In this document: in pieces, positions 1-64,000 of the stretch
Layout of the letters: the number at the start of each line of letters is the position of its first letter
Position numbering within the stretch: position 1 is the first letter of the stretch
Source: Tribonema minus
Taxonomy: Eukaryota; Sar; Xanthophyceae; Tribonematales; Tribonemataceae
Assembly (NCBI GenBank): GCA_017506865.1
Contig: JAFCMP010000036.1
Span: 248,001 to 312,000, forward strand
Reading direction: 5' to 3'
Length of the DNA stretch: 64,000 nucleotides
Position numbers and translations under genes: made by a program
The notes under the pieces: model-generated
What the model was told of the DNA's origin: nothing
Database searches by the model: none
What the model saw: the letters and a program-made list of their open reading frames with translations, nothing else

Positions 1-340
1 CAAAGTTTTGCATATCGAGGTCGCAGTTGAGATGGCGACGATGATATGTGTCAGAGCTCATCATTGGTATGTCACGGCATTCTGCGCTGGACAAGGCTGC
101 TGCACGCATGGCGTGATGTGCTGCTCGTCGTCCTGGCAGCGGCAGTTGGCATAGTGCAAACGTCTGCTTCAACCCCCATGCCTGAACCGTTTCTCTGTGC
201 GGCTTGAGCGTGCTATACTCAATTCGACATGTTGCGAACCCGCTCGCACCTGATCGAAACCCATAAAATTCCCTATGAGACACCTCTGACATTGAGTATT
301 TGTGTCGAATTTACGTTCCTGCGAGGGCTCGACACTCATT
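1..340. other. Window edge, no gene resolved
   Basis: No coding exon can be supported here. It may hold the promoter or an upstream intron of the EH-domain gene that follows. Confidence 0.4.
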
Positions 341-3300
341 ATGACCGTCGCTTGTCAGCATCTCCTCCTGTGTGGCAATGTACGGGTGTCTTCTCACATC
401 CGCAATCTCGCCATTGCACGCACACGCATTCCGTTACAGGAAGCTGCGCCATACAGCGGCGACGCGACCGACCCCCCCTCCAGGGCCAGGTGGCTGCTGC
501 TCTGCGGCGGCGGTGGTGGCGGCGGCGGCGCAGCGCCGCCGTGCCCAGACAACACGCCTGACAGCGCACTCGCCACCGCAGCCGGCACCGGTACTCCTCC
601 AGCACTGTCCGGCAGCAATGGGAGCGAAGCGTGTGCGGGTGAGCAGCCGGCAGGAGCCACGGCAGCGACGCGCGACGCCGTCTTGCAGGTGCTGCTGAGC
701 GGCGCTGCCTCTGTCGCGGATGTGTTGGAGTGGCTGGCGACGTGCGCTGGCGGCAGCGGCGGCAGCGGCGGCGGCGGCGGCGGCGGCAGCAGTGGCGGCA
801 ACGGCGCCGCGGCGACACTGCTGGAGGAAGTGAGGGCTGCGCTGCCGCCGGACAGGTGAGGCACGGAGTGCGGAGCCGTGAGCTGCTCAGCACTGGATTA
901 TTGCACGGTACTGGCGCGCCGTTTCACTGCGGTGAATCGCTATCTGTTGCAGCAGAGGAATGGAGGAGAATGTGGTGGTGGTATTGACAGAATCGGCGGT
1001 GGGTGTCTGTGGTGTGCTGCGTCGAGATTCTGGACCGCGGTGCTAGTCTAACCCTAACCCTAGCAGCGGATTTGTTGACAGGCCCGGGCATAGTCGGCAG
1101 CGGCTGGCCTGCAGCCACTGTCTTGTGCATTGAGGTGTCATGCTCCGCTCATGAAAGTCGCTGCTGGGTATAAACATGTCCTCAGCACGGTGCCTATCCT
1201 CTGGGCAAAATGACCGATAATACTTCACATGCTGGTGCAAGAAGTCAATTGTCAGTGTCGTTGAAGAGTATCGAAGCGCACGATGGTCGCGCCTGCTACT
1301 GGAGCTAGTAGGCTGCCTTGCAGGGCGAGTCTGCGCAGCAATTGAAGTTGCCGTTCACGCCCGCTTCACACCCTGATTGAAGTTGCGGTGTGCATGCATT
1401 GCAGGGCAAGCCTGCGCAGCGATCTGGACCTGCAGCTCGCCAGGTGGCGGCAGACAGATGCGGCGGCAGTGGCAGCTGCGCCAGCCACCGCGCGCGCCCG
1501 CGGCGGCGCGCGCGCAAGTGTCAAGATGTCCAGGTCAGAGGGCCAACAATGCTCGTATACGTCGTCTGTTGGGTGTTACGCATTGCCATGCTGTGCGTTG
1601 GCGCTGCCCTCACATTGTGTACCACCTGTCGCATTGACGCAAAGGCGGGGTGCCGTTACGCAGTCGGTGCCACCGTGCAGCATGACGTGTGTGGTCGCAC
1701 ATAAGCAGACTTATGTACACACTTGGAAAGGCAAAGAGCGGAAATGCTGCTGCAGTGGTGGAGCTACAAGCACCCCCCTTGCGCACACAGCCTCTTAGAT
1801 GTGGGATGAATGCCTGGCTCCAACTCTTTCAACCAGTGTGTCATCATAGTTTTTTTTTATTATTGTTAGGAACTGCCACAAGCTATCATTGCCATCCGTG
1901 AGTGTGAGCGCGGCGGCAGTCGCACCAAAGGCAGCATGGGTCATCAACGCAACCCACTTCAAGTGCAAGAGCTGCCTGTGACGCTCCGCATGATGCAGTG
2001 ACGTAAACGCACGCGGAGCGCTGCAGCGCGTCAACAGCGGCGGCAGCGGCGGCGGCGGCGCCGGCAGCGCCGCGTTCAGAGACGTCAGTGAGGTCAGCAG
2101 CAGGCACGCACGCGCATGGACATGCTGCAATGTGTAACGCGGCCGGCGTGCAGCCTGGTGGGGCCTTTAGCTGCAAATTTGCACTTCTGGACTTGTATTC
2201 AGTTATAAAAAAAGGCCCTGAGGGAGATTGCGCACAGAAAGGTACGTTGAAACACGCGCGAAAACACACAGATAAGCGCGCATCTGAGCTGCAAATATGT
2301 GCCCAATGTCGAACCCCCGCCATGTGCCTGCACGCGTACAAGTGTCAGCGCAATTACACTGGTCTGCATGCGTGATTGTATACATAAACGCGCCCCTCAG
2401 GGTCAGGGTCGGGGTTAAGGTTAGGGTTCGGGTTAGGGTTAGGGGGTGCCCGTCGATGAGCACCGTTGCTGGCCTACGTGCAGGCGCCTCTGTCACCACA
2501 CACCCTGAAGCTGACCGCACGCAGCATTGCGGCACGTGACGCACAGGCAACAACGGCTTTCGCGGAGGGCAGGTGCACTGTGGAAGAGCTGTACGACGAA
2601 TCGCTGCGGCCGGCATTCGGCGACGCGCTGAACCACGTCATCGGCGGAGCGCTGCTGTCGCTGCCGCGCGACCACGCGCGCGCGCTGCAGGAGCTGCACC
2701 TGCTCCGCACGCTGTCGCCAGGTGACTCTCCGCTCAGGCTGTCAATGTTGAAGTAACGACACTAGTGATGGTATTTGGGCCAGGGGGGGTAGGGCTGGCA
2801 GCTGACTGTCAGCCTGCTAGCCTTGGGTTTGGATGAGGGTGAGGTTAGGGTTAGGGTTAGAGACAAGGAGCAGCAACTCTGTGCGCGCTGTGTGCCGCGC
2901 TGCTGTCGTAGCGGCAGGCGGGCCTGGCAATGGCGCTCCCCCCCCGTGTCCAATGTCCGCACGCACATACGGCACAAGCTCCATGCCTGCGCGCAAAACA
3001 GTTCATTTCCATTTTGCGGCGTGCGCTGCGCACACTGACGTGCATGTCGCGCGTTGACCGCTGCAGAGGCCGTGACGGCACTGATGATGGGCCGCGGCGC
3101 ACCGACTAACGGCACATGTGCGTGAGACTTTTGCTGCCAGGCGGTGGTGGGCACTGCGCACCTTACCTCACACGCCACAACTTGACTCCAAACCGCAGAG
3201 GCCGTGACGGCACTGGCGATGGGCCGCGGCGCGCCCACCGTGGACGCGCTTCGTGCATCCGCACGCGGCGGCGCGCGGCGGCGCAGCAGGGCGGCGGACG

Positions 3301-6300
3301 TGCTCTCCGGCGTCAGGAGCGGCCTCAAACGCCTGAGCGTTGCTGTGGCGACTCCGTCACGGAGCACTGCTGCCGATGGCACCCCTGGAGTAGGTGCGTT
3401 TTTGCGCACGTCTGCACGGTGGCTGCTGTGGCGGCGCTGCTTGGTTAGTCTGATGGTCCGCTGTCGATTTCAAAGTGCATGCGGCACGTTGACTGCGTGT
3501 GATCGGATCGTCGGGCCTGTGTTGCAACAAACCTGGAGCGCAGTGTTCACCGTTCCGCTGCGTGTGCACTGTGCGCAAACACACACCCGCGTGGAGGACC
3601 ACCATCAAGTGTGCTCTTGGGAGTAAGTTCTTGCTCGCCCTGATTGCTACAGCCACAGACATGCCAGTGGCAGTGCATACTGGCAGAATGAGTCCGTAGG
3701 CAAAGCACGCGCGTGGTTGACAATCGTCGATTGCCTTGTTCGGCAATGTACCTTATGATGGCGGAGGGAGTCATAAGCACCTCATGATAAATGCGACGTG
3801 TTCTTGACTGACTGACTAATCGCTGAGTCCTGACTCACAATTTGAGTTAGAAAACCTAAATGCACACTCGCCGTTGTGTCATCCATTGACTGCGCCCCTG
3901 GTCCTGCACCCTTTGGCGCTCGCACTTTGCACTTCACAAAAGCACGTGTTTGAGCGGCAGCCAATGTGGGCAACATCGTCTGCACGAACACACCGGCAGC
4001 AAAGCCTGCCGTTCACTGAGCTCTGCGCCGCTGCCTACCAGCAACGCGGCGCCGCACTCCAGCAAACACTCCAATTGACAGCACACATCACTGACCACAC
4101 TGCGCCTGCCCTTCACGCCCATGCATCGCCTCAGCCGCATCGCCGCTGCCACGAGACTCCGCCGCTGCGGCGACGCTACCGCCAGCGCTGCGCGCGCGCG
4201 CCCGAGACTACGCCGCCGGGGTCTGCAGCGTCCAAGAGATGGTCGCCGCACATGTTGCACACGACGGCGCCATGGGGCGGCTGGAGGACGTCATGGCGCT
4301 GCTGCCGCGCGGCGCCGCGGATGCGCTGGCGGCTGCCATCACGAGCGCTGCTGCCGCCGACGGTGGCGGCGGCGGCGGCGGCGGCACGGCGGCAAGCGGC
4401 GGCAGCGCGGCAGGGATGCTTTCGGAGGAGGAGGGTGGAATGCAGGTGCACAATCCCGCCAGCATGCTCCATCCGCATCTTAGCGTCCTCGCTAGCTCCT
4501 GGTGTCGGCTCCATCCTGCACTGCAACTGCCGAAACCGCTGATGCCCATCTCTCAACCTCCTTGTTGCATAGCTCCTGCTTTCCTCCATTCCGCACCGCG
4601 CAACGGCCGAAACCGCTGACGCTCACCTGCCCGCTGCCTCGCCGCTCCCCCAGGGCGCCCCCGACATTGATACAGACAACGACAACAGCGATAGTGACAG
4701 CGACGGCACAGTGTCCCTATCTGACATGTCAGAGGGTGCCAGAGCTGCAGACGCCGCCTGGGGCATGAGTGACGCGCAGCGCGAGCAGTACGTGCACGCC
4801 TTCAACGGCGGCGGCGGCGGCGGCGGCGCGCGCGGCGCGCTGCCGCGCGGCGCTGCGCTGGCGCTGCTGCTGGCGCGCACGCGGCTGCCGCGGCAGCAGC
4901 TGGAGGACGTGAGTGCCATAGAAAGAGCCGGCACTATCTGCGCAGCGGAAAGACTTATCATGGGCTTGATGCCGTGAAGGTGCCAGAAGGCCTGCTGCCA
5001 GTGGTTGGCTGATGGACGTGCCGCGCTCATTGGTTCATCCCTGCCTGTGTTTTCTGAGCTTCCACGGGTGCGTCGTGGTGCGCCATGATGCCAGCCTTGT
5101 GCGCCATGATGCCAAGGCTGGCATCATGGCCAGGCAGCCTCAACAAGCAAAGCTCGACTGGGCCGCGCTGAGGCACGTGGAGGTCTGACGCAATTCACAC
5201 CTGCCTACACCAGTTCAACGCGCAGGAGGCGGCCCGGTGCAGCGGACATCATCCTTCCATGACGAAGATGCGTATGCCTGCGAAGTCATGTGCGTTCACA
5301 GTCTCTGATTGCACGTCGCCGCGACTGATGCGTCGCTGCGCCTGACGCGTCTCCGTCCCTGCGGCAGGTGCTCCACCTGGCGGGCGCCGAGCACGCCGAC
5401 GCGCTGTCGCGCGCGCAGTGGTGCGTCGCCGCGCACCTCGCGGCGCGCACCGCCGCCGCCGCCCCCGCCGCCGCTGCAGCGCAGCCGCTGCCGGCGTCGC
5501 TGCCGCACGCGCTGCGCGCAGAGCTCGCGCGCGAGGCCGCCGAGGCCGCCGAGCGCGCCGCTGCGGCGCTGCTGCTGAGCGCCAGCGCGCATCATGCGAC
5601 GGAGGTCGCGCGGCGCGCCACAGACAGGTGTGTGTGCCGACATTGTAAATGTGGCAGCGCATGCCATCTGCTTCAGCACGGTACAGCTGCATGCAGTCAA
5701 GAATGGCATCAGCACGGTACAACTGCACGAAGTCAAGTATGGCATACCGCAAATGGCAACACCTACAGCAAGCTGGCGGATAATGACACAGAACGGGGGC
5801 AGAAACAAACTGTGCAGTGAATAATGCGCTGCTTGGTGCTGTGCTGTATGTGCCCACGGTGCTGCTGGTGCTGCATCGTATAAACAAATCGTCCTACCTG
5901 TGCTGCACTGTATGTAACCACTGTCCTGCTTGTGCTGTGCTGTTTGTGCCCAGGGACGCTTGTACTGCGCTGCATGTAACCACTGTCCTGCTTGTGTTGT
6001 ACTGCATGTACCCAGGGATGCGGCGCGCGCGGCGGCGGCGGCGCGGCGCCGCGCGGAGCGCGCCGCATGGACACTGTCGCAGTGGGTCACCCGCTACGAG
6101 GACGATGAGGTGCGCTTTGAGTGCGTGGCAGCAGTGCTCAGGTGTTGGGTGCGTGAGGCAGTACTTGTTGGGAGGCGCCGGCACAGCGGCACCGCGCAGC
6201 AGCAGAGGCGGCGTCGGTGGCGGCGACGGCGGCGGCGATGGCGGCGGCGCGCAGGGACGCCGTGAGCTCGTCGCGAGCATGGGCGGCGCTGCAGTGCAGA

Positions 6301-9300
6301 TGGAGCCGCAGAACATTTTTTATGCCTTGCGTACAGACAAGTGTCCATGGTGTCAGCATCTGGCTGAGGCAGCGATAGGCACATTGCCCAGGATGGCGTG
6401 GAACCCTGTGCGGCAAGGTGTTGACTTCACCAGGGGCGCACAAAGGTTCAGCACACCGCACACAGGCCAGTAGGATGCAAGAAGCCTGGCAAGGATGCGC
6501 GTGCCTCCTTGCAGCTCCAGGATCAGGAATCCCACAGTTCCCTTCACCCCACATTTTTTAGGCCAGCGTCAACACTTGCACTTGAACATGCTTTTCATTT
6601 ATTCACGCTCGGGTCGTGCAAAACTTTGCTAAGCAAAGGCCAATTGATCAACATGAGTTTGCTAGCAGAGTCTATACATTCTCGCAACATTTTTGTCTGT
6701 GTGCATCGACGGTCACTACCATACTTCAAAGCATGTCACTTCCATACTTCAAAGCATGTCATTCATACCTTAAGATCTCGTCCGCACCCTGTCCAGAACA
6801 GTGCGCCACGGTCTGCGTTGCATCCTGCCGATCCCTTCTGACTCGCTCGTAGACCAGCCGTGCGGTCCATGCTACATCCATGTGCTGGTAGAGTTTACCC
6901 GACTAATTGACACATCGCGTTGCAACTTCAACTGTGGCAGGTCACTGCGGAGCAGTTCTACGTGGAGGCCATCCAGCCCCCGGGCGGCGGCGGCGCGCCG
7001 CGCAAGTTGGCCTGGGTCACCGCCAGGGTGAGCGGAGCACTGTCTGCTGAGCGCTGACATCGCCACGTTGATCATTTTTTAACCCTGACCTAACCCCATG
7101 CAGTGTATGTAACCCTGATGCAATCTTCATGACCTAGCCGTACGCCAAGCGTGGGTCGCATTTGAGCCTGGTGCGACACTGAAAGCAGCGGTGTCATGTC
7201 TCACACTGTGAGTGCCGCCTGCGTCAGCGCTGACTGGCTCCCGGGCAACCTCTGCGTGGCACTTCACCAGTCACCTTCTCACCAAGATGCAAACGACAAA
7301 AGCTCAACTGCTGGCATTGTTCAACCCGTCGCACTCATCACGTGCTTCTAGCAAGGCTGCGCTCTCACACCCGCTCCGCCAGTGCCCTGACCCTCGTTTA
7401 ACCTTCAAACTCGAAACTGACCACGCCCGCGCAGCTGCGCACAAAGCGCAAGCGTGCGGAGCTCGAGAAAGCGGCCGAGGCGCCGCTGGCGGCCGTACTG
7501 AGCGCTGCTGCCAATGGTTCAGCGGCGTCAGCGCTCGGCGGCAGCGCGCGCGGCGCTACCCCCTCCGAGGAGCTCAGCAGGGGGACCGAGCGGTACTGCG
7601 CGGGGGAGCTGACGGTGCAGCAGTTCTATCAGGTCAGCCTTAGGGGATAGGGTTAGTAAAGGGAAGGGTAAGGTCCTAACCCTGACCAGGGTTAGCTCCT
7701 AGCCCTAACCCTGAGCATCCACGACAGCAGTCCTGACGGCGCAACTCAGCTGGCAGCGCGGCTCAGCGGCGAGCGTTGAAGACACAGTGCCCGGTCTCTT
7801 GCTACATGAATGTTTACATTCGCTGTGTGAGTTGGATTCTAGCCCAGCCCTGTGGCGAGCTGCACAGGGTGCGTGCTGCTGTGTTCCAAGCCACAGCCGC
7901 CCGCGTCGGTGCGCTGAGGCTCTTCGTGCAGGGCAACCCTTACTGCAGGCTAAGCCAAACATTGTTTTGCAGAGTGCTGAGCGTTGATGGCCACTGAGTG
8001 CATTGTGACTGCTGGTCTTCCCCAGCAGCAATGCTGAGGGTTAGAATTAGAATTAGGCTCGTCGTACTACCACAGCTCGAAGCTGCTGCCCTCTATCTAA
8101 CAACACTACGAAGTAGTTGTGCTAGAGCCCAAGACCACACGAGACAGATGATGTTGTGGCGCATGTCGAAGGAAAGTGAGTGCGCCTCCCATCTTGCATG
8201 CGCTCTACACAATTGCCCATCGGCCATGCACAGCACAGGCACATTTCAACACACACAGGGGCACGCCACCTTGAAGTTTGTGTGTTGAATGTCACCGTGC
8301 CAACTTCAAGTTATGCGCGAGGCCGCCTCCACTTGTCTTCACCTCACTGGTCCCTGCGTCACCGTCCGACACAGGGCACGTCAACTTCAAGGAAGTACTA
8401 CGCCTTGACTACCTACCCGTGTCACCACTTGAAGTATGCCATGCCATGCATCAGTGACCTTCAACGCATCACTAATTCGCTTTTTTGTCGCTGCGCCAGG
8501 ACGTCCTGCTCCTCCTGGGGCCGCGGCTGGCGCAGACGCTGCCGCGCGTGTACAAGTCGCTGCCGCGCGACAAGGCTGAGGCGCTGCGCCGCTACATGCG
8601 TGGTGACCAGGAGCAGGAAACTGTTCAGGCAAGCCCCCCCCCCCCATTGTTCAGAATGGACACAGTTCTCTGCCGTGTAAAAGTGAGTTGAGGTGTTTCA
8701 CCAGTGAAGGTATGGCCATGAGCGCATGCACCCCCCCCCCTCATTGATGACATCGGACAAAGTTTGGTGCCATGCAAGCTTGCTCTGCCGTGCGTGTACA
8801 AGTCGCTGCCGCGCGACAAGGCTGAGGCGCTGCGCCGCTACATGCGTGGCGATCAGGAGCAGGTCAGGCAAGTCCCCCCCACCTCAGGCTCCCCCCTACT
8901 TACTGTTGAGAATCAACACATATTTGCTGCCATGCAAGGTGGACTTGGTGCATGTACTTGCTAGCAAAAAAGCAGATGGCTCAGCTGCAAGTTCAGCAAC
9001 TAGTGTATATCGGCGGACACACAATGGCTCAGCTCAGCAGATGATTCCAAACACTTGTTGAAACCAACAAACCAGACCAATGGCTCGATGTTGTGCATGT
9101 TGAGCATCACCGCACCAACAAGCACGCTAGCAGAATGCAACACTGCCATTCGTCACGTGCCACGAGCAAACCCTTCTCTTGTAAAGATCAATATGTTTCA
9201 TGCGATAGCATGCTAGTCCAGACAAGCTAGTCCAACCCTGACCCTGACCGAAGGCTCTCCAGACTTGAGGGGACAAAGTCCGCAAGCGCCAATGGCGACA

Positions 9301-11369
9301 GGTGGCCACTCACAACGCGTGTGTCAAACTCTTGACCTGATTCCGCTCGCTACTCACAATGCTCATGCTTGGCGCGCTTTGTTGACACGCCAGGACCGCA
9401 AGTCAATGGTGGTGCGCCGCGACGACAGCAGCGACGGAGGGGCTTTGTCAGCGGTGAGCTGCCGTGACGGGGTCATTGTCTTGGCTCACCTCCACGCATG
9501 TGTGCTCCTGTGCAACAAGCTCAATGCGCATAGAGTTCATGTCTAATGTACTACTTCAAACTTAAAGACTTAGTCTACATGTGATATTTCAAGTATGTCA
9601 AAGTACTTGACAGCGACAAGGGGATGGGGGGGGGAGGGGGGGAGGGTGGGGAGGCGTGTCTCAGCGGTGAGCTGCACCGGTGCAGTTGTTGCTCCTCACC
9701 GCAGCCACAACCGACATCCTATTCATGTACATGATGTCCGCTGCTTCAGGCCTAGGTTTAGGGTTGGCTCAAGGCCCAAGCTCAGCGCTGAACTCTGCAT
9801 TGTCTGGCAGCGCCCATCAAGGCAACAGATGAAACCGTCCAGCCAACGGTCAACCTGCACAGGCTGCCCCCCCCCTCCCTCCCCCCCCCGCTCTTTTCTG
9901 TGGCCCGGAGGTGCTCGCGCAATCAGAAGGCTGCACTTGACATCCAGGACGAGAACCAACCTACACGAGCCTTGCGTTGCTTTCAAGTTACGCACGACAC
10001 CAAAGCGACAGTGCAGATGACGGGAGGCGTGCTCCCTCAGACACACGCGCATCGCGTAGCCTTCACCAATGCAGACAGAGCGAAAGCACCCAGTGGCTGG
10101 CTGACACGTGCATCGCATAGCCTTCATCACTGCAGACAGAGTGAGCACCCAGCGGCTGGCTCATCTGGACATCCCCCGTGTCTCCCCGGGGCCCCATTTC
10201 TCCCCTACAGGACCCGGAGGTGCTCGCGCAGATGCGCGCGCATCTTTTCTAGTTGCTCCTCTAAAGCGGCCAAGCGCTGGTTGATCGTCAGAGGCGTGCT
10301 TGATATGATAGCCTAACGGCTAGTACTCTGCCGCAGCTACGTGCCTACGCTTGCTGGACGGTACCAGTCTTGAAGTGCTGAACACGTGCTGCTTCCCCCC
10401 CCTGGACGCTTCGCAGAACGCATCGCGCGCTGCCGCTGCCGCCGCCGGCGTTTACACAAATCTGCGGAACGTGGGGCTTAATCTCAACGGATCGCAAGGC
10501 AAAGCCCACTCTCATGCTTACAATACCCCGTTCCTTTCAGAGTCGTCTACAGAAAGACACATTCCGAGGCCTGTTCCCCACTTTCCCCCTCCTGCAGGAC
10601 CCGGAAGTGGTAGCGCAGATGCGCGCGCAGGAGGCGGCGCTGTGGGCCATGACGGACCAGCATCGCAAGGTGTATGCGGAGGCGTTCCGCAGGCTGGACG
10701 ACCTCGAGACGGGCGCCGTCGCGCCCGCCAAGGTGGTCCCCATCTTCAACAAGGTACTTGAAGAAGTACTTCATTCATTATGCTTGCGGGGCGATAAACC
10801 CCGCACGATGTATAGTGTGTAGAGTACGTGAAGGTGGTGCCCATCTTCAACACGGTAGTTGAAGTACTGGGCGCGAGTGGTTGTCACAGAGACACATTCA
10901 GACTGCCACACGACGTGCGTGAATTCCGTACAGCAAGATTTGGATGCCATTCATCTGGGCTCTTTCACGCCCTGAGCGAGAATCAATGAGAAGTGCTTGA
11001 TGATTTATTTATGGTTGAGGGGCGATAAACCCTGTATGGTTTGTGCTTGAGGGGCAACAAACCCTGTATGGTGTAGAGTAAGCTAGCGCACTGGCTCACC
11101 TTCCCCGCTCTGTCTCTTTCTGACGTCCGCGCTGCTTCCCCCCCCTGCCCCCCCCCCCCCCCCCCCCCCCCCCCAAGGCTGGCTTCTCCCAGAAGCAGCG
11201 CGCCAAGGTCTGGGAGCTGGCGGATCTCGATAGGGACGGCGAGTTCAACCTCACCGAGTTCAGCATCGCGTACCATCTCGTGCGCTGCGTGATGTTTGAG
11301 GGGCTGCAGCTGCCTGATACGCTGCCGGAAGCCTTTGCGCCGCTGGCGGCAGCGGCGCGGCGCGCCTGA
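341..11369 (+). CDS. EH-domain (Eps15-homology) protein, 13 or more exons
   Basis: EH domains bind NPF-type peptides on endocytosis and actin adaptors in the cytoplasm, so an endocytic scaffold role is inferred. Exons read: 341-855, 2525-2721, 3199-about 3389, 4229 or 4239-4445, 4654-4908, 5368-5627, 6016-6109, 6941-7027, 7435-7632, 8500-8628, 9394-9453, 10598-10753, 11178-11369. From 4654 to the TGA at 11367-11369 all phases agree. EH1 is split over 4654-4908 and 5368-5627 (WGMSDAQREQYVHAF, then VLHLAGAEHADALSR). It lacks the conserved Trp and the EF-hand ligands. EH2 (10598-10753 plus 11178-11369) keeps KVWELADLDRDGEFNLTEF, a full calcium loop. Two similar helical segments begin CTVEELYDES (2580s) and LTVQQFYQDV (7610-8510). 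The intron after 8628 has a GC donor. The start is uncertain (ATG 341, or an acceptor near 484), and the junction from 3389 to 4229 does not keep phase, so an exon may be missing or the acceptor is at 4238. Confidence 0.75.
2398..2447 (+). repeat. Degenerate TTAGGG block
   Basis: GGGTCAGGGTCGGGGTTAAG followed by TTAGGGTTCGGGTTAGGG-type units in an intron of the EH gene. Similar shorter blocks lie at 1050-1066, 2835-2862, 7080-7105, 7640-7712, 9230-9252, 26429-26470, 27137-27152, 45270-45360 and 47384-47400. Confidence 0.85.
3060..3106 (+). repeat. Acceptor-side echo of exon 3199
   Basis: About 45 bases copy the acceptor and first codons of the exon at 3199 (CTGCAGAGGCCGTGACGGCA and on to the GGGCCGCGGCGC stretch). 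The copy lies 135 bases upstream in the intron, with an intact CAG acceptor and a few substitutions. Confidence 0.85.
4492..4632 (+). repeat. Intronic direct duplication upstream of the EH1 exon
   Basis: Two diverged copies of about 70 bases (4492-4556 and 4567-4630) share TAGCTCCTG, then CCAT-CC-GCAC, then CCGAAACCGCTGA. They sit in the intron just before the acceptor at 4653. Confidence 0.6.
5083..5129. repeat. Perfect 16-bp inverted repeat
   Basis: CCATGATGCCAGCCTT at 5083-5098 is the exact reverse complement of AAGGCTGGCATCATGG at 5114-5129, with a 15-base loop that itself repeats CCATGATGC. It lies in the intron that splits EH1 and could form a stable stem in the pre-mRNA. Confidence 0.85.
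5675..6015 (+). repeat. Tandem repeats filling an intron of the EH gene
   Basis: Two about 34-base units (TCAGCACGGTACA...) at 5671-5740 are followed by units of about 50-65 bases built on TGTAACCACTGTCCTGCTTGTG up to the acceptor. One unit carries GTGCCCAGGGACGC, which resembles the real acceptor and exon start at 6011-6022. Confidence 0.7.
8789..8862 (+). repeat. Donor-side echo of exon 8500-8628
   Basis: About 74 bases repeat the 3' part of the exon at 8500-8628 (GTGTACAAGTCGCTGCCGCG and on to the GAGCAG end) with about two substitutions. The copy ends in a canonical CAG/GTCAGG donor, whereas the first copy continues to a GC donor at 8629. Confidence 0.9.
9655..9673 (+). repeat. Short donor echo of exon 9394-9453
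   Basis: TCAGCGGTGAGCTGC recurs about 210 bases downstream of the identical exon end and donor at 9448-9462. Confidence 0.6.
9896..10245 (+). repeat. Acceptor-side echoes of the EH2 exon
   Basis: Two partial copies of the start of the exon at 10598 (GACCCGGAAGTGGTAGCGCA) occur at about 9902-9922 and 10208-10240. The second keeps a pyrimidine tract, a CAG acceptor and GATGCGCGCGCA. They are diverged but in the same order and strand as the real exon. Confidence 0.75.
10828..11075 (+). repeat. Donor-side echo of the EH2 exon with repeated intron
   Basis: AAGGTGGTGCCCATCTTCAA at 10830-10850 copies the end of the exon at 10734-10753, followed by a GGTAGTTGAAGTA donor-like start. The adjoining intron motif GGGGCGATAAACCC...TGTAGAGTA also recurs at about 10788, 11018 and 11050. 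Confidence 0.8.
11148..11174 (+). promoter_or_regulatory. C27 polypyrimidine tract at the last EH exon
   Basis: 27 consecutive C precede the acceptor AAG at 11175-11177. The functional polypyrimidine tract here is therefore a C homopolymer. Confidence 0.75.
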
Positions 11370-13190
11370 CGCCAGACCGAGAGGTGTAGATAGGATGTAT
11401 GTTGATCGCAAGTACGGCATCTGCACCTCGCATTTGTGTTTACTCAGGCCAAGAACAGGCCAGATGATGAATATACCCCTAAGTTGCGCCGTGGTGCCAC
11501 TTGCTACAGGCAGAGTCTGTCGTCTTGTTTGCAATCGATTCAAATTGCCTGGGGAGCATCCGATTTCTTTGAGTAGCGCTATGGAGACATGGGTCTCGCC
11601 TTGTGGGCTTGGGTGATCGAGAGGCCGGCTGTTGGCACGTGAGCACAGCCAGAATGCACACAGCATCTCAAGCTGTGCGAGGTATTGTGGGGGTCAGCTT
11701 GAAGAGACGCGCTTCATGATATGCTCGTGGCAGAAATACTTGCAATATCAATGACCATGGCAGCGCGGAACGGGCATCCATGTGCTTGTGCATATGGCAA
11801 CACACAGCCGTTGAAGCTACCCTGACGCCAAATGCGCAATTTGATCACGAGCAACACCGAACTTACCTAAGGGTAATCTTGTAGCATAAGACTGTACATT
11901 TTATTAATTCTCGCTCAGGGCGCGAAAAGCCCAGATGATGGTCTAACTTGATGCTGCTGTACGGAACACTTGCTAATGCTGGCAATGCCGACTGTGCCAG
12001 CATCCGGTTCATGTGCACTCACCAACGTTGATCCACATGCCTGCCTTCAGCAAGTGTCGAGGGCAAAAAGGGGGGGACAGCAGCAGCGCGATGAAAAGCC
12101 CCTGATTAACCTCAACATGCAGTTCATTCACGCATGGCTCACTGTACACCGGTGCGGGCGCTCAAAGAGCCGCCTCGGTGCCGCACATAGCAGCACTCTG
12201 TTTTGGTGACGACACAACACATCACGCAACAGGCCCTCACGGCAACACGCTCTAAAACGGGCATCGCTCATTCTGGCAAACGTACACACTGGCGGTCCCG
12301 TGCGGTGCGGCTGCACTGGCAGGAGGTCAAAGCGGGCGTGCGCCAAGCGCTTCGCGCTGCGAGCACATGGTGACTGACGCCGAGAAAGCCACACGAGCAT
12401 CATTATGCTCCGCGCCTCGGCCCAGCAGTTGTCACGCGCGCGTGCGCGACCGCTCAAGCCTCCCAGTGCCTGCAAGCCCCCCAGATGTGCACCCGCATCA
12501 GCTGGTACCAGAGCCACGTGCGTAATTGCAGCCACCGGTAGTGTCGCACGGCTGCAACGAAGTGCAGCGTGATAGTGGTGCTGTGTGTGCGAGGCGCAGC
12601 AAGCCCTGGCCGGTGTGCAGCGCTGTTGCTGAGCTGCGAGCTGCTGCGCGAGCTCCACGTTGCATGCTTTCAAGGTGAAGGGCGCTTCGCCGGCCCTGCT
12701 GCGCAGAGACGTGCCATGTCTTGCTGTGCCAGCGCTGCGCAGTGCGCGTGCTAATAGCGTGTCCTTGGCACGCGTCTCGCAGCTGCTGCGGCGCTAGTGC
12801 CGGGGGACGTTCTGCCACAGCGTCAATGTTCAGCGCCGCGCGGTTCTACGCATCCTCTCACAAGAAGCCGTAACAAAGCTGAGCCCGAGCAGCCGCCGCG
12901 CTTGTCGGTCGCTGCGGCCATGCAAAGCAGGGCACCTCGACGGCGCGGCGCCGCGCGCTGCCGCCGTGACCACCAGCTGGCTGCAGCGGGCGGCGGGCGC
13001 CGCCGCCGCTGCCGCAGTCGCTTAGCCACCATCGCATGCCGACGGCTGCACGCATACCGCGCCGCTGCCGCACCATTCCGCACTGCGCACGACGTCCGTC
13101 ATTCATGGCGTTTGCAACCGCCACATCACGCACCGAGCGCTGCGTGGCGCTGCCGCCGCCGCCGCCGCCGCTGCCAGCAGCGTGCATGCG
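11370..13190. other. Convergent intergenic and 3'-UTR region
   Basis: This lies between the stop of the EH gene (+) and the stop of the lectin gene (-). I see no exon with consistent borders. Long reading frames here, such as 12128-12673 on the minus strand, have Arg/Cys/His-rich shadow composition. 12850-13190 is CG-trinucleotide rich and probably 3'-UTR of the lectin gene. Confidence 0.5.
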
Positions 13191-16100
13191 CTACGCTGCT
13201 GCGGGGCACGCGCCGCCGCTGCCGCACCAGTCTGCTGCTGCCGTCGGCGGCCGCGTCAGACGCAGCGCCGCAAAGCGCCAGTCCAGCAGGTCGTGCGTCT
13301 GGAACGTCTCCGCGCCCGTCGCAGCGGTGAAGCCCACCCACGCGCGGCCGTGGGTGAGGCTCAGCGTGCCCTGCATCGGTGGGACCGGGCGCGCGGGGGG
13401 GGTGGGGGGGAGCCGGCGGGGGGGGCAGACTTCAGTTCAGTACATGGATGACATGAGGCATTCCAGAGCCAGGTGCATGCTTGACCGTTGCGCGCACAAG
13501 TGCCATCAGAGCTGTGTAGGACAGGGGGGCGGGGTGACGGGGGGGCAGGAGCTCAGATTGCCAACAAGTGCGGTCTTGTGCTCGCATTTGAGGTCAGGTG
13601 CATGCAGATGCATTGCCTTGCTGCATGAGCGTGGGCGTCGACGGCCAGGGGGGGAGGCTCGGGAAGGCGCAAATGGCTCTGTAGCCAGTCAGTTTTGGCA
13701 AGCCTTTGTTTTACCGCCACTATGACACAGCCAAGGGTGGCGGCCCTGCGCCGCCATTACACCATGTAAGAGAATGTCAGCGGCGGCCCATCGGGCGCGG
13801 CGCCCCATCTGGTGCGGCGCACACAGCAGGCTAGCCCTTGGCTTAGTTCCGTGATGTTCGGGTACCAACAGAGTTGGGCCTGCAAGCAACCACATGATTG
13901 TCAGCACGCACCCCGTACGAGGGTGCTGCAGACAACGAAGGCATCACAATCGTACAGCATTGCATCACTAGGCTTTGGAGCACAGCTCCTGAGTGCATAC
14001 TCCTTGTCATTGCCCACAGTGCTGAGCAAATACTGCAAACAGGATGCGGTGTACTCGCTGCCATGCGTAAACGCAAAGTTCACTTGCGGTTCAACTCGAG
14101 TACACCAGCGTTCGGCAGCAGAACCAGCTGCATGCGCAGCAGGTGGCCCGCCAGGACAGCGAACATGAGGCCATGCACATCATGCAATGCACCAACTGCG
14201 TAGAGTCCACTTTGAATACACACAGGTTCAGCGGCAGTCCACTCTGAGTACCTCGAGGTTCAGCGGCACCACAAGGCGCGGCCGCAGCATGTCGTCGATG
14301 TAGACGTACAGCAGCCCTATGCCGGAGCCCCAATCTGAAAAACCGCCACTGGCAAAGTGCCCACTCTCCAGGAATGTTGTGGCGTAAGGGGATGGGTCCA
14401 GCAGGCCCATTTGCAAGACCTGCAGCAGGGCGACGTGAGGGAAATGAAGTGGTTGTGCGGGTGCTGCGAATAATGTCCGCTGTGTGCGATCTGCAGAAGT
14501 GCAGCAAGGGGACACCAGGGTTTTTTTTTGTTTCCCCCAACCTGCCGTGTCAACAGCGCGTAGGGCGACCGCTATAATGCGGGTGGCGCACCATTGAGCG
14601 GATTGCTGTACTCCGCTGGCACGGCACACACCAGTTTGAACGACGCAGCCGATGCTGACGCAGTTGCCGCTCACGCTTGACTCTGTTGCAGATGCGTGTG
14701 CAGCCCACAGATGAGAGGCGGGGGCCCAGCTAAGCACGCCCCCACCCCCTCCCCCCCTGGAAGGCATGCATACCACCGGCGCCGCCCACCCACCTGGGCG
14801 TCGAAGAACGGGGTGTACACGACGCGCGCGGCGTGCGCGCCCTCGCTCAGATCCGGCACTGCCGCGGCGGTGCCGAGCGCGAACGCGTGGTGCGCGCTGG
14901 CACCCCCCTCATTCCCCCTCGTCACCACCGCTACATGGTTTTCGTATGCATCCAGGAGTTCCGGGTTGTAGTACGTGTCGAATTCAATCGCGAGTGCGTT
15001 GCGGATGCCTTCGTAGCCGAGGCCGCGTCCGGTGGCGCCGAGCGCGGAGGGGTTGTCGCCCTGGTTGAGAGATGTGGCGGAAGGGGGGGGGGCGGGGGGG
15101 GGGGGAGGGGGAGGGGGGTGTGAGGTGTTGTGGGGGGGCTGTGAATGCGGTGCGCGGGGGTGAGTAAAGGCCGATGGATGGTGAACAGACTGGAACGAAC
15201 CGTAAAAACAACGGAAAAGACGTTTTGTGGGAGTGCGCACGCTCGCGCTATTCTACACCAAACCAATGCGAAAGGAGATAAGTTCTGGTGAAGACCAAGA
15301 AGCCACCTGACATCAAGCATAAATCTCAGAACACGTCCTTCGAAGTTACGAAGTCAAGTCGGTGGCCAACGCCATCACTGCTGCTCTGCCTCAGGAGCGT
15401 CGTCCGGCGGGCTCAACGACCACACCGCCGCAAGAACACTCCATGTGCGTGCAAACTCACTGAGCACAAGGCACTCGTGCATGGTACCGGCTTGTGTTAC
15501 TTGCGCGATGGCAAGTCCAGCACCCACCATCTCCAGCAAATGCAAATACGCACTTGCGGCTCACAGGCAGCAAATCAGGAAGCTACACGCATGCGTGCAC
15601 CGCCGTGACGGCTGACTGTCACCGCCACACCAACGCGATTCTGCGCCCGCCAAGTCATGGAGTTCGCAAGCCTGCATGCTACTTCAAAGTGCTTGTACAT
15701 GGTGATGTTGGGGCGTCACCTGCACGATGAACGCAAAGCCGTCCGCTCCGCGCGCCCTGCAGAGGCTGTTAATGCCATCCAACGTGCTGCACCTGCGCGC
15801 ATGCGCGCAGCGGCGGCAGGGTGACAGCAGTCGTGATCGAGGCGCAGTCAGGCGCGCGTGGCGGCGTCAACAGAGTCAGTCATCCACAATGATTACACAA
15901 GAAGGCCTGCAGAGGCTGTTAACGCCGTCCACAGCGTGCTGCACCTGCAGTCGTCAATGAGGCGTAGTCGGGCGCCAGCGGTGACATCAGCATGAGTCAT
16001 CCACATAAAATACACTGGGAGCATAGGGCCCTTTGAATCTTGAAAAACAGTCAAAACCTCAGGAAGTGATGGAGTTGCTTGTTTGATTGACGACGTGGTG

Positions 16101-19100
16101 CTGGCTGTTGACGCCATCTAGCGTGCTGCACGTGCGCGCGCAAGCGTGCGCGGCGGCGGCGGGGCGATAGCAGTCGCGAATGAGGCGCATTGGGGCACGC
16201 GTGGCGACGTCAACATGAGTCGTCCACAAAGAGTACACACAATTCATGGTGTCCTTTGAGCCAGGAAAACAACTCAATCCTTGGGGAAGCGTTGTGTCAT
16301 CGGCTTATCTTTCAGATTAAGCATCTACAGAAGCTCAAGCAAAGTTGCTGGTGTCGTGGTCCGTACAGCTTCTATGCGAGGTTGTGAGTGTGCAGATTGA
16401 GAAATCATTGCAGCCAGCGTGATGCGGTGCTCATGCGCTGGTGCTGTTGGAGCGTTGCTGGTATGCGAGGTCAAATTCGCCTCTGGCGGTGTACATGATT
16501 GGGCTGGGTACGTAACCACTGACCTCCTCGGCGCCCAACGGGACTCATTTACGGTACCCGTTCGAAGCTGGCAATGCATCGACAGAGGCATCGGGGAACC
16601 ACGCTGCGACACAACCCGGTCATTGGATACGTACCTGAAAGATTATCATTAGGTACTTTCTTGCCAGCGCTGGGCGAGCGGCTCAGACTCCCAAAGAGAG
16701 AAGCCTTCGGTTTCTTACTCCTGCTCTTGCTCAACGACCTAGTCAAGTTGTGCATGTTGGTCGAAGTGGACGTAGGTTCACGGCGGAACATCAACTTGAG
16801 GTAGTGCTTGACCTCATCGCGCAGTCGTGGGCCACGCGCCCCTGACCCTTGCGCCCAGCTGGTCAATGCAACGCTTTGCGACCTGTATGACATGGTGTAC
16901 TTCGAAGTACGACATTGCCGTACAATGTCGTACAGGTCGAAATGCGTTGCATTGACCACCTGGGCGCACAACCCCTTCAAGAGGGGGGGGGGGGGGCTGT
17001 CATGTACATGTTTTGGTGGTGCACAATGCTTTGAAAATTTGCCGCTCTGAACACCGTTCTTTTATATTTTGCAAAAACAAATTATGGACACGCTGGAGCG
17101 TCACCTTTGAACATGCAGTTCATCTTCAGGCTAGTTTTGCATCAATCAGATGCTACGCGCCGCCTGCTTCTCGAAAGCCTAGGTTAGACCCCAAGTGGCT
17201 GTAGCACCCGCGGATAATGCAGGTGGCAGGTGGTGCATTGCGGCTGGTGCCTCAGGGCTCAGGGTGTCAACGCACCCGACTGACTACAAACTAGGTAATG
17301 ATCAATATACAAAAACGTGAATGGCAGCGGCGCGTACACTCGTTCGTGTGCGCCGCTGCGGGGTCCTAGGCTGGCGTGCCTCATCATGTACATGCGCTTT
17401 TTGTCGTCAGCGAGCGAAGCTCGCAGGCTCTGTGCAAGTGGACCACGAGCAGCGTTGACCAGCAAGAGCGCACGCTGCAGGAACTTCAAGCAGCTTCAGT
17501 GCGTTTGAACAATGAAGCAGCACCATGTCTGACACCAGGACCTAGTGTGCGCCCACATCTTGGTACACGCATCTCGGTACCTTTATCGACAACACCTGCG
17601 CGCACACTATAGCTAGTGGTGATGTATGGCCCACACTCAGTCTGTCCTGACAGTTATACTCTGCTGCCAGCAGCATAATATATACTAAACGGCTAGCCTG
17701 AAATTAGCTGGGGTGAGTGACTGTGTCTTCACAATGTCATGCAGTTGCAGCATTATATTACCCTGAGGCTCCCCCAACCTGACGGCGCAACGCCGTGCAA
17801 GGTCGCCATAAAATTAGTGGGCATTCAAATTGGATGCCTGACGAAATTGAAGGCTAGCTCAGGCCAGCTGTCACAGCCTGAGGCTGTCCCTCAGCCTGTC
17901 AGTGAGGCTAGTAGCTGTATGACAGCCATGATCGTGATGACATTGTGCTCTGCCAGTTGAATTCATTCTAAAGCGCCACAGTGGCTGTCACACAGCCGCA
18001 CCAGCCTGAGGCGCACTGGCAGCCCCTCAGGCTGGCCGGCTGCCGCTGATAGGCATGCTACGTGGTGTATATAGGCCCGGGTCTGGCTGCTGATTCAAGC
18101 TGGTCACCACGGTGGTGTGACAGCCTGAGGGAAACATCTTGGTATCATAACATACCCGGAGTCCCTGTCACTACTGGCACCACCTGAGCCCGCATTGTGT
18201 CTTTCCAGCTCTGCTGCACCAACCCTGCCCACACCCGGTCCGGTTGTGTCTGTCGTTACCATGGACTGCTGATGTAATAGGCACCTTGTGATTGCCTTTC
18301 AGGTTGCTGTGTTGTGGCTGCCGCAGGCTGCTGACTCAGAGGTGCGCATGCAAGTGGCTCACAAGTTGCTTGATGTGCTCAAATGCCACCTACACTTGAC
18401 ATGGACATCACCGTGATGGCAATGCACACCATGATACTTCTTCGCCGAATTGAAACATATAGCTCCAAAGTTGTCATCTTCTTCCCCTTTATCCCTAGGT
18501 CTCTGGTATGCCAAGCTCAGCATTTGTTCCACGACGCCAGCACTCGGTGCCGACATGGCGCTGAACGCTCTGGTGTTACCGCCTTCGCTTACGGCATTGC
18601 GCACACCCGCTCCTGACACCACTCGACGGCGGCGCCAATCGCACTCGGTGTCACCGGGCTACGCGCCTCTAACAGCAGCAACGCTTGCGCCAGTAATGCC
18701 ATCAGCTGTGTCATGAGTGGCCACTGGTGCTGAATCAGTGATGCTGCTGCTGCTGACGACGCGTATGTGCCATCGGCGATCAGCGAATTTAGGGCTCATC
18801 AGACTCGGCTAGCGCTGCGTCGTGTAGACGCCCTATCGTGTACGCATGTGCCTCGCCTTTGTACTGCAGCCACCTCCACCTCAATACAACGCCGGTTGTC
18901 GGGTCAAAATTGCCCTTTCAGCGTCACGACCGCAAATTGGCCGATTGTCCCTAAGGTGGCGCTGCACACAAGCAACGCCGCGCCGTGTCCAGGCGCGTAT
19001 CTCAGTTTGGGCACTACTCACGCCTACTCTCACAATCCGGGGAGCTACTGCTGCCTGCTTCGCTCAATCAGGGGTAGTTGCGAAAACCCAACCGATGCTC

Positions 19101-22100
19101 CGCGCCCGTAAAAATTGGCCTATTCCGCGTTTTGGGACAAGACCTAGGCTTTTCAAGTCTAGGGATTTCAAGCCTAGGAACGGCGCAAGAGTAAACAACC
19201 CCCCCCGAGACCCAAAACTTCAAGAGTGAACCGTCGGGAAAGATTGAAGTGTTAGTGGGGTTTATTCCTTCGTGAGAGAACCCGTGCTGATGAGAAGAGC
19301 GGCAGTGCTGCTGGCACTGCTGACGTATAATCATGTGCTTGTCGTCGGTTCAAGGTCTGGACAGCCGCGAGGGTGCATCATGCTCGCCCCTTCAGCAGGT
19401 ACAGTGACATTCATTCGGTACAGTGACATTCAATGAGTTTATGCTGCTGCAGCTCAATCTGCACGTTGCCCCAGCCTTCTACGGAATCCACACCCGAACG
19501 CGACGATCCCTGCACTCTGTACTGTGCTTTGCGTGTGCAGAACCTCAATGTGCGACACTGACACCGGCGCAGGAGCAGGCCCAAGCTATCCCTGGTGGAA
19601 AGTGCCATGCTACAACCGCGAGGAGAAGATGCGCGAGATGCACGAAAGCCTCACGCACTCCCCCAGCCTCATTCAAGTGTGGTTGGGACCCGGCAACTGC
19701 GGAAAGACGAAGATGATCGTCGAATACCTCGAACAACACAACGCCGACGGCACCATTTGCTACATCAATTGCCGGGGCGTGACTTCGGGCATGTTTGTAA
19801 CAGAGCTGGCCACGCGCGGCCTGTCTTCTCTTGTGCGCGGGTGGTTCCAGGCAGATCTCGATTCTTTCGAGACCCTCAAGGCCATCCTGCAGGACAACGT
19901 GACGAATGCCATCCGGGGTCTGCGCGCGCGCGTAACTTCAGCTATCTCCGGCACCCTTACTCTGCCAGCGCCGACCCCGCTTGCCCGCAACCATGAGCTG
20001 ACCATCAGCGCACTAGACGCGATCACCAAGCTGCAGGGCCAGGGTGCCGCATACCTGCAGCCAGCCGCAGTCGCCGCCGTCATTGACGCATACCTGCAGC
20101 TGTTGGCTGTGTGGGAGAACACACGTGAGACGGCGCGGCTGCGGGGAGAGTTTCAGTGGCCCGTTCTGATCATCGATCATGCCGACATATTGCTGGGCTG
20201 GCTGAAGCGGGACGAGGAGCACGGCGGCGATCTGCAGAGGCTGTTTGACTTCTTCGTCGACGTGTGCGCGCGAGACCGCCGCTGCCACGTCGTTCTCGTC
20301 CCCGTGCACTACGGCTTCCAGCAGCAGCTCAGCCAGCGTAAGTCCAGTGTTGTACGTAAACGCATACTACTATGAGCACGAGCAGAGCAGTCTTGTGGAT
20401 AGCGCCCTTGGTGACAGCGGTCATGTTGCAAGCCAAGCTTCATTATCAATATTGCTTAACTGCCCTGTACTGCGTTTGAACCTGCAGTGATAGACTCCAA
20501 CTCCTGGTCGACCGAAGTCATAGGCGACTTCACGGAGCCGAAAGCCAGGGATTTCCTGCAGAAGCTTCTGAAGCGGCCCGTCTCTGATGGTGAATGGGCA
20601 GCGGTGTACGAGGTGAGAGCAGCGATGGTGCATGCGCAACCTTGCATCTCCTCCCACTCATGGCTAACCGCTGCGTTCACTGTTCACATGAACGCTTCAA
20701 GCGGTTCCAGAATCCCTTCGTGCAGCAGATACGCTCCCCACAAGTGGCAGACTGAGTGTGCCATGCTGTCACACCCCTGGTGCTTGTGTGTGCAGGTGTG
20801 CGGCGGCAATGCAGGGTCTCTGCGCTCTGCAGTGTCCGACTACGACCTCGTCCAGCCCCCGAAGCTGCGCGTCGATCAGGAGTTGAGAGACCTTCAAGCG
20901 GCTGACTCAAAGGCGGGCTGCGCAATGCAGAGGACCTTCAAGTTCAAGTTGACGCAGCAGACAGCAACGGCAACCTCAAGGCGTGGCAAAGAGGTGCGGG
21001 AACACCCTCGCATTGCAAGCATCACAACGTGGTTCACTCGCACGTTGTCCTGGAGGTGGTGTAGGTGTCCACGCTTCTCATTTCTAGCTCACGTTACCAG
21101 GCAGTACAACAGCGGGTGGGCAATACCTTTGCAGCAAGGCCCTATGAGATGGGGGCATGGCCCAGTGTAGCATATACGAGACAGACAACAAACAGATTTA
21201 CAATCTCGATTGCCTGCCGCCTGCAGCTCTGTGGCAAACCTGCAACAACCACGACCGATACGTGAGGGAAGCGTCTTGGGGCGGCGACGGCTGGACCTCA
21301 GCGCAATACGCAGAGGCTGCGCTGATGATACTCGACAGCGCGCACGGCGCGGTGCCGCGCACAGACGTGGCGCTGCGCCTAGGCAGGCACGACTCCGCGG
21401 CCGTAGCTCTGGGCGAGCGCGCATAGGTACGGGATATATGCGCCTCATGGAAACAAATCATAAGATCGTAGAGCTCTGGTGACAAGGGATGGTTAGCCGC
21501 AAGTGCCTTCCACCAATAACCGTGGTCGCTGCTGCTGCAGTCATCGGCCACGAGTCAAACAGTGCCATCATATCCACAGTAGTCAAAATACTTCTGTGTG
21601 CAAGCTTTTTAGCATGCGAGGCATGATTGGGTCAAAATTGTGCACTACCTGCAGTGCGAATACGAGCTACACCGATGTGTATGCGCTGCTGTGCACATGA
21701 CGTAGGTATACAGGTGGCGTTTGACGCTCCTGCACGACGCACATCGTGCTGAGGTGATGTTGAGCTTTGTGTGAGAAAAGTTGTCGTAAATGCTGACAAA
21801 TGGTGTGTTGCAACCCTACGCACAGAGGGAGGCAGGAGAGCGCTCTGCTGGCCCTGGTGAGGGAGAGTCACCTCGGTCTGCGGCCGTTTTCGTCGTGGGC
21901 GCGTGACATCGACGCCGCCGCGTACGGACCTTCAAATGCTCGGGATGATGTGGTGACGGCAATTGGCGCGCTGTACAAGTATCGCATGACACGCCGCCGC
22001 ACAAAGTTCGTGAAGGCACTGGAGCACTGGCGCCTGCATCAGTGACATGTCGTTTTCATATACTTGAAGTACAAGCTTTGAGGCTGTTGTTGAATAGCTT

Positions 22101-25100
22101 CGCTTGCCTCTTTTGTAGGGATAGCTTATCCCCAAGCCGCGCTTGCAAGACAGGGACAGAATCTGATGTCAGTTCTTACCAACAAACAGCCCCTTGGCAC
22201 AGTATTTGTAAGCTTCAAGCCCTGGTCACTGGACCATACCAATTGTCAGCGCCAAGCTGCGGCACCAACTCCTGCTAAGCGCCATCTCCTCTGCGGCTGT
22301 CATACATGTGCACTGCAGCCTAAGATGGGAGCAGCTGGCGCTTCATGTTATCCTTGCAGTTTCCCCAAATGCACTCAAACAGACCACCTCTAAGGTGCAG
22401 CAAATACGGTAAGGTGCTGATGCCGCTGGCGATGATGCTCACATGCTGATGCTGTCCGCCTGCCACTTGCCAGCGCATAAAAACTCAGTGGGTGACCTAT
22501 GACGAGGTTTTGAACAATCACGTCGGTTCCAGGATCACAATGGCATTTTTGTAGCAGCTTCTGAAGCAGCACTTGCAAGCACCAAATCTGCAAATGGCGG
22601 CTTCCTGCATTTTCAACACGAGTCACGGTTCCTGCCCCACTTACCTGAAGCAGGGCTGGCATGTGCATAATAGTATGTATACATACGTACCCAGTTGCAC
22701 TCGTGGCTCACCTCAGGCTCGGATTGCTGATCCTGAACGTGAAGTTGGACTCAAAGCCCTCGCCCACCGTCTGCGCTCAACAGCAGGGTGACATTGCTCA
22801 CCAGATGATAACTACGATCTTTTGATTCGTTTTCATCATACTTTCAAATCAAAAATTGCAACCAAAGTAGAGAAAACAGGACTGCGCAAGACCTCCGTCG
22901 ATCGGTGCTCTATCAGGATTCAGCCTGGCATACTCATACTGGAAGTGTTGGCAAATCAAAACTCAAGAAGTTTGCAAAGTGATGCTGGTAACCTTAAGGC
23001 ATTGCTCACAATACAGCGCAACTACAACAACTGATAATCCCAAACCGCAGAATGCTACTGTGGTATCAACGAAGTAGGTACCTTGTGCAATGTTGTGGTG
23101 AAACTGGACATGTACACTTCAAGCAGTACTTCTGACTTGAGACTCGTGCATGATCAAGGTGCAGAGAGTTGGAAGTATGATCTGCTCTGGTTAGCATCTC
23201 TGATGCGTACCAGACCGCCCCGGCCCGATCTGCGTGCAGCCCCGTTATCGGAAGCACGTGTCCATGCGCCCTGCACATGGATAATGTACTTGAACATCGC
23301 ACTAATGAACTCGTGTGCAGTGCGTAAAATAGAGGGATACTAACAGACCTGAGCACACGGGTCAGACCGCCCCGTCGGCATGAGCGCAGACCCCCGAGCG
23401 CTAGGCATGGATGATGTACTTCAAGCCGCACCAATACTTCAACGGAAGTGTGAAGTGCAGAGTGTTGTAGATACTTCGAGTGCACATCATGAGCCCTGAG
23501 AACACGCGCTACCGGGCCAGCCTAGTGTCAGCATGAGCGCAGGCCCGCACGCGCCATATCATTATCATCATACTTCCAACTGCTATTAGAGTCTGTACTA
23601 CCTGAGCGCGTGGGTACCAGACTGCCCCCGCCTGGTTCGCGTGCGGCCCAGTCAGCGTGAGCGCAGGGCCGCAGGCGCCGGACACAGCCGCGGCGGCCAT
23701 GCCGGCAGCGGTGAAATTTGCGAAGGGGGCAATCTTGATGCCCGGGCGCGGCTTGCTGCAACGCGCACACGCCAGCACGGCCGCACGAGAGAGGAGGACG
23801 TAATAGAATGTGAAGTTGTTATGGATAGACTTGGTGCAAGCGGCAGTGTAGTGCTATCAGTTGAAGTTGCTGTTTGGATTACTGAGTTGAGTGGCACGGG
23901 TCACAACCACTAGGTGTGCAGCTGCAGCAGAGCCCTTGCCGGTGACTGCACCGGAAAGATTATCCACACGAATAACCGACAAGAGAGCTCTGGACACCCA
24001 GACGAGGCTCGCTGCGGTGCCGCACGCGTCAGCACGGGCGTGCAAGACAGAGCAGCAGCAATGCTCAGGTCAGGCACAGGGCTGTCAGCTCAGGCGTGCA
24101 AGACAGTGTAGTGATATGCAGGCAAGGCACTGGTGATGTGGGACACGGTAGCTCAGATTGCAGAGGCAGCGACTGTGGCGCGCGCTCGGAGTTGGCAGCA
24201 GCTGGCTGCTGGTCTCAAGGATGGGAGGAGGCAAGCATGAAGGCAGCAGCGCTCAGTGCGGCGGTTCGTCCATGCCTGCCCACTCATCGGCAGCATGCAT
24301 GGTCAACTTCACACAACTTTGATTTCTGTGGATGCATCACGACCAAATGGGCGCCGTCTCAGGCAGCTGGGCGTGCAGAGCGACATGCATAGCAGAGAAT
24401 ACTATTCAGACGACCAAGCTCGGCCCGCCCCCTACCGCTTGCCCTAACCCTACACCTGTCGACATGACCCTGTCGCTGCCGCATCTGAGCACTGGTCAAA
24501 AACTTTGACAAAAAGCGCCCCCGTAGCTCACCTTATCAGACTGCCGTTAGCCGCCAGCGCCGACGCGACAGACGGGTAGAGCGCGCCGCTGCATGTGTAT
24601 GCCGCCGTGGCGCATGCGGCGGCGGCGCCGGCCGTGTGACCGTCGCAGCATGCGGATGTTGCGTTGCAGTTCTGAATCTGCACGCGGAGGGACGTAATTG
24701 TCGGCGAACAACAGCATGTGCGAAGCCTTGGTGTACTGGTATGAGCGCGTGGGAAACTTATCTACGAAAAGCAGGATTTTGATGGCACAGGGAGACAGCC
24801 ATGGCAGTTCGCGGACGCTGCATCGCAGTCCTGGAACTGCACACGCATGCAGTGATTGTTGGTCAACGACACTACAGTAGCGTGGGAAAAAGGCATTGCA
24901 CGGAGGAATATATCAGGACTGGCCAAGTTTTTGTGGGGAAACTCGATGTGAGCAGTAGCGCAGCGCATGACTAGTCATGTGGCACAGGCCACCAACAACA
25001 CTACTGTACGCATACAGCTGCAGTGGCGGCCTACGAAGGTCACATTGGCAGGTGAAACGAGGGTTAGGGTTAGGGTTAGGGTTAGGGTTAGGGTTAGCCT

Positions 25101-28100
25101 AAGCACGCGCAGCGTGCTCAACCACGTCGCCTGCCCTATCGAAGCAGGCATGAGGCAGAGGCTTTCGCTGGCGCGCATTTGCCCTTCTGCACCCCGCCTG
25201 GAACAGCCAATGAGGAGCAAGCAGCATCGCTCTGAGTTCTGCGCACTGCCGGCTACTAGTAGATTCGTCCGGACCCAGCGATCTCTTGCAATCTGCAGCG
25301 CCGCCATCGCTCGCAGAACCAGACACTGAGCTTAGAAAGCATTCGATACTTTGCGAATGTGCCCTCTTGCGCCCTCCAGAGTGCCCTGAGACATGGGCTG
25401 GCGGTGTGTTCAAAGCGCAATCGGGATCTGCGGGCGCAGCCGTGCCAGTTGCGAGCAGGCAGCAATCAACTTCAAAGCGCGTGTACCTGCGCGGAGCCCA
25501 CGAGGCGCAGGCCGTAGTGCCCCTCGCCGCCGTAAGCACCCCTCGGGCCCGCGCTCGCGCGCGCGTCGGCGGCGCCCGCGTCAACTGCGGCGAACGCGCT
25601 GAAGTCCGCAATGTCGACGTCATAGGCGAGCGTTGCCGCCGCGGCGGGGGGGCTGTAGGGGCCGCGCAGCGCGTCGGGCAGGGGGGTGCGGCGGCCGTAG
25701 AGGTCCAGTTCGCGCCACTGCATGGGGGCGAGCAGGAGGCATGGCGCACGCGGGGGGGTGGTGGTGGCGTGGGAATTGAGGGCGGAGGGCTTTCAAAAGC
25801 GATGCCTTTTCTGATTTATCTCTTGGTTCAGGTGTTGCACAGGTGTGATTAGTTGTCACAAGCGGAGGACAACTTGCGTGGTCGATGGCGCCGCGTTGTG
25901 TGAAGCGCCCGTGTCGAGTAATGTCATGGGTGAGGGTCGTCGTCTCGGCGGTGCGGCAGCGGAGTAGCGGCGCGCTGCGCAACTTCTGTCGTGCACATTG
26001 CGAGTCCACGCCAGCGCAGGCAGTGCGCAAGGAGCAGATGTGAGAGCTGCCACCATGGTCGCAGCACGTGGCAAACCCATTTCATTCACCAGCACGAGCG
26101 GTGCATGGATGATTCCGAGCACGTGACTTGCAGTGCCACACGAGAAGTGCCATCTTCTGAAGTCATCTGGCGTGGTGGGACTAGCTGCAGTAAAATCGAG
26201 CGTCAAATTAGTGTTGACCCCTGCATGCCGGCAGTCTGTACGCGACGCGCACGACGCTTTGCGCGCCCCACGTGTGTTCGAACGCGCGCTGCCGTGTGCT
26301 GCTGCCGCACAAGGATGGCGACATGTGCCTAAGCGCTGTCGGGTTTCATGCGCTGTCGGGGTCCATGTCGGCCGCACAGGGCGAGGTTTCGCCATGCGCA
26401 CAACGCCGCATGTCTGCCTCAACGCGCCCCCTGACCTAATCCTACCTCAACCCTAAACCGTACTCAACCCCAACCTAGGCCTGCACCTGCGGATTCGACG
26501 CGTCTTCCGTGAGAGCGCGCACCCAGAAGGCATACGTCGTGTTGGGCTGCAAGTCCGTGATGGTGGTCGTGGTCACGTTGCCGACGGTCGTGATCCACTG
26601 CTCGACGGCGGCGGTGCTGCTAAGGGGGGGGGGGGCAAGGGAATGCGGTCAGGTTACGCGCATTTGCAGGATGCCTCCCGTCATCGATTCTGCAGCTTGG
26701 TGGTCGTGTGATGATTGCAGCGAGAAGCGCTTGGGGCGCAGGCAGCAGGCCAAGTCGCACGGAGCGCGCCGGCACGGGCGAATTCTGTGCATCTGAATGA
26801 GTGAAGGCACGTCTGAAGGGTCCAGTACCGCTGCAGTTGCCGCGAAATAATTGGGTGCGAGAGGGGTACTGGAGCGCCAGCTGCTGCAACGCGTGCGCGC
26901 GTGGTGTCCTTCGACGGACGCAGCAGACCCTGACCCTGCCTGCAAAGCTTTGCACGTGAACGCGTTGATGGCACGACCGCGCATACATTGCAGCGCGCGG
27001 TTTTTGTTTCGAGCAGAAGGGTTTGTTACCTGTTACTGAGGGACGCATTCAGCGTGAGCGTGTGCGCAATCTGGTAGCCGGTGACGGTGACGGCCTGCCA
27101 CGTGTTGTTTGGCGCAGTCCTGCGCGCAGCCGAGTGGTTAGGGTTAGGGTCAGGTCGGATGAGCGCTGTGGTTGCAGTTCGGCAAGAGTGGGCGATACCC
27201 ATGTATCACTGTATCACATGAATTGTACTTTCAGTCAGATCTTGTTCGCACTGAGCCAATGCTGAAGAATCGCCAGAATGCGCATGTTTGCACCAGCGAT
27301 TGCAACTGCTCGTGGGTGCTGTGCATCAGGTGTCAATGACTTCGACAGTTGATGGCGGAGTGCGCCCAGCGAGGGCACATGCAGTGCTCAGCAGAATTTG
27401 TACAGCGCGTATACTCCGGATCAGGGGTGAGAGGAGGCGATGATTGTAGATGCTGCGGAATCTATTGTCCGTGCTTTCAAGTCTGCCTACCGGCCATTGC
27501 CTCTATTGCAGCTGTGCCTAAGCCTCGTTGGCTGCCTGTCAGCACGATGTGTGATCTGGCACGCTTCCCTCGGGGCTTATGAAAAGTCGTACATTTGCAA
27601 GGGACTGAGCGCTTCCTCCCAGACAAACTGGAAAAAACCTACTGCTCACCCGGAAACATCTGTGGAGCGTGCCGCGAGGTTCGACAGCGCCGGCGCGGGC
27701 GCCCCCAGCGGCGCGGTGGCATTGCTCAACAGGTCTCATACTTCAAGTGCACCCTGGACGCTAGGCTGTGTTGTACATTTGCAAGGGACTGAGCGCTTCC
27801 TCCCAGACCAAGTGAAGCAAACCTATCGCTGACCAGGAAACATCTATGGAGTGTGCTGCGAGGTTCGACAGCATCGGCACGGGCAGCGCTGACGGCATGC
27901 ACACCGGCGCATAGGAGTTGCGAGAGGAAGTGTGGGGTAGGCACACCAGGCTTTGTAGTTGCTTTACACTGGCAATGGACTGACTGCTCCCAGCATGACG
28001 AACTGGAATCCTATTGCTCACCAGGAAACACACCAGGAAACATCTATGAAGCGTGCCGCGAGGTTCGACAGCGCCGGCGCGGGCGCCGCTGGTGGCGCGG

Positions 28101-31100
28101 TGGCACTGCTCAGCAGGTCTCATACTTCAAGTTCACCCTGGGCGTGCAACAGCAACACACCAAGCTTCAAACTTCTTGTACACATGCAGCAGACTGAGTG
28201 CTTCCTCCCTCGACCCACTGGAACAATCCTATCGCTCACCAGGACAAGTCAATGGAGCGCGCCGCGAGGTTCGACAGCGCCGGCGCGGGCACCGCCGGCG
28301 GCGCGGTGGCGTTGCTCAGCAGGTCTCATACTTCAAGTGCACCCTGGACGCTAGGCTTTGTTGTACATTTGCAATGGAATGAGCGCTTCCTCCCAGACGA
28401 AGTCAAAGAAACCGATTGCTCACCAGGACACGTCAACGGAGCGCGCCGCGAGGTTCGACAGCGCCGGCACAGGCAGCACCGGCGGCGCGGTGGCGTAGCT
28501 CAGGTACGGCACCTCGTCCCACAGGCCCGGCAGCAGGCCGCTGGTGACGCGCACGGCGACGGTGCCATTGCTCAGCAGCAGCGCCGCGTCCGCCGCCGGC
28601 GGCAGCGTGCACGTCAGCTGTGGGGCAGGGGGGGAATGGGGGAGGGGGCACACATAGGGTAGTGTGGGTGGTGTTGCATTCTGATTTCTGAACACGACAG
28701 ATTCGTCGAGAATTGTTTTGTGGGAGTGCAGGAAAGGATAGCGCCAGCTGGCCAAGACGTGAGGTAGTGCTGCTTCGGCGCTCGTGATAGACGTCACGGC
28801 ACACATCTCCTTCCTTGTGTGCTTCTGCCGGCGCATCATGCCTTTGTTGAGCTGAGCGCCCAGTGTTCATCGCAAACGCCGTCAGCACTAGGCCAGTGCA
28901 CCCTAACACAGACCCACAACGAATTACACGGCAGTCAACCCGTTCCGCCATAAATTGCAGCAGCCCCATCAAGCTCAGCGACCATACGCGCTAGAGCGCG
29001 CAGTGTGCCGCAAAGGCTAACGCGTTGATGCCCGCCGCATGCGCCGCTGACAGCGCTCCACGCTGCTGCACACGGACCTGCGTCTGCGGCGCCGCGTGCC
29101 GCACGCCGGCGCACGCGCGCCCGCCGACCGTCACGACGGCGCCCGCCGCGCCAAAGTTGGTGCCGGTGATGCTCAACTCGTAGCCGCCGCCGCGCGGGCA
29201 GTTGTAGGTCGTGGCGTACGGCAGCGCCGCGTTGTCGATGCCGAAGTGTGTCGCGCCGACTGCAAGGCTGTCGTTGATGAGCCAGTCGTCGGTGGAGAGG
29301 GGCGCGGACGGGGAGGTGAAGTTGGCCGCCGCGGCGGTGCCGGGGAAGTAGCGGTCGACGCAGCCGCGCACGCGGTAGACGTGCGGCGAGCGCGCGACGC
29401 GCACCTAGCAGCGCGGGGTGGGGTGGGGGCGGGGGGGCGGGGCCAGCTGCGTGAGCTGCGATGCCTACGCGCATACAGACGCTATTCGTCGGATGGCGTA
29501 AGCGCGTTTGGCTTGCTGCAACCGCTCACTGTGGCTCAACACGCAGTCGCAAGTGTGTTGTCTTTGGTGTTGGCAGTGGCGGTCGTGTGGTGCTGTGCAG
29601 TGTCCAACGAGAGCATGATCAGCCGGAGGGCTCCCTGCCGCAGACTCAGTCGGGAGACATGCGTACGGGGCATGTGCGGGGCAGATCTCTACAAGCTACA
29701 GGTTCAAACGATGAGGGAGCAGCGGTGGTCCGGCAGCTGCGCACACACAATAGCCGCAGCAATCATATGTGCACTAAAATGAACGCTCACCCAGTCAATG
29801 ATGAAGGTGTCGCTCAGTTGCGGCGCCGGAGAGGCGGGAGCACCGCCGGGTACAGCGGCGCCCTCGATGCCAGGTCTCACGCGCAGCTGCGTGACGAGCC
29901 CGCTGCGTTGACGGGACACGAAGAGTAGCGGCGCACAGCGGGTGTTGTCATGGTCAGTATAATGCAACGTACATCTTCAGTTCATTGAGCATCAATATGT
30001 TTCATCACTGCAGTATTGTGCATCATTCAGTCGTGAATCGTGATCTGATTGTGATCAGCGCCGGTACCCTGATGCCCCCCGCAATGCGGCTTGCACTGCA
30101 GCTATCCTCCGGTTTCTGGTCCCCGCGGCGGCTGTGGCGCTGAGCACTGACTCATGAAATGTCATTTCATGGTAAATGACAACGATACGTCAAGCGTACG
30201 AATACGCACGTGCTGACGAGCATTTGTGTGCGCAAGGCGGTGCGCATGGGTCAGGCAAGGCATCATCAGGCTACCTGTCAGCCACGCCAACAGGCGACAG
30301 GGCAAGCCCACTGGTGCTGTAAGCTGATAGCATTGTGCCTGCGCGTGTACATGGCCGCTTTTCATGACAGGACCAGAGTAGGTATCCTGCGCTTTCCTGC
30401 ACATTTGCGCACATGAAGCCAGGCCGGCTCTTCTGCAGGAAGGACGCCGTATTCTGTTCGTTCAACTATTACAACATGATATTTGTTGTTGCGGTAAGCT
30501 CAGCTGCAAAGTTGCTTCTGTGACACCAGCAAGTTGAAGCTGAACTTGCGATCACAAATCTGATCAGGCATGCCGTTCGCGCACATGGGGCGATCGCATG
30601 CGCGCCCCCATCAAGCAGGGGGTGCGTCTGCAAATAAAACAGTATACCAAAGACTTTCAAGTATTTATCATCGTACCTGAAGGTCTCGGACACCGGGATG
30701 TAGTACGTGTGAAACGCGCCGTCGCCGATGATGGCAAAATCTATGGCGTGCGCCATGGAGTCCTGCGGCGGCGGGCCCGACAGTTTCACTTCGCGTAACA
30801 GCGCGGACTGCGCGCCGTGCGTCGCCAGCACCTCCAGGCGCCAGTAGCGCGCGGTTTGCGTTGGGACGTCGAAGTGCTGCGCCTGCAAAAGCACAAAAAG
30901 TGGGCAGGCAGTAAGGAAAATTTGAAGTTGAGGCGCGACGGATCACGCCGATTGAGTGGCAACTTCAATTGAGCCGCATGGGTGGTTAGGCTTTTGCGCC
31001 CCTGCGTGCGTCGTGCCGCGTGTGCTGAGCCCCTGGCCAAAACTCGATGGAGGCTGAAGTATGTAGATCGGCGGCAGCAAACATGGCATGCACCAGCGAA

Positions 31101-34100
31101 TAGCGCTGCCAACTCACCCCCTGGAGCTACCACCTCTACCACCGGCAACCTAGTAAACCTAAGGTTGTTCCAAACATAAATCGTGAAGGTACACGTAATT
31201 TTGATGTGGGATGGGGACCTGCATGAGCGCCTGCACACCGTTTCGTGCCGCAAGCGAGCGAGACAGATGACTCGTCGCATCCGTCATTGCTCGCTGCTGT
31301 CACCCGACAGTCGTCGCCTGCTCTGAGTGCCCACAGCTGACCCATGCAAGGAGCTGCGGGGTCCTGAACCAACACTGTTGTATCACAGCATCGCGGCGAG
31401 ATGACTCGACGCGTCCTTAGTGCGAGCCAGAGTCGGCAGCGTTTCAGTGGGCCAGCGCGTGTATGTATACAGCACTTGCGTTTGCGGCATTGCGGCGCGA
31501 GCGGAGACGATCCACGCACCCGTGGCTGCTGCTATACAAGCGGCAGGGACCCTAAACCGACACCGGCTCACCTTAGCATGAGAGCGAGACAACTCCTGGT
31601 CGGGGTACTACTCCCATTATGGGCATATTCATAATGAAATATAGGGTATACAGGGCTAATCTGATCCATTTGGAAACTATCGGTTCTCTAGTCTCCAACA
31701 AAGCTCATAATCTGTGAGCTCGCGACGCACCGCATCCGTCATCGCGGGGAAGAACTCGGCAGCGCTCCGCCAGTCGCCGTCGTCGCCTTCGTCGCCTTCG
31801 AGCGCCCACAGCAGCCGCATGCGCGCGGGGTCCTGAATGGTGCCGCCCGCCCATATGTCGATGGCATCGACGGGGTACGCGGCGCCGAGGTCGATGCTGA
31901 GCCACGCGCCATCGGGCGCGACGACGCCGCTGTCCCACCTGCAGCAGCGAGCAGCGCGCGCGTTCAGCTGTCCTGCGCAATCAGTTGCCTGTGCCTAGAC
32001 AACGCATGAGGTGGATGCGCGTGGCTGAGGTTGTGTGGGGCGGAGATCAATGCTCAGTTGCACGCTGACAGTAGCTCGACTGTCACTTCATCAAGAACAC
32101 GACCAGCGGCGGCGGCGCAGCTGGACGCCGCGACCCGCTCAGTCGCGTGCACCGTGCCATCGCGCTGAAGTTGTCCGTGTGCCAACACATGCCCGTGTCT
32201 CGCGCAATGAAGTTCCACAGGCTGCGGTGTCCACACATGTCGCGGCCTGCACCGGCGGACACGACTGCGATAAATGCGCACATGCCGCACGCTCCCGCCC
32301 AGGCGTCCGCCGCCGCAGCCGCTCGGCCGCACACTCATGTGCGCCACTAGACCGCGGCACGACGCAACCCAGAGTGCATTGAGCGCCCGCCGCCGCTGGC
32401 ACGTCTCCTTGCAATTTTCTGCGCCAGTGCTCAGGACTAACCCTAACCCTAACCCTAACCCAAACTCTAACCCTAGCCTAACCCTAACCCTAACCCTAAC
32501 CCTAACCCTAACCCCCCTGGTGAAAGCGACAGACGCGCTCACCCTGTCTTAAGGTTGCCGTCGAGGACGTGACCCACGTCGGCGGGTGCGGATGCGTCGT
32601 ACATGCGCGCGGCGGCGCGGCGCTCCCAGTCGCTTGAGCTCAGGACTAAACCTAACCCTATGCCTAACCTAATCATAATCCTAACCCCCACCCTGAATGC
32701 GACAGATGTGACGTGCTCACCCCGTCTTGAGGTTCCCATCGAGCACATGACCGACGTCGGCGGGCGCGGACGCGTCGTACACGCGCGCGGCGGGGCGGCG
32801 CTCCCAGTCGCTCTCGCGCGCACTCCCGCGTGCCGCGCTGAAGCCTGCCAGCAGCTCGAGGCGCGCGCGCGCTGCGCGCCCCGTCGTCAGCATGCGCAGC
32901 ACGACCTGGTCCCTGCAGTTGGTCGCGGAGGAAGGGGCGCGTGGAACTGTTGTGAACATACCTTGAAGCGCATGAGAGTTGACAGCACGCACAGGAGCGA
33001 TGCGCGGCGCGCCCCGTCGTCAGCATGCGCAGCACCACCTGGTCCCTGCGGTTGCAGAGGAAGGGGCGCGTGCAGCTTCGGTGAACGTACTGTGTCGATG
33101 TAGCGCGGCAAAGCTGACATCCCGCACAGGAGCGATGTGCAGTGTGGCGGAAGCAGATGGGAGCGGCGGGACGGGGCGGATCCGCGTGCTTGTGCCTGCC
33201 GCTGACGGGAGAAGTTTGAAAAATGAAAAACAGCAAGAGCGAGATTTTTGATCGGTCTTTTGTAATTGTGTTTGGACTTCTGGATTGCGCTGAGACGTCC
33301 ATCGCTGAGCAGAACCAGTGACTGCGCACGCGTGCGCCACAGGAAAGTCAGTGCTCGGCGCCTGCGTACCGCTGCCTCTCGCGCATGCGCATCATCAGAC
33401 GAAACGCCTGCGATACCGGCAGCGAGTGCACAACGCGCCAGCGGCACACCTGCGGCGTCTTTGCCGCTGCTCCGTGTACTGTCCGCAGCGCGCGGCGGCG
33501 GCGGCGGCGGCGCTTGGCGCTGAGCACTGCGCACACGCCAGCGCTTAGACCCGCGCAGCTGCTGCTGCGATTGGCTCCAGCGCCAGGAGCTGCACACCGC
33601 CGCAATCGACGTTTGAAAGTAAATGGCAGCGCTCATCGATCGCCGCGGCCCCCACTTGTGCACATCCCCACGCAGCGCCTCGCGAGCAACGGCAGCGCGC
33701 GCGTGTCGCAGCGGCGGCGCTCACCTGTCGGTCGCATTCACCGCGAACGTCGGCGAGTCCACGTACGGCGCGGGCCCCGTGATCAGGCCGCGCAGCTGCC
33801 CGCCGCCGGGCTGCACCTCGGCCTGCATCTCGTTGGACGTCGCCGCCGCCCACCCGTCCAGGCCGTCATCGAAGTGCCACTGCGCCGACACGTCGGGCTG
33901 CGGCGGCGGCGGCGGCGGCGGCGCTGCTGCGGCTGCGGAAGCGGAAGCGAGGGGGTCAGCATGTTGTAGGCGTGGTGTGCAGTCCGCTGTAGATGACAAG
34001 CGGATTATGCGGATGAGAGCTGCGTTTGAGTGCACGGGGACAGCCGCTCTCTGACGGATTTGTGAGGTGTACAAGCGGCCGGTTGACTCTGTTTTCCGAG

Positions 34101-34673
34101 GGCTTCACTTCGCCGTCACGAGCTCCATGGTAATGAAAGTAGCTGTGAAGGAGTGCTGGACTCAGCTGCAACACGCGTCGCAGCTCGTGCTTGTCTGTTG
34201 GCAGAGTCTTCGTGACAGATCAGGCAGGCGGCAACTTCAAGTTCACTGTGTCTATCCTCAATATCACGACACTGTTGCTGATCCAGGGCAATTATCGCAA
34301 CAATTGCATCAAGCGTCAACAGCAGCGCAGGCGCTGACGAAATAAACTTAGCAGTCCGCAATGTTGATCGCACGTGGTCCGCAAGCCTCTGGCGCTGTTG
34401 TAGTTTTGTGTGTGTGCTGCACCGTGCGGCGGCATGCATGTGCAGCACAGTATATATATATATATCCCAGAGCCGTAACGGCGGCAATTGATGCTCTTGC
34501 TGCGCGTTACGGTGTCGGCAATTGTTTGTTGGCAGCAAACATCACCAGCACGATACTCTCACTTGTTCACCGAGTGTGTGTACCGTACCTGTAGTGTAAT
34601 GTGCCGCCAGCAGCAAGGCCACCGCCGCTCTGAGCGTATTCCTCCGTTTGCGTTTGGAAGACCGCAGGCCCAT
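13191..34673 (-). CDS. Secreted multidomain L-type lectin (discoidin, IPT/TIG, FN3, legume-type lectin)
   Basis: 998 residues in 18 exons, high to low: 34673-34589, 33932-33725, 32912-32721, 31938-31731, 30882-30677, 29902-29791, 29404-29078, 28617-28424, 27119-27030, 26619-26487, 25717-25487, 24677-24532, 23755-23602, 22770-22712, 15756-15720, 15060-14794, 14419-14252, 13370-13191 (TAG). All phases agree. Domains: signal peptide 1-29 (basic, then AAVALLLAAH); beta-sandwich first half about 35-120 (FDDGLDGW); F5/8C discoidin fold about 130-270 (VLDGNLKTGWDSG, WLSIDLGAAYPVDAI); sandwich second half about 275-345 (DGAFHTYYIPV, FIIDWVRV); IPT/TIG about 400-487 (ITGTNFG); FN3 about 488-583 (SVDVSW, LQPNTTYAFWVRAL); Cys-containing linker; L-type lectin about 720-965 (ALTLTGPHANQAGAVWY, GFESNFTFRI, ARGADGFAFIVQ, ALAIEFDTYYN, AWVGFTAATG). 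Many N-glycosylation sequons fit an exported protein. Glycan binding at the cell surface is inferred from the families. Ligand unknown. Confidence 0.88.
15080..15122 (-). promoter_or_regulatory. C-rich polypyrimidine tract before lectin exon 15060
   Basis: On the minus strand a near-pure C tract broken by a few T/G bases runs into the acceptor CAACCAG just before 15060. It is one of several C-homopolymer tracts that take the place of the usual mixed pyrimidine tract. Confidence 0.6.
15757..16235 (-). repeat. Three tandem intron copies ending at the 37-nt microexon acceptor
   Basis: Units at about 15757-15890, 15904-16015 and 16098-16235 share, on the minus strand, the TTAACAGCC branch-like motif before CTGCAG and a block reading GCACGCTGGATGGCGTTAAC. 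Copies 1 and 2 keep the CTGCAG acceptor. The copy nearest the gene end abuts the real acceptor of exon 15756. Confidence 0.75.
16851..16967. repeat. Imperfect foldback element with about 48-bp arms
   Basis: The arm at 16851-16900 is reverse complementary, at about 43 of 48 positions, to 16919-16967. The spacer is 18 bases and the inner GTACTTCGAAGTAC is a perfect palindrome. It lies in the host intron and resembles a small inverted-repeat element or a hairpin-RNA precursor. No transposase is nearby. Confidence 0.8.
19399..19437 (+). repeat. Two direct copies of GTACAGTGACATTCA
   Basis: A 20-base-spaced duplication of GTACAGTGACATTCA lies about 110 bases upstream of the probable first codon of the nested ATPase gene. 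It could be part of its promoter or 5' UTR, but this is not shown. Confidence 0.6.
19548..22045 (+). CDS. Archaeal-type/STAND P-loop ATPase, nested gene
   Basis: A P-loop NTPase expected to hydrolyse ATP, probably as a regulatory switch. Partner unknown. Exons: 19548-20337, 20488-20612, 20796-20993, possibly about 21107-21171, then about 21233-21426. The first three join in phase. Walker A is GPGNCGKT at about residues 47-54, and Walker B is WPVLIIDHAD at about 203-212. The region after it (RCHVVLVPVHYGF) fits the sensor-like strand of Arch_ATPase/STAND proteins. ATG 19548 is the first in-frame ATG, but it follows a CAG acceptor-like site, so a 5' exon is possible. Reading VALGERA ends in TAG at 21424-21426, immediately before GTACGG, a plausible donor. 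A further coding-like exon, about 21829-22045, ends in TGA. So the gene either stops at 21426 or has an in-frame stop at a splice border. It lies wholly inside an intron of the opposite-strand lectin gene. Confidence 0.72.
23205..23560 (-). repeat. Three donor-side echoes of lectin exon 23755-23602
   Basis: Blocks at about 23205-23262, 23343-23402 and 23505-23552 each repeat, with many substitutions, the plus-strand series CTGAGCGCGTGGGTACCAGA...CAGCGTGAGCGCAGGGCC found at the end of the exon (23602-23690). They are separated by intron pieces carrying TACTTCAA motifs. Divergence differs between copies. Confidence 0.75.
24810..24870 (-). repeat. Acceptor-side echo of lectin exon 24677-24532
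   Basis: A diverged copy of the exon start and the intron before it: GCAGTCCTGGAACTGCACACG here against GCAGTTCTGAATCTGCACGCG at 24666-24686, followed in both by GATTGTTGGTCAACGACA/AATTGTCGGCGAACAACA. Confidence 0.75.
25059..25097 (+). repeat. Interstitial telomere-type repeat (TTAGGG)n
   Basis: Six consecutive GGGTTA units in an intron of the lectin gene. The unit matches the TTAGGG telomere type. It is internal, flanked by genic sequence, and so not a chromosome end. Confidence 0.95.
27645..28423 (-). repeat. Array of four donor-side echoes of lectin exon 28617-28424
   Basis: Copies centred at about 27680, 27870, 28065 and 28275 repeat the exon end (plus-strand GCCGCGAGGTTCGACAGCGC) and in three cases GGCGCGGTGGC. 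Each continues into TGCTCAACAGGTCTCATACTTCAAGT-type intron sequence. The donor-complement GCTCACCAGGA is kept or nearly kept in every copy. Units are about 190-210 bases. One copy (27870) has lost part of the exon block. Confidence 0.9.
31255..31372 (-). repeat. Old donor-side echo of discoidin exon 31938-31731
   Basis: The plus strand reads GACTCGTCGCATCCGTCATTG, then AGTCGTCGCCTGCTCTGAGTGCCCACAGC, then GCGGGGTCCTGAA. This follows 31723-31840 of the exon in order with many substitutions. A second, weaker copy may lie at 31395-31550. Confidence 0.65.
32437..32692 (-). repeat. Interstitial CCCTAA blocks next to a discoidin exon
   Basis: Two CCCTAA-type blocks, 32437-32512 (nearly perfect, broken near 32461-32477) and 32641-32692 (degenerate). 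They flank the donor-side echo of exon 32912-32721, so the echo unit has carried or gained telomere-like sequence. Confidence 0.9.
32542..32640 (-). repeat. Donor-side echo of lectin exon 32912-32721
   Basis: A second copy of the exon's 3' half encodes the same peptide (DASAPADVGHVLDGNLKT) with about 10 base changes and keeps the donor. The phase to the next exon is identical, so it could be used as an alternative exon if an acceptor were present. Confidence 0.9.
32998..33145 (-). repeat. Acceptor-side echo of lectin exon 32912-32721
   Basis: GCGCCCCGTCGTCAGCATGCGCAGCACCACCTGGTCCCTGC at 33008-33048 matches 32877-32915, and the following intron (GAAGGGGCGCGTG..., CGCACAGGAGCGATG) is duplicated too. 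The same exon is therefore echoed on both sides. Confidence 0.88.
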
Positions 34674-34956
34674 TGCGCCGTTGTCCTTCTCCGTGTTGAT
34701 TGAAAGCATGCATGGATCTCGAAGATCAGATTCACCGACAGTTGCAATGGAAGTTGCTCACAAGCTCTTGAAGTTGAGACACCAAGAGGTGGTGAAAGAA
34801 AGGGCGAGGATCTGAGGCGAGCCACCTTCAGGCGCAGCTGCAATGTTCAGGCTCGTACGGACGGCAGCAGCACCCGCAGCAGGTGAGGCAGCGGGTCGTG
34901 TCTCAGGTTTTGGCTTGTTGCCCGCAATGCGATCCTGCGGAACATGACCCGTAAGC
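34674..34956. promoter_or_regulatory. Divergent promoter between lectin and membrane-protein genes
   Basis: Only 283 bases separate the ATG of the lectin gene (34673, minus) from the ATG of the next gene (34957, plus). No TATA box is evident. Shared or overlapping control is inferred from spacing. Confidence 0.5.
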
Positions 34957-36434
34957 ATGACCGCCTCGTGCTGCTTGTCTGCAGGCGGCCTGCGACGTGC
35001 GCTTAGCACGGGTGCCGACAGGATTGCACTCACGGAGTCGCGCCGACGCTCTCGACAAGGCACCATCAACGTGGCTGTCTCATTTGGACTCATCGTGCTG
35101 AGCTGGAAGGCAAGCCTGTTGATGACTTGTGAAAGTCAAATCTGATTCATAAACAGTTTTAATCGTGTAGGTATGCTGGGTCCGCACACAAGCTGCGTGT
35201 GCCATGAGCTACGGTTCTGAACTTGAAGTGCCACCCACCAGGTGCTCAAATCAATCGGTTCATGAATATGTTGACTATATCCTTTGTGTTGAGTGAAAGA
35301 AATGACTCGCCATGGCAAAGTGACCAGGAAAACCTAGCTGCGGTGGTGCTCACCGCAGCGTATGTAGCTTCAAGTGCTGCATACTTCGAGGTGCCAAGGA
35401 TGAGACGTCGACGTGAAGCGCTCGGCTTCATGACTCGACATCAGGTGTGTGCTGGTGACATAACATCGATGGACCGTTAGGACATGAGTGAATCTCATTA
35501 TGAATCCCTCCACCGCGAGCCATTTGGCCACTGTACATCAGGAACTCGTGAGCAAACGCTGACCATCTGCCCATTTGTTTCATCGCATCTGCCTGACATC
35601 ACGCAGGTGATGGAGCTGAAGCACCAGAGCTACCAGAAGGGAATGGAAGTGGACGGCGAGAAGGTGAGATTTGTACACCCAGTGATGCAAGTTTAGCGAA
35701 CGCTTTTGTGGCTGGCAGCCTACCAGACTTGCAGCGCGCACATGTGCATGCATCTTTCCCCCGTTATGCCGGGAGAAAGCGCTTGTGCCCTGCGCGTGGC
35801 ATGCCGCTGTCTAGTGCGCACAGCTTTCTGGCAAGCACGCGGTAGTGAAGCATGTCGGCACCACAGCAGGTAGCCTGACGCAGTGCGCGCATGCAGCATG
35901 TCAGGCACAAGCAGTTCACACCGAAGCTGATGCTGCGCCTGCAGCTTGTAGGTGTTGCGGTGCAAGATCAGGCGGAACGGAACCGAGCTTTCCAGAAAGC
36001 ACATCCCTCAGTGCCGCTGCGGACATCAGCAGCCTGGCGATGGCAGCGGCCAACATCTGCCATATCTGCACGCTGACCCTTGCATTATCTGCTGTACTTT
36101 GGACAATACACTGTGTGCCTCACTCGCAGAGCCTCGCTGTCATGCCACGTCCGTTGCTGCACACCGAATGCCGCAGCTTCGGCGAACGACACTGGAAACG
36201 GCATTGCGGGACCCAGAGTGGCTGCAGGCGACCGCCACGGCACTAAAATGCAGCAAGGACGAGCTCGCAGCGCGGATCGAAGGCCTTATCGACACGCCAG
36301 TAGAAGAACCCGCATCAGTGCCAGTCATGGTCCCTGACGAAACGCCGTTGTCAACGACGCACCTGGATGTGCTCAAGCGCTTCGGGAACCTGCCGCAGGA
36401 GGGGAGCGAGGATGCCGCTCCGAAGGCCGCTTAG
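34957..36434 (+). CDS. Small two-helix membrane protein, possibly organellar, unknown family
   Basis: I do not recognise the family. Proposed exons 34957-35109, 35328-35444, 35607-35663, 35972-36010 and 36177-36434 join in phase 0 throughout and give 207 residues. The N-terminus is Ser/Arg-rich (LRRALSTG, ESRRRSRQG), which would fit an organelle-targeting presequence. Two hydrophobic stretches follow, about residues 38-49 (INVAVSFGLIVLSW) and 53-70 (LAAVVLTAAYVASSAAYF). The rest is hydrophilic with a charged C-terminal half (LETALRDPEWLQ, KDELAARIEGLID). The first intron has a GC donor (AAG/GCAAGC). The first three exons are the better supported. The 39-nt exon and the junction to the last exon rest on phase and border match only. 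Confidence 0.55.
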
Positions 36435-37414
36435 TAGCCATGCAGCAGTGAGTACATGGATGAGGCACTATAGGAGACACCTTAATTTTGACTGATGATG
36501 CCTAAAACCATTGCTGGTGTCTGCGTGTTGGTGCAGATGCCTGCGTCCTGTGAGTATGTATCGTGGTGTCGTCGGCGAGATGCCCCCGTTTCAACAGTCA
36601 CTGCTCCGGGGTTCGGGTCAGTGACATGCTGCAACTGCCACTTGCTGCATTTTACAATGCCAGAAATCAGTGGAAAGCCCGTGTGTACTGCAAGGCACCA
36701 TGGCATGAACATGGCAGAGCAGCAGCCAACAGAGCGGATGAATGCAACAGGACGGGATCAGCGAAAAGTCGTGTCGTGTCCTCATTTTGTGGCGCTCTTT
36801 GAAAGGCGGTGCGCGTGACCATGGCTGATGCTGCATCGTGCATTACTGCGGGCGCGGAATGCGGCGCTCATGCTGCTGGTCAGGCCTACACTTGCGGCGA
36901 GCGCTACGCATTGACAGGCGTGCACAAGTGGCATGCGCGTTGCCATGCACGACAGACCTATGGCGGCTCACCAACGGTCGTAGGGAGCGTTGCGTTGTGG
37001 GATGAATCATCCGCATGTGTCCTGGGGTGTGACCGCAGCTGCCCTCACGACGAGGCCACTGTCACAGCTGGCGCTGCAATGGAGGCAGGGACAGTCGAAC
37101 TGCTGTGTGCCGTGACGTGGCAACTTGTGAATGACGCCGGCAGGCCGCTTCAACAATGCCTTTCCTACAGCTGAAAGAGAGTCGCTACCTGCAGCTGCCT
37201 GTGCTGCAAGTCAACCTGCCGCCACCAAGCAGTGCCTGGGCCTCATACGCAGATTTAAGTGTGCTGGCCACCAGTCACGCACACAGCTCCCCTTCTGCAC
37301 GTGCTGCAGAGCAATGACCTGATTTTTGCGGCACAGCAGGCTCGCCGCTAGCAAACACTGGCACTTCAACACCGCGGCTGGCGCACCGTGGCCACCACGC
37401 GCAGCGCTTCGCTC
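36435..37414. other. Intergenic, one doubtful reading frame
   Basis: A frame from ATG 36821 to 37174 (+) would give about 117 Cys/Ala-rich residues with no recognisable domain and no flanking splice signals. I do not accept it as a gene. Otherwise nothing is supported. Confidence 0.4.
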
Positions 37415-39236
37415 CTACGCCAGCGTCTCCCCTGTTGCCGCATCATCATCAAGCTCCGCGTCATAGCCGCGCTTGTAGCCATTGCTGACCGCGCCGCCGC
37501 CGCCGCCGCCAGCCTCTTTCCGCCGCCCCTCGTCCCCCATGCCGAGCCACCGCCGCAGCAGGCCGACGAGGCGGCGCAGCCGCCCCGTGACCGCCGCGAG
37601 CAGCGTCTCCGGCGCGTAGTAGTACGCGCCGTCGCCGTCCAGGAGGTGCGCGTGCGCGTGCGGCGCGGCGTGCGCGAGCGCGGCGCCGTTGAGAAAGAGC
37701 GCGTACACGTAGCAGCTGTGGCGCGCGCCGTCGATCTGGTAGTAGCCGCTGACCTCGCACACGCGCACGAAGCCCGCGCGCGCGTAGAACGCCATCGCCG
37801 CCGCGTTGTACGTGATCACATGCAGGAAGACGGCGCCGCAGCGCGGCTCCGCGCGCGCCGCGGCGACGCAGCGCCGCAGCAGCGCCGCGCCCACGCCCTG
37901 AGGCACCGGCAGCGGGTGATGCCAATGCACAGAGCAGCAGCCGCCTGTGAGTTCCGCATTGTGTCACCAAATCCGCAGGACGACAGTATGTAGCGCTGGC
38001 ACATGGGGCTAGCCGTTGGCAGTGCACGCCTGGGCGCTAGCGTAAAGGCACGCCACACAAGCATGCCAGTCGCTCCTGCCTGACGCAAGGTCACGTCTGC
38101 AAGCATTGACCTGCAGCGTCGGGTGCATGATTGGCAGCATCAGCGCCGGCAGCACCGCGCGCTCTCACCGCTCTGCGGTACTCATCCAGCACGCCCAGCG
38201 TGAGGATGTACGCCACCATGTCGTGCCGCTGCGGCTCCACAAACGCGATGGTGTCCGCCGCCGACGACTGTGTCAGGGGCTGCGCTAGCTGAGCCGTGAT
38301 GAGCCCCACCATCGCTCCGTCCCCACTGTAAGCGAGAAGCGATGAGGCGCAATGACCAACTGCAGTGGCGGCGCATCAAGCTTGGCGGTGATGAGAGAGC
38401 GCGGCCAGCTACGCGCCTCGGTGCTTCATCGCGAATGTTCCTCTGTGACTGTGCTGATTGCAGCACATGGTATTGTTTTTCATCAAGCAGCGCAGAAAAA
38501 GGATAGCAACAATGCGCATGTGCAGGCAAAACTTGACAAGCCAGCGTACCGTACAACAAACTAAAGGCTCAGCCCCCCCACCCTGATGGCATCGCAGTTT
38601 GGATCCTGAACAACACAGGAGCATCAGCCAATGTATTGGCCCCCATTAACGGCTGATAAGCAGGCGTTCATATCCAACAGACGCATATGTCATGAATGCG
38701 ATTATTCTGTGCTGCATGTCACAGCTTGGCCACCAGGCCAGCAGCACTCACGCACTGATTACATACCGCTGTAAGCACTTCCTGCCACATCATCACAGCA
38801 AGCAATGTCGGCCTTTACATATGGCGAGCCTCGAGCTTTCACCGAGTACGCATCACGAAGTGTGGGAAAGTTTAGCGCACCATTGCAAGAAGGGATTGGG
38901 ATGCTCTCCCGCCCAAGGGAGGACAGCAACCTGAGTGTAGACGGGTTCTCGGGGGCCATCGTCGGTGCGCTGCACCACGTTTCTCACGATGTTCTCGTAG
39001 AATGCCTGCAGTTGTGCAGCGCGCAAAGGCAATCGCTTATGAGCACTACCAAGGCAACCAGAACAGTAAGTCAGTCAGTCAACCAAATTTCAGAGCTCGT
39101 GGTCGGACGGCTCAATTGTGGGACTCACCGTGTTGTACCTAACTGGCAAGCACTGCTCGTGGATAAAGCGCACGGGCACCATGTCCTCCGGCTCCATGTG
39201 CCGATAGCACATCTCTCTTGACTCCTCGTAATCCAT
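37415..39236 (-). CDS. NAA60: NAA60-like GNAT N-alpha-acetyltransferase
   Basis: Transfers acetyl from acetyl-CoA to protein N-termini. Animal and plant NAA60 acts on membrane proteins at the Golgi or plasma membrane, known for the family and not shown here. Exons 39236-39129, 39005-38881, 38325-38169 and 37897-37415 (TAG) join in phase to 290 residues. Seen: start MDYEESREMCYRHMEPEDM; FIHEQCLPVRYNTAFYENIV (substrate-side helix); GLITAQL; VAYILTLGVLDEYRRAGVGAAL, carrying the acetyl-CoA motif R-x-x-G-x-G/A with an intron inside it; FLHVITYNAAAMAFYARAGF; and YYQIDG...YALFLNG, typical of NAA60 rather than NAA50. The tail after residue 210 contains a possible amphipathic or membrane-binding stretch (RLRRLVGLLRRWLGM) like the C-terminal anchors of the family, then poly-Gly. 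The second-intron donor (CAATG/GTGCGC) is the least certain border. Confidence 0.87.
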
Positions 39237-39662
39237 GGATCATCGAGAGTTTAAAGTACAAGTCAGCCTGTTGCGTCCTTGCTCTCAAGGTTGGCACATT
39301 GGTGCTCCTGCTCCTTTCACCCGCTGTACAACGTGCACGCACTCTGGTAATAAGGCTATTCCACAGCTCTGCACACGAATCAGCAGGCTCAGGTACTTGA
39401 AGTGCGCTCCGGTGACTCTCCACGTTTAGGCGCGAAGTAGAAGTAAAGTGAAAGAGAAAGGTGCCCGCAGGCCTGCCGTGGGCCCGTGGCCAGTATAGCC
39501 TTTGCGTCTGCGGATGATCTGCAATCCACAAGGGAGGGTTGCAGTCTAGCGCCGCAGGTGCACTGAACTCGAGGTCTGATTGCGTTGCTCATCGATCTTA
39601 CAGCACATTAGTTCTTGCACTCGCCGAGGATCACACAGCCTGGCTCTGCGTCCTGAAGCACG
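39237..39662. promoter_or_regulatory. Divergent promoter between NAA60-like and HEAT genes
   Basis: 426 bases lie between ATG 39236 (minus) and ATG 39663 (plus). No TATA box is obvious. The region includes A/G-rich sequence (39431-39460). The bidirectional role is inferred from arrangement. Confidence 0.5.
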
Positions 39663-42600
39663 ATGGACCTCCTGGAAAGCGCTGGAGAGGAGGACGAGGA
39701 TGTTGTCATGGAGGACGCTGGCGGTGCTCCAGAGCAGCGGCACGAGGAAGCCACCGGCGATGCCAATGCAGCAGCAGCAGCAGCCGACGCTAACGCCACC
39801 GCTCCACCTGCGCCAGCCAAGCCTGTCTCGACTCAGCGTCGCTTCAAGACCCTCAACACTGACCTAGGCAAGCTCTCTCGCAGCCCTTCAATCAAGACCC
39901 TGGAGTCCGCTGTGCAGCTATTGCAACAGGAGCAGCACAGCGAGCTGCTGACTCTGCTGTCATGGACGTCCTTATCCACTCTGATGGTGCATGTGGAGCG
40001 TTTTGCGCCTGTGGCGGTCACGCAGAAGCGTGGCGTGGGGGCGTACATTACGCTGCTCGCCATCTTCGAGTCGCTGGACCACTTCATTCTGCCTGTGACT
40101 CTCTTCAAGGTACTTCTGAAGCACTACTTTCTACTTCATCATTTGGCGCGCCTTCATCCCGTGACTGTGTACTTGCCACAAACTGGCCTTGTTGCACTTG
40201 TGACTCTTCAAGGTAACACGTAAAGAGTTCGACGTGTGTGCGCCTCATGGTGTGGTGTGCACTGCGCCCCTTGGACTTGGTCATCTATCAAAGGCCCAGG
40301 CAATGCATCGTCGATCTCTTCAGCTCAGTCATTGCAGCGCCAGGGCACACGGCCACTCATGCAGCAACTGTGAAGGCGTGCGAGCAACAATTATGTTCGT
40401 TGTTGGCTCTAGAACCAGTCCTGTCAAAGCACAGCCTGAGTGGAACAAAGCAGCTGATTTAAGTTTGGCAATGCGGCATTCAATAAACCTCCACATGCGT
40501 GCTGGTGGCCTGAATGTACCGTTTGACATCCCACCTCCGCCGTGCAGACAGTGGCCACCATGCCAGAGCCGAAGCTGCCCAAGCTCCACAAGGTGCGCCT
40601 GCAGCAGCAGCAGGCGGCTGCCGCTGCCGCCGCCCCTGCCGCTGCCGCAGCGGACGACTCCGACAGCGACGGCAGCGGCAGCGGCGGCGACGCATCGCGC
40701 TCGCGCCACTTCGCGCAGCGCGCGTCGCTCGTCGAAATGCGCATGCCCGTGACGCCGCTCGGCACGCTGCGCCAGTACCTGTGCCTGGAGCGGCCGAGCG
40801 CTGACACCAATGAGGATGAGGAGGGGGGGGGGGAGGGAGGGGGCGGGGGGCCCGCGTGCGCGCCGCGCACCGCGGCGGTCGCGATGACGTACGCGCTGCT
40901 GGGGCTGTGGGAGGGCAGCGTCGTGCTGGGCAAGGCGCTGTTCCGCGCGCTGGTGCTGCGCGAGGAGCCGCGCGCGGAGGCCGCAGAGCGCTGCGTGGAC
41001 GCGCTCTTCCAGGGTGCGTTGGGGACCAGGCGTAGAATGGGTACTTTTGGCAAGCCCCCAGGGGAAGCCGGCAGTGTGCCAGGTCACACCTCGTGCTGAC
41101 GCGCAGCCAACGAGTGTTGAGCACAGCTGCAGTAGAGGCGATAGCTGGTAGGCACAGCTGCACGAGCCGCGCGCAGAGGCCGCGGAGCGCTGCGTGGATG
41201 CACTCTTCCAGGGTGCGTTCCAGGACACTTCTTTTGTGCATGCGGGTCACCGCGTGCACACGTGCTCGTGCAGTTGCCGCGGACTGCTGCGGTGAGCGTC
41301 TCTTGAACTTCAACGTTGCAAGATGCGCGAGGTGCCGCGCACGGAGGCCGCGGAGCGCTGCGTGGACGCGCTCTTCCAGGTTGCGCTCCAGGGCAGTTCT
41401 TTTGTGTACTTCAAGAAGTATGTGGGTCACCGCGTGCATGCGTGATTGCCGCTTTGTACAGTTCCTTCTGTATGTGGGTCATTGCGTGCATGCATATGTG
41501 CTTGGGTAGTTGCCGCCGGTTCCCGTGATGGTGAGTGTCACTCGACCCTCTAGGATGCAAGTTGGCATGCAGACTCGCTGTTTACCAAGCACTACCTGCC
41601 AGGCATGCGGGCACGCGGGCGCCCCTGGGTTCCGGAGCACACTCAGCCACAGGGGGGGGGGGGGGGGGGGGGGGGGCTTTTTTAGAGTACAACTCAATGC
41701 CATGTCAAGAAGCCAAATGAGTTTCTTCTTCCTCATCTGACGCCACGGAGCGATGCGATGCGCAGACGTGCTCCACCAGGGCATTGTCGTGACGCTTGTG
41801 CGGAGTTTCATGACCTCGCGCAGACAACACTGCTCGTTGGCTGCATGGTCACGTCGCATCGACACAGCATCCAAACTTCAACATGATGTGTACGACGCTC
41901 CTCGCCGCAGCGCGCATGTCTGCAGTGCTCAAATTCAACGCACCAAGGCTCCCGGCATCACAGCGCAGCACCACCAATGACACACTCAACACACTCATCA
42001 GCGCCTGTACTGGTTCTCCGCTGCGCGTTGTTCCTCCTGCTTGCCCTCGTGCGCGCTGTGCGCACACGATCGCTGCGTGGCGGCGGCGCTGCCGGAGCGC
42101 AGTGCTGCTGCAGTGCGACGGCGACGGCGACGTCAGCGCCGACGCGGCCATGACCATATTCGGCAACGTCATGCGCGCGGAGACGGCGGCGTGCGCGCAC
42201 GCGCTGCGCGACCTGCTGCCGTGGGTCATGTCGCAGGTGCCCTGCCAGGTGAGAGCTGTGCCACGCGGTCCTGTTCATCGTGTGGCAGCATGTGCCCTGC
42301 CAGGTGAGAGCTGCGCCACGCGCTCCCGTGCACCTCGCAGACGCCTTCGCGCCGCACCCATCGGCAGTGCCGCTGCGACTCGACTACAGGAGACCCTGAC
42401 TCCGGCGTTTTCGAAGCGCCGCCATCGGTTTAACCCTAGTTCAAACCCTAGCTTGGAAGGCACGTGGCGCCGCGTGCGTTGCTGCCGCCGCTGTGACATC
42501 GCCTTTTGGCACGTGGCGTCGCGCGGCGCCGCCGCTCTGACTGCGCACCGGCGTCGTGCGACCTCTGCAGTCTTTGCCTCAATGGATTGCATGCCTCACG

Positions 42601-45600
42601 CACAAACGCACACTCTCGCTCGCCCGTTCGCGCCGCTGCCCGCAGTCTTTGCCTTATTGGGCCGCACGCCTCATGCGCATGTGCTCTCTTGCCCCCCCCC
42701 CCCGCCCCCCCCCCCCCCGCGCGCTGCTGCCCACACGTGCCGCGCAGGTGCTGCACGGCAACGCCGGCCTCATTCCACCACGCATCGCCGCGCTGATCCG
42801 CGGGCTCGCGCAGCGCACGCGCGACATTCCGCACTTCCAGGTGATGAACTGATGAACGAAATCAGCGCGCCCACGGAGCACAAGGCGGTGACTGTATGCT
42901 GAAGGCACGGTGTTGGCTCCATGCGGATCTGCAGCTTCAACAGTCGCGGCGGGGGCAAAGGATTGCATGTGCGAACGTGCAGTGAAGGGACGCGCGCTCG
43001 CTGCATTCGCTGCTGCAGCGACGGGCTTGAGTGCGCCTTGTGGACGTTGCACACCGCGATCGGGCATTGCCCGGTACTTCGCTCAACACTCCTTGACACT
43101 ACGCAGCGTGATCGGGGGTGTAGCCAGTACTTCGATGAGCACTTCTTAGACGAATATGACTTCGAATCACATGCTTCATTATACAAGGCTGATATGTACG
43201 TACATAATGTATATACGTACTACAGCAGCGGCAAACACGGTTATTGGTGGAAGGAACATGCGGCCAAACTCTTTGTCACCTAGAGCTCTACAATCTTATG
43301 ATTCATTTCCATGTCATGTATGTGCATGTTGCAGGTAGCCTCCATGGTGGAGTCAGCTGTGACGACGCTGGTGGCGCTGGGACCGGCCGCTGCCGCCGCG
43401 TGTAGCACGTCCAAGGGGGCGGCCGCCGCCGGCACCAACGAGAAGGCCTTCAGGCGCACGCTGACGCTGTCGCTGCTGCAGCTTCTGGAGCCAGAGGTAT
43501 GTGTGCAGGAGCTTCGTTGAAGAAAACATTTGAAAGAGGATGGCGCGAGCTAAAGGTTGAGGTTTCCGTTTCAGGGGATCGCTAATGGAACGGCCATTCT
43601 CAATGCACAGCCGCAAGTACGTCATCGCGTAACATACAACTGACGAGTGCTGGTACAGAATCAAACAGTAGAATATGAGTGAAGCCCGTATTCCAACATC
43701 GCTCTGTCACTGCAGCAGCGCTCGCGTGGCCAGGTGCTGGTGCAGAATGGACGCGCAGTCGCGTGTGCCTTGTTTTGCCTCCACGGTGTGGGTATGCACT
43801 GTTGTCATGCAGTGTTGTCGAGCTCTTGGGGCGTTTCATGGTGTCCCACCATGCTCAGAAATTGCGCCGTCGTGGAATTGAAATTGAAGTTGATGATCGC
43901 CCAGGTCAGTGATGTACCACTGTGCATGTACTGCGGATTGCACAACGATTGAGACCTTTGTTCAAAACCAAAACACAAAACACGGTGAAAAACACGGTGA
44001 AAAACACGAAAACACGATGGAAAACACGGCACTGGCATGCTGTCGACTGCGGAAAACCTTGCTGGCGGCAGACATGGTCTACCATCATCAGCGGCGCTGC
44101 AGACGACGGCAATAGGAATTGCGCGCTTCTGTAATATAAGCGCTGTCTGCTGACGCATCCGCCCCACCGCTGGGCTGATACGTGCGCAATCATGCGGACC
44201 CCACGTTTTGTTGGCAATACGCGGAATGCCATTCTGATGGTGTTCCGAATTACATCTCTGATTGTGTGCACTTTCGAGTACAGTCTGCTCTCAGCAGTGT
44301 TGTCATGCTCTTGGAGGGGTTTCCATGTTGTACAGGTGTGGTGCCGCTGTGGTGTTGAAGTTGAAGCTGCTGATCGTCAGCCTGCAGTGCGTGTGCCACA
44401 GGCATGCGGTGTCAGCTGCTCAACTCTGTGTACTAAGGATTGTTGTGATGCGTCTGCCCCAAAGCTGGGCTGCTTCGTGCGCGATTATGCGGATCTCACG
44501 TCGCATCGGTGACATGCAGAATACTTTTCTGTCATTGTTCTGGTGACAACGCTGATTCTCTGCTCTCGCCAGTACAGGCTGCTCTCAGGGTGCTGGCGAA
44601 GGAGCTGTTGGCCAGCGAAAGCAAGGCAAGTGTGTTCGGTTCGGCTGCATGAGCACTGAGTGCACAAATGCCGAATTGACAAAACTTTTGGCCCACGCAT
44701 CACTCAGTTAGCACCATAATAATATATAGAGCTCAACGATCTTTTGATTCGTTTTTCATATTCTTGCAACGATTGTTTCCTGTTGACTTGGCTGACACTT
44801 CTTCCAAATTGTCACCCAAGAGATCGTTAGGATGTGCTTGCTGTGACTGCACCAGTCACGTTACGCAGTGATCTATACAATGCGCGACAATCATGTATCG
44901 TGATGCACATGATATTTCCTTGCCAGTGTACAGTCGGCCTATCAGGTGGTTTCACGCTTGCAACTGTCCTAAATCATCAACCTCATTTTGTGGACCACTG
45001 CTTGTTCTGACAATGACATCGTTGGTCTGGCGCAGCGGGTGCGGACGATGCAGTCACAACAGACTACATACAGTGGCGCAGCAATTGCCACTGTCAAGTA
45101 GTATCATTGCCTGCTCCTGTGTCTTTGAACCTGGCACGTCAATCCCATGCGTACCTGCCAGGACAGCGCAATTGAGCGCGCTTTGCCGCCGCGCCATTGC
45201 CTGACTGCCTTCGTGTTCCACTACGTTCAGTCTGTTTCACTACGTTCAGGCGATGCTCTGGCGGACCCCAAACCCTTACTCGTAACCCCAAGTCTATTCC
45301 AAGACCCTTACCCTAACCCCCAAACTTAGCTTACCCACCTGCAACTCTAACCTTAATCCTGTTCAGGCGACATTGCGGCTGGCGGCGCTGGACGGTCTGC
45401 GGCAGTACCAGCAGACCGCGGAGCCGGTGCCCGCGCCGCTGCTGTTCATGCTGCTGGAGGACGTTGCGCGTCGGTGCGTGTTGCTTTGTAGCAGCGCTCA
45501 GCCATGAGTCACTTGCTTGCGTGCTGCGTGCCATGGCGCACGGCAGCTGTAGAACTGTACCGACAGAAGTCGCGAGGGGCCTGAGCGGCGATTGCCGTGA

Positions 45601-47648
45601 TTGCGCCGCCTGCAGCGCAGACAGAGCATCGGGGTCGCGCACCAGTAAGCATATGCGACTGCCTTGCATACGCCCCCGAGGGTGCCGCGCGGTCCCCATC
45701 TATGCAGTGTTACACAAGAGCCGCTCTCTATAAGCGCAGTGGTCAGCTACGCGATACATGGTCGCTTCTCGTAGTGTCTCCAATCTGCAAATAGCACTGA
45801 CTGCGCCGCTCAATGATGTCATGCCTCAACGCGCAGCAGCGCCGCTGAGCCGGAGCGCGCAGCCGCCACACGGATAGCAGGGCACTGCAAATTGGTCACA
45901 TCATGTGCTGCCTCTGACCTGCAAATAGCACTCACTCACCGCAACGCTTACCCGATGTCACGCCTAACTCAACGCGCAGCGACGCTGCCGAGCCGGTGCC
46001 TGCGGCCGCCATACACCCTGCTGCAGAGCACTGCGAACTGGTCCCATCATGCAGTAGTCGTACACACTGCTGCAGAGCGCTGCGAACTGGTCACATCTTG
46101 CAAACAGCACTCACTGCAACGCTCAACAACGTCACGCCTCACTCAACGCACAGCGACACCGCCGAACGGGTATGGCGCGGCCGCCATACACATTGCTGCG
46201 GAGCGGTGCGAACTGGTCACATCATGCACATAGCGCTCACTGCAACGCTCACACAATGTCGCGCCTCACTCAACGCGCAGCGACGCCGCCGAACCAGTGC
46301 GCGCGGCCGCCATACAGATCGCTGCGGAGCACTGCCCCCACAATGCCGCGGTGTTGGGCCTGCTGCTGGGGCGCTGCGCGGACCCCGGCGCCCGAGTGCG
46401 CGCCGCCGCCATCAAGCTGGTGAGCAGCGATCACATGGCTACGCAGCGTGCGCATGCGTGCGCCTGTGTTGCAAAGCTGTTGGTGGTTGCGTGCGCCTGT
46501 GTTGCAAAGCTGTTGGTGGTAGTCGCTTGCTTGTAGTCAACGTTGAATTTCTTCGACGAAGAAGGGCGAGAGAGACCAGATCGCTGTGTGTATGCGCATG
46601 GTGCGGCGGCGCGCGGGCGCAGTGTGCCACGGGCACGCCGCAAGCGATGAAAATTTCTGGCGCGCACAGAACGGCCCCACGCACGTGTGATTCGCCCGGC
46701 GCGTGCCGCTTCATACTTCTTTGAAGTACCTCCTGCAACCGCCACCTGCACTGCATGTTGCACAAGCCAAAGACCTCTCCGACGCGTGCGCTGCACCGCA
46801 CGCCAGCCACCACACACCACTCAATTCAGCACCGATATGTGTGTGAGTACGTACGCGTGTGCGGCGCCGCAACCTGCAGGTGCTGGACCGCTACGGCGTT
46901 CAGCAGCTGCACAGGGCGCTGCCGGCGGACGTAGCGGACGTGCTGCCGCGGCTGCTGACGCACTACGCGTCCATTGTCACCCCCGACGCGGATCAGGCTC
47001 AGCCGCAGGGCTCGTCAGTCTCGCCAGGTATTTGAATTGAAAAGCGAATTGGTGTTCCAGCTGTGCGTGTCAACTCATCTGCAGTTCATAGTTATAGGTT
47101 TGCGGCTCTTGACCTTGTGCTTTGATACCAAGCTTCGGCTTGCATGCGTGCGAGTCTCACAGTACATTCTCCTCTCTGCCGTTGCACCCGAACTCCCATC
47201 GCCACATGTACCATACCTCCCTGTACCATATCCGCCTGCATGGCAAAAAGTCTCACCCCAGATCAGTGCGGACTTAGCAGGAGCATGCGACCTCGCCGAG
47301 CACTGAGCGCACAGATCGCCACACAGGCTGCACCCGCGCCTGCTTCACGCTTTCGCCGGCCCCGCGCCTCTACTGCACTGCGCAACCCTAACCCTACCCC
47401 ACCCACCTCACACCGCCGCGCCTGGCGACACCTTCCACCTTTTGTGCGCAGCGGAGCGCGAAGGCCTGCACACGCTCGTGCGCGCGCTTGTGCTGCAGTG
47501 CGCGGCGGGCGACGCCGCGGCCGACGTGACAGCGCTCGACGGCGCCGCGCTGCTCGCCGCCGCGGCGCGGCTGGCAGCGCTGAGCGCGACGTCGCCGTCC
47601 GTGCAGGACCACTACTGCGCCGTGGGGCAGCTGCTGTCAGTGGGTTGA
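39663..47648 (+). CDS. HEAT/armadillo-repeat protein, 10 exons
   Basis: An alpha-solenoid scaffold of unknown role. Exons 39663-40109, 40548-41013, 42103-42248, 42748-42840, 43335-43496, 44578-44625, 45367-45473, 46281-46419, 46880-47027 and 47452-47648 (TGA) are all phase-consistent, giving 650 residues. The N-terminus is acidic (ESAGEEDEDVVMEDAGG) and Ala-rich. Exon 2 has a Gln/Ala/Asp-Ser low-complexity segment and a poly-Gly/Glu run. Clear HEAT units lie at about residues 455-590 (DAAEPVRAAAIQIAAEH, then ADPGARVRAAAIKLVLDRYG). Helical pairs before this (RRTLTLSLLQLLEPE, LRVLAKELLAS) fit the same fold. The intron after 44625 has a GC donor. Condensin-type or importin-type relatives are possible, but no diagnostic motif is seen. 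The last exon could instead splice at CTGTCA/GTGGGT (47639). Confidence 0.78.
41155..41400 (+). repeat. Two donor-side echoes of HEAT-gene exon 2
   Basis: GCAGAGGCCGCGGAGCGCTG at about 41172 and its near-copy at about 41343 repeat the exon end at 40974-41013, through CTCTTCCAGG and the following GTGCG-type donor. Intron text (CACCGCGTGCA) is repeated too. The second copy is closer to the exon than the first at some positions. Confidence 0.9.
41652..41676 (+). repeat. G homopolymer (25 nt)
   Basis: An uninterrupted run of 25 G in an intron of the HEAT gene. Length is likely to vary between individuals or sequencing runs. Confidence 0.95.
42280..42322 (+). repeat. Donor-side echo of HEAT-gene exon 42103-42248
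   Basis: GTGCCCTGCCAGGTGAGAGCTGCGCCACGCG recurs about 54 bases after the same sequence at the real exon end and donor, with one or two changes. Confidence 0.85.
43795..44512 (+). repeat. Long diverged direct duplication inside a HEAT-gene intron
   Basis: Two blocks about 300-480 bases apart share order and wording: CAGTGTTGTCATGC/GTTGTCGAGCTCTTGG...; GAAGTTGATGATCG against GAAGCTGCTGATCG; then GCATCCGCCCCACCGCTGGGCTG (44155) against GCGTCTGCCCCAAAGCTGGGCTG (44450) followed by GTGCGCAATTATGCGGA-type text. There is no coding content. A short AAAACACGGTG tandem lies at 43974-44030. Confidence 0.65.
45826..46262 (+). repeat. Array of acceptor-side echoes of HEAT exon 46281
   Basis: Three or four units of about 110-130 bases (starting near 45828, 45958, 46050 partial, 46135) each contain CTCAACGCGCAGCGACGC-like acceptors, then GCCGAGCCGGTGC, then GCGGCCGCCATACA-like text matching exon positions 46271-46335, then intron text GCGAACTGGTCACATC. 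Copies differ by substitutions and small gaps. Confidence 0.88.
46441..46522 (+). repeat. Tandem duplication after HEAT exon 46281-46419
   Basis: GTGCGCCTGTGTTGCAAAGCTGTTGGTGGT appears twice in direct succession (about 46456-46486 and 46491-46521). Confidence 0.9.
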
Positions 47649-48447
47649 GCGGGGAGGGGGCAGGGGGGAGGGAGTTCCTGGGCCAGCTGCTGTGGGTTGG
47701 TCGGGTTGCACGAGGGGGTGAAAGGGGGGTGTTCTAGTGTGCAGTTGGTGATTTGAGAGCCACGCCCGAGGTGCTGTGGAAATTCTAATTTTCAGCAGGT
47801 GGCAAGCGTTGCAGCGCTCAGCGCCATGTCACTGGTCGTGCAGGGCCGCGCTTATGCCTCAAGCCAGCTTCTCTCATTGGTCAACTGACGCCATGGTTGG
47901 CTGGCGTGGCGATGGGGCGGGAAGAGGCGCTGAATAGGCACTGGGCAGCTCTTTTGTCATCAAGTGGGGGTGCCAGCTGCGAGAAGGGAAAGGAGAAGGG
48001 GGGGGGGAGCAGAGCTACGCACAAACGCTGTCAGCTGTGGCTCGGTGAACGTGAAGTCTTGCAGGCAAAAGATTGCGTGGCATCTTTGTCCTGGGTGCCG
48101 CGGAAGCGTTGAAGCTGCAACATGGGGCAGGTGGTCGATGGTAAAAGTCAACTGAGCCAACTACGTGCCAGGTGCATAGTGCAAAGGTCAAGCAAGAGCG
48201 CACATGCGCGGTGCGGGAGCTCTAGACGCACGTGAGCCACACGCACACGAATGTGAAAAGCGTGCGCGGCGCTTCGCAAACTTGTGGATGCCGCGCCTAT
48301 CTCAGTCTGTTGACACAGCAGCTGCTGAGCACGCACGATAGAGTCATGGGTAGAGTCCTTGGCGACGCCAAGGCAGTGCTCTGCTGCCCTGCTTACAGGC
48401 TGTGTCAGCATCTGAAGCAAAATGGAGAGAACCCGACACGCTGTGCA
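47649..48447. other. Convergent 3' region with an echo of the last HEAT exon
   Basis: At 47815-47885 the text GCAGCGCTCAGCGCCATGTCACTGGTCGTGCAG, followed by an AGCTTCTCTC...TGA ending, mirrors the last HEAT exon (47570-47648: GCAGCGCTGAGCGCGACGTC...CAGCTGCTGTCAGTGGGTTGA). This is an echo that includes the stop codon. No other gene is supported. Confidence 0.65.
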
Positions 48448-49104
48448 CTACATCTTGTGAGCCTCCGCATCCCGGGGAGGAAATGTGCTGCGAATGTGGC
48501 TGTGGCGGCGGAGAGGGACGCAGGACTTGACTCTTGTGCGCATGTTCTGCAACTGCATTTTGCCCACTGCCAGCGGCAGCATGACATGATAGCAGTGCTC
48601 AGTGGGATCTGGGGTCAAACTGAAACTATTGTCAGCATTGCCCTTCGGCAGTACTGCATGCGCCCTTGTGAACGGACGTCATAGCCATACCATTCGGGTT
48701 GTTGTTGCTGTCAAGTTTTTCTTGCGCCATGTCTGTGAAGAGTGATTTTGCAACAGACATGATGTCAGAGATGGCATATATGGTCAGCTGTCTCAGTCTT
48801 GTTCCATTCTCCAAGGCGCGCACATACAAGCAAAGTCATCAATGCCACAACTGAACGGTGAAATCAAGATATATGTAGGAATAGATGATTCCTGCTGCAA
48901 TGTTGAACGTACTGTTTTTGTAAAGCGCCTGTGCATCATATGAAGATCTTCCAGAGATCACAAGCCCCACAGTACTATGCAAACAAGTATGAATTTTATC
49001 TTGGCTTAGGCACTTACCTTCAGGGTTCACGCCTATAAGAGTGACGTGCGCAATGCTTCTCAACAACCCATTGCGCCATATACATGCATGCACCACGGCA
49101 ACAG
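48448..49104 (-). CDS. Unknown multi-exon protein, 5' part unresolved
   Basis: Not recognised. Exons on the minus strand: 49104-49018, 48947-48913 (35 nt), 48808-48691 and 48566-48448 (TAG). Phases agree and the donors include GAAG/GTAAGT and AATG/GTATGG. The readable part has about 119 residues: WRNGLLRSIAHVTLIGVNPE, DLHMMHRRFTKT, LRQLTIYAISDIMSVAKSLF, then a basic tail (RTRVKSCVPLRRHSHIR). Base composition is less GC-rich than in the lectin or HEAT genes. A candidate upstream exon, within 49157-49470 on the minus strand, contains IGFRYFERMAPGF and YAAPVLANTAHPSMDG and could join by a donor near 49250. This is not proven. It is convergent with the HEAT gene. Confidence 0.45.
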
Positions 49105-52100
49105 CTTTGGCATTACAATGACGCAAAATGAAGAGTGACAGCCAGTTGCAGCGGCTTCACGGGCGTACGCAAAGCGCACACGAGCAGCCAAAGTCAGAAC
49201 AGCAGCTGAAGCAAGCACACAAAGCAGACTTGATACGAGCCCCCATTACATCACACCACGACGTCAATGCGGACCCCGGCAAGGAGGGGCGTGTGAAAGG
49301 CACGAAGCGCCCTGCCGCCAGCGCGGCAGCTGCGCGCCCGTCCATGCTGGGGTGTGCAGTGTTGGCGAGCACAGGAGCAGCATATGTCTTCAATCCCACT
49401 GGTATTGAAAAACCCGGCGCCATCCGCTCAAAATACCTGAAGCCTATCTCAGAGCCAATCATCTCCATGCGGCTTCGCAGGCCTGTTGCACTAGTGAGAG
49501 TAACCTTTGCACGGCGCCAACTGCTTCCAAGTGATTCTTCATCAGCACGAGCTTCTCTCTCAGCCGCATCGCGTGACAGGGCGCTTGAAAACCGGGGGCG
49601 TCGGCAGTGGCGCGAGATTCAACGAAGTGCCAGGACGAGCAGCGCTGCAGCATGTGTTGCCGCCTTGGCAGTCATGGTGTACGTTGTCGCGTCCTACACA
49701 TCAGCAGCATCTCGCGAGCCCATCTGCCTGCAGGAGCCGCATATACCGCCGCAGAAGTGACAGGGGGTGCTCCGGACGCGCGCTGGTGCAGGAGCTGAAG
49801 GACCCTTCCACCTGTACAGCTGTTGCGCCGCAATTGATACTAGCTGTCGGCACGTCGTGCACAGCACAGTCCACTCCGTTCAGTCAGCTGCGACAGCAGC
49901 GTTTGAAAAGCCCTTCAAAAGCCGACGGCCCGATGCAATCGGCTCGGCAACAGTAATTGAAGCTCTGAGTGGGTACCACCGAATTGCTCAGCGCCAGGTG
50001 CTTAAGCGGACTTGAGCGGAGATGGTGTGCTGTGTAGCGACGCCCTTTCCCCAAGATTGTGCACCACGGCAGGCCAGCTTCAGCTTATGAGGGTTTTTTT
50101 CTTCAAGTACTAGTTGAAGTTGCATGCTGTCGACAGTGGAACGGAAGCCACTTCCTGTGCACGCCGACGAACGCCATCCACGGTTGACCAGTCTAACTCT
50201 CGAGTTTACGTGTAGCTGTGGCTTGCGAATGGCCGTGGGATGGCACAAACTTACGTTCTTACTTCTCGAGCCGAGCAGCGCCAGGCTGACTACAAAGGGT
50301 GCCTCCTGTTTATCGACACTTACAGCAGTGCACCCAGTGAGGATCTGCTCCGCCAATCACGTGCGAGCCGCAGATCGATGCAAACCGTACCAAGCGTCCC
50401 TCATGGGGGCTGGTAGTACAGGCGGCGTACAAATCACAACTGCGCCTTGTTGCTACCATGACTACCACTAACGTCGCGTGCTTCCAAGCGGTGTGCTCCG
50501 AACAGCGTGTGTCCAACGACTGCTTGCCGGTAGTGCACATACACTACGCGGATGACAGTGCCTTATGTGCACCTCTTCAGCTCGCATCTGAATTTCCACA
50601 CGCAGATGGCTCTGGCTGTCAAGAAAGTGCCACCTACAACGCGACCTCAACGTATGGCAGCAAGCTATTGCGCGGCGCACGAGCACGCGAGCGATCTTGT
50701 TACCGCAGCCATACCTGCTGCCTGCAGGCGTCCACAATGGCTCAGCTGTCCATTCAGTCAACAGGTATGTCCGAGATGTGTGAAGACTGCGGTGCTGCAG
50801 TCGGCATAGTGTAGTGTAATATATATTACACTACACATAGAGGGCGCTTTGCGTCCACCATCATGGGTGCTTGCCAGAGGCGTGCTACGACTGGCTGTGA
50901 AGTTCAAGCAGTGCTGTCGATGAGAGGTGCAAGCCGTTCGCATTTACGCGGGAGCTGTCGTAACTATGGCCGCTGCATTGGTCGAACTGCTGCACTTAGT
51001 GCTGGTCCCATGTTTACGCAGTCCCCGTCTGCGGCGTGGGGGTGAGCAGTACTCTACCGAAGTCACTCACTTCATACCGAGTCCACTAATTCAGTTCACC
51101 GGTTTCATGCTCTTGGCGGTAGCGTTTGGGGGAAACGCTTGCATCGCCGGCAGCGGCTTGCTCACGGTTGAGGTTGTAGTGACCTTCTGATCAAGGGCCC
51201 AGGGCGCTGCTGATGCACTGCGTTGAGCAATGCCATCATCAGCTCTCAAAGATTCTGCAGCACGAAGTTGTAATGCCTCTGCGTTCGTGCTACTCATGTC
51301 GAATGCACTGCTACAACGCTGCCCCCCGCCCCCCTCCTCACCCGTTTGCGGGGAGGGAGGGGGGTGTTTGCAGGCACGATAGGCAAGCTACAGCTGGAAG
51401 ACGACAAGAACCGATGCGCGCATCGCATTATGGCCGCGGATGGCACAGCAGCGACAGGTCTTGGCAACGGACGCACAGTAAGTAGCCTGCACATCCACTT
51501 GAATCAATTGGCAATGTGCACAAAGCTGTGCGCGAAGCAGAATGGCTTCGAGGCTCCTGTCTGCCATCTGTCATTGCAACATATGCGGTGGCATTTCCTG
51601 CCCGAGGACACCATATGTGGTGCGGTTGCACTGTCGAGGCTGAGAAGTCCGGAAGGGTTCGCAAGTGTTGCCCCAGCCCACTCTCCTACCAGATTTGGCA
51701 GCATCCGTCTGCAATTATCACTGATCTAACGAATGCTCCATCCACGCCGGTGGTACTGGCTTCATAGTGTTGGGATCAGAGTCGATGTCCCAGTTGCAGC
51801 CGTCATGGCTCAGCATACTACAGCAGCTGCGTTGACAACTGATGCATATTACGCTTCGAGCGCCAAGCACCATCCTCGCACCGTGGCAAGCGAGCTCGGC
51901 TCGTTGTACTTGCAGGACCGTACCACTGCCTTCCTCAGCGTTGTTTGTTGAATCGTTGAATCACCATTGAGATATGTACCAGAGCAGTTTTGCTTTGGCG
52001 CATTCTTTGAGGATTAACCTCTCCTCTTGTCATGTGCTGCTGCTTTGTGTTGTCTGCCGTACCGCAGGTGCATATGGATGGCACGTCACTCTGATACTAC

Positions 52101-53477
52101 TTCAAGTATTGCACTTTGTCCACAAACTCCAGGCCGGCTGTTTGGCACAAATTACCTGCGCAGCTCTGCGCACTGCACAACATCCCTTCAACACCTGTGG
52201 CGAGAGTCACACGCATCAGATCTACACTTGAGCCGTTTGCCATGCACAACAAGTATGCACCTGTTTGCTGATTGGTATAGCTGGCTCTTCCACTCTTTAC
52301 TGGTTGCCTATTCTGCTTCCTGTTGTGCATGCATGGGTCCCCTTCGCTGCTTTGTGCCATGTCCTGCTGTGCAATTCATGAGCTGTTTGCATGCTTGCAA
52401 CTAGAATTCAGAATGGGCAAATGTGCCTCTGGGATGTTCATGCTTTGTCGTGGTATCAATGGTGTCATCTGGGCGCATGGCAACACAAAGGCACTGTGGC
52501 ATGGCTGCTTGAATGCTCATGCTACTTCTATGTAGCAACTGCCTGCCAGATGCTGTGAAAGGCACACCTCTGTAGGCTTTTGCTGATCAAGCAAAGAGGG
52601 AAATTGGGGCGCTGGTATAAGGCAAAGCATGAATTGAAGCAGCACACTCGGTAAGAGCCATGAGGATCGCACTGTTCTTGCTTTCAGCCCTTTTTATTCG
52701 AGCTTGAACACACAGCAGGCGAATGCTACAACGTTGATGAGGTCATAATCATTTGTCAAGGCAGATTATCATCATGTTATGCATCATGTGCAGCGCTGAC
52801 AACAAGCATTCTAGTAAGGTAAACAGCATCACTCATATGCAGAAACCAACGCTCAATGATGTGTTGGCGGCCAAAATTTCAGCCAATGAGTCTGAAAGAC
52901 CAGAGATGGGGTTGTGCCAGCGACAAAGGCAGGTGCACGCATAGTGAGTGAAGGCATGTGAGTCCCATCTGCGCTGTCTATCATGCGTGCGTACATTTTG
53001 ACATGCTGCATTGCTCTTGTGCATGTTGCGTTGCACTAGCTCAACATTGAAGCACACACATGAGGCAGCAATTTACTGGATAACACCTGCATTGTGACAA
53101 TCATGTACAGGCAAAAGTAAGTGCGATAGACCACCAGTGCTTGTGGCTGCAGCTACGTCAAAGGGCCAGCCTCTTTTGAGGCCTGTAGACACAAGTCAAC
53201 GGGTGCTACTGTTGTCACACTGCACCATGATGGTGGGCCCGGATGCACACCGTTGCCGGCCTGAGAAGCAGTAGAGTTTTTGCCCACAGCTACCACTTTG
53301 ACGCACATGAATGGCAACAGCCCTGTCAAACTCATGCTGAGCGCAAGCAATACGTGGCGCCCTGGCTGCCTCAAGCAGCCCCCCACCTCATGTAATTGAC
53401 TCTGGGCACATCTAGCCCCTACTTCTATAGCTATGCCCCTTACTTCCAAGGTACTTCAAGAATACCACCACCACCCT
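49105..53477. other. 4.4 kb with no confidently resolved gene
   Basis: Possible pieces: the minus-strand 49157-49653 frames (perhaps the 5' part of the preceding gene); a plus-strand exon-like block at about 51380-51480 ending in ACA/GTAAGT (IGKLQLEDDKNRCAHRIM); and a plus-strand block at about 52836-52930 (ATGCAGAAACCAACG) ending CAG/GTGCAC. A 118-residue plus-strand frame at 50458-50814 contains HIHYADDSALC. None can be joined into a gene. The region is less GC-rich than its surroundings. Confidence 0.4.
50809..50836. repeat. Perfect 28-bp palindrome
   Basis: GTGTAGTGTAAT followed by ATAT and ATTACACTACAC reads the same on both strands. AT-rich centre, no loop. Confidence 0.9.
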
Positions 53478-53783
53478 CGCCGCCGCCGCCGCCGCGGCGC
53501 GTCAGTCAAAGAAGTCAACATGCGCGCCGCTGTCAACCAGCGCCCCGATATGGTTTACTACCGCCATGCCCCTAACTGATAGCTATGCCCCCTACGTTCA
53601 AGCTACTTCAAGTATACTGCTGCCCCCCTCACCGCCGCCGCCGCGGCGCGTCAGTCAAAGAGCTCGATGTGTGCGCCGCTGTCAACCAGCGCCCCGATAT
53701 AGTCTACTACCGCCACACCCCTAAGCGATGGCTATGCCCCTGCTTGACTGCGCCGCGGCCTCCCTCGCCGCCGCCGCGGCGCG
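53430..53783 (-). repeat. Two tandem echoes of the sepiapterin reductase stop-codon end
   Basis: Units of about 150 bases (from about 53435 and 53587) repeat plus-strand GCCGCCGCGGCGCGTCAGTC plus AAAGA(A/G)..., matching the true gene end at 53770-53800, including the stop codon, then GTGCGCCGCTGTCAACCAGCGCCCCGATAT. The downstream text (CTACCGCCA..CCCCTAA...GCTATGCCCC) is repeated in each unit. They lie downstream of the gene. Confidence 0.9.
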
Positions 53784-56700
53784 TCAGTCGAAGAAGTCCA
53801 CGTGCGCGCCGCACTCCCAGCAGCCCTCGCGCACGAGCCGCACGCAGCGCGCCGCCGACTCGCTCGGCCGCACGAGCGCGCCGTCGCGCTGCATCGTCGC
53901 GAAAAATGCGCGCAGCTCCGGCGCGCACCCGTCCGCGGCGCGGATGCGCGCCTGCATGTCCGTGTCGAGCGGCCCCGGCGCGTAGCTGAGGACGCGCAGC
54001 TGCGACGCGCGGTGCTCCGCCGCGAGCGCCGCGTGGAACATGTCGCGCGCCGCCTTGCCCGCGCAGTACGCGGCCCACGTCGGGAAGGGCTTCACCGCCG
54101 CGAGAGACGAGATGTTCACGACGACGTCCGGCATAGAGGCGGCGGCGGCGCCCTCGCTGCCGCTGCCGCCAGCCTCCGTTGGCGGCGGCGGCTGCTGCGG
54201 CTGCTGGGAGTCGGCGCTGTTCGGCTGCTGCTGAGCATCGCCACTCTGTTGCTGCTGGCCGGCGCCGCCCTCGGGCCGCTCTGCGAGGCCGGAGTCACCG
54301 CCTTGCTGCTGCTGCTGCTGCTGCCACCGCGGCAGGATGAGGTTGACGAACGCGCACGTCACCCACATGGCGCTGGTGATGTTGAGGTCCACCGCCTCGC
54401 GCAGCCCCGCGAAGGACAGGTCCATGGCGGGAGCGAGCTCGCCCAGGCTGCCGGCGTTGTTGAAGAGGACGCAGCGCTGGTAGTGTCTGCCGTCCGACGG
54501 CGCAGTAAGCGGGGCGTGGTGTGTGGGACGCCAGAAGTTTAGTGCTGTTCAGATGGTACACTTGAACTGTTCAGGGACGCGTGCTGCGGAGCCGTGCACG
54601 TGCATGCAGCCCAACTTTCATCGCTGCCTGGACTGCGGAGCCGGATGTCAGAGCATGTGCTCCGCCACAGGCTGTTGAGGCGTGCTTGAAGTTCACAGTG
54701 TGGTGCGTCACTTCACTTACGCAAAGTATGCATGCGTGCGGGGTGGCGTGTCACTTGTGCAAGCGAGGCGCATGCCGCGCAAGCAGTTCGCCGGCGCAGC
54801 GGAGCATGGCTGCGCCAAACACCGGGCCCGCAGCTCGTCCGGCCGTGCTCAGTGCGCATACTGATGCGGCAGCGCGCGCGCAGCAGCGCAGCGTGAAAAG
54901 CATCCGGAGGCGCTGCTGCAACAGACAGTAGGGTGACTGTCAGCTCTGCACGGGGGGGGCGAGCTGCTGCAGCAGCAGAGTTGTGTTGTTTCACTGCCTG
55001 TGGCTCCAGAACTACGAAGCAGCTGCCACTGGTGCCCTCACACAATTACACTCAGCGCAGCAACATGCACAAAGTAATCGTGGTGCCTGAAATGCCACAA
55101 CACTGCAACAAGTATGCATTCGGCCACACACTGCAAGCTAGTGCTGTTTACCAACAGCCTTGGGGCAGCGACACAGGTTGAAGAGCCCAGTCTACTGCAG
55201 CTTGGTTTTGCCGCAGTAGATAGCTGGGACATCAATCACATGCCGGGGGCGATGCATCAGGCGGGAAGGAACTCCCTGTGACCAACTGAACTTCTCCGAT
55301 CCGCGTTCACACATGATCATGAGGTATTTCAACGTCCTGTGCACTTGAAGTTGTTGCCACCACGTTTGTGCCGCCGATGCTACAACTCTCATGAATAGAT
55401 ATCAACTCTTATTTATGGCATCTGGCGCTTGCCTGGATGCGCAACAGTGAGACACTCTACCTTCCAGAAGCACGATACACGGTAGATAAAAGCGGAAATG
55501 CAGCCGTTGCTGTTGCTGTCTGACTTTGCGGGCGGGGGGTTCTCGGCTCTCGCTGTGTGCTTGAAGCCTACCAGTCAGCGGACTGTGCCATGTACAACGG
55601 AATGCAATGTTGCACAGTCATATGCCTTGACGTGGCAGGTGATGAAGGTCGATGAAGCTGGTGGGCAGCTAGGGGTTGATGCCCGGCACTCCTTAGGGTT
55701 AGGGTTAGGGTTAGGGTTAGGCCATGAAAGTCCTGAACTATCACTCCGTGTCACTTCACGCAGTAAACGGCCCCATCAAACCTGCAAACGCCGATTGCAC
55801 TACCCTCTGACAGCCATGCTCCGCGTGACATCTGCCCAATCACTAGTCACTTCACACCAATGCCTGTGGATGATGGCTCATGGCTGTTTTGTAGCAGAGA
55901 GGTGTGTGCAGGCCCGCACCGCATGCAGCAGCGCAGGCCCAGGTCCCACAGTCGCCGGCGCCCTGGCCACGTATGCCATGCTGCCAAATCTGCTTGTCAC
56001 CAAATTCTTGCAGCTGTCGCTGCCAAGCCTGCAAGTAGCGCTGAACAAACATCTGCTTGTCAGCTGGTTCCTTTCAACTGAGTAGCCTTGAACCAACAAC
56101 TGCTTGCCAGCTGGTGGTTGCAACGTCAAGCATCCAGGTAGCCCTGGGCTCACCTTGCATCCAACCCTGAGAAAGCATTCTGCAGCGACGTCTCCAGTGT
56201 CGACAAGTTCCCCAGGTCCACCGGCTGCACCTCTATAGTCACGTCCTCACTGTTCATTCCCCTGATGGAAGCCGCTGTCTCCATGAGCCCGCTCTCGCTC
56301 CGCGCCATCAGCAACAGCGTCATCCTGTGGTCCTTGCCAATCGACCTGACAGCCTGGTTTGTGAGGAACAAATGGTATGTATGTAAAAGGGATGTGGCGG
56401 CATCAGACTCGCGTAGGCATGCCAGCTGCCGCCGCAGCAGAGCAGCAGGAACCTTGCTGCGACGCCAGCCTCTGTCCTCCTCACAGTGCATGTGCAGGAA
56501 TCACTTGAGCTGCACATACTTCACTTGAAGTATTTGGCAAACCAGGCGGCATGCGTGCAACGCGCTCCTTCAGTTCATGACATGAGCGAGCCAAAGATGC
56601 TATGTAAGTGATGTACGCAGCAGAAGTCTCAACACAGTCGGTTCTGCAGGAGGACCAGCTGTCAGCTCACCAGAATGCTGCTGCAAAGCTTGAGTTGCTC

Positions 56701-56902
56701 GCACAGCATCAGGTGGAACAGCTGCAGAAGCTCCATGTGCAGCAGTCTCCTTATCAATGATATTACATCATCTACCAACAATTCATCAATTGCGCTCGCA
56801 AGGGGCAGTGATGAGTACGAGAGTCAGCACCTCTTGAGCAAGGCATCTGCCAAGGCCTCTGCTCGCGCCCGTCACGATCACCAGCCATGGCAAGCCGGAC
56901 AT
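53784..56902 (-). CDS. SPR: Sepiapterin reductase (SDR family)
   Basis: Reduces 6-pyruvoyl-tetrahydropterin or sepiapterin with NADPH in tetrahydrobiopterin synthesis, in the cytosol (family knowledge). Exons 56902-56831, 56353-56154 and 54486-53784 join in phase to 324 residues. Seen: LVIVTGASRGLG (NADP-binding, residues 8-19), LLMARSESGL, CVLFNNAGSLGE, the catalytic set NISS...Y-x-x-x-K in AAYCAGKAARD, SYAPGPLDTDMQ, and the C-terminal GAHVDFFD whose Asp binds substrate in known sepiapterin reductases. The usual length is about 260. The excess is a Gln/Gly/Pro-rich insert of about 55 residues between the WVTCAFVNLILPRW helix and VVVNISS, probably a surface loop. Start ATG 56902 gives the typical short N-terminus. 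The introns carry a TTAGGG block (55692-55722). Confidence 0.92.
55692..55722 (+). repeat. Interstitial TTAGGG block
   Basis: About four TTAGGG units inside an intron of the sepiapterin reductase gene. A 195-residue plus-strand frame crossing it (GLGLGLGLG) is an artefact of the repeat. Confidence 0.9.
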
Positions 56903-58182
56903 CTGCGTCCTTTCTGCGAAGCTTGTCTGGCGAGCTGGCGTTGATGCAGTCACAATTGACCACGTAGCTTCCAGACCGCTCAGGGCGATACTGGCGTTAA
57001 TGCAGTCACAACTGGCCAAGATCCTGCTGTCAGCTCATGCGATCACTTTCTGTCACGTTCGTTCAGTTCGCTGACAGCTCATGCGATCACTTTCTGTCAC
57101 GTTCGTTCAGTTCGGATCAACTTCAACTCGGTTGTTGAAGTTGAAGTGCAGAAAAGAGGGACCTAGGACTACATACGACGACGACGACTACTGTCGTATT
57201 TTGTTAAGAAGTCTCACATGCGGCCTCTAGTACTTCGCATTACAGTAAGATGATACACGTATCTTGTGCAGAGGTCACCGGGATGGCGTAGCTCAAATTA
57301 TTGAGCGCTTTGCCCTCTTGCATTGTAAGCTAGGTAGTGCCAGACTTCTGGACTTTCCAGCCTTTGTGCTTCGTACACATGCAGATCGCCCAAGTTCCTG
57401 CAGTGGGGTCATGTCACGCCATGATCAGAGTGCGCTGATCCTCACCAGTTAAGCATGTCGTTGACGTCGTTGGCACAGGAGCTGGCGCAGCGCGTCATGG
57501 TGTAAAAGTGCAGGGCACAAATACTAGCCTGTGCTGTAGCACCCGGTCCAAGCTCTTGGCACGCATTGCAGACTAGGTTGCCTCATAGGGTGCAAAACGT
57601 AGAAACACAAACACACCGGACACCTGGCCTCTCCTGGGGCCCTTGACAACAAGTTCACAAGTATGTACATCGAGCAAAGCCATGGGTGCCGTGTCAAGCG
57701 AGCATGTGCACCAGCAAAAGTATTCGAGCCTCTAGCAAGACTTGCGATTCAAGCAGCATAACACAAGTGCTGCGCCGCGCCCAGTTTCACCGGTTCCCTC
57801 ACATTTTTGACCTCATCAGGGGTGCTTCGATGGGCTTGGTGGCAGTTGAGTCCAAGCATACTATGGAGACTGGACCACCGTGGTCTCATACGGGGAGCGG
57901 CCGTACATCGCAACAAGCCTGGCTGTGGTGTAACCACGTCTGGCAGGTAAGTTGCCGAAGGCGAAGGAGAAGGGGGTAGTGGGGGGTCAGTCGCACCAGT
58001 CCGCACAAGCGGGGGTGGGACAAAGGCGCCGGCTGCAGCTAACAACTGTGGCTTCTGCCCTCAGGCTGATAGAGTTGCAAAACTAAGGCGCTGGAAGACA
58101 TACTTCGCCACGCCACACTGACAGCTGCATGCGCCTTATTGAAGCTGATTTCGTTGTGGCGATCGTTGTCCCCTGTTCACAT
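56903..58182. other. Intergenic region with tandem repeats
   Basis: GACAGCTCATGCGATCACTTTCTGTCACGTTCGTTCAGTTCG occurs twice in a row (about 57025-57115), preceded by two copies of ATGCAGTCACAA (56945, 57000). At 57120-57150 CAACTTCAAC and GTTGAAGTTG form a small stem. No gene is supported from 57160 to 58182. Confidence 0.6.
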
Positions 58183-59580
58183 TTACACGCGATCCGAGGA
58201 ACCAGCCATGAAATGCACACACACACTGTCATCATACTGCATAACAGCCATTGCCAGCCCCGGCTCTGTCGACCCTGCCTGCCCCTTGTGCCACATTTGC
58301 CCGTTGCCACCGTTGCCACGGCGCGCCAGGCCCAGCGCTGCGGCAACCGCCTCCTCCGTTGCAGGCGTGAACTCCAGCAAACCGTTAAAGCAGATACGCA
58401 GGTCACCTGCGATAGCGGCAGCACGCAAGACTGTCGCCATCGCCTGCGTCCACTCTGCCAGCGGCGGAAGCGCTATGTTGTAGAAGTCCCAGGCACGCAT
58501 GCAGTGCCTGTTGAGTGAGCCGAGTGCGCCATGGGACGCGGCGTTTGCCACAATGGCGCCATGTTTGGAATTAGTGAGCTCGCAGAACGGGATGGCAGCG
58601 CTCACAGCGGCGCGCATGTGTGGCACGACATCTACAGTGGCGGCACCGCGCGCAACAACGGAGATGACAGCGGCTATGGCACTGGCCGGGAGCACGAAGT
58701 GCACCCCCCTGAAGACATCGAAAGTGAGGCTCTTGGCGCGCAGGGAGCTGCAGCTGTCAAGATAGAAACCGGGGCAGCTGACCTCAACCGTCATGTTGTC
58801 AAAGCACGGCTGTAGCGCGTGAAGGAGGCGGTTGAACCCTGCTGCATGCGCAGCGTCATGGAATGTCCACCGCAGGAGAGACTGAGACCCACAGCGTTTG
58901 CTGGCATACATGAACGCCAGCCGAGCCGCGTAGTGTACCTGAGGCAGAGGCGAGTCCACAGCGCGCTTGATCGTACGTCCTCTGTAGGCAGCCTCAATCA
59001 GGTCCAGGTGCCACGTGGCGAGCGTCAGCCACTGGAGGCCGCCGTGGGCCTGCATCGTTGAGGAGCGTTTGGCTTTGTGGCCACTGCTGACAGCAGCAGT
59101 CCAAGTGTTATCAAAGGTGCTGCTGTCGCTGCTGCTGCTGCTCTTGCTGTCGCCGTCGCCATCGCCCCCACCAGGCCTATCGTCGCTCCCACTACCGCTG
59201 CCCCTTACGACCCCGCATGCGAAACCACCAGCAGCAGTCATGTAACCCTGATTGTTGTAGGCAGCGCTGCCGCCGTGGCTGATGCCGCCCTCGCCACCGC
59301 GTTCAGAGACGTCGCCGATGTCGCCAACATTTCCGTGCCACGCTTGTGAAAAAGGGAGACAGTCCTCGGTCCCTGGCAGACGCTGCATCCTGAAGTAGGG
59401 CACAGCTTTGACGATGGCCTGGCTGGCGACTGCTTGAGACTGCGCTTTGGTGATGCTGCGACGCATGAGGTTGTCCACTACAATCAGGAAGCGGTACACA
59501 TTGTCGGTCACAACGGGGTTCGAGAACAGCAGCGCACCTCGGGTGCCGGCCTCGCGAGCGTCTTCGGCAGCAGCGCTCAT
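58183..59580 (-). CDS. Intronless protein of 465 residues, unknown function
   Basis: A single open frame from ATG 59580 to its stop at 58183, unusual here because every other complete gene is split. No catalytic motif is recognised. N-terminal 60 residues are helical (VYRFLIVVDNLMRR, QAVASQAIVKAVPYF). About residues 95-160 are low complexity (Gly, then Ser/Asp: GGGDGDGD, SSSSSDSS). The C-terminal 290 residues are mixed alpha/beta with recurring Cys and Trp (CPGFYLDSCSS, VHFVLPASAIAAVISVV, FYNIALPPLAEW). Base composition is more even than in the exons of the lectin or HEAT genes, which with the lack of introns could mean retrocopy, transfer or a lineage-specific family. An F-box-like N-terminus is conceivable but not shown. 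Confidence 0.72.
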   Translation of the reverse strand: MSAAAEDAREAGTRGALLFSNPVVTDNVYRFLIVVDNLMRRSITKAQSQAVASQAIVKAVPYFRMQRLPGTEDCLPFSQAWHGNVGDIGDVSERGGEGGISHGGSAAYNNQGYMTAAGGFACGVVRGSGSGSDDRPGGGDGDGDSKSSSSSDSSTFDNTWTAAVSSGHKAKRSSTMQAHGGLQWLTLATWHLDLIEAAYRGRTIKRAVDSPLPQVHYAARLAFMYASKRCGSQSLLRWTFHDAAHAAGFNRLLHALQPCFDNMTVEVSCPGFYLDSCSSLRAKSLTFDVFRGVHFVLPASAIAAVISVVARGAATVDVVPHMRAAVSAAIPFCELTNSKHGAIVANAASHGALGSLNRHCMRAWDFYNIALPPLAEWTQAMATVLRAAAIAGDLRICFNGLLEFTPATEEAVAAALGLARRGNGGNGQMWHKGQAGSTEPGLAMAVMQYDDSVCVHFMAGSSDRV

Positions 59581-59823
59581 GTTGACACTGCCTTGTGAGG
59601 GCTCGCCTTAAGGGGCAGGGCTAAGAAATGAATCGCCTACTCCTGCCTTGCTGATTCCTTCCTTTTCTCGCTCTCACACTCACTCTCTCTCTCTCTCTTC
59701 TCCTCCTCGAAGCTCTTCACTTTTTCTTCTTCAACTCAGAGGTGAAGTTCGAAACGCTTGAAGTTAAGTGAGGTTTTGTTTCGAGACGAGAGGTGTGGTT
59801 CATGAGCGCAGAAGCCGCTGAGG
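59581..59823. promoter_or_regulatory. Divergent promoter with CT/GA microsatellite
   Basis: 243 bases between two opposed ATGs (59580 minus, 59824 plus). It holds a (CT)n-rich tract at about 59670-59735 (CTCACTCACTCTCTCTCTCT). This pyrimidine-rich core promoter would serve both genes. Confidence 0.55.
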
Positions 59824-62800
59824 ATGGTAGGAGCTGCAGGCGAACCAGCAAGTCGGGCTATGTCACCGGTCTTGCTGCCAAAACAGGTGCAGTCACCCAC
59901 GCGGTTGCTGAGGCCCTCTCTGGCGGACCTGGTCGGCAAAGAGGGGCTGAGCTATGCTGATGCCAGGAAACAGATCGCCAGGTACGTGCTTCTAATTTGT
60001 GTTTTCCATACTTTCCGCACGCATACATGTCAAGGCCAGCAGAATGGGGACTTACGGAACACATCTGGGTCTGAAATACTTTGAAGTCCACAATGAAGAT
60101 CATTGCACTACGAGGAGAGATTTAGTTGGTTGAGTCCAACACGGGAGGTTGGTCAACTTACTGGGCATAAATGGGTTCTGATGCGTTTTTGATACAAGGT
60201 GAAATGCACTATCTTTGCAGGAGCTTCAAGTCACCATACCTTGTGGTTGCATTCGTGATGGACACTAAGTGAGATGTGCTGAGTGTGAATCACAGTACAC
60301 TGGTGGCTGCCTGTTAGGCTGTCGATGCGGTGACGCCAGCATGATATGCTATACCGCTGTTGAACACGCGTATCATCGCTCGTGTCGCACTTTCCTCCAT
60401 GGCCGAACAACGCTGCAGCCATTGCAATGACGGATGGCATCGTGATGATCTTCATCGGGCCACTCGTGCGCATTTCGTTTCACGAAGAGGACGATATTGC
60501 GCTTTGTATCAGCAAATGAGGTTACACAACTGCTGCACAGGTACTGTTCCGACAGCTGGTCTTTCAAATCGGAATGCTTCACGCTCCGCAACAACGTGCG
60601 GCTGTGCTCTCACATAGTGTTGCACACTTGAATAATTGGTCAGCATGTACCTGAATAAATGCGCTGTACGCGAATTGACTTTGTGGCTTGGCGGCAGCAG
60701 CAGAGTGCAGCCGCAAATTGTGGGAGCAGACATGCGTTCGCTGCACACACGTCAAGTGGGGAAAGTACTCCTACCCGGTACAGACGCTAGCGGGACGCCA
60801 TACTCGGGGCGCACACACGATCAACGTGCCGTGAGCGACTGTACTAGCCTCAGCGACAGTAGAAGTTGTTACTTTAATGCACTTCAACTGGTTGATCTTC
60901 GAGTCGGACGCAATGCTGGCGCGTGTCGAGGTGCCAGCTCAACGATACCTCCTGCACGTGCGCTGCCCGGACCGGTGTGCTGTGGCAGTGGCCATGCTCG
61001 CATAAACTGAGTCGTGGCTTCGTTTTGCCCCCCCATAGCAGTGCAAGTACGTGGCTGCAAACGTGTACGACAATCTTCTTTGGGCACGTCTCAATACTCG
61101 TCAGACAGCATACGTGTGCAGGCACCACACACAAGCAGAGTTCACGACCAGCCCACTCCCGCGCCTACTCAGCAGCAGGGGGAGCGCCCCCTCTCGCTGA
61201 CGTCACCCTCGCCGTGCAGCAGGCATGCCCCCCCTTGCACTTCTGCCATGCACGTGTAAGCAGCACTCTGGCCCACTGCTTTGCATACCGTATAACTAAC
61301 TGCTCGCACCTCTCAGCAGGTACGCACATGAGCTCGCGCGGCACGCGTCGCAGCAGCAGCGCTCGGCAGCAGTGCTCTGGCGCGGCAGAACGCGACGTCG
61401 CGCCACGCAGACAGCCTCCCAGCCTAGCACCACCCACCATAAGGACAACCATCCCACTGCACGCAATTTGCGAGCAGATGTGCGCACGAGCGGCACGTCG
61501 AGCGCACGCACGCCGCCGCGGCAGCTCTCCGACGCAGCAGATCGTGAGGTTGCGCCACGCAAAAACCCTTTTAGCCTAGCACCGTACTACTGCATGAATG
61601 AAGTTCTCGCACCGCGCGCAACTCGCACGCAGGTACACGCAAGAGCGGCACGCCGAGCGCGCGCGCGCCGCCGAGGCGGCGCTCCGGCAGCAGCAGGACG
61701 CGACGTACGCGCGCGACGTCGCGTCGCGCGCCGCCACGTGGGGCAACCCCACGACCGCCAACGCGATCGAGCGCCTGCACGCGCGCGACAGGGAGGACGC
61801 CGCGCGCGCCGCGCTCATCGCCAACTCCACCAAGGTATGTACGGGACGCGCATACGATGTTTGCATGTACAGATGTACTTAAAGTGTACAGAAGTATAGC
61901 ACATGTGCCAATGTATGCAGACTTTACTTCTGTGTTCTGACAGGGAGGACGCCGCGCGCGCCGCGCTCATCGCCAACTCCACCAAGGTGCGGGACGCGCG
62001 TACGATGTGTGCGTGTACATATATAAACATGACTCTACGTGTCTGATGTGTGTAGACCTTGCTTCGGATGTAATTCCATATCTGACACAGAGGATGCCGC
62101 GCGCGCCGTGCTCATCGCCAACTCCACCAAGGTACGGATGCGCATACAATGTGTGCATGTGCATGTATACTTCACCGATCCATTCACTCAGCACGGCATG
62201 CAGCACATGCCCAGGACCCCGGCATAAATGAGTGACGTAAGCTAGGGGCCGCAAGTTCACTTCACCGCCCCCTCCGTTTCCCGCTCAACCCCTCGCTCAA
62301 GCGTACCACACTGAAGTACATGTAGCAGTATGTGATGTATAAGTAGACCATACTTCATATGTGTGTCTGGCGGGGCGGATGCCGTGTGTGCCATGCTCAC
62401 CGTCAAGTCAACCCAGGAATATCTGCAGTCAACGCCGCCACTTCTAGCTCTCGAAGTACAAGCCATTTGTAATGAAGAGAGGGGGTGGGGAGGATGTACT
62501 TGGTTGTTCTCTGCTGTAATCATGGTTCTCCAGCGCGCCGCCATAGCAGCGAGCGCGGTGAGCCCGAGCAGCTGGCGGCAGCGCTCAGCATTTGCATACA
62601 CACCGCCGCCACTGAAGCACGGGCATGCCGCGGCGCCTGAAGCCAGTCGCAGGTAACTTTCCTGCATCTGCTCGTCCAACGCACGAGGTCAACACACAAA
62701 TATGAATCATGCGTCTATGTGAAGCGCGTCTCAGTCGGCCCCTCTGCGCTGGGTTATTCCCATTCCCTGCCCCGCAGCGCAAGGCCGGCAAGCGCGAGGC

Positions 62801-64000
62801 GCAGCTGGCGGCGGAGCGCGCGCGCCGCGACGCGCGCGCGGACGCCGCGCAGCTGCTGCACGGCGTGCGGCGCCTGCTCACCGCGGGCGTCCTCGACCTG
62901 CCGCAGCAGGGCCTCGCGGCGCTGCCGCCGGACGTGTCCACCACGCTCGCCCTGCAGGTGCGCGCCCCTGCCTCACACGTACTCGTGTTGTGAGTGCTTC
63001 GCGTGAGGACTTGGCACAACGATCACCGTGCTGAAAACCTGGTGTCGTGACGCGCTGAAACTAGTGTCGTGACACAAAGTTCAGCATACATGAAGTGCAT
63101 GTTGAAGTACAGACTTGAACTACATACTTGAAGTGCTCTGCTGCCGCGGCAGGGCCTTGCGGCGCTGCCGCCGGACGTGTCCACCACGTCGCCCTGCAGG
63201 TGGGCGCACCTGCCCCATATGTGCTCATGTTGTAAGTGCTTCGCATGAGGACTTGGCACAACGGGCCGTCGCGCTGAAATCAGTGCTGTGAAGCAAAGTT
63301 CAGCGTACATACTTGAAGTTCATGTTCAAAAGTACATGCTTTGAAGTGAATACTTGAAGTACATACTGCAAGTGCTCTGCTGCCATGGCGGGGCCTCGCG
63401 GCGCTGCTGCCGGAGGTGCCCACCATTCTCGCTCTGTAAGTGCTCCAATGCTGCCCTTGTAACAGTACTTCAAGCTTGCATCGTTTATTCCTTTGAGTCT
63501 TTGAAGGGTCCATGCCTGCCTTCGCTGTGCAGCGCATGTGTCGCGGAAGCGTGACCTGTAGGGCCTTCCTTGCGCACAGTAGGAAGCATCGGTGCCCTGG
63601 GGCTCTGTGATGCTCTAACCTTTCAGCTTATCCATCCCCCAACGCTGTTTGCCCTCAGCGCAGTGATCTCCAGCAGGTTCGCCTGCCTTCCAACATGTGC
63701 CGCCTGCGCTTGGTGGCTGTGTGGCCGGGCGACGCTTCATGCAGTGCCACAGCTGCCTGCTTGTGCGCGTCATGGCAACGTAACACTCGCGTCATAGAGC
63801 AAACATGGGGTCAATGGCTCACGTGCACTGAAGTTGGTGTCCCCACCACAGTTGCGGCGCAAGCTCGACGCACAGCCGCCACACACATGCCCTGCTGGCG
63901 GCGCTGAGTTTACCCCATGAGCGAGGTATTGAGGCTGCCTCCAATACGTGAGCACTGCTGCCACACCCCCATTTGTGCCCACCGCTTACCCTTCGGCAAG
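59824..64000 (+). CDS. Charged coiled-coil protein, 3' end beyond window
   Basis: Function not recognised. Exons 59824-59981, 61633-61834 and 62778-62957 join in phase to 180 residues, and the gene continues off the window. The N-terminus reads MVGAAGEPASRAMSPVLLPK. From about residue 40 the sequence is a highly charged helix rich in Ala/Arg/Glu (QERHAERARAAEAALRQQQ, then LAAERARRDARADAAQLL), typical of a coiled coil. A less charged segment follows (TAGVLDLPQQGLAALPPDV). It may be cytoskeletal or flagellar, but that is only a composition-based guess. Exons 2 and 3 are each surrounded by echoes of themselves. Exon 4 was not found before 64000. Confidence 0.68.
61318..61572 (+). repeat. Two acceptor-side echoes of coiled-coil exon 61633
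   Basis: Units at about 61318-61440 and 61455-61585 both carry GCGCGGCACGCGTCG/GAGCGGCACGTCGAGCGC, then GCAGCAG, then GACGTCGCGCCACGCA/GAGGTTGCGCCACGCA, then CCTAGCACC. They resemble the exon at 61640-61730 plus the intron before it. Diverged but collinear. Confidence 0.72.
61938..62140 (+). repeat. Donor-side echoes of coiled-coil exon 61633-61834
   Basis: GAGGACGCCGCGCGCGCCGC through ACTCCACCAAGGT is repeated at 61944-61989 (almost perfect) and 62090-62133 (few changes), each with an AAG/GT donor and the following GGGACGCGCATAC-type intron. A third, worn copy may lie at 62376-62417. Confidence 0.92.
62958..64000 (+). other. Intron or 3' part of the coiled-coil gene at the window edge
   Basis: Apart from the echoes described I see no exon with confident borders. 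Several TACTTGAAGT motifs occur between 63065 and 63375. Confidence 0.4.
63138..63442 (+). repeat. Two donor-side echoes of coiled-coil exon 62778-62957
   Basis: CAGGGCCTTGCGGCGCTGCC through GACGTGTCCACCACG, followed by a GCAGGTG donor, at 63150-63202. A more diverged copy lies at 63388-63442. The intron after the exon (TGTTGTAAGTGCTTCGC, GAGGACTTGGCACAACG) is repeated with the first copy. Confidence 0.9.

Follow-up and report, generated by a model that had tools for sequence, protein, structure and literature searches.

Same-strand copies of splice borders lie within the adjoining introns of Tribonema minus genes

Some splice borders of Tribonema minus are accompanied, in the adjoining intron, by copies of themselves that run on the same strand. 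Our analysis confirmed that these copies, here called echoes, are real: at a permissive alignment score of at least 34, 81 of the 396 predicted splice borders in 264 kb had a same-strand copy in their own intron, compared to 3 of 396 with an antisense copy. The sample was drawn from a 158-Mb genome and comprised a 64-kb stretch, referred to as the window, its flanks, and two further contigs. Borders were called with a self-trained two-strand gene HMM and are all ab initio predictions; 20 of 250 predicted exons, which resembled nearby duplicates of some other exon in their gene, were removed before counting. A gene model in which the strands were run apart called fused genes and antisense shadows, and was superseded by the joint two-strand model. 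In the border test, query and target did not overlap, and a strict cut-off (score of at least 56) was used alongside the permissive one. For one border the junction was checked by homology: an unbroken match to solved primases spans the primase small-subunit junction that carries two echoes.

Within the window, the permissive cut-off returned same-strand copies in the adjacent intron at 17 of 92 borders, distributed over 5 genes, and antisense copies at 0 of 92, while the strict cut-off left 12 of 92 and 0, respectively. The original prediction of at least 17 borders in five or six genes was therefore about right, with one further array lying across a stop codon (Table 1). Two of the 17 borders, 41212 and 62131, belong to short exons called by the HMM, which we interpret as echoes of donors 41013 and 61834; these two donors fell below threshold themselves because the echo had been called an exon. 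Across contigs, echoes were present at 24/78 borders on C1, 49/232 on C36 and 8/86 on C10, where the pattern is weak and repeats cover 7% of introns compared to 4% of intergenic DNA. Altogether 16-20% of the sampled splice borders have copies of themselves. In the strict set there were 42 donors and 19 acceptors, an approximately 2-fold donor surplus that the original prediction did not mention. A single copy was found at 40 of these borders, two at 14, three at 4, four at 2 and five at 1, and copies were 79-100% identical to their source over the aligned part (median 89%).

Table 1. Border copies and arrays in the window, by position
Feature	Position	Strand	Basis
Echo of acceptor 3198; similarity stops at border	3063..3106	+	self-blast
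Source segment, donor border 8602	8539..8644	+	self-blast
Echo of donor 8602; ~95% identity, lag 246; ~104 unaligned bases between copies	8785..8883	+	
Short echo of donor 10753	10831..10864	+	self-blast
Echo of donor 16131; gene with weak lectin match	15764..15846	-	self-blast
Echoes 3 and 4 of donor 28423 (27786-27896, 27602-27728); ~184-bp units	27602..27896	-	self-blast
Echoes 1 and 2 of donor 28423 (28192-28319, 28031-28113)	28031..28319	-	self-blast
Echo of donor 32720, lag 178	32503..32632	-	
Echo of acceptor 32912 (other side of donor-32720 exon)	33002..33090	-	self-blast
Source segment, donor border 41013	40957..41018	+	self-blast
Echo 1 of donor 41013; 41177-41212 called exon by HMM	41164..41219	+	self-blast, gene model
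Echo 2 of donor 41013	41324..41438	+	self-blast
Weak echo of donor 42248	42288..42332	+	
Three echoes of acceptor 46280 (45792-45888, 45935-46034, 46106-46204)	45792..46204	+	self-blast
Two copies of segment crossing stop codon (53784-53786), 3' flank of short-chain dehydrogenase gene	53427..53740	-	self-blast
Tandem array, lag 152, extending into 5' part of predicted exon 61598-61834	61366..61696	+	self-blast, gene model
Source segment, donor border 61834	61787..61880	+	self-blast
Echo 1 of donor 61834, lag 152; HMM exon 61948-61986 (39 nt, in frame)	61939..62025	+	self-blast, gene model
Echo 2 of donor 61834; HMM exon 62093-62131 (39 nt, in frame)	62084..62172	+	self-blast, gene model
Source segment, donor border 62957	62898..62961	+	self-blast, alignment, gene model
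Echo 1 of donor 62957; exon part with one-base deletion, GT kept	63141..63249	+	alignment
Echo 2 of donor 62957, decayed further	63380..63443	+	alignment

The repeats are local and direct. Within identical 4-kb windows, 245 local repeats were direct and 8 inverted. Exon-like segments from non-adjacent exons were not equally frequent: 61 of 374 exon ends had a match in their own intron, compared to 89 of 69,828 pairings with introns of other genes. As the latter count is close to the antisense background for other genes' introns (72/69,828), no spreading element family is seen in the sample, which speaks against mobile elements. Tandem arrays are also a classic source of assembly error, but divergence between copy and source reaches 21%, and the copies show a codon-position pattern (see below) that is foreign to assemblers; an origin in assembly slips or mobile elements is hardly credible.

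We next consider the geometry of the copies. The lag between source and copy had a median of 164 bp and fell between 90 and 250 bp at 55 of 61 borders; neighbouring echoes of acceptor 46280 followed each other at a lag of ~126-134. At 37 of the 61 borders the spacer between copies was at most 15 bp, i.e. the units lay head to tail. The copied exon part was short, mostly 15-96 bp, which the original prediction likewise did not mention, and was accompanied by adjoining intron. Furthermore, flanks were related above the 95% null in 50/65 donor copies and 24/25 acceptor copies. We conclude that border echoes are probably the products of recurrent local tandem duplication, and the lag of ~164 bp may point to a unit of nucleosome or Okazaki size. 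Some observations fit instead with most young copies having arisen by exon-to-copy gene conversion or by short template-switch copying of exon ends. Spacers exceeded 40 bp at 19/61 borders, and 6 of the 10 borders whose nearest copy was most similar (identity of at least 94%) had an unaligned spacer of this size, which counts against fresh simple tandem duplication. Similarity ended within 10 bp of the border in 23/68 donor echoes (intron flanks were related in 10 of the 21 such echoes that were testable), and no correlation was seen between the identity of the exon part and the similarity of the flanks (rho 0.09, p 0.42), so that decay is not clock-like. However, the predominance of head-to-tail units, the narrow lags and the related flanks make this an unlikely source for most young copies. 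Some of the echoes may nevertheless owe something to conversion by the exon or to the copying of exon ends without their flanks. The notion that young copies are short and non-tandem was softened when permissive alignment gave the 37 head-to-tail borders, and holds for a minority.

At echo-bearing borders, a segment made up of an exon end and the adjoining intron occurs in two or more copies on the same strand, and the copy far from the exon body lies within the intron. A tandem duplication of this kind would be tolerated because the spliceosome goes on using the site next to the exon body, and the protein would therefore be unchanged. Each duplication would also lengthen the intron by one unit. 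In agreement with the lengthening originally proposed, introns with arrays measured 894 bp, compared to 470 bp for those without. The suggestion that the process is recurrent was likewise borne out, by the graded identities and by two paralogous light-harvesting regions: in one (L041) there are two acceptor echoes plus two additional arrays, all of which are missing from the other (L042), whereas the single L042 repeat (lag 447) has a counterpart in L041 (lag 450). In the one near-identical contig pair that was compared, arrays were absent, and a search for a second haplotype of a single stretch (53-56 kb) returned none. The best matches of the light-harvesting proteins were of red-plastid type, as read from the names of the matches.

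The state of the copies bears on whether they could instead be real extra exons (tandem mini-exons, cassette exons or poison exons) kept for function. Several features are compatible with this: AG and GT bound some echoes, similarity ends at the splice site in one third of donor echoes, and three echoes in the window were called by the HMM, in frame and 36-39 nt long. However, 35 of 40 indels in the exon parts were not multiples of 3 and would break the frame. Mismatches amounted to 7.0, 7.3 and 16.2% at codon positions 1, 2 and 3, respectively, and to ~15% in the aligned intron part; positions 1 and 2 have thus diverged as expected of a neutral copy. The splice dinucleotides were retained in most copies (GT in 55/61, AG in 22/25), as originally noted, but this carries no sign of function, since neutral decay predicts the same (0.93 squared = 0.86). 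In addition, the paralogous region does without such copies. Retention as functional exons is consequently very unlikely, and from their sequence the copies are noncoding, decay without coding constraint and seem to lie unused in the intron.

Echoes were concentrated at splice borders. Of 64 arrays detected by intron sequence alone, 42 continued across a border, compared to a mean of 17.0 (sd 3.4, maximum 30 in 5000 draws) under uniform placement, a null that omits some selection and detection bias, with up to about twofold allowed for slower divergence of exon-containing copies. A rigid-shift null gave 79 echoes against 24.6 expected, but ignores selection and was therefore not relied upon. 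Copies were found at 42/201 donors, compared to 9/600 random intergenic and 6/600 random intron-interior positions, for which the target was about one third shorter. The donor excess remained several-fold at matched GC, which spoke against GC content alone as the cause: donors and noncoding positions had copies in 7/43 and 36/1621 cases at GC below 0.60, in 14/53 and 15/385 at 0.60-0.65, and in 15/56 and 8/114 at 0.65-0.70. Acceptors showed a slight excess at GC 0.65-0.70 (7/66 vs 8/114 noncoding). Above 0.70, 0 of the 16 noncoding positions available had a copy.

These results weigh against tandem duplication at a uniform rate and without border preference, in which selection purges exonic duplications and slowly evolving exon copies are better detected. 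Arrays do exist away from borders, at ~0.13-0.15 per kb, and are about as dense in intron interiors (22 in ~147 kb) as in intergenic DNA (8 in 63 kb); the unit size inside introns is similar (median 164), copies that contain exon diverge more slowly and are therefore detected more readily, and gene ends, too, show copies (5/58). Given the excess of border-crossing arrays and the GC-matched donor excess, a uniform rate is nonetheless improbable, to about the same degree as conversion or template switching. A more specific reading, which we advance tentatively and hold to be somewhat doubtful, is a mutational process anchored at the border, above all at donors, that repeatedly copies from about 50 bp of exon to about 110 bp of intron (typical values, with no fixed unit), and by which introns grow from their edges without a mobile element. 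Co-transcriptional events at the 5' splice site, or chromatin positioned at the ends of exons, might provide such an anchor. As causes of the concentration, we favour two possibilities. Exon DNA or the exon-intron edge may be prone to duplication through transcription, chromatin or replication, with selection sparing only duplications that cross the edge. Alternatively, splicing may include long exonic copies and so lead to their removal; this would account, too, for the short exon part and the smaller number of acceptor echoes.

The original prediction also brought up intron gain by duplication of segments containing AGGT, and a link between the echoes and this route was not supported. That model needs AG|GT donors and tandem copies, and both prevail here, but a footprint of intron birth should make donor and acceptor borders of the same intron alike, and this was the case in just 4 of 192 introns (score of at least 40; 0.4 by shuffling), the best of which reflects an echo that the gene model had taken for an exon. 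We therefore regard intron birth as an extremely improbable origin of the echoes.

Gene parts reportedly duplicate often, as exons or as intron-containing segments, in the internal gene duplication that Gao and Lynch are said to have treated in 2009, and in that frequency the Tribonema duplications resemble it. Introners occur in algae. They are elements whose copies spread to many genes (PMC9860276), and they share with the echoes an alteration of intron content on a genomic scale; Tribonema copies, by contrast, match the border from which they stem, and matches to other genes are almost absent. An intragenic tandem duplication in the potato RdRp gene crosses an intron-exon boundary and brings splice signals along (PMC4974935; review PMC3443670). 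The likeness lies in a tandem duplication within a gene whose segment crosses such a boundary. However, the potato account (PMC4974935) describes a new intron from a single event, whereas Tribonema has existing introns with decaying copies of their own borders; comparison of donor and acceptor borders gave no sign of new introns among the 192. In primates, repair-mediated local duplications copy nearby DNA, and few involve partial exon plus intron (4/824 donors), copies within 50 bp having been excluded as tandem duplications (PMC2671141). The Tribonema echoes differ in being near-exclusively direct and enriched at splice borders. Synthesis-dependent strand annealing would place copies apart from their source and in either orientation; a minority of the Tribonema copies are spaced, but inverted ones are nearly absent (8 vs 245). 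In the literature searched, which covers subscription journals thinly, we found no description of recurrent border-crossing copies within introns.

To our knowledge, intron lengthening by means other than transposon insertion is poorly known. With 16-20% of sampled borders affected, it could be measured directly how often, where and at what size such duplications arise and what becomes of them. Moreover, because each echo could compete for splicing and yet is apparently tolerated by the cell, echoes offer a large set of natural experiments on how splice sites of nearly identical sequence are told apart by the spliceosome. They also carry a warning for gene annotation, as the rule used marked 20 of 250 ab initio exons as duplicates of a nearby exon in their own gene. 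Finally, the array at the short-chain dehydrogenase gene displays the same pattern at a coding edge other than a splice site.

We analyzed 264 kb of the alga's genome assembly (158,181,000 bases in 554 contigs), a small part of the genome, comprising the window on contig C36 at 248001-312000, 50 kb on each of its flanks and 50 kb each from contigs C1 and C10, with all blocks outside the window being our own choice; G+C content was ~58-63% across the sampled blocks. Exon-intron borders were ab initio predictions from a two-strand gene HMM trained on the same sequence, which yielded 221 introns in 29 genes; most donors were AG/GTGAG-like and most acceptors GCAG. Before counting, 20 of 250 predicted exons were removed as local copies of another exon in the same gene (a rule of our own), leaving 201 introns. 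Independent backing of these gene models is limited: Pfam matches above the cut-off were found in 3/10 raw window frames and in 5/5 predicted proteins (EF-hand, Ras, primase small subunit, WD40 and methyltransferase), the five having been picked by eye out of eight printed. The primase protein aligned unbroken to solved primases across a junction bearing two echoes, i.e. same-strand repeats of a border-straddling segment inside its own intron.

Such copies were counted in the border's own intron, with non-overlapping query and target, at scores of at least 34 or at least 56. At the lower score, 81/396 borders in the 264 kb carried a same-strand copy compared to 3/396 antisense, and at the higher score 64/396 compared to none. 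The original prediction of copies at 17 or more borders in five or six genes was borne out in the window, where 17/92 borders in 5 genes had a copy and none had an antisense one, two of the 17 sitting on HMM exons that we read as echoes; at a score of at least 56 there were 12/92, again with no antisense match. The share at the lower score was 24/78 on C1, 49/232 on C36, the window's contig, and 8/86 on C10. Local direct repeats likewise numbered 245 and inverted ones 8 in 4-kb windows. Furthermore, exon ends (40-75 bp) matched their own adjacent intron on the same strand in 61/374 cases, with no antisense match tabulated. Within the gene, they matched the following intron in 12/654 same-strand and 1/654 antisense pairs, and across genes they matched introns in 89/69,828 and 72/69,828 pairs, respectively; segments resembling non-adjacent exons are thus less frequent than those resembling adjacent ones. 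In this sample the copies do not resemble introners or other spreading elements, matches to other genes' introns being scarcely above background.

A detailed set (score at least 56, at least 12 bp of exon) retained 93 copies from 97 matches, at 42 donors and 19 acceptors. Copy number was one at 40 borders, two at 14, three at 4, four at 2 and five at 1, with 79 to 100% identity across the aligned part. The lag from source to nearest copy had a median of 164 bp and was 90-250 bp at 55/61 borders. Copies lay head to tail (spacer of 15 bp or less) at 37/61 borders, and more than 40 bp was unaligned between copies at 19/61. The exon part measured 15-96 bp in 40/42 donors and 15-66 bp in 19/19 acceptors, exceeding 100 bp in 1/24 cases with exons of at least 180 bp. 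Units were not placed uniformly about the border (KS p 0.0009, n=21).

Mismatches to the exon fell at codon positions 1, 2 and 3 in 7.0, 7.3 and 16.2%, and ~15% of bases differed in the aligned intron part. This is the pattern expected if the exon is under selection and the copy free, as divergence would then accrue in a single lineage at constrained sites and about twofold at synonymous and intron sites. Of 40 indels in exon parts, 35 broke the frame. GT was retained in 55/61 donor copies and AG in 22/25 acceptor copies, where ~0.86 is expected for two sites at 7% divergence. Overall, these near-neutral features show that the copies do not code for protein and are not visibly kept as splice sites, and on the same evidence we rejected the reading of the copies as coding exons; a few in-frame echoes of 36-39 nt called as exons are possible candidates for coding exons (table).

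To keep slow exon decay from aiding detection, arrays (local repeat sets) were also sought in intron sequence alone, in 192 introns of at least 120 bp (147 kb). Of the 64 arrays detected, 42 continued over a border, judged by exon echoes and extension, compared to 17.0 under uniform placement, for which the sd was 3.4 and the highest value over 5000 draws was 30. The other 22, lying wholly within introns, give a density of 0.15 per kb, similar to that of intergenic DNA, where 63 kb held 8 arrays. Random border-type queries, with targets about a third shorter than those for borders, gave 9/600 intergenic, 6/600 intron-interior and 1/58 mid-long-exon hits, and donors gave 42/201. G+C was rejected as the explanation of the donor excess, which persisted in matched bins: donors, acceptors and noncoding positions gave 7/43, 1/17 and 36/1621 below 0.60; 14/53, 6/45 and 15/385 at 0.60-0.65; 15/56, 7/66 and 8/114 at 0.65-0.70, where the acceptor excess is slight; and 6/49, 5/73 and 0/16 above 0.70, the last from 16 positions only. 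Copies also occurred at gene ends (2/29 stops, including that of the window's dehydrogenase, and 3/29 predicted starts), so the border effect may in part be a general property of coding edges. Exons of at least 250 bp held 7 arrays in 24 kb, the first-listed alignments being 60-71% identical; at least one young pair was also present inside a predicted exon, on C10, and shares the lag of one of them. Young duplications wholly within exons are rare, not absent, as under purifying selection.

Given the observed same-strand, mostly head-to-tail copies, neutral decay, paralogue difference and border excess, we propose that duplication across a donor or acceptor would be harmless while the copy adjoining the exon body stays in use, and would therefore persist and lengthen the intron. 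The surplus of donors over acceptors may arise because acceptors, once duplicated, are more readily misused. As predicted, introns with arrays were longer (median 894 bp vs 470 bp without), array spans making up 17% of intron length. Counting against a simple tandem origin, the spacer exceeded 40 bp in 6/10 of the most similar cases, and similarity stopped at the border in 23/68 donor copies (10 of 21 testable ones retain related flanks). Likewise, exon-part and intron-flank similarity were uncorrelated (rho 0.09, 90 copies), which is not predicted by clock-like decay. Some copies may be subject to gene conversion or template switching.

A proposed link to intron gain by AGGT duplication did not hold: donor and acceptor resembled each other within the same intron in just 4/192 introns at a score of at least 40 (0.4 expected), and introns born in this way were rejected as the main explanation. 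Published accounts describe a potato gene in which tandem duplication across an intron-exon boundary created a new intron (PMC4974935), review routes of intron gain (PMC3443670) and report partial exon plus intron in 4/824 donors among primate local duplications, tandem ones left out (PMC2671141). No description of recurrent border copies in introns was found at title and abstract level, in literature with few subscription papers.

Features of the window (first ten rows) and of other contigs
Position	Feature	Remark
2399-2444	TTAGGG telomere-like array	not at contig ends
25060-25097	TTAGGG telomere-like array	not at contig ends
32437-32514	TTAGGG telomere-like array	not at contig ends; overlaps echo array
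55693-55721	TTAGGG telomere-like array	not at contig ends
41177-41212	in-frame echo called as exon	
61948-61986	in-frame echo called as exon	
62093-62131	in-frame echo called as exon	
53784-53786 (-)	dehydrogenase stop codon	copies 53427-53740
58186-59607 (-)	474-codon open frame	no Pfam match; outside predicted genes
61598 onward	single large predicted gene	continues beyond window end; presumably leucine-rich-type, then GCPWD-type ankyrin-like repeats (judged by eye)
C10 block 31600	young pair in predicted exon	94% over 35 bp, lag 111
C70:83001-87000	L043	99.9% identity to L044 over 3.9 kb
C489:4001-8000	L044	

Light-harvesting protein genes are abundant (92 exon-level matches in the genome), and their closest single-domain relatives, judged from match names, are in red-plastid algae. 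A gene pair on C1 (L041) is ~90% identical in exons to paralogues on C79 (L042). L041 has two upstream copies of one acceptor border (lags 176 and 312, 136 between copies) and two further arrays, at either end of one exon in the second gene; none of these is present in the aligned L042, whose single repeat (lag 447, 69%) is matched by an L041 counterpart (lag 450). The simplest reading of this alignment is that copies were gained after the paralogues split, with loss possible. L043 and L044 indicate that the assembly contains some redundant or allelic contigs; both lack arrays, so the pair is uninformative on copy polymorphism. Perfect TTAGGG runs of at least three units lay in predicted introns in 7/8 cases in the 264 kb, of which introns make up 56%.
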